A stretch of DNA of 41,645 nt from assembly GCF_015482765.1 (NCBI RefSeq), contig NZ_JADMLB010000008.1, forward strand, positions 1 through 41,645. Direction: 5' to 3'. Of the stretch, positions 1 through 41,645 are shown one piece after another (the first letter of the stretch is position 1; each line of letters begins with the position of its first letter). The notes under the pieces are model-generated. The model did not search any database. It was not told the origin of the DNA and saw only the letters and a program-made list of their open reading frames with translations. The stretch is from Halodesulfovibrio sp. (GTDB taxonomy: Bacteria; Desulfobacterota; Desulfovibrionia; Desulfovibrionales; Desulfovibrionaceae). The position numbers were made by a program, and so were the translations under genes.

Positions 1-1239
1 GCCTGTACGTTTGCTTTCACTTGCGCCCATAGCAAGACCGGTGTCCAAAGCATTCATGAAGTAGAGCAGAGTGTTACAACCAATATCGCCGAAGATAGCT
101 TCAAGTTGTCCGCTTTTCTTCATACGCGCAGCAACCTGAGCAAAGAGGCGGTAAGGACAACCGGCACAAATCATTGGTGGACGCGGTACAGGTGCAGCGG
201 AAACACTTTTTGAGCTGATATCTTCACCAAGGAAAGCAGCAATGCTTGCAGGTGTCCATTCGGTTACTTTGCTGAATTCCGGCTTGCCGATTACTTTGAG
301 ACCGGCAGCAGCACATTCATCCTGCAGGTAACGGTAGCCGTCATCCAATACGTAAACGTCACCATCAATGGATGCACAGAAATCTTTAATTTTCTGCATT
401 GGAAGCGGGTTGGTGAAGCCGAGGGACAGTACGTCAATATCATTATCGTACAGCTCTTTGTATTCTTCCATGTACAGTGCGTTTACACCGTATGCTATAA
501 CACCGCGTTTTCCGTTGCCTTTGATGTGCACGTTGAGCGGGCTTTCTTCAATGTATTTGGTGAGTGCAGGCATGCGCTCTTCCATAACACGGTCGTAGTT
601 GATGCGTGCAAGGTTAGGAAGAGCGTTAAGCTGTTTCATCGGAGCAACTTCTGCAAGGCCGCGTGTTTCAGTTTCAGCAAGTGTAACAAGACCTTCACTG
701 TGACAGAGTACACCGCTTGGCTGGATGATAACTGCTGAGTTAAATTTACGTGCAAGGTCAGCTGCAATCTTTGAAGATTCGTAGAGTTCCTGATGGTTGC
801 GCGGCTCAAATACAGGGACAAAAGAACTTTTGTACAGTAAATGTGGATCAATTACGTGCTGAGTGGAACTTGGAGTAAAGTCTGTTGCTACATACAGAAC
901 AAGACCACCGCGTGGAACAGAAAAAGTTGCAAGGCTGGTAAAAACGTCGCCTGCCTGAAACAGCCCGGGGATTTTCATTGTTACAACACAGTCGCGACCT
1001 GCAAGTGTGTGCCCGTGGCCAACGCCCAGTGCAACTGATTCACTTACGGACCAGCCGACAGTGATCATATCCTGCACCTGTGACAAACCTTTGTCGATAA
1101 CTTCAGAACTAGGAGTTCCCGGGTAGCCGTCTACAGCATGGATGCCATTTCGCACGCATCCAGCAGCAAAGGCGATGTTCCCCTGCAGGACTGTTTTATG
1201 TCCATGTTCCTCAGTACATAACTTTTTCATAGCATTCAT
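1..1239 (-). CDS. iorA: Indolepyruvate:ferredoxin oxidoreductase alpha subunit, 5' part
   Basis: The gene runs off the left edge, so only the first 413 residues are seen. IorA with IorB oxidatively decarboxylates indolepyruvate and other aryl pyruvates to aryl-acetyl-CoA, passing electrons to ferredoxin in the cytoplasm of anaerobes. The N-terminal pyruvate-oxidoreductase-like domain shows GYPGTPSSEV near residue 40. The start of the TPP-binding domain shows PPMICAGCPYRLF and then FGDIGC, the usual diphosphate-binding signature. The ferredoxin-like C-terminus lies outside the window. I chose the ATG at 1239 (MNAMKKL), with GAGCGAG about six bases upstream; the ATG three codons later is an alternative. 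No neighbour gene is visible on its strand. The assignment is by family motifs and is quite firm; other TPP-dependent 2-oxoacid oxidoreductases are less likely. Confidence 0.88.
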   Translation of the reverse strand, partial: MNAMKKLCTEEHGHKTVLQGNIAFAAGCVRNGIHAVDGYPGTPSSEVIDKGLSQVQDMITVGWSVSESVALGVGHGHTLAGRDCVVTMKIPGLFQAGDVFTSLATFSVPRGGLVLYVATDFTPSSTQHVIDPHLLYKSSFVPVFEPRNHQELYESSKIAADLARKFNSAVIIQPSGVLCHSEGLVTLAETETRGLAEVAPMKQLNALPNLARINYDRVMEERMPALTKYIEESPLNVHIKGNGKRGVIAYGVNALYMEEYKELYDNDIDVLSLGFTNPLPMQKIKDFCASIDGDVYVLDDGYRYLQDECAAAGLKVIGKPEFSKVTEWTPASIAAFLGEDISSKSVSAAPVPRPPMICAGCPYRLFAQVAARMKKSGQLEAIFGDIGCNTLLYFMNALDTGLAMGASESKRTG

Positions 1240-1781
1240 GATTTACTCGCTCGTAATTGAAATAAATAAAGGTGCTGTGCGGGGTGCTTTATCTATGGCA
1301 GTAAAGAGAAAGCGCGCAAAACAGCAATATAATTATCTGAGTGAATGTGTTTAGCACAAATCGTGTAACCTTACGTCCGGTTAGTCATTACACAGGTGCC
1401 TTTTTTATACAAGATTACAGCGTGTTTAAAGGGCGTTAAAAAGGCAGAAGTCTGCGTATGACGCTGCCTGTAGGGTACGGCCTTGTGTACGCGTGTCAAA
1501 AATGTGGAAATCAGTTGTACCGAATCTCACAAATTTGTCCAGCACTAGCATGGTTCTCTAGATTTTTGAGGGAAAAAGCTGGCCTTGTTTGTAAGAAGAG
1601 TCGCGGGATGAATCTGAGGCGTTTCGGTTAGAATATATAGAATTTATTGAACTTGTTAGGATGGGTGTGCTACAGAATAAATAATCCCGCCTTTGGTGCG
1701 CCGCGGGAGTGATGGATGCAGATATGTTTTAGAGACTGCTTTGCTTGGGGAGCAACGCATAACGTTATAGTAGAGGATGAC
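1240..1781. other. Divergent intergenic region
   Basis: This 540-base spacer separates the divergently transcribed iorA and the secreted-protein gene. It must hold promoters for both, but I see no convincing -35/-10 pair. It contains a small inverted repeat (AGGCAG ... CTGCCT, about 1442-1472). The reading frame that extends the next gene upstream to 1716 lacks a ribosome site and is not used. I see no RNA gene. Confidence 0.4.
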
Positions 1782-2339
1782 ATGCGTACTCTTTTTTATG
1801 CTGTTCTTACAGGCTGTATGCTTGTGTTCGTCGCGCAAGCTGGTGTGGCAGGGGTAAAAACATATGAATATGTTGATGTACAAAGTGAAAGTGTACCGAA
1901 AATGGACTTGGAGCGAGTTCGTGCCAGTGTTGTTGTTCAAGACGCCCATACGCTTTCGCAAACGGATTTGATTGATACTGCGAAAGCAGCTGCATATAAA
2001 CTGTGTGATAAGAATAAACAGCAGGTCATTGTCGTAAAAGTGTATCCATCTAAAGATTACGCGCTGTTTTTTCCACAGCTGCTGGATATGACATATTCAC
2101 CGGAACTGATAGGCTGGAACGGTAAACCCTCTGCAAAGTGGGTTGCCTATATTGCTGACGAAATGCCTTCTGAAGAAGATATGTTCCGCATTCGTACGTG
2201 GATGCTGGAGCAGACAAAGAATAAGCAGTCTTTGTTAGATCGAAAGAAGGATATTGCGAAGAAAATGAAGATTCCAGTTGATGATGTGTACTTTCCTATC
2301 TTCAATTTGGTTCCTTGCCTGATGGAAAATCATGGATAG
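1782..2339 (+). CDS. Secreted protein of unknown function
   Basis: A 185-residue protein that I do not recognise firmly. The N-terminus (MRTLFYAVLTGCMLVFVAQAG) is a signal peptide with probable cleavage near VAQAGVAG, so the product is likely periplasmic. The mature part is mixed alpha/beta, with a conserved-looking segment VVKVYPSKDYALFF (about residues 84-97) and a W-V-A-Y-I strand. It loosely recalls the DUF4875 type of small exported proteins, but that is a weak impression. I chose the ATG at 1782 because AGAGGA lies five bases upstream and the signal peptide begins there; a frame extension to 1716 adds 22 non-signal residues. It is monocistronic and followed by a clear terminator. Confidence 0.7.
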   Translation: MRTLFYAVLTGCMLVFVAQAGVAGVKTYEYVDVQSESVPKMDLERVRASVVVQDAHTLSQTDLIDTAKAAAYKLCDKNKQQVIVVKVYPSKDYALFFPQLLDMTYSPELIGWNGKPSAKWVAYIADEMPSEEDMFRIRTWMLEQTKNKQSLLDRKKDIAKKMKIPVDDVYFPIFNLVPCLMENHG

Positions 2340-2350
2340 TAATAGCACCC

Positions 2351-2400
2351 AAAAAGATGCGGGGTTGCAACGTGTTTGATGCAGCTCCGCATCTTTTTTG
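2351..2400 (+). terminator. Rho-independent terminator
   Basis: AAGATGCGG pairs with CCGCATCTT across a loop of about 24 bases and is followed by a T tract. It ends the transcript of the secreted-protein gene. Confidence 0.8.
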
Positions 2401-2538
2401 TTGAATCTGTAGTTACGAGTCAAAATGCTTGTGAATCGTGCGTTAGAAGGCTATTTCATACGCAAAGAAAATGAAGACACATGCGCAAGAAACTCCGGTA
2501 ATGGTTGTTTTTTGCCTTTTTTATCGCAGGAGAGTTGT

Positions 2539-3255
2539 ATGACTAAGACCGAAACTACGATTGACGCTGAAGGCTTGCAGCAGATTGCTCAGCTTCAGCA
2601 GCGAGCTGTTGAGTTTGCCGAATCCGGCATGATGGAAGAAGCTCTTGAAGCTGCAATGGTTTGTATTGGACTTCAGGAGGAAATTGCCCCTGAAGATATG
2701 CTGTTACGAGCAAAGCTTATTCAGAATGCGAGTCGTATTCTGTTGTACACAGGCGACATGGAGCAAGCTGAAGCTATCGCTAACGAAGGCATCGGTCTTT
2801 TGCAGGGGGCTGAGGGAACAACAGCAGATGATATGGCTCATGCCTTTCTTAATCTTTCTTCTATTCTTTATGCCAAGAAAGATCTCGACAATGCAGCACT
2901 GGTGTTGATGGAAGCTATTACTATCTGGACAACTGAAAAAGGGCACGACAGTCCTGAAGTTGCTGATTGTCTTGGTAACCTTGGCCGTTTGCGTGAAGAA
3001 CAAGGTAGAGCAGAAGAAGCTGTTGAACTCCACCAACAGGCTATTGATATTAAAAAACAGAAGTTCGGCGATCATGAGCAGACAGCATTTTCTCTTATGA
3101 ACAAAGGCCTCGCACTGATGCTTTGTCAAAACCTTCCTGAAGCAAAACTTGCTCTTGAAGAAGCCATAGAGTGTTGTAAACGCATTGGTCAGGAAGATTC
3201 CGAAATGGCTAAAGCGTGTCAGCAAAATTTGGCTCTTTGTCTTGAACAGATGTAG
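2539..3255 (+). CDS. Tetratricopeptide-repeat protein
   Basis: A 238-residue soluble protein made almost wholly of helical TPR units, with no signal peptide. At least four to five repeats are visible from about residue 15 to the end, with typical A-x-x-x-A/L spacing such as AEEAVELHQQAIDIKKQKFG and NLPEAKLALEEAIECCKRIG. The kinesin-light-chain-like 42-residue period is evident in the middle. TPR proteins are scaffolds for protein-protein contacts; the partner here is unknown. I chose the ATG at 2539 because CAGGAGAG sits seven bases upstream. The open frame extends to 2425 with 38 residues of non-TPR sequence that look spurious. It is a single gene between two terminators. Confidence 0.85.
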   Translation: MTKTETTIDAEGLQQIAQLQQRAVEFAESGMMEEALEAAMVCIGLQEEIAPEDMLLRAKLIQNASRILLYTGDMEQAEAIANEGIGLLQGAEGTTADDMAHAFLNLSSILYAKKDLDNAALVLMEAITIWTTEKGHDSPEVADCLGNLGRLREEQGRAEEAVELHQQAIDIKKQKFGDHEQTAFSLMNKGLALMLCQNLPEAKLALEEAIECCKRIGQEDSEMAKACQQNLALCLEQM

Positions 3256-3325
3256 TAAGAGTTTGTAAGACTTGCTTACCGGCTTTGTTATCGCTGGTAG
3301 CTATTGAGCATGCTTGTAAAGAAGT

Positions 3326-3360
3326 AAGGCTGCCCATTTGAATGATGGGCAGCCTTTTTT
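3326..3360 (+). terminator. Rho-independent terminator
   Basis: AAGGCTGCCCAT and ATGGGCAGCCTT form a near-perfect 12-bp stem with a short loop, followed by six T. It ends the TPR gene transcript. Confidence 0.92.
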
Positions 3361-3425
3361 ATTGTGTAATCAATTTTTCTAAGAGGCTATTGAATGAAGG
3401 GGAATAAAAAGTTGAAGGTCATTTA

Positions 3426-3447
3426 TTCTAGAAATTTTATATAAAAT
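3426..3447. promoter_or_regulatory. Adjacent palindromes upstream of efflux operon
   Basis: TTCTAGAA (3426-3433) abuts the perfect 14-base palindrome ATTTTATATAAAAT (3434-3447), in an AT-rich stretch 77 bases before the efflux operon. This is the place for a promoter and repressor operator. A weak -35-like TTGAAG lies at 3412. No regulator gene is adjacent, so the role is inferred from position only. Confidence 0.3.
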
Positions 3448-3523
3448 ATTAATAAAAAACAAAAAAAAGTGTATGCCTGAGCAAAGAGATTTTTCTTATA
3501 AACCATAGCGAGTCAGGTTGTGC

Positions 3524-5038
3524 ATGAAAAATAGACGAATTGTGCGCGGCTTATATATAGCCGGTTTTGTTGTCTGCCTTACAGCGATTAGTGGTTGCTG
3601 GAAGGTGGGGCCTGATTATGTGGCTCCTGATCTTACACAGTTTCATGGTGAAAAGTGGAAGACGCCACTTCCTTCATTGTGTCCGGAAAGTGCAGCCGTG
3701 CAGTGGTGGACACAGTTTCACGATGCGGAACTGGAGCGACTTGTAAATTTGTTGTTGGCTCAGAACCTGACGCTCAAGAGTGCGCGTGCGAGGATTGTAG
3801 AAGCTCGATCTCAACGAGGGGTAACCCGTGCAGATTTGTTCCCTAAAGCATATCTAGGTGGATATGGTTTACGCACTCGAGCCGCCGATGATGCACAAGG
3901 CATAATCGGTGTTCCCGGAGGTGTGCAAACAAGTTTGTTTGCTGGCGCAGCCTTGGCAGGGTGGGAGCTAGATTTGTGGGGACGTGTTCAGCGTCTTGTT
4001 GAAGCAGCGGATAGTACCATTGAGGCAAATCGTGCTGCGTATGGTGATGTTGCTGTGTCGTTAGTTGCTGAGCTTGCATTGTCATATGTTGATTTGCGTG
4101 CTGTTGAGTCTCGCGTTCGGCTGTCTCAACGGAAGGTGTTGCTTTTGGAGCAGCAGAGCAAACTGGCTGCTTCCCGATTAGCAGCAGGCACCGGAACCAG
4201 ACAGGATTTTTTACAGACCCAAACCGCTATCCGTCATGAAAAGTCCCAACTCCATGCTCTGGGACAGGCAAAAATTATTGCTGAGAACAGCATCGCAGCA
4301 TTGCTTGGTACACCTCCAAGTAAAGTCTCTTACGCTTCAGGGTGCCAACTTCCTATGCCTGTTGTAGCTGGAATGAAGCTACCGGCGAGTTTGCTTTCCC
4401 GAAGACCGGATGTCCGAAAAGCTGAGCAGGAGTATGCCTCATCTGTTGCGCTCATAGGTGCAGCAGAAGCTGAGCGATACCCAAAAATAGCGTTGGGCGG
4501 GGTCTTGAGTTTCCAAACTGCTGATTTCGAAAAGTTGTTTCATGCAGATACGCTCGTCTATGCATTTGGTGGTGGAATATTGGTTCCGGTTTTTACTGGC
4601 GGAAGAATCGATGCTCAGATTGCTGTCCAAAAATCTCAGGCCGAGCAGCGCAAGTTTGCTTTGCAGCAGACAGTTGTTGATGCCGTTGCGGAAGTAGAAA
4701 ACAGCGCTGTTGGTGTGGCGCAAACAGGAAAGCAGGTTGCAGAATTAACGTGTGCCATGCAAGAGCTTAGACAAGCAACAACGTTAACAAGTCGTTTGTT
4801 CTCCAACGGGCTGGCAAATAAAGATGCTGTAGTGTCGAGTGAGCTGGAGCAGGTCGATGTTGAGGATGCGCTTGTCGTGGCTCGGCAGCAGGAATTAGGG
4901 GAAGTCATCCATTTGTACCGTGCATTGGGCGGCGGTTGGGATGTTGTACCGGAGCGTGTTCAGCAAACAGCAAGCGATGTGAAAACCGTAGGTACTGTGT
5001 CTGAAGTTCAGTCCCAGAAGGAGCAGCGTCATGAATAA
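3524..5038 (+). CDS. TolC/NodT-family outer-membrane efflux lipoprotein
   Basis: A 504-residue outer-membrane factor that forms the exit duct of a tripartite efflux pump. The signal sequence ends in the lipobox LTAISGC, so the mature protein should be lipidated at that cysteine. KVGPDYVAPDL follows, typical of the OprM/NodT branch. Two OEP repeats are visible, about residues 60-250 and 285-475, including the family hallmark LLSRRPDVRKAEQEYASS before the second repeat. The start is the ATG at 3524, a few bases after CAGG; an in-frame TTG at 3518 is less likely. It overlaps the next gene by eight bases, so it is co-transcribed with the fusion protein, ATPase and permeases. The substrate is not evident. 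Confidence 0.93.
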   Translation: MKNRRIVRGLYIAGFVVCLTAISGCWKVGPDYVAPDLTQFHGEKWKTPLPSLCPESAAVQWWTQFHDAELERLVNLLLAQNLTLKSARARIVEARSQRGVTRADLFPKAYLGGYGLRTRAADDAQGIIGVPGGVQTSLFAGAALAGWELDLWGRVQRLVEAADSTIEANRAAYGDVAVSLVAELALSYVDLRAVESRVRLSQRKVLLLEQQSKLAASRLAAGTGTRQDFLQTQTAIRHEKSQLHALGQAKIIAENSIAALLGTPPSKVSYASGCQLPMPVVAGMKLPASLLSRRPDVRKAEQEYASSVALIGAAEAERYPKIALGGVLSFQTADFEKLFHADTLVYAFGGGILVPVFTGGRIDAQIAVQKSQAEQRKFALQQTVVDAVAEVENSAVGVAQTGKQVAELTCAMQELRQATTLTSRLFSNGLANKDAVVSSELEQVDVEDALVVARQQELGEVIHLYRALGGGWDVVPERVQQTASDVKTVGTVSEVQSQKEQRHE

Positions 5039-6107
5039 ACGGAAGTTGTTATTAATTCTGCTTATTGTTTGTATCGGGTTGGTGTTCTGGTGGTATTTCA
5101 GCCCTTCTACACTGATGGAAGATACAAAAGAGGTCACGTTGTATGGGCAGATAGATTTACGCACGGTTCAGTTATCTTTCAGTGAACAAGAGTATATTAG
5201 TGAAATGCTTGTTGACGAAGGTGATGTAGTGCAGAGCGGGCAAGTTTTGGCAGTACAAAAGAAAGATAGACTTGCAGCTCAATATAATGAAGCCGTGGCG
5301 AAAGTAGAGGCACAGGAAAAGGTTGTTAAGAAGCTTAGTTCTGGGCTTCGTCCGCAAGAAGTAAAACAGGCTCACGCAAAAGTTCGGGCTGCGCAGATTG
5401 AATTACAAAACGCAGAAGCGTTGATGAAAAGAGTTCGAAACACAACGCCTTCAGGTGCCAGTACTCGTCAAAATCTTGATGACGCAGTAACCTCTGTCAA
5501 GTTGGCTCAAGCTCAACTTGCGGTTGAGAAAAATGCATTGAGTCTGGCTGAAGAAGGGTATCGCAAAGAAGATATTGCTGAAGCAAAGGCCACATTGAAA
5601 GCGTTAAAGGCAGCAGTTGCGCTGCTTAACGTTCGAATGGGGGAGTTACAGCTAATAGCCCCTGTGGACGGAACAATTCAAAACAGAATTGCTGAACTTG
5701 GAGAACTTGCTTCACCAGCGCGAGTTGCATTTACCTTAGCTGTGACAGAGCCCAAATGGGTACGCGCATATTTGCCCGAACCTGAGTTGGGGCTGGTAAC
5801 AGAAGGTATGACGGCAGCAGTGTACTCAGACACTTTTGCAGAGCCTTTTGAAGGCTGGGTTGGGTTTATTTCTCCACAAGCAGAGTTTACTCCCAAACGT
5901 GTTGAAACGACAGAGCTTCGTACTCAGCTTGTGTATGAAGTACGTGTGTGGGTAGATGATCCTGAAAACAGATTAAAGTTAGGAATGCCTGTGACAGTTT
6001 CATTGGACACAGCTTCAAATAGGAATATCAACGCCGACTTGGACACTCCGGTTAGTGTATCTTCCGAAGACGTTGTAGATGTAGCCAGCAGTGATTCACA
6101 GGAATAG
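5031..6107 (+). CDS. ybhG: YbhG-type HlyD-family membrane fusion protein
   Basis: A 358-residue periplasmic adaptor linking the ABC exporter to the TolC-like duct. One N-terminal transmembrane anchor (about residues 5-23) precedes the family hallmark LYGQIDLRTVQLSF. A lipoyl half (VDEGDVVQSGQVLA), a long coiled-coil hairpin (about 85-205), the second lipoyl half (LIAPVDGTIQNRI) and a beta-barrel domain follow. The segment PQAEFTPKRVETTELRTQLV closely matches what I remember of E. coli YbhG. The start ATG overlaps the preceding stop, so translation is coupled. The acidic Ser-rich tail after residue 325 is longer than in E. coli. Assignment by family pattern is firm; the exported compound is unknown. 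Confidence 0.92.
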   Translation: MNKRKLLLILLIVCIGLVFWWYFSPSTLMEDTKEVTLYGQIDLRTVQLSFSEQEYISEMLVDEGDVVQSGQVLAVQKKDRLAAQYNEAVAKVEAQEKVVKKLSSGLRPQEVKQAHAKVRAAQIELQNAEALMKRVRNTTPSGASTRQNLDDAVTSVKLAQAQLAVEKNALSLAEEGYRKEDIAEAKATLKALKAAVALLNVRMGELQLIAPVDGTIQNRIAELGELASPARVAFTLAVTEPKWVRAYLPEPELGLVTEGMTAAVYSDTFAEPFEGWVGFISPQAEFTPKRVETTELRTQLVYEVRVWVDDPENRLKLGMPVTVSLDTASNRNINADLDTPVSVSSEDVVDVASSDSQE

Positions 6108-6113
6108 TTGTTG

Positions 6114-7889
6114 ATGTCGGTGCGGGAAAAAGCAGCAACAAAGGCGTTGCTGGAAGCTAACGACTTGCAGGTGGTGTTTAAACCCCAAAGCAAACATCCG
6201 ATTGTGGCATTGCATGGTTTGAATTTGTCTGTAGCTTCCGGTTCAGTGACAGGGCTTGTAGGGCCAGACGGAGCAGGTAAAACAACATGTCTGCGTCTTG
6301 CCGCAGGGCTTCTTGTTCCTCAGGCTGGGGCAATTACGGTTTTTGGCCATGATGTTGTGCGGGAGGCTGAGAAAATTCGTCCCCGAATTGGATATATGCC
6401 TCAGCAGTTTGGATTGTACGAAGATTTGTCTGTTCAAGAAAATCTAGATTTGTATGCTGATTTACATGATGTGCCAATGGCAGGACGGGACGACCAGTTT
6501 GCTCGATTACTGGAAATGACTGACCTCGGCAAGTTTACAGCGAGGCGATCAGGTCAGCTTTCCGGTGGCATGAAGCAAAAACTAGGTCTTGCCTGTTGTC
6601 TGGTAAAGATACCTGAACTGCTTATTCTTGATGAGCCGACTGTGGGGGTAGACCCTGTTTCACGCAGAGATATTTGGCGCATTGTGTACCAGCTTGTTCA
6701 AGAAGAAGGGCTGGGGGTTTTAGTCTCTACAGCTTACCTTGATGAAGCTGAGCGTTGTAACAATGTTGTTGTAATGCACAACGGCGTAAAATTGGCAGAA
6801 GGAACTCCGGCAAGTTTTTATGAGCGGGTGCAGGGGCGTGTTTACACCATTTCTCCAACACCAAATCAGAGTGTCCGGCATCTGCACGGAGAAATTCTAC
6901 AACGTTCAGACATTGTGGATGCGTCGATTCAATCAGGTACGGTGCGTGCCGTTTTTTCAAGTGACAGTGGTTTTGTAGAAGAGACAGGTGGTAAGGAGAG
7001 GCGTGAACTTGAGGGGGCTGTTACGCCTGTGGCACCACGTTTTGAAGATGCTTTTGTCGACATGCTTCAACAGGATGGGGCTGCTGTTGAAAAGCTGTCA
7101 CTGGACGGAATGCAAAGAACACAACATGGGGTAGAACAAGGTATTGAAGAACGTCAGGCAGCCATTGATGTTTCGGGGCTGCTGAAGACGTTTGGTGCAT
7201 TTACAGCGGTTCATGATATTTCGTTTTCGGTACAGCGTGGTGAAATTTTCGGTTTGCTCGGTGCAAACGGGGCAGGGAAGACTACTACTTTTCGAATGTT
7301 GTGCGGGCTGCTCAAGGCCTCCGGCGGCAGTATTCATGTTGCTGGGAATAACATGCGCAAAGCCCCTTCCAAGGCTCGTTCCCGCATTGGATATATGGCA
7401 CAGAAGTTTTCTTTGTATCAGCAGTTCACTGTGTCACAAAATTTACGCTTTTACGGCAAAGCGTATGGCTTGAAACGTGATGCGTTAACTCGGCGTTTGG
7501 ACTGGGCGTTGACTGAGTTTGATATGGAAGATCGAAAAGATGTGGTTACTCAAAGTTTGCCCGCCGGATTTAAGCAGCGTCTTGCTATGGCAGCAGCAAT
7601 GCTGCATGAGCCTGAAATATTATTTCTTGATGAACCGACCTCCGGTGCAGATCCGCTTGCACGTCGAGAGTTCTGGGCTCGAATCAATAAGTTTTCTCAG
7701 GAAGGGGTTACCGTCGTTGTAACAACACACTTTATGGAAGAAGCTGAATACTGTGATCATTTACTCATAATGGCACAAGGACAACAGCTTGCAGCGGGAA
7801 CTCCGGCACAAATTAGACAACATGCTGTGACAGAGGCGAAACCGAATCCTACAATTGAGGATGCGTTTATTATGCTTGCGGATGGGTAA
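6114..7889 (+). CDS. ybhF: YbhF-type ABC exporter ATPase with two fused nucleotide-binding domains
   Basis: A 591-residue protein with two ABC ATPase domains in one chain, the layout of YbhF (about 578 residues in E. coli). Domain 1 has Walker A GPDGAGKTT, signature LSGGMKQK and Walker B LILDEPTVGVDP. Domain 2 has Walker A GANGAGKTT, a degenerate signature LPAGFKQR, and Walker B LFLDEPTSGADP. It powers export through the two ABC-2 permeases encoded next. The ATG at 6114 is preferred, but two in-frame TTG codons (6108, 6111) are closer to the AGGA ribosome site and one of them may be used. The second signature motif departs from LSGGQ, suggesting asymmetric sites. Confidence 0.92.
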   Translation: MSVREKAATKALLEANDLQVVFKPQSKHPIVALHGLNLSVASGSVTGLVGPDGAGKTTCLRLAAGLLVPQAGAITVFGHDVVREAEKIRPRIGYMPQQFGLYEDLSVQENLDLYADLHDVPMAGRDDQFARLLEMTDLGKFTARRSGQLSGGMKQKLGLACCLVKIPELLILDEPTVGVDPVSRRDIWRIVYQLVQEEGLGVLVSTAYLDEAERCNNVVVMHNGVKLAEGTPASFYERVQGRVYTISPTPNQSVRHLHGEILQRSDIVDASIQSGTVRAVFSSDSGFVEETGGKERRELEGAVTPVAPRFEDAFVDMLQQDGAAVEKLSLDGMQRTQHGVEQGIEERQAAIDVSGLLKTFGAFTAVHDISFSVQRGEIFGLLGANGAGKTTTFRMLCGLLKASGGSIHVAGNNMRKAPSKARSRIGYMAQKFSLYQQFTVSQNLRFYGKAYGLKRDALTRRLDWALTEFDMEDRKDVVTQSLPAGFKQRLAMAAAMLHEPEILFLDEPTSGADPLARREFWARINKFSQEGVTVVVTTHFMEEAEYCDHLLIMAQGQQLAAGTPAQIRQHAVTEAKPNPTIEDAFIMLADG

Positions 7890-7904
7890 AGAAGAGAGAT
7901 CTGT

Positions 7905-9032
7905 ATGGCTGGAATTTCGTACATACGGTTACGCGGATTTATTCGTAAAGAAGTGCTGCAAATCAGGCGTGACCCTAGCAGTTTGTTGTTAGGCATAGTA
8001 ATGCCGGTTATTTTGCTACTTATCTTCGGGTATGGCGTTTCTCTTGAGCCTACTAACGTTCCCATAGCACTTGTTATTGATGAGGCAAGTCCAGCGACAC
8101 AGGAGTTAAAAGCGCGTTTTCAACTTTCCAGATATTTTAGACCGGTGACAGTGCATTCTATACCTGAGGCTGTTCTATTAATGGAATCGAACCATGTGGA
8201 TGGCATTGTGCATATTCGTTCTAATTTTTCATCGTTGATGGAGGCTGGAGAGGAGGCGCCCATTCAACTGATTTTGAACGGGATTGATGCCAATAGAGCG
8301 AGGATAGTCGAGGGGTATATTCAAAATGCAATTGGTATGTGGTCGGAACGGTTTGCGTTACAGACAGGGAGGAGCTACGCGCCGCCAGTCGTTATTGAAC
8401 CTCGTATCTGGTTTAATGCTGCTGCCAACAGTACATACTCTCTTATACCGGGGCTGCTGACCCTCATTATGACTCTTATAGGCACACAGCTTACAGCTCT
8501 TGTTATTGCGCGGGAGTGGGAACGTGGAACAATGGAGGCTCTGCTAAGCACTCCAATATCGTCCGATGAAATTTTGCTTGGAAAGCTTGTGCCCTATTAT
8601 GTGTTAGGAATGATAGGCATGGCGCTATCCATTATTCTCGGTGTGTTCCTCTTTGAAGTACCGTTGCGTGGGTCTTTGTTCGTACTTGTTCTGTTGGGGA
8701 GTATCTTTTTAATAGCCTCTCTGGGGCTGGGGCTTTTCATTTCTTCCGCTGCCCGCATTCAATTTGTCGCGGCTATGGGATCTGTTCTTTCTGCTTTTCT
8801 GCCTGCATTCTTTTTGTCCGGATTGATGTTTGACTTAAAGAGCACTCCTGAAGCTATTCAGTACATAAGCACCATAATTCCCGCTAAGTATTTTGTCACA
8901 ATCACTCAAACCCTTTTTTTAGCAGGGAACGTGTGGTCTGTTTTACTTCCAGCAAGTCTTGTTTTGCTTGTGATGTGTGTAGTGTTGGTTGTTGCTGCAC
9001 GTAAAAAATTGGGAAGAAGGTTGCCGCAATGA
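7905..9032 (+). CDS. ABC-2 type exporter permease (first of pair)
   Basis: A 375-residue inner-membrane subunit of the YbhGFSR-like exporter. One transmembrane helix near residues 25-42 (LLLGIVMPVILLLIFGYG) is followed by a large periplasmic domain (about 45-175) and five C-terminal helices, the ABC-2 topology. The segment REWERGTMEALLSTPISSDEI is the conserved cytoplasmic motif of this family that contacts the ATPase. The start lies 15 bases after the ATPase stop with AGAGAG upstream. It overlaps the second permease by four bases. YbhS versus YbhR identity cannot be decided by eye. Confidence 0.92.
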   Translation: MAGISYIRLRGFIRKEVLQIRRDPSSLLLGIVMPVILLLIFGYGVSLEPTNVPIALVIDEASPATQELKARFQLSRYFRPVTVHSIPEAVLLMESNHVDGIVHIRSNFSSLMEAGEEAPIQLILNGIDANRARIVEGYIQNAIGMWSERFALQTGRSYAPPVVIEPRIWFNAAANSTYSLIPGLLTLIMTLIGTQLTALVIAREWERGTMEALLSTPISSDEILLGKLVPYYVLGMIGMALSIILGVFLFEVPLRGSLFVLVLLGSIFLIASLGLGLFISSAARIQFVAAMGSVLSAFLPAFFLSGLMFDLKSTPEAIQYISTIIPAKYFVTITQTLFLAGNVWSVLLPASLVLLVMCVVLVVAARKKLGRRLPQ

Positions 9033-10147
9033 TTGAAGTTCTTCGGCGAATACTGACGCTTACGATTAAAGAGTTTATGCTCATTTGGATAGATCCAAAA
9101 AGTCGTTTTGTTATTATTATTCCTCCCTTATTCCAATTTTTTGTTTTTGGATATTCAGCGACATTTGATTTGCAGAGTGTTGAATATGCAGTGCTGGATG
9201 AATCCAGAACAGAGCAGTCTCGCACGTTGCTGAATCATTTTAGCGGCTCACCTCACTTTGAACTTGTAGGAATGCTTGATTCTACATCACAGGTTTCTGA
9301 GTTAATAAATACACGAGATGCTCGTCTTGTACTGCATATACCCACGGACTTTGCGGATAGGGTAACTAATCATGAGCCAGCAGTTATTCAAGTCATTGTT
9401 GACGGAAGAAACTCTAATGTCGCGTCAGTTGCACTTGGGTACATTCAGGAGATAACCCAGCAGTACGGGGCTCAACTTCAGGCTTCACTCGTGGCTGCAA
9501 ATCCTCAGGTCACACTTGTTCAACGTTCGTGGTTTAATAAGAACATGGAAACACGGTGGTACATTGTTTCGTCGCTAGGCGGAATTATCAGCATGGTGAT
9601 TGCTATGCTTTTGGCGGCGTTGTCTGTGGCTAGAGAACGTGAGTTCGGCACATTTGATCAGCTCCTTGTTTCTCCTATGCAGCCTGCTGAAATTTTAATC
9701 GGAAAAGCTGTTCCATGCGTTTTTTTTGGATTAGCAGATGCTGTATTGTTGTCCATTGCTGCTGCGTATTGGTTTGATGTGCCGTTTAGAGGCTCTATAG
9801 TGGCTTTAGTGATTGTGCTTCTGGCGTTCTTGTTTTCAGTTGTAGGAGTAGGGCTGTTCATCTCATCGATGTCAGTGACAATGCAACAAGGCCTTCTTGG
9901 AGCATTTGTTTTTATAATGCCGTCTGTTTTGCTTGGAGGCTTTACAACACCGATAAGCAACATGCCGTTGTGGTTGCAGAATGGGACGCTTGTTAACCCA
10001 CTCCGTTATGTTGTTCAGGCATTGCGTGAAATATTTTTAATGGGTGCAGATTTGTCGACCATTTGGCCGTATGTTTGGCCATTGCTGATAATTTCAGCAG
10101 GTACAATGCCGGCGGCAGCAATTATGTTTCGACTGAGAACTCAATAG
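9029..10147 (+). CDS. ABC-2 type exporter permease (second of pair)
   Basis: A 372-residue partner of the preceding permease with the same topology: an N-terminal helix (VIIIPPLFQFFVFGYSA), a periplasmic domain, then five helices. The conserved loop appears as REREFGTFDQLLVSPMQPAEI. The ATG overlaps the upstream stop in an ATGA arrangement, so the two subunits are translationally coupled and probably form a heterodimer. It is the last gene of the efflux operon, and a hairpin lies 24 bases downstream. Confidence 0.92.
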   Translation: MIEVLRRILTLTIKEFMLIWIDPKSRFVIIIPPLFQFFVFGYSATFDLQSVEYAVLDESRTEQSRTLLNHFSGSPHFELVGMLDSTSQVSELINTRDARLVLHIPTDFADRVTNHEPAVIQVIVDGRNSNVASVALGYIQEITQQYGAQLQASLVAANPQVTLVQRSWFNKNMETRWYIVSSLGGIISMVIAMLLAALSVAREREFGTFDQLLVSPMQPAEILIGKAVPCVFFGLADAVLLSIAAAYWFDVPFRGSIVALVIVLLAFLFSVVGVGLFISSMSVTMQQGLLGAFVFIMPSVLLGGFTTPISNMPLWLQNGTLVNPLRYVVQALREIFLMGADLSTIWPYVWPLLIISAGTMPAAAIMFRLRTQ

Positions 10148-10159
10148 AGCTCAAATGAA

Positions 10160-10203
10160 TACAAAAGAAAAACGACTGCAAGACAGCTATCTTACAGTCG
10201 TGT
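10160..10203. terminator. Shared hairpin between convergent genes
   Basis: ACGACTG...CAGTCGT forms a stem at 10172-10201, extended by AAGA/TCTT with one mismatch. On the minus strand it is followed by TTTTTCTTTTG, so it is a good terminator for the EamA gene. For the plus-strand efflux operon the tail is only TAAAAATCG and termination would be weaker. Confidence 0.65.
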
Positions 10204-10288
10204 AAAAATCGTTACCATGTTATGCAAAAACATGATCATTCATGTAAAAAACGTTATCGCTTCTTAATCTATTTTGCTCTTGTTTTAG

Positions 10289-11194
10289 CTATTCTGTGGC
10301 GTCAGTTGTACGACTTTGGGATGAGGTGCCAAGCCAAATTGCTGTTAAAGCCAGAAGCCCACCAGTCAGTTCCATGATGCCGGCTGGTCTGGCAAAAAAC
10401 AGAATGTCCCAGATGAAAGAAAGCGCGGGCATGATTAAGATAGTAAGACCAGCCTGTGAGGTTGGAATTCCGGGTAGTCCTCGAGAAATAAGAAGCCAAC
10501 CTATTGCTTGGCTTACAAGTCCATAAAGAAATAACCACATGCCGTCTGTGGCTGTTGGAATAGCGATTGAGGTTGAATTCCAAATAAAAAATATTCCCAT
10601 ACTTGCCGCTGAAGCCAACGAGACTAAGGCAACAACCGCTACAGGTGATACATTAGGACTGCGCATTTGGATGTAGCGAACCATTAACGTGTAAAGGGCA
10701 AGCCATAACGCAGCTGCAAGTCCTAACCCGATTCCTGAAAATTCGCTTGTAAGGAAACTGTCGAGTGTGATCCCGATAAGCATGCAGAGTCCGGCAAGTG
10801 CAAGTGGTACAGCAAAGACGAATCGAGCAGTAAGTCGTTCTTTGAAGAACATCCATCCAGCAATTGCAAGAAAAAATACCTGAAAGTTTATGAGAATCGT
10901 TCCGACACCGGGCCCAAGGATATTAATAGAACGGTGCCAAGCCATGAGATCCAATGTTAAAAAGAGCCCTCCGGCACAGAGTAGGCCGGAATGTCGTTTA
11001 AGCAGCGTGATAATAGATTCGCGGCACTGTAGTAGAGAAAGACCGAGTAGGCACGTTCCACCAATGAAAGTGCGGTAAAATGCAGAAACGTCGGGACTTG
11101 TTGATGCAAGTTTTGCAAACACAGCAGAAAAACTAATACAAATTGCTCCTGCAACAACGCTAAGCAGGGCAGATGTAGAATGAGAACGGGTCAT
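10289..11194 (-). CDS. EamA/DMT-family metabolite exporter
   Basis: A 301-residue inner-membrane protein with ten predicted helices and two EamA repeats (about residues 10-140 and 155-295), the drug/metabolite transporter fold. The first repeat contains SAVFAKLASTSPDVSAFYR and the second ends near ILIMPALSFIWDILFF, both typical positions. Members export amino acids, metabolites or drugs; nothing here fixes the substrate. The ATG at 11194 is preferred. An in-frame GTG nine bases upstream is possible, and the ribosome site (CGAG) is weak in either case. It is transcribed alone, convergent with the efflux operon. Confidence 0.88.
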   Translation of the reverse strand: MTRSHSTSALLSVVAGAICISFSAVFAKLASTSPDVSAFYRTFIGGTCLLGLSLLQCRESIITLLKRHSGLLCAGGLFLTLDLMAWHRSINILGPGVGTILINFQVFFLAIAGWMFFKERLTARFVFAVPLALAGLCMLIGITLDSFLTSEFSGIGLGLAAALWLALYTLMVRYIQMRSPNVSPVAVVALVSLASAASMGIFFIWNSTSIAIPTATDGMWLFLYGLVSQAIGWLLISRGLPGIPTSQAGLTILIMPALSFIWDILFFARPAGIMELTGGLLALTAIWLGTSSQSRTTDATE

Positions 11195-11674
11195 TATGTA
11201 CACTCGTTATTTGTACAAAACATTAACGGGAATAGAAGAAACGTAAATTACTCGTTACGTAAAAGAGTTGGCTGAAAAAAATTAAAATATCAGTACCCTG
11301 TGTCGTACGAGTGTTTTTTACGAATCTTTCTAAAAGTGAAAATGAAACACCAATCCGTTATCAAACAATATGATAGCAGAACCCGCGCAGTATCAGGAAA
11401 ATTTAGAGATTACAATCAAAGAAAGAGGGGAGTACGAAAAACGGCATATGGCGTTGTGCTTTTTTTGTGTCGTCAAAAAATATAGTTTTTTGCGGTGAGT
11501 TTTTTGAAGAATGGGGCAGATGGGCGGATAAGAAACTGTATAAGCTACGATCATGTGTCTTGCAGCTTTGGTGCAAATAATGTTTGAAATATATCTATAA
11601 CATTTTGAAATAGGAATGTTTTTTAGAAGTAAATTTTTAGATTAACACTAAAAGTAATTATTCTAGACTTTTCC
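11195..11674. other. AT-rich intergenic region
   Basis: About 480 bases between the exporter gene and the tRNA promoter. A 61-codon open frame at 11300-11485 has no ribosome site and no protein-like pattern. I see no RNA gene or repeat. It probably holds the exporter promoter at its left edge. Confidence 0.4.
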
Positions 11675-11703
11675 TTGACCTTTTATAGGCAATAGGATTA
11701 AAA
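11675..11703 (+). promoter_or_regulatory. Putative tRNA-Arg promoter
   Basis: TTGACC (11675-11680) and TTAAAA (11698-11703) are spaced by 17 bases and end 14 bases before the mature tRNA start. The -35 is good, the -10 weak. Confidence 0.4.
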
Positions 11704-11717
11704 GACCCATCTCACAA

Positions 11718-11794
11718 GCGCCTGTAGCTCAGCTGGATAGAGCAGCCGCCTCCTAAGCGGCAGGCCACAGGTTCGACTCCTGTCAGGCGCACCA
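11718..11794 (+). tRNA. tRNA-Arg, anticodon CCT
   Basis: A complete 77-base cloverleaf including encoded CCA. The acceptor arms GCGCCTG and CAGGCGC pair perfectly, as do the anticodon stem GCCGC/GCGGC and the T stem ACAGG/CCTGT around TTCGACT. The loop CTCCTAA gives anticodon CCT, reading AGG. A tyrosine integrase gene begins 130 bases downstream in the same orientation, so the 3' end is probably an attachment site. Confidence 0.97.
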
Positions 11795-11814
11795 TAATTA
11801 CGATTTCATCTTAC

Positions 11815-11843
11815 AAGCTCTTGCATTACAAGGGCTTTTTTTT
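11815..11843 (+). terminator. Terminator after tRNA-Arg
   Basis: AAGCTCTTG pairs with CAAGGGCTT (one G-T pair) across a five-base loop and runs into eight T. If the tRNA is an attachment site, this terminator belongs to the incoming element. Confidence 0.85.
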
Positions 11844-11923
11844 ATGGTTAACGAAACTACAAATAGACATAGTTTTTGCTTCCGAAAGTTTCAAGACAAA
11901 TCTTTAAACAAGGGGGCAATTTC

Positions 11924-12823
11924 ATGGGACATGCCGTAGAAACCGTTGAATCTGCTTGGAATCTGTATAAAGAACTCAAACTCCCCACCATTCGGAAACC
12001 AAAAACTGACATTCAAGTATGGGAAATGCATATTGCTCCCTACTTAGGTGACAAAACTTTGGATTCAGTAAAAAGCATCGATATCCTTCGATTACGAAGT
12101 ACTATTGAAGCTAAAAATCTTAGTCCGCAATCCGTTCACCATGTGCTAGGGCTGCTCCGTAGAATTTTGCGAAAAGCAATTCAATGGGAGCTGTACTCTG
12201 GCCCACTTCCAATCTTTGAAATGCCTCGTGTTCAGAATGAGAGAACTCGTTTTCTTACGTTAGATGAGTCGGAGTTACTACTGTCTGAATTAAAGCGTCG
12301 GTCTGAGCTTTGGCATGACATTAGTCTATTTGCACTATCTACCGGATTACGCTCCGGTGAAATTTTCAATTTACTTCCTGAACATATTAATCTTTCAGCA
12401 AAGACTGTTGCAGTTGTAGATACAAAATCTGATAACAGAGTCGTACCGTTAAATAGCGCTGCGTTTAAGATTGCTGAAAACTATCTCGCTCGTAATGCAG
12501 GATCATATCTTTTTGTGACCATGCACGGAAATAAAATACAATTTGCTGGCAAACTCTATAGAAGAGCAGTAGAAGCCTGCGGCTTAAACGAAGGTATACG
12601 CGATCGTCGCCAGCGTGTTGTTTTTCATACATTACGACATACTTTTGCCTCTTGGTTAGTTCAAGGGGGAACTCCTTTAGCCGTAGTAAGCCGGCTGCTA
12701 GGTCATAGCGACATAAAAATGACTATGCGTTATTCACACCTAGCACCCCTCCAAGGTCGTGAAGCAGTAATGTATTTAGAAAGTTATATGCAAAACCCAC
12801 TAAGGTCAACAGAGAAAAAATAA
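11924..12823 (+). CDS. Tyrosine-family site-specific integrase
   Basis: A 299-residue phage-type integrase expected to recombine the element with the tRNA-Arg gene. The N-terminal SAM-like core-binding domain spans about residues 5-95 and the catalytic domain about 108-285. Catalytic residues are visible as Arg143 (TGLRSGEI), His235 and Arg238 (FHTLRHTFA), His261 (LLGHSDIKMT) and nucleophile Tyr270 (MRYSHL). There is no long arm-binding N-terminal domain, so the protein is at the short end of tRNA-island integrases. The ATG at 11924 follows AGGGGGC by about eight bases; the open frame extends to 11876 without a better site. No excisionase gene is recognisable. Confidence 0.95.
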   Translation: MGHAVETVESAWNLYKELKLPTIRKPKTDIQVWEMHIAPYLGDKTLDSVKSIDILRLRSTIEAKNLSPQSVHHVLGLLRRILRKAIQWELYSGPLPIFEMPRVQNERTRFLTLDESELLLSELKRRSELWHDISLFALSTGLRSGEIFNLLPEHINLSAKTVAVVDTKSDNRVVPLNSAAFKIAENYLARNAGSYLFVTMHGNKIQFAGKLYRRAVEACGLNEGIRDRRQRVVFHTLRHTFASWLVQGGTPLAVVSRLLGHSDIKMTMRYSHLAPLQGREAVMYLESYMQNPLRSTEKK

Positions 12824-12840
12824 AATATTATATGTGGTTA

Positions 12841-12910
12841 TGAGCTGAAAATAGGTGAAATAGAGTGAGATTAAGTGAAATTAAATGTATTAAAGCGAGA
12901 TGTGATGAAA
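12841..12910. repeat. Seven 10-bp phased repeats after integrase
   Basis: Seven consecutive 10-base units line up with a consensus close to TTAAGTGAAA. Examples are ATAGGTGAAA, TAGAGTGAGA, TTAAGTGAAA and TAAAGCGAGA; the fifth unit (TTAAATGTAT) is most divergent. The 10-base period puts each unit on the same DNA face, as in binding arrays for recombinases, excision factors or replication initiators. A related array lies at 16981-17030. The function is inferred only. Confidence 0.55.
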
Positions 12911-12951
12911 TGAAGTTTTCTTGCTCTTTGTGTGGCGTTAACGTTAATACT

Positions 12952-12975
12952 AAGCCCCTTTTTAGGGGCTTTTTT
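12952..12975 (+). terminator. Integrase terminator
   Basis: AAGCCCC and GGGGCTT form a stem with a four- to five-base loop, followed by a T run. It lies 130 bases after the integrase stop, beyond the phased repeats, so those repeats would be transcribed with int. Confidence 0.88.
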
Positions 12976-12993
12976 ATGTGAACCAGCGGTGCA

Positions 12994-13020
12994 TTGTTAA
13001 GAATAATCCTATTATATAAT
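12994..13020 (+). promoter_or_regulatory. Possible promoter of cargo gene
   Basis: A perfect -10 TATAAT (13015-13020) has TTGTTA (12994-12999) upstream with a short 15-base spacer. It lies about 95 bases before the GTG start of the 297-residue protein gene. Confidence 0.35.
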
Positions 13021-13114
13021 GCTGCTTTGTGGAACAAGAGGTGAGATAGGACGATTGGCCGTAGGTGTTGAAGTCTCTTATAAGATATGACAAATGTTTT
13101 ATAGGAGGGGCGAA

Positions 13115-14008
13115 GTGAAACCAGAACTACTTACAATTACATACAAAAATAGTTGTAAACCGAAGGAGCCAAGTGACATAAGACATGTCGCTAGATCCTT
13201 AGCAGCAATGGCAGATTTACTGGAAGAATCTTATCGAGAAGGATGTTTTTCTGAGTTATCGTTAGATGTTGTATTTCGGGAGTATCGTCGAGGGTCTGAT
13301 GTTTTTGATATATGTATTCAGGCGGGCGCACAAGTAGCACCTTTACTTGCGCCTAGTTTGCCGCTGTTACCAAATGTTTTGGGAATACTAGGACTTGTAA
13401 AGGGGGAGCTGCCTGGAATGCTCCAGTTTTTAAATTGGCAAAAAGAACATCCTGATTCTACAAAAGAATCTGAAGAGAATGGTAAGATTATCTTAACCGC
13501 TCCTGATTCAAAGATTACTATAACAAATACTGTTTATAAAATTGCAAATAGTACGGTGATGTTGCAAGCAGCTCAAGATGTGGCAGAACCATTAGCTAAT
13601 GAATTAACTGCAATTACAGTTAATTCTTCAAACACAGAAGGTGTTCCTGTTACCAAGCGTGAGCTAAGCAGTATCAAGAGAGCCTTGCTTGTTAAAAAAG
13701 ATGAGTTTGAAAATGCTTATACAGATAAGTTATGGATTATAGTTGCTCGTCCTAGTCTTACTGGGGGAGAGCAGTGGTATTTTAAAGAATCTTCTGAAAG
13801 TAGAGAATTTGGTGCGAAAGTAAAAGATATAAACTTCTTGGATAGAGTTGTGAGTGGTATGCCCTTTGGGAATGGCGATATGTTAAAAGTTATTATGCAA
13901 ACCAAGCAGAATATGAGTGAAAAAGGAAATCTTGTTACTAAGCGCTCAGTTTTAAAAGTTCTTCAAATTAAGCATCGAACAGAACAAGGGACATTGATAA
14001 AAACTTGA
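13115..14008 (+). CDS. Uncharacterised cargo protein
   Basis: A 297-residue protein I do not recognise. The first about 75 residues look alpha/beta (LTITYKNS, then a helix RHVARSLAAMADLLEESY). A hydrophobic Pro/Leu/Gly segment follows at about 78-105 (APLLAPSLPLLPNVLGILGL), which could insert in a membrane or bury against one. A beta-rich stretch (ILTAPDSKITITNTVYKI) and a C-terminal domain with DKLWIIVARPSLTGGEQWYF and DRVVSGMPFGNGDML come next. Such proteins occur as singletons in phages and mobile islands, which is my impression only. The start is GTG 13115 because AGGAGG lies six bases upstream; the ATG at 13094 precedes that site. It is convergent with the MBL-fold gene, 82 bases apart. 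Confidence 0.8.
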   Translation: MKPELLTITYKNSCKPKEPSDIRHVARSLAAMADLLEESYREGCFSELSLDVVFREYRRGSDVFDICIQAGAQVAPLLAPSLPLLPNVLGILGLVKGELPGMLQFLNWQKEHPDSTKESEENGKIILTAPDSKITITNTVYKIANSTVMLQAAQDVAEPLANELTAITVNSSNTEGVPVTKRELSSIKRALLVKKDEFENAYTDKLWIIVARPSLTGGEQWYFKESSESREFGAKVKDINFLDRVVSGMPFGNGDMLKVIMQTKQNMSEKGNLVTKRSVLKVLQIKHRTEQGTLIKT

Positions 14009-14090
14009 TTTGATAGAGCTCGTAAGGATTGAAATTGTGATCTAACTTTTGATTCAAGTTTCTAGCAGGATCAGATATGGGTTAGAATGG

Positions 14091-15155
14091 TTATGGGCAG
14101 CCCCTTGTATTCTGGTGGGGGGCACTAATGGGATGCCAACTTTTTTGCGAGGTAAGTTGTAAATGTACGATCGTGCAATTTTGTGTGCCGCAGCTGTTGC
14201 CGTTACACTTGATATTTGAGGTGCATAGTGTGTGCTTTTTTTTAAACTCGTTACTGAGCCTTGCTATCAAGTGTGAACTTCCTCGTACATATTTATTATT
14301 TTTGTTGTGAGAAAAAATATTTATTTTACCATAAGCACTGTCATTGCCATCTGAACCATGATGGGGGGCTGTAACAATAATATCTCTGGTTGGAGGTGTT
14401 GTGTGGTTGAAAAAGTTTGGTGATAAATTACTATCTGCACAAAATAAAACACCATTGTATTTGGCTGTTTCGGGAGAATAAAATGCGAGTGCTGTCGTAT
14501 TTTCCCAAGATAATCTGAAAAAATCAAGAAAGGTTGCACAATGTTGTTGTTTGAACTTGGCTATATTTTTAGCATCAATTTCACATGAATTTACGGGAAA
14601 TAGGTCAAGCGGTGAACTTGTAGGGGGGATGCCATGGTGAAAGTATCTAATCGTACAATGTTTCTCTTTAGCAAGTATCAATAATTGATAAATATCATTA
14701 ATCCATTGGGCTGTTTTCTTTTTCACTAAAGAATGGGTTAAGAGGGAGCGAAGTAGTTTGAGATGGTTTTGTGATAAATTATCTAGTCCATCAATCATGC
14801 TATCAGCACGGGAAAACTCGTTGATTATAATTTCATTTAGGTTGTCATATACGGTCTTGGCATTAAACGATGAATCTTCGATAAAAGCCCAGAAGGCAGG
14901 GATCCAAAGTTCGTTGAAGGTGAAACGTGGACGTTTTGATTTAAAAACTTTGATTAATCCTTTAATATGGTCTCCATCGTGATGTGTGCAGATAGCGATA
15001 TCAATATGTAATACAGCTACTTTTTTTAATTCTTTGCAGATTGGATTCGCTCGCCCATATATTTTTGCTTGCCCTCCATCAACGAGTATTTGCTTTTCCC
15101 CTTTTTTTAATAAAAAAGCATCACCGCCGACATCGAAAGCATAGAGTTTTTGCAT
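14091..15155 (-). CDS. ComEC-like metallo-beta-lactamase-fold hydrolase
   Basis: A 354-residue soluble MBL-fold protein. The first metal motif is HHDGDH at residues 58-63, the H-x-D-x-D-H form seen in ComEC/Rec2-type nucleases. A later ligand is probably Asp241 (VLFCADSN), and the last motif is APHHGSD with His265/266. Stand-alone members with this ending (APHHGSDGN plus Cys-rich CTSNIKCNGNSCGTQNC) are frequent in phage-defence islands; MBL proteins of this kind accompany type 1 Avs systems, but no Avs ATPase or protease is here. AAGGAA precedes the ATG by six to nine bases. It is divergent from the small membrane protein gene with 241 bases between, and its target (nucleic acid, nucleotide or other) is not shown. 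Confidence 0.88.
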   Translation of the reverse strand: MQKLYAFDVGGDAFLLKKGEKQILVDGGQAKIYGRANPICKELKKVAVLHIDIAICTHHDGDHIKGLIKVFKSKRPRFTFNELWIPAFWAFIEDSSFNAKTVYDNLNEIIINEFSRADSMIDGLDNLSQNHLKLLRSLLTHSLVKKKTAQWINDIYQLLILAKEKHCTIRYFHHGIPPTSSPLDLFPVNSCEIDAKNIAKFKQQHCATFLDFFRLSWENTTALAFYSPETAKYNGVLFCADSNLSPNFFNHTTPPTRDIIVTAPHHGSDGNDSAYGKINIFSHNKNNKYVRGSSHLIARLSNEFKKKHTLCTSNIKCNGNSCGTQNCTIVHLQLTSQKSWHPISAPHQNTRGCP

Positions 15156-15396
15156 GAGCTTATTCCTTGTAACCTATTGAGAGTGATTATTTTTTGCCAT
15201 AACATGCTGTAACTGTTTGTTTTATGTAAAACCTGTTTTCGGGATACTTCTTTTTATTTTGTAACTCAATCTTTCCTTTTCTGGAGATTTTAGATACACT
15301 TTTATGCAATATTTCAAATGCTTGCATTAAGGTATTTTTGCTGGTTAAGCAAAGCCCTATACGTACGGGGCAATATGAATCTAAAAGAGTTAGCGG

Positions 15397-15750
15397 ATGG
15401 ATGAAAAAGTATTGAGTCAACATGCGTTTAAATTTCTAGGAGAAGCTCTTTCTGGAGTTTTTACACCACTTATCTTGATAGTCTTTGGTGTGTTATTTTC
15501 GGCGACCTATATAGTTACGAATCGTACGGATCATGATTATATTTGTTATGCAGCGCTATTAGGTGCTGCTGCAACAGTGGCATTTGCATGCAAGTGCTAT
15601 CATTATGCTTTGAAAGAGAAAGATCTAATATTACGAACCGATGCTTGCTATACAGCTAATGCGCATAAAAGTACTGGTTCGACAGAGCACATAGTTCGCC
15701 CAGGCCCACGTGTTCGAGGCGGAAAGTCCAACAAAAATAAAGAGAAATAG
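15397..15750 (+). CDS. Small two-helix membrane protein
   Basis: A 117-residue protein with two strong transmembrane helices: about residues 14-40 (GVFTPLILIVFGVLFSATYI) and 50-70 (YAALLGAAATVAFACKCYHY). Both termini are probably cytoplasmic. The tail after residue 72 is basic and low in hydrophobicity (ending GPRVRGGKSNKNKEK). The family is not recognised. It is divergent from the MBL gene and directly followed, four bases later, by a small acidic protein gene, suggesting a two-gene unit. Small two-helix proteins next to soluble enzymes are common effectors in defence modules and also common holin-like or transport accessories; nothing here decides between them. Confidence 0.6.
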   Translation: MDEKVLSQHAFKFLGEALSGVFTPLILIVFGVLFSATYIVTNRTDHDYICYAALLGAAATVAFACKCYHYALKEKDLILRTDACYTANAHKSTGSTEHIVRPGPRVRGGKSNKNKEK

Positions 15751-15754
15751 TAGA

Positions 15755-16039
15755 ATGTACTCGTATGTTTTTTCATATAATCCAGACAAGCTTAAAAAAC
15801 GTACCGTCTTTGACTTCTTGAATGAATGTGAAGAAGTCGCTGCATGGCTTTCCCCTTTTGCAGGAACTGTGATTGTTATTTCTAATTCGTCCGCTGAAGA
15901 TTTAAGTGAGCTTTTTAGTGATGAGTTTGGTGAAGCAAATCATCTTTTTGTTGATATTCAAGATGATGAACCGGACTATCAAGGTTGGCTTGATGAAGAA
16001 GCTTGGGATTATATCAATAGCCCGGACGATTATGAATAG
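15755..16039 (+). CDS. Small acidic protein
   Basis: A 94-residue strongly acidic protein (MYSYVFSYNPDKLKKRT ... ending SPDDYE). The pattern suggests a compact alpha/beta fold: beta strand, helix FDFLNECEEVAAWLS, strand TVIVIS, helix, strand HLFVDIQ. I do not recognise it. The acidic character and size would fit an antitoxin, immunity or regulatory partner of the preceding membrane protein, but that is inference from position. The start is ATG 15755, four bases after the upstream stop; an in-frame TTG at 15710 is less likely. A strong terminator ends the unit. Confidence 0.6.
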   Translation: MYSYVFSYNPDKLKKRTVFDFLNECEEVAAWLSPFAGTVIVISNSSAEDLSELFSDEFGEANHLFVDIQDDEPDYQGWLDEEAWDYINSPDDYE

Positions 16040-16045
16040 GTTCAA

Positions 16046-16072
16046 ACGCCGCCAGAAATGGCGGCTTTTTTA
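16046..16072 (+). terminator. Terminator of small-gene pair
   Basis: GCCGCC and GGCGGC pair across AGAAAT and are followed by six T. Confidence 0.92.
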
Positions 16073-16209
16073 TGCCCGATGTTACCCTCTTATTTAGCAT
16101 TATTAGTCTGTTATATTTACTTTGGGAGAAGTAAATGGTTACAGATGTGGTTGAGCTAACTCTCATTATTTAAGACTGTACGGGGGGAATTTGACTCGAA
16201 GACGTTACT

Positions 16210-16536
16210 ATGGCTGATATTATAAGGCGAAAATCTACAGCTCCCAAAGAAGTTGTGGCTGAGGGGGGGCTTGATGCTGGCTATCTAGAAGACTTTAACT
16301 GGAAGAGTGAATATGATAGTTTTTCAGAGGGTTACTTAGAAGCATCTCCAGCGACACAATGTTGCTCTCCGATATCGTTTACCCATGAGACGGTAGCGCA
16401 AGTTGAACCAGATTTTTCTGAAGTTTTACCTAATCGTGATGACGAAGCCATTGTTGAAGAAGACGAAGCGATTCTTGATGATCACCTTTTGATCCTGCTA
16501 CAAACTTGTGGACACTTAGTTAAGCCATTATCCTGA
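16210..16536 (+). pseudogene. Acidic ORF truncated by IS remnant
   Basis: A 108-codon frame encoding an acidic protein of unknown family (MADIIRRKSTAPKEVVAEGG ...). Its last ten or so codons lie inside the IS3-type remnant that begins at 16507. The native protein therefore ended differently and was probably longer; only about 99 native residues remain, rich in Glu/Asp. No strong ribosome site is seen before the ATG. Whether it is still expressed is unknown, and it may be a fragment of a transfer or regulatory gene. Confidence 0.5.
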
Positions 16537-16868
16537 ATCAAAGAGAATATGGCGATGAGTGTCCGAAAACGTAGATCATATGATACTGAGTTCAAAAAGA
16601 ATGCAGTGCTGTTAACTGAAGATTCAGGCCGTACTGTTGCTGATGTCGCTGATAGTTTGGGAGTTCTTAAGGACATGTTGTACCGTTGGCGTAGAGAAAT
16701 TTCACAGAAAATTTAAAAACAAGCATGAAGCAGAATTAGTTTTATTTAACTATATCGAGGCGTACTACAATCGTAGACGGCGACATTCGAGTAATGGCTG
16801 GCTTTCACCTGCCATCTTTGAGTCTCGCAACGAACAGTATGACCTTGTGACTTAACTTGGTGTCCACA
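16507..16868 (+). mobile_element. Internally deleted IS3-family element
   Basis: The ends are imperfect inverted repeats. The left end reads TGTGGACACTTAGTTAAG and the right end, read on the minus strand, TGTGGACACCAAGTTAAG. Inside are the N-terminus of OrfA (16549-16716: KRRSYDTEFKKNAVLLTED ... YRWRRE, a helix-turn-helix transposase start) and the C-terminus of OrfB (16694-16855: EAYYNRRRRHSSNGWLSP, the end of the rve integrase domain). A central deletion of roughly 1 kb joins them, so the copy is inactive by itself though its ends could be mobilised in trans. I see no clear target duplication at the flanks. Confidence 0.85.
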
Positions 16869-16887
16869 TTTTTGTTGTAAGATCAAG

Positions 16888-16918
16888 AGTCTCAGTTTCG
16901 ATTGGGACTTTTTTTTGG
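16888..16918 (+). terminator. Probable terminator
   Basis: GAGTCTCA and TGGGACTT form an imperfect short stem followed by a long T run. It probably belonged to the gene interrupted by the IS. Confidence 0.5.
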
Positions 16919-16980
16919 TCTTTAGTCTATGAAGCTAAAATTTAATGAAATTTACTCTAATAAAAGAGCAAGAGATGATT

Positions 16981-17030
16981 GTAAGTAAAAAAAAGTGAAG
17001 TTAGTTGGATTCAAGTGACTTTAAGTCATA
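16981..17030. repeat. Second array of 10-bp phased repeats
   Basis: Five consecutive decamers carry AAGT or AAGTGA at or near the same offset, such as AAAAGTGAAG, TCAAGTGACT and TTAAGTCATA, close to the TTAAGTGAAA consensus of the array at 12841-12910. It lies between the IS remnant and the transfer region. It is more degenerate than the first array. Confidence 0.4.
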
Positions 17031-17040
17031 AAATCAGAAT

Positions 17041-17278
17041 CTTGTCGCCTTAATTGTTCTTTTGTGTGTATCTTTGGTCGGAGTCCGTAGGCAGGACAGG
17101 TAAACTGCCCCCACTTTTAAAGTGGGGGCGTTTACTGCCTGCCACCATAAAGGTGGAAAAGAACTTATTCGCCTATCGGCTCAACGTACAAGAAATGACG
17201 ACTCATTTCTGAGTCATCCCCATCCATGCAGATCATCCTGTTCTGCAAAATTTCACATCCTCCGATCGGAGAAGATCC
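17041..17278 (+). other. oriT: Candidate origin of transfer (oriT)
   Basis: This gene-free stretch directly before traJ and the relaxase has the expected oriT features. A 54-base imperfect palindrome lies at 17090-17143, with arms GGCAGG, GTAAAC and GCCCCCAC. A smaller hairpin GACTCA/TGAGTC follows near 17200. The segment CATCCTGT (17234-17241) matches the YATCCTG|Y nic core of P-type relaxases, which would place the nick between 17240 and 17241. The nic core sits inside the inverted repeat TGCAGA/TCTGCA (17227-17232 and 17242-17247). The assignment is inferred from motif and position. Confidence 0.6.
17260..17271. promoter_or_regulatory. Palindromic operator candidate at traJ start
   Basis: CTCCGATCGGAG is a perfect 12-base palindrome that includes the ribosome site (GGAGAAG) of the TraJ-like gene. 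Binding of a ribbon-helix-helix protein here would repress its own mRNA. No direct evidence beyond position. Confidence 0.4.
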
Positions 17279-17665
17279 ATGAATAAGAAGCCAGCAGAAA
17301 AAGTAAGAAAGGTTCGTATTGAGTCTTACATCACTAGGGAAGAACACGAGAAGGTTGTGTCATTAGCTCAGCAGTGCGGTATCTCTGTATCTGAACTCAT
17401 ACGTAGGCTTGCTCTTGGACAAGAACTCAATTCAAAAGTTGATAAAGAGGCTTTTTTAGACTTGCTGAAGGTCAATGCAGACCTTGGCCGTCTGGGAGGC
17501 TTATTCAAGTTGGCGTTAACAGAGAAAGTTAGGAAAGTAGCAAGTCATAAAGAGTTGAGACGTATTTTGCATGAAATTGAAGATCGGCAGGAGGAATTGC
17601 GACAGCTGATTAAGTTAATTGAAAAGGTCGTGCTTAAACGTGGGGCGAAAGGATCTTCAGCATGA
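17279..17665 (+). CDS. TraJ/MobC-like relaxosome accessory protein
   Basis: A 128-residue DNA-binding protein of the plasmid TraJ (IncP)/MobC group, which binds oriT and loads the relaxase. The N-terminal ribbon-helix-helix-like part (RIESYITREEHEKVVSLAQQ) is followed by the hallmark GISVSELIRRLALG and NADLGRLGGLFKLAL, then a coiled helix (ELRRILHEIEDRQEELRQLI). The length is the family norm. GGAGAAG lies six bases before the ATG. It overlaps the relaxase gene by four bases, so the two are coupled. Confidence 0.87.
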   Translation: MNKKPAEKVRKVRIESYITREEHEKVVSLAQQCGISVSELIRRLALGQELNSKVDKEAFLDLLKVNADLGRLGGLFKLALTEKVRKVASHKELRRILHEIEDRQEELRQLIKLIEKVVLKRGAKGSSA

Positions 17666-19407
17666 TTTCAATGAAGCAACCTTCACCATCTCCGAAAAAT
17701 GATAACTATGCTCGTTTAGCCAACTATATTGCCGACGCTTCTCATAAGGGAGAAAAGTGTATGGCTGTCTGGAGTGCAGGGTGCATGGCCGGCGAAGACT
17801 TTCAATTGGGCATCTCTGAAGTTTTAGCGACACAAGCGTGTAATGAGCGTACTAAGAAAGAAAAGACCTACCACTTAATAGTCTCTCTTCGTCCAGAAGA
17901 TGAGAGCAAGCTTTCCGAACAAGATTTCAAAGATATCGAGCAGCACTTTGCCGAGGTGCTTGGCTTTGAAGAGCACCAACGTCATTGCGGTGTGCATACC
18001 AATACTAACAATCTTCATATGCATGTTGCTTACAACATGATTCATCCTGAAAAGAAGACACGGCATGAGCCATATCGCGATTATTGGAAGCGGGATAATT
18101 TGTGTCGAGAACTTGAGCAGAAATACCAGCTCGCACTTGATCCGGGGCGGAAGCAACGTCGAGAATTTTATCAATATGTGTCGAACAAGAGTAAGAACTT
18201 CTTACCGGCAATAGAAAGAGCGAAGTCATGGGAGAATGTACATTGTGTAATGGCAGAATACGGACTTCAACTTTCATGCAAAAAAGAAGTTTTCATTACT
18301 CCATTTGATAATTCGGGGATGGCCTACCGCTTAAAAGGTTATGAACTTCATTCAGCGTTCAGAAAAGAAAGCTTGGAAAAGCGATTTGGCTCATTTCAGC
18401 CTAAAAAAGCTTTTTATCCGGCCAAAGAGACATTTATTGTTAGTAAACAAAGAAATGTTAATGTCTTGAATGAAAAGGCAGAGGCTTTGGAGGCATATAC
18501 AGGGCAGGAAAGTTTTGATGGGTATCTCAAGCGGCATAAGGGCATTATCGATTCGGCTCGTGAGTCATCATCTTCATGGCAAGAGTTTCAAGCTGTTTTA
18601 CAGGACGAGCTGAACATTACGATTAAAGAGCGCGGGCGCGGAGCTGTTTTTGCTGACTTGGGAACAAGAGGAAAGAACCAACCTCATGCGAAATTGAGCT
18701 GTTTAGGTCGGGAGTACTCCAGAGCACGATTGGAAGTAGATTTTGGTGAGCTGGAACGGTTGAATGAAGGGCGAACAAGTACCCCTAAAATGGGGTATGA
18801 CAGTAACCCTCTTCACCGTGATCCGGAGCGAGGGCGATTGTACCAAGAATACCAACTTGGCATCAAAAAGCGGAAAAAAATGTTTGAAAAGCAGAAGGAG
18901 CAAAGAGAGCATGAGGCTCGAGAGCTGCGACTTAAGTGGAAAATAAAGATTAAAAAGTACCAAATTGATAGTATGTTGACTTGGAAAGAAAAGCGGTACT
19001 TAGTTAATGCAGCCAAGGCTGAGCAACTACGCCATGAAGAGTTGCTGAAGGAAAAGTACGCAGAGCAGCGAGTAAAGATTAAAAAAGAAATTCCATACGG
19101 CAACTGGAATGAATTTCTGCGGCAAAAAGCTGAGGCTGGTAATGCTGTGGCGTTGGCTATTCTTCAGTCCTCAAAAAAGAAAGAGCAGCATGTTTTCAAT
19201 GAACGTCCTGTAGTGAAGCTTTTGGAGGGAATGACTTATACTGTCGATAATGAAGGGAACATTACCTATAAGCTTAAAAATGGTGGGGCAGTACGAGATT
19301 GCCGTAAAGATATTTATGCAAGCAATGACCTTGAGGCAGTACGGTTTGCAGAGAGGCTGAAGGTAAGGCGCTTTGGTGTAAAGGCTATGAGGCAAAAAGA
19401 ACGGTAA
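17662..19407 (+). CDS. P-type relaxase (TraI/MobA-VirD2 family)
   Basis: A 581-residue nicking enzyme for conjugative mobilisation. It cuts one strand at oriT and stays bound to the 5' end through a tyrosine. The candidate nucleophile is Tyr16 (with Tyr22 close by). The metal-binding triad motif is H112-TNTNNL-H119-M-H121. The relaxase domain covers about residues 10-165. The middle is a charged helical region (390-480), and residues about 508-575 resemble the LPD7 domain found at the end of many TraI proteins (VRFAERLKVRRFG). AAAGGA lies eight bases upstream of the ATG. No coupling protein or type IV secretion genes are near, so transfer would need a helper. Confidence 0.92.
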   Translation: MISMKQPSPSPKNDNYARLANYIADASHKGEKCMAVWSAGCMAGEDFQLGISEVLATQACNERTKKEKTYHLIVSLRPEDESKLSEQDFKDIEQHFAEVLGFEEHQRHCGVHTNTNNLHMHVAYNMIHPEKKTRHEPYRDYWKRDNLCRELEQKYQLALDPGRKQRREFYQYVSNKSKNFLPAIERAKSWENVHCVMAEYGLQLSCKKEVFITPFDNSGMAYRLKGYELHSAFRKESLEKRFGSFQPKKAFYPAKETFIVSKQRNVNVLNEKAEALEAYTGQESFDGYLKRHKGIIDSARESSSSWQEFQAVLQDELNITIKERGRGAVFADLGTRGKNQPHAKLSCLGREYSRARLEVDFGELERLNEGRTSTPKMGYDSNPLHRDPERGRLYQEYQLGIKKRKKMFEKQKEQREHEARELRLKWKIKIKKYQIDSMLTWKEKRYLVNAAKAEQLRHEELLKEKYAEQRVKIKKEIPYGNWNEFLRQKAEAGNAVALAILQSSKKKEQHVFNERPVVKLLEGMTYTVDNEGNITYKLKNGGAVRDCRKDIYASNDLEAVRFAERLKVRRFGVKAMRQKER

Positions 19408-20079
19408 GAACGTTCTAATGGCGGCTGATGAAATTGTTTTTAGCTCTTTTTAAGGCAAAATGTTGGCAACTTGGCGCAGACATATTGTTCCCTGGCAAGG
19501 CGTTCATTGTATCTTTCAAACGTTACAAACCTACAACTAAAGAGTGTCTACGAAACTAGTTGCTATTCAACACTTAGTAATGGGGGGAGGTTTCAATTAC
19601 TATTGAAATACGTCCAAATGATCAAATTTATGCGAATTTATGTCCAGATAGTAAGTTAATACTTATATATTGAGTGCTGATATTATAAGATCACGTTCTT
19701 GGTAGGGGGATAAAAAGCAGTTTAAAGAGAAGAAGGCGTCCCGAGTGTTAAAGAACGCCCTCTCTCACCGTTAAGCAATGTAGTAGGATACTAGGTAAAT
19801 ATCCCACCAGTTGTGTATTAATGTTTTTAAGGGGAGGAAGGGGGAGTCAGGATATGTATTCAACAAAGGTGGACCAATCGGATATACAGTATTTATCTAC
19901 CACTATTTATTATATTTTATAAATTTTGAAAAAAGAAAGTGGGGAGATTTCGAAGTTTTTGAAATCTCCCCACAATCAACTGTGACAAGCTGTTGGTTGG
20001 TAGATACTTGGAGTTGCTAGGAGGAGCCAGTATTATCAAATCAATCTTTTACTGTTATTATATGTTGAGTGTATAATAC
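19408..20079. other. Gene-poor accessory stretch
   Basis: About 670 bases without a convincing gene. Open frames at 19471-19659 and 19811-20020 lack ribosome sites and protein-like composition. A GGCGT/ACGCC imperfect repeat lies near 19735-19765, and a strong hairpin at 19939-19973 is listed separately. Confidence 0.5.
19928..19973 (-). terminator. Strong minus-strand terminator
   Basis: GTGGGGAGATTTC and GAAATCTCCCCAC form a perfect 13-bp stem with a nine-base loop (19939-19973). Read on the minus strand it ends in TTTCTTTTTTC. It lies downstream, in that orientation, of the tRNA-Pro-like fragment and the nuclease gene. Confidence 0.85.
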
Positions 20080-20130
20080 TGGTCGAGATGAGGGGATTTG
20101 AACACCCGACATCTTGCCCCCCCATACTAG
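20080..20130 (-). pseudogene. Decayed tRNA-Pro-like 3' end
   Basis: Read on the minus strand, this stretch ends in CATCTCG-A-CCA, preceded by a T arm with loop TTCAAAT and then GCAAG and a loop TGGGGGG, the arrangement of tRNA-Pro(GGG). The anticodon stem does not close (TAGTA opposite GCAAG), the T stem has one mismatch, and no matching 5' acceptor CGAGATG follows. It is therefore a 3' fragment, not a working tRNA. Such fragments are left as attachment sites of tRNA-integrated elements. Confidence 0.6.
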
Positions 20131-20331
20131 GCTTCCTACCGTCATCACTCTTAAGCGGGTGTTCCTTATTTTCACAAACCCAGAAGAACTTGTTTTTTTC
20201 TTTGATTCAAAAAGGCGCATTACTTTGTCGCAGCCTTCTTCAGGGCGTGGTTTGAAAAGATATCTACCGTTTAAGTATCTTTCCTCAGTTGTATCGTTTT
20301 CATCCGCGTGCTCTTCATTAAAGGGCGGGGC

Positions 20332-21264
20332 TTACTTAGGTAATCTTCCTCCTGCATCCAAGCACTCTTGTAGTGTGTTGTATGGTGTGTAGTGCTTTGT
20401 ACGACTGTAGTACCTTGAAGAGCTGTCATGACAGATGTGTGAACGGGATAGTTTTACGATGTTATGCGAGGAACTGGAAACAGTTCGCTTTTTTGTGGCT
20501 TTCTTCTGGTGTGTGCCGTTTTTCCACGTCCATGCTGTGGTGTTTGTCATTCTCTCTAACATCGCTTCTGATGCATCATTCATGTCTGCAAAAAAGTCGA
20601 TCCCTGTCACAGCTTCAATCCGATCTACTGAAACTACAAAGTCTCTTAACGGAGCAGATGACTTCTTATTTGGCAATAAGAATGCAATCACCTTATTCCG
20701 GTGAGGTGTGTAGATGATTTTGTAGTAGGTATTTGGAACTAAAACCTTGTTTTTACCGATGTACTGACTCCCGTTGAGGACTCCACCAGTCACAACGATA
20801 ATGTCTTCTGTATGAGCCCAATTGCGTACCCGCTCCTCAAGCCTCTTCCAAATTCCCCTGTTGAAGCCAGGGCGTTGGGGGCTCATATTCGACATATAGA
20901 ATGATTCGCTCATAGCTTGTTTCGAGAATGCCATGTCGGCGGCTGGAGCGAGATGCCCACGATCATATCCGCTCTTTTTGTAGTCGCGTAAGCTTGCTGA
21001 TCCCGTTGCTATTTGAGGATCAGGTCGAAAAGAATCGTCTCTCTTTACGCGTGGAGTATTGGTTTCCTTTTGGGTCATTTCGTACATGACCCACTCGGCC
21101 TGTTCTGTTTCCTCGTCATAACCAAGAGAGTAGTTTGTATGGTGGACTATGCTGTCGGTACGTGAGCCAGCTGGGAGCAGTTCTTTGTATATTTCCCCCT
21201 GTGCTGTAGAGGCAAAAAAAAGGAAGATAATGACGGCTACGAATTTGGAGTAACGATGGTGCAT
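20332..21264 (-). CDS. Secreted DNA/RNA non-specific endonuclease
   Basis: A 310-residue NucA/EndoG-type nuclease that cleaves DNA and RNA without sequence preference. A signal peptide covers residues 1-23 (FLFFASTAQGE). The active site motif is DRGH at 101-104, with His104 as the general base, followed by SNMSPQRPGFNRGIWKRLE, which supplies the metal-binding Asn135. The nuclease domain spans about 35-265. The C-terminal about 35 residues (CHDSSSRYYSRTKHY ... LQECLDAGGRLPK) form a small Cys-containing module also seen at the end of other secreted and phage proteins. AAGGACA precedes the ATG. It probably acts in the periplasm or outside, for scavenging or against incoming DNA. There is no inhibitor gene nearby. 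Confidence 0.92.
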   Translation of the reverse strand: MHHRYSKFVAVIIFLFFASTAQGEIYKELLPAGSRTDSIVHHTNYSLGYDEETEQAEWVMYEMTQKETNTPRVKRDDSFRPDPQIATGSASLRDYKKSGYDRGHLAPAADMAFSKQAMSESFYMSNMSPQRPGFNRGIWKRLEERVRNWAHTEDIIVVTGGVLNGSQYIGKNKVLVPNTYYKIIYTPHRNKVIAFLLPNKKSSAPLRDFVVSVDRIEAVTGIDFFADMNDASEAMLERMTNTTAWTWKNGTHQKKATKKRTVSSSSHNIVKLSRSHICHDSSSRYYSRTKHYTPYNTLQECLDAGGRLPK

Positions 21265-21397
21265 GACGTGTCCTTGTGAAATTGTTTTATGACGCTCGGT
21301 TTGTATCTTTTGTTGCTAATGCTTTTTTCAACAACATCTTTTTCCAAAAATACTTCTGCAAAGAAGGCAGTTTTTATATTGTCCTTATAGAAGGGCG

Positions 21398-22174
21398 TTA
21401 AAAGGACAGGCTACAAGATAGGCCGAGCATCCATGTTGTGTTATGTGGCTCAATAAATTTTACTGGTTGATCGCCAATCTGGCTTGATGCCTTTTTAGAT
21501 GTTTTAACTTCATACCATTCGAAATACGGTGAAATTCCAAGGCTGTAACCTTCTGATTTATTTTCTAATGTTGCTGATATCCGCGATCCAGCACCACTAG
21601 CAAAATTTTGGTGGTTTGTTATGTCGGAATACCCATTTCCGACGTCACTCAAATTTGAAGACACTCTTCCGGCTATCAATAATGAACCTTCCATTTTGAC
21701 TTTTACGTTCCAACTGTTATTAAACTTATATTGTGTGTTCAAACCGACTGGCAGGTAGAACTGACTAATCTGGCGAAGGTAGCCTCCTTCAGCAATGATG
21801 TCGTCCCGCCAGTAGCGGTATTTGAGGCCTGTATACGGAGTTAACTGCCAGGATGACATGGTGAACTTTTTCCCTACAGCAGCCGTACTTTGAAACAAGA
21901 AGTCGTGAGTATCGCAATTGAGACCTGTGCCATCAGAGTACATCCCTTCATAACGTAATTCCCCGCCTAATCCTTCAGCTTCAAGGCCAAAGAAATATCC
22001 TTGATTGGTTGTATGTGTAACCTCGGTGTTTACTCCGGCAAGGTAGCCAGTTTCATCCATGATCTGCTCGTGATACGAAAAGTAAATGACCTTGGGAGAT
22101 ATTGTAAAAGTTGTTTGAGCATGAGCAGTAAAAGGAAAAACAAAAAGAAGTAACGCAAGAGTGAGTCTTTTCAT
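21398..22174 (-). CDS. Outer-membrane beta-barrel protein
   Basis: A 258-residue protein with a clear signal peptide (MKRLTLALLLFVFPFTAHA) and alternating polar/hydrophobic strands through its length. It ends in Phe (LGLSCSLSF), the signal recognised by the BAM insertion machinery. Ten or so strands can be counted, for example GYFFGLEAEGLGGELRY and YSLGISPYFEWYE. I do not assign a substrate or enzyme activity. GAGAA lies before the ATG. It sits 133 bases upstream of the nuclease gene on the same strand, so both may share a transcript, though no shared role is implied. Confidence 0.8.
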   Translation of the reverse strand: MKRLTLALLLFVFPFTAHAQTTFTISPKVIYFSYHEQIMDETGYLAGVNTEVTHTTNQGYFFGLEAEGLGGELRYEGMYSDGTGLNCDTHDFLFQSTAAVGKKFTMSSWQLTPYTGLKYRYWRDDIIAEGGYLRQISQFYLPVGLNTQYKFNNSWNVKVKMEGSLLIAGRVSSNLSDVGNGYSDITNHQNFASGAGSRISATLENKSEGYSLGISPYFEWYEVKTSKKASSQIGDQPVKFIEPHNTTWMLGLSCSLSF

Positions 22175-22782
22175 GTTTATTCTCGTGGCTTATTCGGGTG
22201 AGTTGTTGAGGAGATAAGCTTCCTAGTTAGGATACAGGTTAGAGGTACAAGAAAAAGGAAGAGTGTCTTTTAACTTCTTAGTATTCTAATAAATATTTGT
22301 CTGGTGCACTAGTTTTTTGATTTTTGGAAAGAGGTAGGTTTTTGCAATGAAGCGTGATCAGGAAATAAAGCGTTTTTCGGAAATTATATTCAGCTCAAAA
22401 CAGTAAAAGAAGGGATCTATTTCAGGGGCTATGAGCCTTGAATTCGATCAATCTTAAGCGATTAAAACCAAAAAGCCATCAAGCTTAGTTATGCGGACTT
22501 CTTTGGCTCGCTTAAAGCAGCTGTTCAACGCCTTGATATTATTTCAGATTATTCAAAACACATTAGGCCTGAAAATTTGAGAGTTACGCTAATAGAGACA
22601 AGGAAGAACATTAACGTCACCCGTTTCACGGGCTGATCTACAAATCATACCTCCAAGCTGTATCACTCCGTATTTTGTTTGACAGGGTGTCATGTGAAGG
22701 GGATAATCTTCTACACGGTTAAGCCATTTTTCATGCCGTTTTGATTTTTGGGGCTACATGACGCCCCCTATTGGGAGCATCC
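22175..22782. other. Relic region between OMP gene and resolvase remnant
   Basis: No intact gene. A protein-like stretch of about 50 codons without start lies at about 22470-22637 on the plus strand (reading SYADFFGSLKAAVQRLDIIS ... RFTG). It looks like the tail of a lost gene. A CCCGT/ACGGG hairpin follows near 22620-22634. The family of the fragment is not recognised. Confidence 0.35.
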
Positions 22783-22962
22783 ATGGGAAAAAACTACCTC
22801 TATGGCCGAGCTAGTACCGTAGATCAAAATCCAACTGTGCAATTCATCGCACTCAAAAAGGCATAGTTAGATGAACTGCTCTGAACGTACCGTTACCCGA
22901 GCAAAACGGAAGATAAAAACCAAGATGCAGGTAGATTGGCCTGTTGCTATTAGGCTTAATTG
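22783..22962 (+). pseudogene. Serine resolvase/invertase remnant
   Basis: The frame from the ATG at 22783 reads MGKNYLYGRASTVDQNPTVQ and FIALKKA, matching the start of serine recombinases (Y-x-R-x-S-T-x-x-Q-N ... A-L). Two in-frame stops and loss of the catalytic-domain remainder follow. The catalytic Ser of the RxST motif is still present. It is a decayed copy, a sign of past mobile DNA at this edge. Confidence 0.65.
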
Positions 22963-23000
22963 ATAGTTTCCATAGTCGAGCTTTCTATATCCGCATCTCA

Positions 23001-23030
23001 AACAAAAAAAGCGACCTTTGTGGTCGCTTC
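23001..23030 (-). terminator. Minus-strand terminator
   Basis: GCGACC/GGTCGC forms a stem with a short loop (23011-23028). Read on the minus strand it is followed by seven T. The gene it served is not recognisable. Confidence 0.7.
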
Positions 23031-23177
23031 GTAGTAATATTATTTTGCTTCGCTTTTTATTCGCTTTACTGTCGAGCAGAACATCCAAACCTGTCTGTAG
23101 TCTTACTAAGTTAGCGCTTCTTGATTTCGGAAGGAATGGACGATCCAATGGGGCTCCCTCCATCTTCGACATTAAAT

Positions 23178-23214
23178 GAAAAAGCTCCCAGCCACTAAGG
23201 CTGGGAGCTTTTTC
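23178..23214. terminator. Bidirectional terminator
   Basis: GAAAAAGCTCCCAGCC and GGCTGGGAGCTTTTTC form a 16-bp perfect stem with a five-base loop and T runs on both strands. It insulates the polyene operon from the accessory region. Confidence 0.92.
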
Positions 23215-23353
23215 ATTATCTACTTTTAATTTCTCATGAATAGTACCATGCTCTGAAGGTGAGTATTTCAAAAAACTATGTTGATGTAGCGTCATTGAAG
23301 TATTTATGAGGCTTTTTTTGTGTAATAATGCTAAAATTAATGGAATCTTACGC

Positions 23354-23359
23354 TATAAT
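23354..23359 (+). promoter_or_regulatory. Possible -10 box of polyene operon
   Basis: A perfect TATAAT lies 105 bases before the first operon gene, after the terminator at 23178-23214. The -35 at the right distance (CTAAAA) is poor, so activation by a regulator is possible. A second TATAAT at 23445-23450 is very close to the start codon and less likely. Confidence 0.4.
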
Positions 23360-23463
23360 TGAGCACTGAAGAGTCTTCAATTTTCTTATTAGTTCTCCTT
23401 GCCAATTCTGTAATCTATCCATTATAACGCGCCTGTCTAAAACCTATAATCTAAAAGAGAACT

Positions 23464-24189
23464 ATGACTTCCCCTATTGCACTTATAACTGGGGCCAGCA
23501 AAGGTATTGGCGCTGCAACAGCATTGACTCTTGCTGAGTCCGGATATGATGTTTGGTTAAATTATCGTGGTGATCATTTTGCCGCTGAACAGGTTAAGGC
23601 CGCTATCGTTAAGAAAGGGCGTAAATGTACGCTTCTTCCTTTTGATGTTGCCGATAAAAATGCTGTCAGGACTGCTTTAGAGCCATTATTGAAAGATGCT
23701 GTTCCGTATGTGTTGGTGAATAATGCTGGTTATACTAAAGATGGTTTGATGATGTGGATGGACGATGAAGATTGGAATGGTGTGCTGGATGTTCACCTGA
23801 ATGGTTTCTTCTACGTTACTAAATGCGTGTTGACCTATATGCTTCGCAAACGTGAAGGGCGCATTATCAACATGGTTTCCACATCTGGTGAGACAGGTGT
23901 TGCTGGGCAGGTGAACTATTCCGCCGCAAAGTCAGGGCTTATAGGGGCCACGAAATCTCTTGCGCGGGAAGTGGCAAAGAGAAATGTTTTGGTGAATGCC
24001 GTGTCTCCTGGCTTTATTGAGACCGAGATGACAGACGGTCTGCCTAAAGAGAAGATTCTTCCGATGATTCCAGTTGGTCGTATGGGGACAGCTAGAGACG
24101 TGGCGGGTGTGGTGCGCTTTTTATGCTCCGAAGATGCAGGTTACATCACCGGACAGGTTCTTTCTGTGAACGGCGGCGTTCATATGTAG
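23464..24189 (+). CDS. 3-oxoacyl-ACP reductase, FabG type
   Basis: A 241-residue short-chain dehydrogenase that reduces beta-ketoacyl-ACP to beta-hydroxyacyl-ACP with NADPH. The cofactor motif TGASKGIG lies at residues 9-16, NNAG at 86-89, and the catalytic Ser139-Tyr152-Lys156 in NYSAAKSG. The ending GYITGQVLSVNGGVHM is typical of FabG. It is the first gene of the long operon and corresponds to the ketoreductase (ApeQ role) of aryl polyene pathways. AAGAGA precedes the ATG. A short GCCCG/CGGGC hairpin lies between it and the next gene. Confidence 0.93.
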   Translation: MTSPIALITGASKGIGAATALTLAESGYDVWLNYRGDHFAAEQVKAAIVKKGRKCTLLPFDVADKNAVRTALEPLLKDAVPYVLVNNAGYTKDGLMMWMDDEDWNGVLDVHLNGFFYVTKCVLTYMLRKREGRIINMVSTSGETGVAGQVNYSAAKSGLIGATKSLAREVAKRNVLVNAVSPGFIETEMTDGLPKEKILPMIPVGRMGTARDVAGVVRFLCSEDAGYITGQVLSVNGGVHM

Positions 24190-24225
24190 TATTAGCCCGG
24201 TCTTTCGGGCAGGGGGGCATTCTCC

Positions 24226-25437
24226 ATGTATAGAGTGGCTATTACTGGTGTTGGCATTATTTCTTGTCTTGGCAACGACAGAGAAACTGTTGCGTCAGCG
24301 TTATATGATGGGCGTTCTGGAATTATATCAGACCCAGAGCGAATTGAATTAGGATTTGCAAGCCCGCTTACTGGTGTTATCAATTTTTCTCCAAAAAAGT
24401 ATCTTACGCGCAAACAACGTAAAACCATGCCCGATTTTGCTGTGCAAGCCTACGCAGCAGTGGCTGATGCGTTGGAGCATGCCAATCTTACATTGGACGA
24501 GTTGCAAAATGATATGACTGGACTTGTGTTCGGCTGCGACTCAAGTGGCTTAACTGCTGTGGAACAAGTTGATCTGCTTCGAGAGCGTGGTGAGACCTGT
24601 CTTATCGGCAGCGGGCATGTGTTCCGTGCGATGACTTCCACCGTGACACTGAACTTGAACTCCATTTTGGGGACGCAAGGTGCTTGTTGGACTATCAGTT
24701 CTGCGTGTGCCAGTGGCGGCAATGCCGTGGGGCAGGCTGCTGACCTTATTGCCCTCGGACGTCAGGAACGTGTTATTTGTGGGGCCGCGCAAGAGCTTAA
24801 CTGGCAGTCTGTGTGCAGTTTTGATGGACTTGGGGCTTTTGCCACAAATGATGATCCTGCCAAAGCGTCTCGTCCTTTTGACTCACAACGTAACGGGCTT
24901 GTTCCAAGCGGTGGTGCAGCCGCAATTGTTTTGGAACGGTTCGACCTTGCGGTTGAGCGTGGCGCACATATTTTAGGCGAAGTCTGCGGGTATGGATTTT
25001 CTTCAGACGGCGAAGCTCTTTCTGTACCTAGCTCAACGGGGTTATCTCGCGCTATGTCCATGGCACTCCGTAATGCGGATGTTCAACCTTCAGACGTTGA
25101 CTATATCAATGCTCATGCGACTTCTACGCCTCTGGGCGATGCTGCAGAAGGGCAGAATATTTTGCAAGTGTTCGGCGATACAACACCGCCGGTAGCTTCG
25201 CTAAAGTCTATGACAGGACATGAACTCTGGATGACTGGTGCGTCTCAGGTTGTTTATTCCGTGTTGATGGCTGAACGGGAATTTCTTGCTCCAAATATCA
25301 ATTTTAACGAGCCGGATGACGCGATTAAGACGTTAAATGTTCTTCAACAGACCAGAGAAACTCGCGTTCATAATATCTTATGTAATTCTGCTGGATTCGG
25401 CGGTACAAACGCCAGTCTTGTTTTGAGATTTTTCTGA
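24226..25437 (+). CDS. Beta-ketoacyl-ACP synthase 1 (FabF-like)
   Basis: A 403-residue condensing enzyme with an intact catalytic set: Cys161 (SSACASGG), His297 (INAHATSTP) and His332 in LKSMTGH. It should extend an ACP-bound acyl chain by two carbons from malonyl-ACP. Within aryl polyene loci a KS beside the FabG-like gene (ApeR role) is usual. Its end overlaps the start of the FAD oxidoreductase gene by one base. AGGGGGGC lies upstream of the ATG. Three further ketosynthase-fold genes in the operon suggest separate roles or chain stages. Confidence 0.93.
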   Translation: MYRVAITGVGIISCLGNDRETVASALYDGRSGIISDPERIELGFASPLTGVINFSPKKYLTRKQRKTMPDFAVQAYAAVADALEHANLTLDELQNDMTGLVFGCDSSGLTAVEQVDLLRERGETCLIGSGHVFRAMTSTVTLNLNSILGTQGACWTISSACASGGNAVGQAADLIALGRQERVICGAAQELNWQSVCSFDGLGAFATNDDPAKASRPFDSQRNGLVPSGGAAAIVLERFDLAVERGAHILGEVCGYGFSSDGEALSVPSSTGLSRAMSMALRNADVQPSDVDYINAHATSTPLGDAAEGQNILQVFGDTTPPVASLKSMTGHELWMTGASQVVYSVLMAEREFLAPNINFNEPDDAIKTLNVLQQTRETRVHNILCNSAGFGGTNASLVLRFF

Positions 25438-26915
25438 TGCAGTATGATGTAATCATAATCGGTGGCGGGTGTTCCGGTCTGACTGCTGCCATTACCCTTG
25501 CGAAGTTGGGACGACGTGTTGCTGTTGTCGAGAAGGATAAGCGGCTTGCTCCCTTACTGCGTGGATTTAGCAGGCAAGGAGTACATTTTGATACAGGCGT
25601 TCACTATGTCGGTGGACTTGGCTCAGGCGGGGTGCTGGAGTCTTATTTTAGATTCTTAGGCATTGATGATGTTGAACGGAAAGAACTTAGACCTGCTTGT
25701 GCTAATATTTTCAAATTTCTGGACTCATCCCGCGAAATAACTTTTCCGCATGGTGCAGATTCGTTTGTATCTATGCTTATGGAAGAATTTCCTGACGAAG
25801 CGGACGGGATCGTCTCTTTTTGGGAGCGCGTGGAAAAAACCGCAGCGCAGTCTCCTTTTCTGAATTTACAGCACTCACTTGATGAAGATGCGCTAATCCC
25901 TGACTTGGACGTTCCAAGCGTGGCAGATGAAGCCCGTAGGGCGACATCGAACCCGTATCTGCAAGCGGCATTTTCCTTGCATGCATTACTGTATGGTGTT
26001 TCGCCTGAGCAGGCGCGCTTTGACGCACATGCCTACACACTTGCATCGTATGTACATTCCGCACACTCGTTTCCTGGTGGGGGCAAGGTGCTGGCTGATG
26101 CGCTTGAAAAGAGAGCACGTGAGCTGGACTGTGATGTCTTTTGCGGAAAGGGTGTTGAGCGTATTCTGGTGGATGACGGTTGTTTTGCCGGTGTGCAGTT
26201 TGCCAATGGTAAAACTATTCATAGCAGGCAGTGTATCTATACCGGTCATCCGGCTTTGTTGCCAGACCTGTTACCGGAAGGTGCTGTACGTCCCCAATGG
26301 GCAAAGCGGCTGAAACGTTTGGAGGATACAGCTCAGGCAATGGTTCTATTTGCTATTGCTGATCATCCAGTCGAACTTCTTACAGACAGTAACGTCTTTC
26401 TTTGTACTGCTCCTTGTGTAGAAAAATTTTTTGAAGCGGACGAAGGAGTTATTTATCTGGCAGGCGGTGAGCCTTTGCCAGATGGACGACAAGCAATAAC
26501 AGTAGTAACTGCTGCCTCCACTGAAGGTTTTTCCGAATGGCAGGAGACGTCATATGGGAACAGGCCATATGCATATCACAAGGAAAAAGAACGTATTAGC
26601 AAGGCTATTTGGCAAAGGGTTCAAGATGGGTGTCCTGAATTAAGAGATGGTGTGAGTCTTGTTGATGTGGCTACTCCTTTGACAATGCAGCACTGGGTAG
26701 CGAGTCCTACAGGTAGTTTGTATGGCGTACGGCATTGTATTGATCAGATTTCTCCGATGCCTATGACAAAAGTTAAGGGGCTTGGTTTGGCTGGTCAATC
26801 TGTTCTTCTTCCGGGAGTTCTTGGCGCAATGGTTTCTGCCTTTGTAACCTGCGGGTGCTTGGTCGGGATGAAGGAACTGCATAAGGAGTTACGGGCATGT
26901 ATCCGAGAAGAGTAG
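25437..26915 (+). CDS. CrtI/phytoene-desaturase-like FAD oxidoreductase
   Basis: A 492-residue flavoprotein. The N-terminal dinucleotide-binding motif is IIIGGGCSGLTAAITLAKLG, followed by VVEKDKRL. The early segment GVHFDTGVHYVGGLG matches the phytoene desaturase/carotenoid isomerase group. The C-terminal FAD motif lies in the last 80 residues (SLYGVRHCIDQ ... GLGLAGQSVLLPGVLGAMVSA). The family desaturates, saturates or isomerises polyene chains. It is not a normal part of aryl polyene loci. It begins on the last base of KS1 and overlaps KS2 by 19 bases, so it is translated as part of the core module. A role in setting double bonds of the ACP-bound product is inference. Confidence 0.88.
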   Translation: MQYDVIIIGGGCSGLTAAITLAKLGRRVAVVEKDKRLAPLLRGFSRQGVHFDTGVHYVGGLGSGGVLESYFRFLGIDDVERKELRPACANIFKFLDSSREITFPHGADSFVSMLMEEFPDEADGIVSFWERVEKTAAQSPFLNLQHSLDEDALIPDLDVPSVADEARRATSNPYLQAAFSLHALLYGVSPEQARFDAHAYTLASYVHSAHSFPGGGKVLADALEKRARELDCDVFCGKGVERILVDDGCFAGVQFANGKTIHSRQCIYTGHPALLPDLLPEGAVRPQWAKRLKRLEDTAQAMVLFAIADHPVELLTDSNVFLCTAPCVEKFFEADEGVIYLAGGEPLPDGRQAITVVTAASTEGFSEWQETSYGNRPYAYHKEKERISKAIWQRVQDGCPELRDGVSLVDVATPLTMQHWVASPTGSLYGVRHCIDQISPMPMTKVKGLGLAGQSVLLPGVLGAMVSAFVTCGCLVGMKELHKELRACIREE

Positions 26916-28126
26916 TGATTACCGGCATGGGAGCTGTGTCTCCTTTTGGCGCTGGTGTCGAGAGCATGTGGGATGGGCTTGTGGCTGGTAACTCAGCTGT
27001 TGGTGAGTTGCCGTCTGGTACTGAAATTTCTGGGTTGAGTGTTCGTGCTGCAGGTATGGTTCCGCCTGTGAATGTTAAAGTAATTCCCCGTCAGTATCGT
27101 CGTTCAATGTCGCGCATGACGCAGTACGCTGTGCTGGCTGCTCAAGAAGCTTTGGATCAGGCAAACATTCCTGACGCGGTTCTAGCTTCTGGAAGATTAG
27201 GGATTTCTGTTGGTTCTACTATCGGAAGTGCGGATGCTTTAGAAGAGTTTTTTACTGAGTATGTAAAAGAAAATAGTCTGGAAGCAATTCGTTCTACAAC
27301 ATTTTTTAAAGTGATGGGGCATACCGTAGCTGCCAACCTCGCCCAAGTGCTAGGTGTTACTGGACGTGTAGAAGCTCCTTCCGCAGCTTGTGCTTCTGGA
27401 TGTCAGGCAATCGGACTTGCCTATGAGAGCGTTGCATATGGCAGGCAGGATGTCATGCTGTGTGGTGGAGCTGATGAGTTCAGTCCGCTTACTGCTGCTA
27501 CTTTTGGTCTGATGAATGCTGCTTCATCCAATGACGCAACCTCTCCAGATGCCTCATCTCGCCCGTTTGACAGTAGTCGTGATGGAATTGTTTGTGCTGA
27601 GGGAGCAGGTTTGCTTGTTGTTGAAAGCCTAGAACACGCACAAGCCCGTGGTGCGACGATTTTTGCCGAGATTGTAGGCTTCGCTTCTAACAGTTCTCCA
27701 AGCAGCATAGCTAATCCAGACGCGAACTCCATTAAAACATGTATTGAACTTGCGTTGAAAGACGCTTCTGTATCACCTGTAGACGTTGATTATATCAGTG
27801 CTCACGCTACGGGCACCGAGCAGGGGGATATTGCAGAAGCGACTGCCATAGCTGAGATATTTACCTCTATGCCAATGATTAGCAGTCTAAAAGGGCATAT
27901 GGGCCATACAATGGCAGCCAGTGGGGCACTTGAAAGCATTGCATCTGTGTTGATGATAACCAATGACATAATTGTTCCTACCCGCAACCTCACTGAGGTT
28001 GATCCCCGGTGCGGAGCCGTGAATTTGCCTGTTGTAAATCATAATCAGGCGGTTAGCACCGTCGTTAAAAACAGTTTTGCCCTCGGGGGCATTAATTCTG
28101 TACTAGTTATAAGGAATGCTACATGA
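26897..28126 (+). CDS. Beta-ketoacyl-ACP synthase 2 (FabF-like)
   Basis: A 409-residue condensing enzyme with Cys165 (PSAACASGCQ), His303 (SAHATGTEQG) and Lys332/His337 (LKGHMGHT). All catalytic residues are present. The start is well supported: AAGGAG lies eight bases before the ATG, inside the previous gene. It overlaps the following ACP gene by four bases, so KS2 and ACP1 are likely a matched pair. It differs clearly from KS1 and KS3, so the operon does not hold recent duplicates. Confidence 0.93.
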   Translation: MYPRRVVITGMGAVSPFGAGVESMWDGLVAGNSAVGELPSGTEISGLSVRAAGMVPPVNVKVIPRQYRRSMSRMTQYAVLAAQEALDQANIPDAVLASGRLGISVGSTIGSADALEEFFTEYVKENSLEAIRSTTFFKVMGHTVAANLAQVLGVTGRVEAPSAACASGCQAIGLAYESVAYGRQDVMLCGGADEFSPLTAATFGLMNAASSNDATSPDASSRPFDSSRDGIVCAEGAGLLVVESLEHAQARGATIFAEIVGFASNSSPSSIANPDANSIKTCIELALKDASVSPVDVDYISAHATGTEQGDIAEATAIAEIFTSMPMISSLKGHMGHTMAASGALESIASVLMITNDIIVPTRNLTEVDPRCGAVNLPVVNHNQAVSTVVKNSFALGGINSVLVIRNAT

Positions 28127-28380
28127 CCGAGAAGGAAGTAATAGAGATTGCGAATGTCGCGCTCGCAGAAGAGTTTGAACTTGAAATGGAACAGATGGTC
28201 CCTGAAGCTCGTTTTAACGATGATCTGGGTTTAGACAGTCTTGATGCTGTTGATATGGTTGTTGTTTTGGAGCAGGCGTTTGGATTTAAGTTGCGTGATA
28301 ATCAGGCTCTGAGAGAAATTCGCACTCTTGATGATTTGCATAAATATATTTTGCGGAAGAAAAGCGAGCTTGAAGGTTAG
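28123..28380 (+). CDS. Acyl carrier protein 1
   Basis: An 85-residue ACP. The phosphopantetheine site is Ser39 in DLGLDSLDAVDMV. Four-helix length and acidity are normal for type II ACPs. It carries the growing chain between the ketosynthases, reductase and dehydratases of this operon. It is coupled to KS2 by a four-base overlap and followed 12 bases later by the acyltransferase. No phosphopantetheinyl transferase is in the window. Confidence 0.95.
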   Translation: MTEKEVIEIANVALAEEFELEMEQMVPEARFNDDLGLDSLDAVDMVVVLEQAFGFKLRDNQALREIRTLDDLHKYILRKKSELEG

Positions 28381-28392
28381 TCTGGTTTTGGT

Positions 28393-29133
28393 ATGCGCTT
28401 GTCTCTTCTGCTTATGAACTTGATTCAGTACCCGTTGTTGATAGGGTGGACTGTTTTTTGTGTGCTTCTGGCTTTTCCTCTGTTTCATCTATGGAGATTG
28501 GTAACTGGATGGGAGCTGGATAGGGTTGCGCGCATGTTCATCTGGTTTTACGGCAGAGTCTGGATGGAGTTCTTGAGACCTTTTGGACGGGTTCGTAAAG
28601 AGGGCTTGCAAAAGGAACGTGTACCGACACCTTGTGTTTTTGTGGCTAATCATTTGTCATTTTTTGATGTGTATTGCATGGGGACACTGCCTGTAACAAA
28701 CTTTTCTATTGTTGTTCGGGCATGGCCGTTTAAGATGTGGTTTTACGCTCCTTTTATGCGGGCAGCCAAGTATTTGAACAGTGAACAGCTTGATCAGGAA
28801 GAGTTTATGGCACAATGCCGTGACGTCTTTGACAGGGGAGGGAGTGTTCTCTTTTTCCCTGAAGGACATAGAAGCCGTGACGGAGAGCTGGGCAGGTTTT
28901 ATTCAGGGGCCTTTAAGGTGGCTCTAGACAATGATGTTCCTGTTGTTCCGCTTGCCATATCCGGTACGGATAAATTGTTGCCTAGAGGGCAATGGGTAAT
29001 GCGGCCGGCAGAGGTCGTGGTTGAAGGTTTGGAACCGGTCTATCCTCGTCAGTTTATGCATGAAGATGTGCCCCATCTTGCTATGCGCAAATATGTTAAG
29101 CAGGCCATAGCTGCTGCCCGCAAACGACGGTAG
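28393..29133 (+). CDS. Lysophospholipid-type acyltransferase (PlsC family)
   Basis: A 246-residue membrane-bound acyltransferase. The N-terminus has a membrane helix (about 8-33). The catalytic HX4D motif is NHLSFFD at 86-92, and the substrate motif FPEGHRSRDG is at 155-164. It probably moves the finished acyl chain from ACP onto a lysolipid or glycolipid in the inner membrane. The same family occurs in aryl polyene loci (ApeB-like role). It sits 12 bases after the ACP gene. The acceptor is unknown. Confidence 0.9.
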   Translation: MRLSLLLMNLIQYPLLIGWTVFCVLLAFPLFHLWRLVTGWELDRVARMFIWFYGRVWMEFLRPFGRVRKEGLQKERVPTPCVFVANHLSFFDVYCMGTLPVTNFSIVVRAWPFKMWFYAPFMRAAKYLNSEQLDQEEFMAQCRDVFDRGGSVLFFPEGHRSRDGELGRFYSGAFKVALDNDVPVVPLAISGTDKLLPRGQWVMRPAEVVVEGLEPVYPRQFMHEDVPHLAMRKYVKQAIAAARKRR

Positions 29134-29171
29134 CTATCTTTTATGAATCTTGTGTTACCCAAGGGGTTGTT

Positions 29172-29573
29172 ATGAAACGCGTTTTCTCTTTTCTTGTTGT
29201 TATGATGTTCGTTATTGCTTCTGTTGGTTGTTCTAAGACTATGATGAGTTACCATGATCAGTCTTTTCAGGCAGCTGATGGTTCGCTTACGCTGAAGCAG
29301 GTAGAAAAAGCAATTGTGACTGCCGGTGCAAAGCGTGGTTGGGTAATGAAAAAGAAACATAATGGGCTTATGATTGGTACACTGAATGTACGTAATCATA
29401 TGGTTCAGGTTAATGTGAAATATAACACTGAAGCTTTCTCTATTACGTATCTCAACAGTGTGAATATGAATTATAACGCGCAGCGTAAGACTATTCATCG
29501 CAGTTATAACACTTGGATCATGAACCTCCGAAATGATATTCAGGCAACAATTCCGTTGGCTGTTATGGAGTAA
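29172..29573 (+). CDS. Small lipoprotein
   Basis: A 133-residue protein with a lipoprotein signal (lipobox VIASVGC, Cys20), so it is anchored in the inner or outer membrane on the periplasmic side. The mature part has the pattern of a small alpha/beta domain (LKQVEKAIVTAGAKRGWVM, then strands HNGLMIGTLNV and MVQVNVKYN). It recalls the small lipoproteins found in aryl polyene clusters, but I give no name. AAGGGG lies upstream of the ATG. It sits between the acyltransferase and the radical SAM gene. Confidence 0.8.
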   Translation: MKRVFSFLVVMMFVIASVGCSKTMMSYHDQSFQAADGSLTLKQVEKAIVTAGAKRGWVMKKKHNGLMIGTLNVRNHMVQVNVKYNTEAFSITYLNSVNMNYNAQRKTIHRSYNTWIMNLRNDIQATIPLAVME

Positions 29574-29576
29574 ATC

Positions 29577-30662
29577 TTGAGTATGCCAGACCGCCCTTGG
29601 GGATCTAATTTCAGCCAAGAAGACATAGATTCTGCCAGAAAAGAGAATCGCATCCTTTCTCTTGAGCTCGAGCTTAGTCGCGAATGCGACTTGAATTGCA
29701 TTTACTGTTACGCTGAGTCCGGTTCTGCCAGAGAGGATGAACTTTCATTGGATGAAATTTATTCTGTGTTGGATGAAGCCGCAGACCTTGGTGTGCGTCG
29801 TGTGATTGTGCTCGGGGGAGGTGAACCTCTTGTATATACTCATACGCTGGACATTATGAGATCAATTGCTGCTAAAGGTATAGGAATCGATCTTTTTACC
29901 AACGGTACGCAAGTTACTGCTGATATGGCACGTGAGTTTCTTTCGTTGGGGGTCGCGCCTGTTGTGAAGATGAACAGCATGCGTCCTGATGTTCAGGAGA
30001 GGTTAGCCGGTAAAAAAGGATCTTATGTCGATATTCGACGCGGTCTGGATTTATTGATGGAAGCTGGATACCCCACTTCGGAAATTCCTTTGGGGGTTCA
30101 GTCTATCATTTGCAAGCAGAACATTGATGAACTGCCGGACATGTGGGTCTGGCTTCGAGATCGGAATATTATTCCTTATTTCGAGATGATCACCTTGCAA
30201 GGTAGGGCACAGAAGCATCCAGAGCTTGCTGTTACCATTCCGGAAACCCAAGCATTGTTTGAAGAGCTGGCCCGCATTGACAGGGAACGATATGACCTGC
30301 ATTGGGAACCGCATCCATCCGTTGTTGGATTGTGCTGTAACAGGCATGCATATTCCTGCACGGTAACGGTTTCCGGCGATATCATTCCGTGTCCTGGTGT
30401 TGATATCTCTGTTGGTAATATCCGAACGCAGCCGCTTGCGGACATTCTGAGTCAGAGCCGAGTGTTGCATGAATTGCGCAACGTTCGGGAACACATCAAA
30501 GGTGAATGTCGTGAGTGCGATCTTGCTCATGAATGTTACGGCTGTCGAGGGATGGCGTATCAAGCAACAGGGGATTATTTAGCTCCGGACCCGCTGTGCT
30601 GGAGGCCTTCCCAGAAAGCTACTGATAAGAAAAAGACAGGTCTTGGAAAGGAGGCTATGTAG
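29577..30662 (+). CDS. Radical SAM protein with SPASM-like C-terminal domain
   Basis: A 361-residue radical SAM enzyme. The cluster motif is C37-DLN-C41-IY-C44, with the GGEP motif at 81-84. The C-terminal region holds eight or nine cysteines (253/254, 261, 272, 311, 314, 320, 323, 341), the SPASM/twitch pattern that binds extra Fe-S clusters. The family generates a 5'-deoxyadenosyl radical; most SPASM members act on peptides, some on carbohydrates or small molecules. No precursor peptide gene is near, so an acyl or sugar substrate is possible. The TTG at 29577 is preferred because GGAG lies six bases upstream; ATG 29583 is the alternative. It overlaps the dehydratase gene by one base. Confidence 0.9.
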   Translation: MSMPDRPWGSNFSQEDIDSARKENRILSLELELSRECDLNCIYCYAESGSAREDELSLDEIYSVLDEAADLGVRRVIVLGGGEPLVYTHTLDIMRSIAAKGIGIDLFTNGTQVTADMAREFLSLGVAPVVKMNSMRPDVQERLAGKKGSYVDIRRGLDLLMEAGYPTSEIPLGVQSIICKQNIDELPDMWVWLRDRNIIPYFEMITLQGRAQKHPELAVTIPETQALFEELARIDRERYDLHWEPHPSVVGLCCNRHAYSCTVTVSGDIIPCPGVDISVGNIRTQPLADILSQSRVLHELRNVREHIKGECRECDLAHECYGCRGMAYQATGDYLAPDPLCWRPSQKATDKKKTGLGKEAM

Positions 30663-31102
30663 TGTCTTCGTTGCCGTTAGATGTTGCAGGTATTTTACCA
30701 CATAAGCCGCCTATGCGCCTTGTAGACCGTCTCGTGCATGTTGAAGATGAGCAGGCAGTCGTTACCGCCCGGCTTGACGAAGATTGCATTCTTGTCGGCA
30801 GAAACGCTGAACTTGATAGTGTTGTATATGCTGAGCTGGTGGCGCAGGCATATGCTGCGTTCAAGGGATATCAATTAGCGCAGGCTAACGAGGATATTAA
30901 AGAAGGATATCTCGTTGGTATTCGCAAAATGAAGGTGCTTGGTAAAGCCGTTGCCGGTGATTCTTTGACTGTGACAGTTACAACAGTAGGATTGCTGCAG
31001 GGATTTGCCGTGGTAGATGGCACCGTTGCTCATGGTGAAAGGCTGATTGCGGAAGTGCGTCTAAAACTTTACGTGCCGGAAGAAGGCGGTCTGGAAGTAT
31101 GA
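30662..31102 (+). CDS. Hotdog-fold 3-hydroxyacyl-ACP dehydratase 1
   Basis: A 146-residue hotdog protein of the FabZ-like ApeP group. The motif ILPHKPPMRLVDRL (about residues 11-24) supplies the catalytic His, and YAELVAQAYAA supplies the acidic partner. It should remove water from 3-hydroxyacyl-ACP to make the trans double bonds of a polyene. The start is GTG, overlapping the preceding stop, with a perfect AGGAGG seven to eight bases upstream. It overlaps the LolA-like gene by four bases. Dehydratase 2 (34891-35280) is a different branch and may be its partner subunit. Confidence 0.87.
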   Translation: MSSLPLDVAGILPHKPPMRLVDRLVHVEDEQAVVTARLDEDCILVGRNAELDSVVYAELVAQAYAAFKGYQLAQANEDIKEGYLVGIRKMKVLGKAVAGDSLTVTVTTVGLLQGFAVVDGTVAHGERLIAEVRLKLYVPEEGGLEV

Positions 31103-31716
31103 TGCGTGTAATTCTGTTGTGTCTTTGCTTGTTGTTCTCCTGTGAGGCACATGCTTATGCAGGTACAGAAGAGTTTTTGGATAAGCTTAAGACGACAATG
31201 GGGAATGTACAGAGCTTGAAATGTCGCTTTGTGCAGCGTAAGACACTGGCTATGTTTGATGACACTCTAGAGTCGCAAGGGGTGTTGTTGTTTCAAAGCC
31301 CAGACCGCCTAAGGTGGGAATATATTTCACCCGTCAAAGCGGGGTTTGTTGTTGCAGGAAAACAGGGACGACGCTGGAATACGCTTGCCGGAACGGATGA
31401 ACCGTTTCGTGTGGCGGATGATGTTGAAATGCGTATTCTGACAGAACAGGTACTAAAATGGACATGTTTTGATCTTGATGCGCTTCGCGAACAGTATGAG
31501 TTTGCTGTAGCAAGTAAAAAACCGCTGAAACTTGTTCTTACCCCGAAGAGCACAGTTGTTCGTCGCTTGTTGAAAGAGTTACGGGTTACCTTATCTCCTG
31601 CAATGAGTGATGTTGCCAAGCTTGAGTTTATCGAAGCTGATGGCGATGTCACAACATATACTTTTTTTGATACGATTATTAATTCTGATATTGACGCCTC
31701 TTTACTGACCCCATGA
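31099..31716 (+). CDS. LolA-like periplasmic lipid carrier
   Basis: A 205-residue protein with a signal peptide (LLCLCLLFSCEAHAYAG) and the LolA-type fold signature LKCRFVQRKTLAMFDDTLESQG followed by LLFQSPDRLRWEYISP. LolA proteins shuttle lipoproteins or lipids across the periplasm. The members in polyene loci are thought to carry the product to the outer membrane. It overlaps the neighbouring genes by four bases on each side, so carrier and exporter are coupled. Confidence 0.9.
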   Translation: MMRVILLCLCLLFSCEAHAYAGTEEFLDKLKTTMGNVQSLKCRFVQRKTLAMFDDTLESQGVLLFQSPDRLRWEYISPVKAGFVVAGKQGRRWNTLAGTDEPFRVADDVEMRILTEQVLKWTCFDLDALREQYEFAVASKKPLKLVLTPKSTVVRRLLKELRVTLSPAMSDVAKLEFIEADGDVTTYTFFDTIINSDIDASLLTP

Positions 31717-34145
31717 TTGGGCATGGAAGTCTGGAACGCTTTGCATACATTATGAATCAGATCCATAGTTTCGCAGCGTGGTACAATGCTCTTGTACCAC
31801 ATAGAAGAAAGCTGCTTATCTTTGCCGTATTAGTGCTTGTCTGCTGTGGCGTAATGTTAAGTCGCATGCAGGTGCGTGAAGATATCGGTATGATTTTGCC
31901 CAACAACGATACGGAACTATCGTATAGCCTCAATCTTATGGAGTTGGCTCCATTTTCCAGAATGGTTTTTATTCAACTTGAGGCTGGAGAGAATACGTCT
32001 CCGCAGACTTTGTTTGCAGCAGCAAAAAGGCTCCGGTCTGCATTACCGGATAATCTGACCCCTTGTTTACCGGACAATGTATTGCCGGACCCGAAGGCGT
32101 TTGTTCGGATTCTTCCCTCTTTGGCTGATCAGGCTGTTATAGACTCGTTAGAAAAGCAGCTTGCGGAGCATGAGCTTGATACGGTGATGCGGGATAATTA
32201 TCTCGCGTTATTTAATGCTTCCAGTTTTGTCTCCAAGAGATTTATCCAATACGATCCATTTCACCTTCTGTCGCCTTTATACGAGTTGCTGCGTTCTTTT
32301 CGAGTTGCAAAAGATGTAACTGTGCAGCAGGGAGTGTTATCGAAGGACGACGGGCGGAAACTTTTGTTGTTGGTAAAAAGTTCTGTAGCCCCCACTGACT
32401 CTGGTAATGCTGAATTAATGCTTGCCGGAATTTCGAAAGTGCTGGGGGATACGGTGACTGGAGATATTAGCACAACCGTATTTAGCGGACATCAGTTTGC
32501 TGTGGAAAATGCTCGCACGATTAAGCAGGACTTGCGTGTAGTGCTTACGGTATCGCTCGTCGGTTTACTGGCAATATTTTTTGTGTTCATCCGCTCTCGG
32601 GATATTTTGTGGGTGGCTGCTGTACCAGGTGTTGTGTTACTTGTGGCATCTTCTGTTTTAGCTGTTACCCAGTCGGTTGTTTCTTCTATCACCTTAGGTT
32701 TCGGTGCAGTACTTCTTGGCATTTCTGTTGATTTTGCCCTGCATGTCTATTTTGCCTTTCGGTACAGTTCCTGTACTCCTGCTAAGACCCTGGCTGAAGT
32801 AGGCCGTCCGGTAATGTTCGGTGGTATAACGTCATTGGCTGCCTTTGGTGCATTGGCTTTCTCGGCTATGCCGGGCATTCAGCAATTGGCGTATTTCGGT
32901 ATAGTCGGTCTGTGCTGTGGATTAGTACTGGCGTTAGTTATTCTTCCTCATTGTCTAGTGCCATGTTCTGGTGTTGAAACAGTTTGTAGCCGAGTTCCGA
33001 ATCAGTTCGGCAGTTCCATTTCTTATGATGGTGAACGTGAGTGGAATGTTCCTCTTTGCATCGTTACCTGCTGTTTACTCGCCGGCGCCTTGTTTTACGG
33101 GGGACATGTACAGATGGACAACAAGCTACGCTCCCTCAGTGTTTTTCCAAAAGCTTTGTTGCAGGCAGAGAATACTATTCGGCAGGAGTGGGGCGGGAAA
33201 AATGAGTCCGCAATTTTTTTTGCAGAAGGAACAACACAGGAAGAGGCTCTTAAAAGAGGCGAAGAGCTCCGCGTATATTTACGCAAGCATGGCGTAATGA
33301 AGCTTGCATATTCTTTGTCGACCGTATTGCCCCCTGAAGAAAAAAGGGCTGCCAACCGTAGCCGGTGGAATTCTTTTGCCGCCAGTCAGTTATCGGCTAT
33401 GGAGCAGGCTGTGTTGCATGCGCAAGCTAAATACGGATTTTCTTCTCATGCCTTTGCTCCTTTTTTTCAATGGATGACCATTTCGCCAGCTGATATTGGA
33501 CTGGAAGATTTAAACGCAGCAGATATCGGCGGTATTTCGTCACTTTTGTATGCCGAAAAGGATGGCAGGCAGTATGTACAGACTCTTGTACCAGATCTGC
33601 CGGAAATTCGTGACCTCGCACGTTCTTCTGAACTGCCTGAGGGGATATATTTTTATTCGGCAAGAAATCTTGGGGAACAACTCGGCAAAGCAATTGAGCA
33701 GGACTTCCGACTGTTCGTCGGATTGGCTTTTGCCTCCATGGCGGTGCTGATGTTGTTGTTCTTCCGTCACATCGGGTTAACTTTACTTGCAATACTCCCG
33801 TTATGTACTGGTCTGACATTTTTGTTGTGCGTGATGAGGGTAACAGGAACCGCATTTAACTTATTCAGTGTTGCAGCGTTACCACTGATTATCGGTCTTG
33901 CTGCTGATTATGGAATTTTTGTTGTGAATGCCTGTAAAGAAGGTGTTGAGCATGGAACGCTCCGTGCAGTACTGGTTTCCGGTTTAACAACGGTTTCTGG
34001 ATTCGGTGCACTTGTTTTTGCAGAACATCCCGCAATGTATTCGCTAGGTATAACCGTGCTTCTCGGTGTTGGAGCAGCTATTCCGGCTGCGTTATTTCTT
34101 GTCCCTATGCTGTATCGGTCTAAAAGCTGCCGGAGTGTGCGATGA
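31713..34145 (+). CDS. MMPL/RND-type lipid exporter
   Basis: An 810-residue inner-membrane exporter. One helix near residues 34-52 precedes a periplasmic loop (about 53-270). Five or six helices follow (about 272-420, with GFGAVLLGISVDFALHVYF), then a second helix (about 440-465), a second periplasmic loop and a final helix group (670-805, with GLAADYGIFVVN). The paired GxxxDxx motifs in the helices are the proton-relay signature of MMPL proteins. It probably flips the polyene lipid outward to the LolA-like carrier. The ATG at 31713 overlaps the upstream stop; the in-frame ATG at 31752 is a possible alternative start. Confidence 0.92.
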   Translation: MIGHGSLERFAYIMNQIHSFAAWYNALVPHRRKLLIFAVLVLVCCGVMLSRMQVREDIGMILPNNDTELSYSLNLMELAPFSRMVFIQLEAGENTSPQTLFAAAKRLRSALPDNLTPCLPDNVLPDPKAFVRILPSLADQAVIDSLEKQLAEHELDTVMRDNYLALFNASSFVSKRFIQYDPFHLLSPLYELLRSFRVAKDVTVQQGVLSKDDGRKLLLLVKSSVAPTDSGNAELMLAGISKVLGDTVTGDISTTVFSGHQFAVENARTIKQDLRVVLTVSLVGLLAIFFVFIRSRDILWVAAVPGVVLLVASSVLAVTQSVVSSITLGFGAVLLGISVDFALHVYFAFRYSSCTPAKTLAEVGRPVMFGGITSLAAFGALAFSAMPGIQQLAYFGIVGLCCGLVLALVILPHCLVPCSGVETVCSRVPNQFGSSISYDGEREWNVPLCIVTCCLLAGALFYGGHVQMDNKLRSLSVFPKALLQAENTIRQEWGGKNESAIFFAEGTTQEEALKRGEELRVYLRKHGVMKLAYSLSTVLPPEEKRAANRSRWNSFAASQLSAMEQAVLHAQAKYGFSSHAFAPFFQWMTISPADIGLEDLNAADIGGISSLLYAEKDGRQYVQTLVPDLPEIRDLARSSELPEGIYFYSARNLGEQLGKAIEQDFRLFVGLAFASMAVLMLLFFRHIGLTLLAILPLCTGLTFLLCVMRVTGTAFNLFSVAALPLIIGLAADYGIFVVNACKEGVEHGTLRAVLVSGLTTVSGFGALVFAEHPAMYSLGITVLLGVGAAIPAALFLVPMLYRSKSCRSVR

Positions 34146-34894
34146 TTTGTTTGTTAGTACTCTTTTGTTGCTTGCTGACGGGGTGCTCCGCAGGCAGTAT
34201 CGATCCGCATCCGATGCCTCCTGATGGTGACGTTGCTATTGAAGCCGTAAGCCATTGGAGTCAAAGCAAGGCGATGTATCGAATAAGGCTATCCGGCGAT
34301 GTGTCGACCAACGGCAAGAGTTTTACCTTTCAAGGCCTAATGCATTTAAACGGTGTAACTCGGACTGCCCGACTTGTTACATTTTCCGAATTAGGGACCA
34401 AGCTTTTTGATGTATCTGTGATGCCGGAGGGGGAGCAGCTTCACTCAACGTTACCCGGTATCGGGTTATTACAGGTGCGCAAACTGGTGGTGAGAAGTGT
34501 TCGCCGCATGTTGGTGAACTATATGCCTTTACGAAGCGATTCTGCTCGTGCTGATGGTCAAAGAAGAATTTTGCAGCGGTGCGAAGGACAAATTTGTCTG
34601 ACCAATACCTTTATGCCACTGCCACCTGATAACATTACCGTTGGTCATCCTTCAGTGGAGGATCAGCAGCTCGGACAAGCTGCTGAGGGTAATGGGGTAG
34701 CAGAGGGCGTGCGCGGTGAAACAGCCGTACATAATGAGTCTTCATTGTTGTGGAAAGCAACGTATAGTAATCATACATCTGTTGGTTCTCATTGGATGCC
34801 GACAATGCTTGTATATTTAGAGCCAGAGAATAACGAGATAAATACACGTGTTAAATTTGTCGTTGTGTCTGTTGCCGAGGGGGAGAAGAAATGA
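34142..34894 (+). CDS. Outer-membrane lipoprotein of DUF3261 type
   Basis: A 250-residue lipoprotein with a very short signal (lipobox LLTGC, Cys15). The following beta-rich domain (YRIRLSGDVSTNGKSFTFQG, LMHLNGVTRTARLVTF, KLFDVSV) matches the LolB-like/DUF3261 lipoprotein found next to the exporter in aryl polyene loci, by position and pattern. It likely receives the product at the outer membrane. It overlaps the exporter and the next gene by four bases each. A tail of about 60 residues after residue 190 is atypically long. Confidence 0.75.
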   Translation: MICLLVLFCCLLTGCSAGSIDPHPMPPDGDVAIEAVSHWSQSKAMYRIRLSGDVSTNGKSFTFQGLMHLNGVTRTARLVTFSELGTKLFDVSVMPEGEQLHSTLPGIGLLQVRKLVVRSVRRMLVNYMPLRSDSARADGQRRILQRCEGQICLTNTFMPLPPDNITVGHPSVEDQQLGQAAEGNGVAEGVRGETAVHNESSLLWKATYSNHTSVGSHWMPTMLVYLEPENNEINTRVKFVVVSVAEGEKK

Positions 34895-35280
34895 ACAGGG
34901 TGCGTAAAGAACTTATCAATGCAATGGCCTCGGTGCAGCAGGGGAAAACGGGGCAGTGGATATCTCATTTTCGGCTGCCTGTATCGTTTGTAGGGTTTGA
35001 AGGCCATTTCCCTGAACGTCCTATTTTGCCTGCCATAGTTCAGATGTTGATGGGCGTGGTTACTGTTGAACGCATCTATGGAAACAGTTTGGAAATTTCT
35101 GCCATCAGCAATGCAAAGTTTGTTCAGCCTGTGTCGCCGGATATGGACGTGGCTGTGTCTTGTATTCCTGCTGATGCGGAGCGTTCGTCTGTAACTGTTC
35201 GTTTGACAACAGAAAATGGTGTTGCCTCCTCCTTTTCATTGCAGCTCGCCCGTGTAGCAGGCAGTACGGAGGGCGTGTGA
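34891..35280 (+). CDS. Hotdog-fold 3-hydroxyacyl-ACP dehydratase 2
   Basis: A 129-residue dehydratase of the FabA/FabZ/ApeI type. The motif FEGHFPERPILPAIVQM (about residues 37-53) contains the catalytic His40 (GHFP) and the helix that follows. The usual catalytic Glu/Asp of the helix is not obvious (AIVQMLMGVV has Gln), which hints that it works as a partner of dehydratase 1. It is coupled to both neighbours by overlap. Confidence 0.82.
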   Translation: MNRVRKELINAMASVQQGKTGQWISHFRLPVSFVGFEGHFPERPILPAIVQMLMGVVTVERIYGNSLEISAISNAKFVQPVSPDMDVAVSCIPADAERSSVTVRLTTENGVASSFSLQLARVAGSTEGV

Positions 35281-35732
35281 TTAAGCCATATTTCCGTTCA
35301 TCTGATGGGCCAAAGCCGCTTTCCTGTGAGGTTGAAAGGCGGATTCGATTTGAAGAGGTAGATCCTTTGGGCATTGTCTGGCACGGCCGGTATCCTAGTT
35401 ATTTTGAAGACGCCCGTGTTGCTCTGGGTGACTCTTTGGGCATTGGCTATATGGATTTTTACAAGCAGGGGATTGTAACGCCTATCAAGCAGATGCATGT
35501 CGATTACATCAAGCCCCTTGAGTATGGTGACACTTGTTCCGTTGAGGCATTGCTTCATTGGAGTGAAGCCGCCAAGCTGTCGTATGAATTTAATATTCGC
35601 AATGAACAGGATGAAGTTGTTACGCGCGGTTACTCCGTGTTGTTGATGGTGACGCTTGAAAGAGAGCTTCTTGTGACACCACCTGACTTTTATCAGAGTT
35701 TTCTTTCCCGTTGGTCAAGCGGGGCGTTGTAG
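35277..35732 (+). CDS. 4-hydroxybenzoyl-CoA-type thioesterase (YbgC-like)
   Basis: A 151-residue hotdog thioesterase. The motif FEEVDPLGIVWHGRYPSYFE matches the active-site region of acyl-CoA/ACP thioesterases, with the catalytic Asp in EVDPLG. It could edit stalled intermediates or release the chain (ApeK-like role). The GTG start overlaps the preceding stop, with GGAGG six bases upstream. Confidence 0.87.
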   Translation: MIKPYFRSSDGPKPLSCEVERRIRFEEVDPLGIVWHGRYPSYFEDARVALGDSLGIGYMDFYKQGIVTPIKQMHVDYIKPLEYGDTCSVEALLHWSEAAKLSYEFNIRNEQDEVVTRGYSVLLMVTLERELLVTPPDFYQSFLSRWSSGAL

Positions 35733-35734
35733 CA

Positions 35735-36898
35735 ATGCGTGATGATATTTTAGTCGTTATTCCTGTATATAACCACGGTGCAACGTTGCGCAATGTGGCA
35801 AAGGGTGTTCTTGAGCAGCATCCGCATCTTCTTGTTGTTGACGACGGCAGCACTGATGGGGGTGCGGAAACTCTGTCCGGTTTACCTTGTCATGTGGTCA
35901 AACATGAGAAGAACATGGGCAAAGGAGCAGCCATCCTGACTGCTTCAAAGAAAGCAATGGCTCTTGGGAAGACACACATTGTTACGATTGATGCAGATGG
36001 ACAGCATTTTCCGGAAGATCTTGAAGTTTTTTTTGCTGCTCAGGAAGAAGATCAGAATGCGCTCTACGTAGGAGCACGAGATTTCTCTGTGCCGAATGTG
36101 CCTGGTTCATCAAAATTTGGTCGTCAATTTTCACGATTCTGGTTGCGTATTCAGACGGGATGGGATGTTAGTGATCCGCAAAGCGGATTCAGGGCGTACC
36201 CCGTTGCTCTGCTGAATAATCTAAAGTTGAGTGAAACTCGGTATGCGTTTGAAATCGAAGTGCTTGCCAAGGCTGCATGGGCTGGTATTCCACTTAAGAC
36301 GGTGCCGATATCTGTATATTACCCAAAGTCGGAAGAGCGCGTATCTCACTTTCATAAGCTTAAAGATAATGTGACCATCAGTCTGCTTAACACGCGACTG
36401 ACAATGCGCTCTATGCTTCCTTTACCGCACGGTAAGTTTTCCCCTTCGCTGGAAGAAGGTATTACCGTCACCCATCCTATTCGTTCGTTGCGCTTGCTGC
36501 TCGAAGACGAGGCTACTCCGCATGAGTTGGCTCTTTCTGGCGCGCTGGGTGCGGTTTTAGGAACGCTTCCTCTTATCGGGTTGCATTCTATCGGTATTTT
36601 ATTACTGGCGGGATGGTTGCGATTAAACAAAATATGCGGGCTGGCCGTCAGTCAGTTATGTATTCCACCTTTTGTGCCTGCCATTTGTATTGAGGTCGGA
36701 CACTATGTCTGCCATGGACGATGGCTTACCGAAATCTCAATGGAGACGCTTGGCTATCAGGCGTTGGATCGTTTGTGGGAATGGGTAATCGGGTCTTTGA
36801 TTGTGGCACCTGCGGCCGCTGTTTTGGTCGGTGGAATCATTTGGTTGTTGTCTTACCTTATCCAAAGTGGTTTGCAGGCTAGAGGTCAGCATGACTAG
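35735..36898 (+). CDS. GT2 glycosyltransferase with membrane C-terminus
   Basis: A 387-residue inverting glycosyltransferase of family 2. The nucleotide-sugar domain spans about residues 1-220, with VVIPVYNHGATL, VVDDGSTDGG and the metal motif DADGQHF. The fit is to the dolichol-phosphate-mannose/undecaprenol-sugar synthase type. The C-terminal about 130 residues hold hydrophobic helices (GALGAVLGTLPLIGLHSIGI and WVIGSLIVAPAAAVLVGGII), resembling the DUF2062 domain. ATG 35735 is chosen because the GT domain starts there; an in-frame TTG at 35711 adds eight residues. It overlaps the LpxL-like gene by eight bases. It may glycosylate the lipid anchor. Confidence 0.87.
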   Translation: MRDDILVVIPVYNHGATLRNVAKGVLEQHPHLLVVDDGSTDGGAETLSGLPCHVVKHEKNMGKGAAILTASKKAMALGKTHIVTIDADGQHFPEDLEVFFAAQEEDQNALYVGARDFSVPNVPGSSKFGRQFSRFWLRIQTGWDVSDPQSGFRAYPVALLNNLKLSETRYAFEIEVLAKAAWAGIPLKTVPISVYYPKSEERVSHFHKLKDNVTISLLNTRLTMRSMLPLPHGKFSPSLEEGITVTHPIRSLRLLLEDEATPHELALSGALGAVLGTLPLIGLHSIGILLLAGWLRLNKICGLAVSQLCIPPFVPAICIEVGHYVCHGRWLTEISMETLGYQALDRLWEWVIGSLIVAPAAAVLVGGIIWLLSYLIQSGLQARGQHD

Positions 36899-37793
36899 CA
36901 TGACAGCATCTAAATGGAGCAGCAAGAGCCTTGGCGGCCAGTTGCGGCATCAATTTTTTTATTTTTTGGTACGTATTGGTGGAATCATTCCGCCGTACAT
37001 TGTTCTTGTATTTGTAGTCGGTTGGTACAGCTTACTCCCTTCGGTACGCCGACGTTCGCAGCCTTACTTAACTCGCCGATTTACCTCCTGCGGCTGGTTG
37101 TCGCGACTCTGGAAAGGTTTCCGACTCAATCTTTCTTTCGGCATGGTTTTGTTGGATCGCATTATTTATCGTGAGCTTGGACGTGGTGCCGTTTTAGCTC
37201 AGGAAGAGGATAATGAGCGTATCCGTTCTTTGCTCGCAGAGGGGAATGGACTCATTGTTCTTTCTGCTCATGTAGGGTGCTGGCAGACAGGCATTGCTGG
37301 CCTTGCGTGTGGCGGGGTACCTATTAATGTTGTGCTGTTGCAAGAGCAGGGAAATGTTGATCTGCACTTTTTTCAACAAGGCAGTCGTGGCCCTTCAGTA
37401 AACGTTATCGATCCATCAGGGCCTTTTGGTGGAATGATTGAAATGTTGAGTGCTTTGAAACGCAACGAAATAGTGTGTGTTATGGGGGATCGATATTTAC
37501 AGGGTGACAAAAATCTTGTTGATGTAAAATACTTCGGGGAACAGGTTAAGCTACCAATGTTTCCAATTTCGGTTGCGGCTGCTGCGGGTGCTCCGGTAGC
37601 AGTAATGGCGACGCTTCGCGAGGGCGCGTGTGTTGCCCGTGCACATGTGCTGGATGTGTTTTCTGTACCTGCTAATGTTGGTAAGAGAACAGAATTGTGC
37701 CGTCCTTATGTTCAACGTTTTGCAACGTCTCTTGAGCGGCTTGCGTGGATGCAACCATATCAAATTTTTAATTTTTTTGACATGTGGAACTAA
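36891..37793 (+). CDS. LpxL-like (lauroyl-type) acyltransferase
   Basis: A 300-residue membrane acyltransferase of the LpxL/HtrB superfamily. An N-terminal helix (IIPPYIVLVFVVGWYSLLP) precedes the catalytic region SAHVGCWQTGIAGL. In family members the motif is H-x4-D/E; here the residue five after His is Gln, so the general-base pair is incomplete. Other family marks are present (VMGDRYLQGDKN and LPMFPISVAAAAGAP). It probably attaches or once attached an acyl chain to a sugar lipid. GAGGT lies five bases before ATG 36891. It is followed by ACP2 nine bases later. Confidence 0.85.
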   Translation: MTSMTASKWSSKSLGGQLRHQFFYFLVRIGGIIPPYIVLVFVVGWYSLLPSVRRRSQPYLTRRFTSCGWLSRLWKGFRLNLSFGMVLLDRIIYRELGRGAVLAQEEDNERIRSLLAEGNGLIVLSAHVGCWQTGIAGLACGGVPINVVLLQEQGNVDLHFFQQGSRGPSVNVIDPSGPFGGMIEMLSALKRNEIVCVMGDRYLQGDKNLVDVKYFGEQVKLPMFPISVAAAAGAPVAVMATLREGACVARAHVLDVFSVPANVGKRTELCRPYVQRFATSLERLAWMQPYQIFNFFDMWN

Positions 37794-37802
37794 GGAGAAA
37801 AT

Positions 37803-38057
37803 ATGTCTGTTTACGACAAGTTGCTTACAGCAATTCTTGATGAGTTATATATTGAAGATATTTCGGCTGAAACAGTGAAAGGTGATGAGCCCCTTTTTGG
37901 TGACGATGGACTTGGTCTGGACTCCCTTGATGCGGTAGAACTTGTAGTCTTGGTAGAAAAGCATTTTGGTGTAGTGATCGAAAATATTGAAGAAGACCGA
38001 GTCGCCTTCTCCTCTCTCAACGCTTTAGCTGCATTTATCGAAGAGCGTCAGGCGTAG
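37803..38057 (+). CDS. Acyl carrier protein 2
   Basis: An 84-residue ACP with phosphopantetheine site Ser41 in GLGLDSLDAVELV. AAGGAG lies six bases before the ATG. It precedes the KS3/chain-length-factor pair by one base, so it is the natural carrier for that pair. ACP1 and ACP2 differ clearly outside the site, as in aryl polyene loci, which have two ACPs. Confidence 0.95.
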   Translation: MSVYDKLLTAILDELYIEDISAETVKGDEPLFGDDGLGLDSLDAVELVVLVEKHFGVVIENIEEDRVAFSSLNALAAFIEERQA

Positions 38058-38058
38058 T

Positions 38059-39273
38059 ATGAAATGCCGTATCAGTGTCACCGGAATGGGGATTTTATGT
38101 GCTGCAGGGCAAGGAGTGTCAGCTGTTATGGACACTCTATACTCTGGAGCCCGTCTTGCTGCGCCACCTAAACGAATTAGTTGTGAACTGGATGTAGTGT
38201 ATCCTGTGTATGAGGTGCAGAATCTTTCAGCAGCGGCATATTCAGAAGGTTCTGGCATTATTGATAATGCATGCTCTTCTGAAGACTCTCTTTCTGTTCG
38301 TATGCTTATGCAGGTTGTTCAGGAGGCGTTGGTTCAGGCTCAACTTACACCGAAAGATCTTGTAAACAAGCGTGTTGGTGTTTGTATAGGTACAACTACC
38401 GGTGCTTCGCTTAATTTTGCCGATGACTATTTTGCGCATAAGAAGCATGGGTGGAAGTCCATGAGTCAGGTTTCCTCATGGTTGCATTCTAATCCAGCGC
38501 TCGCTGTTTCGAAGTACTTGGGACTTTCCGGGCCTTGCCAGACGGTTGTGAATGCGTGTTCATCTGGTACAGATGCTATTGGGTTGGGCATGTCGTGGTT
38601 GGAAAATGATGTTTGCGATATTGTTCTTGCCGGAGGCGTGGATGAGCTCAGTCTTGTTTCTTACAATGGATTTATTCGTCTCGGGGTATACGATCCAGAA
38701 CCGTGTAGGCCTTTTGATGCTGGACGCAAGGGACTGAATCTTGGAGAAGGCGCTGCTATGCTGGTGCTTGAAAAGCGGAAAGATGCTGAAGCGCGTGGGA
38801 TTGCTTTGCAGGCTGAATGCGCGGGGTATGGAACCTCTGCAGATGCATATCATTTGACCGCTCCCGCACCCGAGGGGGATGGGGTGAAGCGTGCCATTGA
38901 AAGTGCGCTGGAGCAGGCGGAAATTACCTGTGACGATGTGGATTTTATTAATGTTCATGGCACTGCAACCCCAGATAATGACAGGGTAGAGTCTCGCGTA
39001 TTGACCGACATGTTCCCTGATACGCTTGTGTCAGCCACAAAAGGGTTTACCGGCCATACACTTGGTGCTGCCGGTGCTATTGAAGCTGTATTTGTTATTC
39101 AGGCGTTGCTTGATCAGAAGTTGCCTGCAAGCGTTGGCTTTGGTGAATCGGAAGATGGTTTTACTATGTGTCCAGTAAGTAGGGATATTTCCATCGTTGC
39201 TCGTTATGGCCTTTCTGAATCATTAGCATTTGGTGGGAATAACTCTGTGCTGATCTTTTCGAAGGAGTTGTAA
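38059..39273 (+). CDS. Beta-ketoacyl-ACP synthase 3 (KS-alpha)
   Basis: A 404-residue condensing enzyme with Cys167 (VNACSSGTDA), His300 (NVHGTATPDND) and Lys328/His333 (KGFTGHT). It is directly followed by the cysteine-less partner gene, so the two probably form a KS/CLF heterodimer of the type-II polyketide/aryl polyene kind (ApeO role). The gene begins one base after the ACP2 stop. Confidence 0.93.
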   Translation: MKCRISVTGMGILCAAGQGVSAVMDTLYSGARLAAPPKRISCELDVVYPVYEVQNLSAAAYSEGSGIIDNACSSEDSLSVRMLMQVVQEALVQAQLTPKDLVNKRVGVCIGTTTGASLNFADDYFAHKKHGWKSMSQVSSWLHSNPALAVSKYLGLSGPCQTVVNACSSGTDAIGLGMSWLENDVCDIVLAGGVDELSLVSYNGFIRLGVYDPEPCRPFDAGRKGLNLGEGAAMLVLEKRKDAEARGIALQAECAGYGTSADAYHLTAPAPEGDGVKRAIESALEQAEITCDDVDFINVHGTATPDNDRVESRVLTDMFPDTLVSATKGFTGHTLGAAGAIEAVFVIQALLDQKLPASVGFGESEDGFTMCPVSRDISIVARYGLSESLAFGGNNSVLIFSKEL

Positions 39274-39274
39274 T

Positions 39275-40099
39275 ATGTCATGTGCCATTATGGGGATGGG
39301 TATAGTGACTCCGGAAGGGAGCTCTTTTGATGTCCTTGCTGAGAAAGAGTTAGATTTGGCAAAAACAGCTGATGTTCAGATGTTAGAGCAATTTCATACT
39401 AAACGGGAGCTACGAAGAACTTCTCAGTATAGTCGGTTAGCCTTGCTTGGTGCTAACTTGGCTCTTAGGGATGCTGGTATGTCGGTTGAGTCGTTTGACT
39501 CTGGAAGATTAGGTGTAATTGTTGCTACTGGTTATGGGCCAGCTCGTACGACATTTGATTTTTTGGATTCTATTCACGACTTTGGTGCCAAGCTTGCGTC
39601 CCCGCTCGCTTTTTCTACCTCTGTGCATAATATTGCTGCATCCATCATTTCTTTGAAACTTGGTATTGCTGGCCCTTGTTTGAGCATAAATCAATTTGAA
39701 ACGTCTTTTGCTTCTGCTCTTGTATCTGCACGTTGCTGGTTAGATGAAGGGCGTGTTGATGCAGTTCTCGTAGGTGCCGTGGACGAATATGATTCTACGT
39801 TGTGCGACGCTATTGCGGCTGTAGATGGTGAAGCCATTGAAAGTTCTTTTCCGCATAGTTCCCCAGCTGAAGGCTCGATGTTTATGTTATTAACGCGAGA
39901 TGAAGTTGGAAAACGAGGAATGTTAAATAAAGTGTTGATCCAGCGCCGAACTGCATCAGACCCAATTAAATCTGCTTTTCCGGCAGGGCAAGCCTTGGAA
40001 GTCGCAAGAGCAATTGCCTTGAAACAGAATGTAGCTGTGTGTTGTAATGATGCATCAGGTCTTGAGTCAGTAATTTCTATTAATGGTTCATGTGCATGA
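39275..40099 (+). CDS. Ketosynthase-like chain-length factor (short)
   Basis: A 274-residue ketosynthase-fold protein. The active-site region reads GIAGPCLSINQFETSFASAL; aligned on KS3 the catalytic Cys is Glu142, so it cannot condense. The C-terminal half with both histidine motifs is largely missing, while normal KS and CLF proteins have about 400 residues. ApeC-type factors in aryl polyene loci are also reduced, so this may be native rather than a truncation. It probably shapes chain length as partner of KS3. AAGGAG lies nine bases before the ATG. Confidence 0.82.
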   Translation: MSCAIMGMGIVTPEGSSFDVLAEKELDLAKTADVQMLEQFHTKRELRRTSQYSRLALLGANLALRDAGMSVESFDSGRLGVIVATGYGPARTTFDFLDSIHDFGAKLASPLAFSTSVHNIAASIISLKLGIAGPCLSINQFETSFASALVSARCWLDEGRVDAVLVGAVDEYDSTLCDAIAAVDGEAIESSFPHSSPAEGSMFMLLTRDEVGKRGMLNKVLIQRRTASDPIKSAFPAGQALEVARAIALKQNVAVCCNDASGLESVISINGSCA

Positions 40100-41271
40100 G
40101 TGTTTTTACGTCCTTTGATGTTGAATTGTTATTGATCAGCATGCTGCGCTCGCGTTTGTTGGAAAAGGGTGGCGGGTTGCTGCAAGGAGATAATGTAGAC
40201 TTTGCGTGCTCCTTAGAAGAGGCGTTTCCTGCACTGACTGTAGACGATAAGCTAGATGTCTATAAACATCTATGTGAGATGCTTGGTGCTGTAGCTGATG
40301 ACTGTAGCAATGTTTTATCTCAGTCGGTACGCACTGTGTGTAGTAATGCTTATGCACAGTGGGAGAACGGTCCGGCGGTACTTTTCTTTCGGACTTCCGG
40401 CTCAACGGGCGTTCCGGTTGTTTGTGAACAGTCTTTGGAGTTATTGGAACAAGAGGCACTCTTTTTAGCAACTCTTGTTAAGGATTGCTCCAGGGTTGTA
40501 TGCGTTGTTCCGCAGCATCACATCTATGGGTTTCTTTTTACAGTGCTTCTCCCAACCGTCCTAAAGGCTGATCGGCTCATTGTTCCACCATACCCGGGGC
40601 AATCGTTTATTAACTTGTTGCAGGACAGGGATGTTGTGATTGCTTTTCCTATGTTTTGGAAAGGACAGTCAGAGTTGCAGTTGGAATGTGATAAGGATGT
40701 CGTGGGGATAACCTCAACCGGCCCATGTCCAGCCGAAGTTATTCAGAAGCTTATATCTAAGGGCTTTTCAACAATTCTAGAAGTGTATGGATCGTCTGAA
40801 ACAGGTGGCGTCGGATATAGGAGAGCACCGGATACTCCATACGAGCTTTTCCCTTACTGGGAGATGGAAAATGACTTGCTGCAACGAACTGGCGGTGCGG
40901 GAAATATAATCTGTGCCTTGTCGTTTCCTGACAATGTGCGTTGGGATTCTCCACGTTTGTTTATGCCTCTTCGGCGTAAGGATAATGCAGTTCAAGTCGC
41001 TGGGCGTAATGTGTATCCAGATCGGGTTAAGCAGGAGATTCTGTCTCATCCTGATGTGGTTGAATGTGCCGTTCGTTTAATGCGTCCAGAGGAAGGAAGT
41101 CGACTTAAAGCGTTTATTGTACCTAGTGAAAAATGCGAAGACTGGAATTTGTTTAAAAAAGAGCTACAAGCATGGTGTCGGACTCGTTGTAGTGTTGCGG
41201 AGTTGCCAAAGAAGATAACTATTGGCAGTGATCTGCCACGGAATAGTATTGGTAAGCTTGCAGATTGGTAG
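40096..41271 (+). CDS. AMP-dependent acyl/aryl-ACP ligase
   Basis: A 391-residue member of the ANL superfamily that would activate a starter acid as adenylate and load it on ACP or CoA. The P-loop FFRTSGSTGVPVV lies at about 97-109, the A5 motif EVYGSSETGGVGY in the middle, and GRNVYPDRVKQEI near 310. The catalytic Lys is in RNSIGKLADW at the end. It is about 100 residues shorter at the N-terminus than usual acyl-CoA ligases, as in ApeH-like enzymes. ATG 40096 (four-base overlap with the stop) is preferred over 40090. It is the last gene of the operon. The starter acid is not deducible, and no ammonia-lyase or chorismate lyase is near. Confidence 0.88.
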   Translation: MSVFTSFDVELLLISMLRSRLLEKGGGLLQGDNVDFACSLEEAFPALTVDDKLDVYKHLCEMLGAVADDCSNVLSQSVRTVCSNAYAQWENGPAVLFFRTSGSTGVPVVCEQSLELLEQEALFLATLVKDCSRVVCVVPQHHIYGFLFTVLLPTVLKADRLIVPPYPGQSFINLLQDRDVVIAFPMFWKGQSELQLECDKDVVGITSTGPCPAEVIQKLISKGFSTILEVYGSSETGGVGYRRAPDTPYELFPYWEMENDLLQRTGGAGNIICALSFPDNVRWDSPRLFMPLRRKDNAVQVAGRNVYPDRVKQEILSHPDVVECAVRLMRPEEGSRLKAFIVPSEKCEDWNLFKKELQAWCRTRCSVAELPKKITIGSDLPRNSIGKLADW

Positions 41272-41525
41272 TTTGTTCAATGAACGTTTATACAGTACAA
41301 GTTGTTATGCTACTGTAAGAAATTACGGCCGAAAGAACTTAGATGGTTAAGAGAAGGCTTTTTACGGAATGAAATTTTTGGTCCTAAGTAAAGAGTATAT
41401 TGACTACATTTGAAGTACCTTCTGTCAAAGTAGTGCGTTACAGCTTACCCAATTGAATTGTCGGACCAAGGTACTTTCATTTTTGGCTATATACTCGTTG
41501 AGTATGGAGTGATTCGGTAAAGATT
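41272..41525. other. Intergenic region after polyene operon
   Basis: About 250 bases without a gene. An imperfect inverted repeat, TGAAGTACCTT near 41410 and AAGGTACTTTCA near 41469, spans about 70 bases. It could be the ends of a small lost element or a structured RNA; I cannot tell. Confidence 0.35.
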
Positions 41526-41556
41526 AAGAGCGTAGCCATTCGGTTAGCGCTCTTTT
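41526..41556 (+). terminator. Probable operon terminator
   Basis: AAGAGCG and CGCTCTT form a seven-bp stem across about 16 bases, followed by a short T run. It is the first good terminator after the 20-gene operon, 250 bases downstream. Confidence 0.7.
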
Positions 41557-41645
41557 ATATGCTCGAGCGGCGAGTTCTCTATTTTCTTTTGAAAATTTGA
41601 TTGATATTTTTTCCTAATCTGAGGTCTGCCCCTAATCTGTACCGG

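Follow-up and report, generated by a model that had tools for sequence, protein, structure and literature searches.

The locus considered here raises the question of what is made by an operon that joins genes of aryl polyene (APE) type to two redox genes of kinds described for ladderane candidate clusters, and whether this combination is peculiar to one genome. In the window, i.e., the whole stretch of 41,645 nucleotides that was analysed, 20 genes lie closely packed on the plus strand between positions 23464 and 41271, and each of them can be assigned. The unbroken plus-strand operon claimed by the sequence-only reading stands, as every part that it named was located on that strand. The features are as follows.

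23175..23217, plus strand: terminator-like hairpin of 19 pairs, 5' of the operon
23464..24189, plus strand: SDR ketoreductase, FabG/ApeQ-like (PF13561, 6.9e-57; YxxxK motif)
24226..25437, plus strand: KS1, extra FabB-like ketosynthase (top PDB match 7pps, 3-oxoacyl-ACP synthase 1, 2.6e-93; Cys-His-His motifs)
25437..26915, plus strand: CrtI/CrtD/CrtISO-like flavoprotein (PF01593)
26897..28126, plus strand: KS2, ApeR-like ketosynthase (top PDB match 7f27, AbApeR, 9.6e-92)
28123..28380, plus strand: ACP1 (PF00550; DSL serine)
28393..29133, plus strand: PlsC-type acyltransferase, ApeD-like (PF01553, 2.5e-22)
29172..29573, plus strand: lipoprotein Lip1 (lipobox; homologues in relatives; no Pfam match)
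29577..30662, plus strand: radical SAM/SPASM protein (PF04055, PF13186; CxxxCxxC and seven more SPASM-type Cys)
30662..31102, plus strand: ApeP-like hotdog dehydratase (PF22817, 2.4e-08, 34.1 bits against a cut-off of 27; His and Glu motifs)
31099..31716, plus strand: LolA-like carrier, ApeL-like (PF03548)
31713..34145, plus strand: MMPL/RND-type exporter, ApeM-like (family-model matches)
34142..34894, plus strand: lipoprotein Lip2, in the position of ApeN (DUF3261) (lipobox; no Pfam match)
34891..35280, plus strand: ApeI-like hotdog protein by position and size (PF22818, 0.0023, 18.6 bits, under the cut-off of 28.5)
35277..35732, plus strand: 4HBT thioesterase, ApeK-like (PF13279, 6.1e-14)
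35711..36898, plus strand: GT2 glycosyltransferase with DUF2062, resembling the glycosyltransferase part of ApeJ (PF00535, PF09835)
36801..37793, plus strand: LpxL-type acyltransferase, resembling the acyltransferase part of ApeJ (PF03279, 4.2e-09)
37803..38057, plus strand: ACP2 (PF00550; DSL serine)
38059..39273, plus strand: KS3, ApeO-like ketosynthase (NF006618, 1.7e-87, under the cut-off; Cys-His-His motifs)
39275..40099, plus strand: short chain length factor (CLF) in the position of ApeC (no active-site Cys; adjoins KS3)
40090..41271, plus strand: ANL acyl ligase, in the role of ApeH (nearest model TIGR02372, 4-coumarate-CoA ligase)

The spacing between successive genes ranges from -98 to +38 bases (19 gaps), and the -98 overlap probably reflects an over-long LpxL start, the real one probably lying near 36891. 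That the block is more than a chance assembly follows from comparison with a sister species (G009), because its match to the window, 23382-41270 overall, stops at both ends of the operon (23950-41270 at 94% identity and 23382-25949 at 91%), and because dN/dS does not exceed 0.32 in any of the 19 of 20 genes measured (KS3, with a gapped alignment, was left out), which indicates purifying selection. Approximately 16 kb upstream of the operon in this species shows no match to the window, and the 3' side is comparable over 375 window bases only.

Some assignments are firmer than others. The operon has three full ketosynthases, each with Cys-His-His motifs; these, like the DSL, lipobox and YxxxK motifs, are read in their usual functional sense. 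KS1 matches NF005935 at 2.3e-111, under the model cut-off, and the ANL ligase scores 222 bits against 334.7 for the cut-off of TIGR02372. The PDB matches of KS3 include the ApeO-ApeC entries 7f28 (7f28_B, 2.1e-51) and 6qsp (6qsp_A), neither of which heads the list, since 9s5h and FabF-type entries outscore them. For the CLF, all PDB matches are ketosynthase entries (best 2alm, 3.5e-14), and an ApeC chain is absent among the 47 matches listed. The top PDB match of the ApeP-like protein is a FabZ entry (8ayd), which may be an anammox FabZ. The assignment of Lip2 to ApeN comes only via one relative (L079), in which its profile matches at the position of a DUF3261 protein. The predicted structures of the two redox proteins are of high confidence (AF2 pLDDT of 91.6 for the flavoprotein, closest fold 4REP, TM 0.78; pLDDT of 90.1 for the radical SAM/SPASM protein, closest solved folds SkfB, SuiB, and PqqE), and the CxxxCxxC and seven further Cys of the latter are invariant across 42 aligned sequences, the window's own included. 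Neither belongs to the familiar enzymes that might be suspected: the flavoprotein is not CrtD, CrtISO or CrtI (scores of 111.2, 76.1, and 70 vs curated cut-offs of 549.7, 586.9, and 238.1, respectively), and the radical SAM protein is not the heme synthase AhbD (135.8 vs a curated cut-off of 500 bits).

In its synthesis, attachment and export genes the operon bears out the APE-type reading made from the sequence alone. Compared gene by gene through Pfam, NCBIfam and PDB matches with the E. coli list in the consulted part of PMC8253772, it has counterparts, in type or position, of the following members of the ape clusters (E. coli CFT073; also X. doucetiae and A. baumannii): ApeA (lipoprotein) and ApeC, D, E, F, H, I, J, K, L, M, N, O, P, Q, and R. 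Several features of such a locus are found together: an ApeR-type ketosynthase (KS2), an ApeP dehydratase, a thioesterase, two acyltransferases, a glycosyltransferase, LolA, an RND-type exporter, and a protein in the ApeN position. However, ApeJ is split into two genes in the window, KS1, the CrtI-like flavoprotein and the radical SAM/SPASM protein are added, and neither the ApeB methyltransferase nor ApeG is found among the 20 annotated genes; we take these two to be variable APE members, so that their absence is not decisive. An arylpolyene from an anaerobe has a precedent in the celluxanthenes of cellulolytic anaerobes, although, according to the sections of PMC12144888 consulted, these are built by an iterative type I PKS, unlike the type II genes of the window, and the text of that paper mentions neither radical SAM nor flavin nor oxidoreductase. 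Overall, the operon is probably a type II polyketide locus of APE type, carried by an anaerobe, in which the chain is tailored on ACP.

The sequence-only reading had also called the operon a hybrid. A hybrid peculiar to this genome is not supported. In a search of 59 genomes, among them that of the window, the 14 with the flavoprotein are the very 14 that carry an ApeJ-like GT2 (E 1e-60 or better, a threshold set after the search; two further genomes have matches of 1e-21 and 1e-25). Of these 14, 10 also have the radical SAM gene. The gene order recurs in relatives and in other phyla, so that a hybrid arisen locally in the window's genome is rejected. KS1 is present in 13 of the 14 loci, and the available sequence of the remaining one (G002) covers only the part outside KS1. 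KS1 and the flavoprotein are regular additions of a version of the APE-type locus, and the operon is a new variant within this class. The earlier reading had named, as the finding that would count against it, that both redox genes are ordinary members of a characterised pigment cluster; they are indeed regular members of the locus class, but a chemically characterised class was not found, and a search of the open-licence PMC literature yielded no paper on its chemistry.

The radical SAM gene, in turn, is frequent but optional. It is not an obligatory partner of the flavoprotein, as the loci of four genomes (G017, G022, G026, and G044) lack it in the stretches read, and no match was obtained genome-wide in these four at E 1e-40; in G026 a B12 radical SAM gene lies between the thioesterase and GT2 genes. 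Conversely, in G060 (the genome of locus L112), which carries the radical SAM gene, the search for the flavoprotein gave no match at E 1e-20, nor at 1e-50 by profile. In another family, that of the genome of L105, both genes occur in 46 of 93 genomes, the radical SAM gene alone in 7, the flavoprotein alone in 6, and neither in 34, and they lie at most 129 bases apart in 21 of the 93, counts whose co-occurrence tests take no account of kinship. A scan for radical SAM relatives found 258, from which 80 loci were kept, 76 of them with sufficient downstream sequence. The radical SAM and ApeP-like domains share one frame in 33 of these 76 loci and are neighbours in 8, whereas in 35 ApeP does not lie 3' of the radical SAM gene. 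Of the 33 fusions, 12 had their ApeP-like domain inspected, and 7 of these carry Gln in place of the expected catalytic His, so that the dehydratase part may be inactive in those 7. Where enough flank was available, PlsC lies upstream of the radical SAM gene in 58/64 loci; the flavoprotein is upstream in 30/44 and was found on neither side in 13/44. For 17 of the 80 loci, a search over 7 kb revealed no ketosynthase; 11 of these 17 have less than 7 kb of upstream sequence.

Several other explanations have to be weighed. The operon might serve an ordinary APE pigment, with a classical aryl polyene lipid as its product and the two redox enzymes as minor decorations; the almost complete ape gene set and the four loci without radical SAM are consistent with this. 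Nevertheless, a flavoprotein that is never missing from the 14 genomes, a KS1 surplus to the ape set, the lack of ApeB and ApeG among the 20 genes, and the want of a known starter source make it rather unlikely. This last point follows from searches of 18 genomes, the window's included, in which UbiC was found in none and an aromatic ammonia-lyase in one, which is not the window's: a known aryl starter source is thus missing in this genome.

The same gap favours a non-aryl chain, in which a fatty or other carboxylic starter would give a polyunsaturated acyl lipid close to the proposal of Rattray et al. 2009. The FabB-like character of KS1, the B12 radical SAM genes of related loci (L079, L112, and L124), and those passages of Rattray et al. 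2009 that concern similar clusters point in this direction, whereas the nearest ligase model, a 4-coumarate-CoA ligase, and the APE-type KS2 and ApeP-like dehydratase point away from it, and we regard this explanation, too, as rather unlikely. Distinctly less probable is that the radical SAM enzyme itself produces the starter acid loaded by the ANL ligase, substituting for UbiC or ammonia-lyase in an anaerobe. It would account for the lack of both in the window's genome; radical SAM and ANL ligase genes adjoin in the loci L021-L024, which are of the same genus, and in L018-L020, L065, and L079, and BlsE, a solved relative, is a decarboxylase. However, the four genomes whose locus is without radical SAM also lack UbiC and ammonia-lyase, the ApeP fusion suggests the growing chain as substrate, and the window's ligase lies 9.4 kb from the radical SAM gene. 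Across the 18 genomes, no pattern was seen in which UbiC or ammonia-lyase is lost where the radical SAM gene is gained.

The likeness to ladderane candidate clusters that had been claimed from the sequence does hold for gene content, as the window combines FASII and radical SAM genes with a phytoene-desaturase-like gene. Judged by the kinds of genes described in the literature, the K. stuttgartiensis candidate clusters and the D. psychrophila clusters of Rattray et al. 2009 resemble the window in having FASII-type genes with several ketosynthases, radical SAM, a phytoene-desaturase-like flavoprotein, a ligase, and a glycosyltransferase; the window differs in its APE-type export set and in having neither B12 radical SAM nor methylases. 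The part of PMC9902471 consulted describes antiSMASH 'ladderane' BGCs, of unknown function, in non-anammox phyla that overlap those of window-type loci (Desulfobacterota, Omnitrophota, and others), and antiSMASH would be expected to label the window likewise. The joining of lipid tails by radical SAM enzymes, described in the portion of PMC11868695 consulted, was considered by name only. It is conceivable, albeit highly speculative, that the radical SAM/SPASM protein, the ApeP-type dehydratase and the flavoprotein act as a single module, common among anaerobes, which would reshape polyenes on ACP through C-C bond formation or cyclisation. On this view, the window operon would show the module complete and at its simplest, and would offer a practicable way into chemistry of ladderane type. 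Production of a ladderane, or of another cyclised lipid, by the operon itself is very improbable, for although the flavoprotein, radical SAM and extra ketosynthase recall the anammox candidate clusters, neither a B12 radical SAM nor a SAM methylase is among its 20 genes, ladderanes were looked for and not found by Rattray et al. 2009 in D. psychrophila, which has a similar cluster, and anammox candidate genes expressed in E. coli are reported to have given no new fatty acids, although several of the proteins proved insoluble or escaped detection.

Returning to the APE-type locus with tailoring on ACP, the product is probably a polyene-bearing membrane lipid, most likely one tailored while bound to ACP, and its head would be aryl and its site the outer membrane. 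We infer all chemical steps of the route, whereas gene content, the recurring order, purifying selection, fusion and co-occurrence are observed. The ANL ligase would load an ACP with a starter acid, chain extension with malonyl units would fall to KS2 (ApeR-like) and to KS3 paired with the CLF (ApeO/ApeC-like), and the SDR and hotdog dehydratases would give the conjugated polyene. KS1 and the flavoprotein would most likely account for one early or odd chain step and for a flavin-dependent reaction that isomerises or dehydrogenates the polyene. The radical SAM/SPASM protein would act next to the ApeP dehydratase as an optional tailoring enzyme, on the chain while it is bound to ACP. Transfer of the chain to its lipid anchor would then be the task of the thioesterase and of the PlsC, GT2, and LpxL proteins, and MMPL, LolA, and the lipoproteins would transport it to the outer membrane.

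Clusters that pair radical SAM with phytoene-desaturase-like genes have been termed ladderane-like since 2009, and we know of no product outside anammox bacteria. The operon connects such clusters to the APE pathway, a parent whose chemistry is understood, and the recurring radical SAM-ApeP-like fusion indicates which point of the pathway to examine. The host is probably a sulphate-reducing bacterium, and a culturable one with so compact an operon would make the question testable.

The plus strand of the window holds 20 genes in unbroken succession (23464-41271). Spacing between neighbours ranges from -98 to +38 bases, and a 19-pair terminator-like hairpin lies 5' of the block. Pfam and NCBIfam name or place the genes as the sequence-only reading had done, except for the two lipoproteins, which have no Pfam match and are assigned from their lipoboxes and homologues. 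The sister species (G009) matches 23950-41270 at 94% identity and 23382-25949 at 91%; some 16 kb on the 5' side of the common block in G009 has no match to the window, and downstream of the operon the comparison covers 375 window bases only. All 19 genes measured against G009 have a dN/dS of at most 0.32 (0.09 for the CrtI-like flavoprotein, 0.11 for the radical SAM/SPASM gene); the ketosynthase KS3 was excluded because its alignment is gapped. The locus is real and probably functional. Against the same sister species (loci L016/L033), dS is high at both operon ends (SDR ketoreductase 0.63, ANL ligase 0.51) and 0.07-0.27 in the 17 measured genes between them, a pattern which suggests that the cluster core has recombined.

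Upstream of the operon, the window contains:

3518-10147: a run of genes for an outer-membrane efflux protein, HlyD, an ABC ATPase and two ABC-2 permeases
11718-19407: tRNA-Arg, then phage-type integrase (11876-12823), NikA-like protein and MobA/VirD2-type relaxase (17279-19407)
20332-22174 (minus strand): a DNA/RNA non-specific endonuclease, and a protein matching an autotransporter barrel

The first looks like an ordinary export operon, and the second is probably an integrated mobilisable element; no further exact repeat of the tRNA-Arg gene's last 14-20 bases was found within the window.

The operon genes were set against the E. coli ape list, as given in part of PMC8253772. The top PDB match of KS2 is AbApeR (7f27). 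KS3 scores highest with NF006618, 9s5h and FabF-type entries, and below 9s5h and the FabF-type entries it also matches the ApeO-ApeC structures 7f28 and 6qsp (an excerpt of PMC8358021 describes 7F27 as ApeR and 7F28 as ApeO-ApeC). The chain length factor adjoining KS3 is without the active-site Cys, and no ApeC chain is found among its own PDB matches. KS1, which is FabB-like, is additional to the ape set. The ApeP-like dehydratase lies above its Pfam cut-off, its best PDB match nevertheless being a FabZ entry; the ApeI-like protein falls below its own, and ApeB and ApeG have no counterparts among the 20 operon genes. The best model for the ligase is 4-coumarate-CoA ligase, with a score below the cut-off; three related loci (L079, L065 and L120) carry a ligase with an AMP-binding_C_2 domain.

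A scan of genome contigs yielded 258 relatives of the radical SAM gene, of which 80 were retained; by record title they span ten NCBI phyla, including Thermodesulfobacteriota, Nitrospirota, Omnitrophota and Sumerlaeota, and many are metagenome bins. The order SDR-(KS1)-flavoprotein-KS2-ACP-PlsC-radical SAM-ApeP-LolA-MMPL-ApeI-TE recurs among them. Where flanks sufficed, PlsC lies 5' of the radical SAM gene in 58 of 64 loci, and the flavoprotein lies 5' in 30 of 44 and 3' in one, and was found on neither side in 13. Cobalamin-binding (B12-type) radical SAM genes occur inside three related clusters (L079, L112 and L124), of which the last lacks the SPASM-type one. Two almost identical radical SAM proteins (L039 and L040) come from bins named Desulfonatronovibrio and Opitutales, probably through a binning error.

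Among 59 genomes near the window's, with its own counted in, the ApeJ-like GT2 (E 1e-40) occurs in 14, and the flavoprotein occurs in the same 14 at 1e-60 or better, a threshold chosen after the search, with two further genomes matching at 1e-21 and 1e-25. This co-occurrence and the shared gene order do not bear out the earlier proposal, a hybrid of aryl polyene (APE) and ladderane-like genes, as a one-off; the locus is a new variant of APE-type loci. The radical SAM gene (E 1e-40) is present in 10 of the 14 GT2-bearing genomes, and KS1 in 13 of the 14 loci, the relevant stretch of G002 lying outside the data. Fisher tests on co-occurrence, which ignore kinship, gave 7.5e-14 and 1.6e-8. In the remaining four of the 14 (G017, G022, G026 and G044), KS1 and the flavoprotein are present, and the stretches examined contain no radical SAM gene of this kind. 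G017 also has a second flavoprotein of the same family (L123), for which no APE-type neighbour was recognised in the 20 kb examined. In the family of the L105 genome (93 genomes), 53 have the radical SAM gene, 52 the flavoprotein, 46 both and 34 neither, the two genes lying at most 129 bases apart in 21.

The radical SAM protein has a CxxxCxxC motif and seven more SPASM-type Cys, all of which are conserved without exception across an alignment of 42 sequences that includes the window's. Its confident structural model places it nearest to the folds of SkfB, SuiB and PqqE, and its best NCBIfam model is AhbD, at a score far under the cut-off. In the 76 loci that extend 600 bases or more beyond the gene on its 3' side, the radical SAM and ApeP-like domains form a single open frame in 33, are adjacent in eight and are neither in 35; on a quick tree, four changes between the fused and separate states are needed. 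An open-licence PMC search found no paper on such a fusion by title. Gln stands at the expected FabZ-type catalytic His in 7 of the 12 fused ApeP-like domains inspected (L068, L079, L080, L082, L089, L096 and L113). The flavoprotein is closest to carotenoid desaturases by sequence and by predicted fold (4REP, TM 0.78), and scores far under every carotenoid-enzyme cut-off.

Beyond the observed gene content, order, selection, fusion and linkage, the most likely pathway would comprise chain building of the APE type, flavin-dependent isomerisation or dehydrogenation, radical tailoring while the chain is ACP-bound, and joining of the product to a lipid and its export. The main pointer to tailoring on the ACP-bound chain is the fusion with ApeP, although 7 of those 12 fused domains carry Gln in place of the expected His. 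With regard to the starter, UbiC was found in none of 18 genomes searched and an aromatic ammonia-lyase in one of the 18, which is not the window's. The window's genome has a dsrA match above the curated cut-off, consistent with a sulphate reducer.

An open-licence PMC search for APE words and Desulfovibrio found no paper with both in title or abstract. The sections cited from Rattray et al. 2009 (PMC2649909) describe, in K. stuttgartiensis and D. psychrophila, clusters that combine genes of the radical SAM, phytoene-desaturase-like, ligase and glycosyltransferase types, all also present in the window; there, polyunsaturated hydrocarbons were detected in D. psychrophila and ladderanes were not. 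According to portions of Javidpour et al. 2016 (PMC4790861), anammox candidates gave no new fatty acids in E. coli, several proteins being insoluble or undetected, and two flavoproteins did not form lycopene. Ladderane-type clusters of unknown function are reported across several non-anammox phyla in an excerpt of PMC9902471. The worth of the locus is that it ties a known pathway, that of the APEs, to ladderane-like clusters hitherto unexplained.
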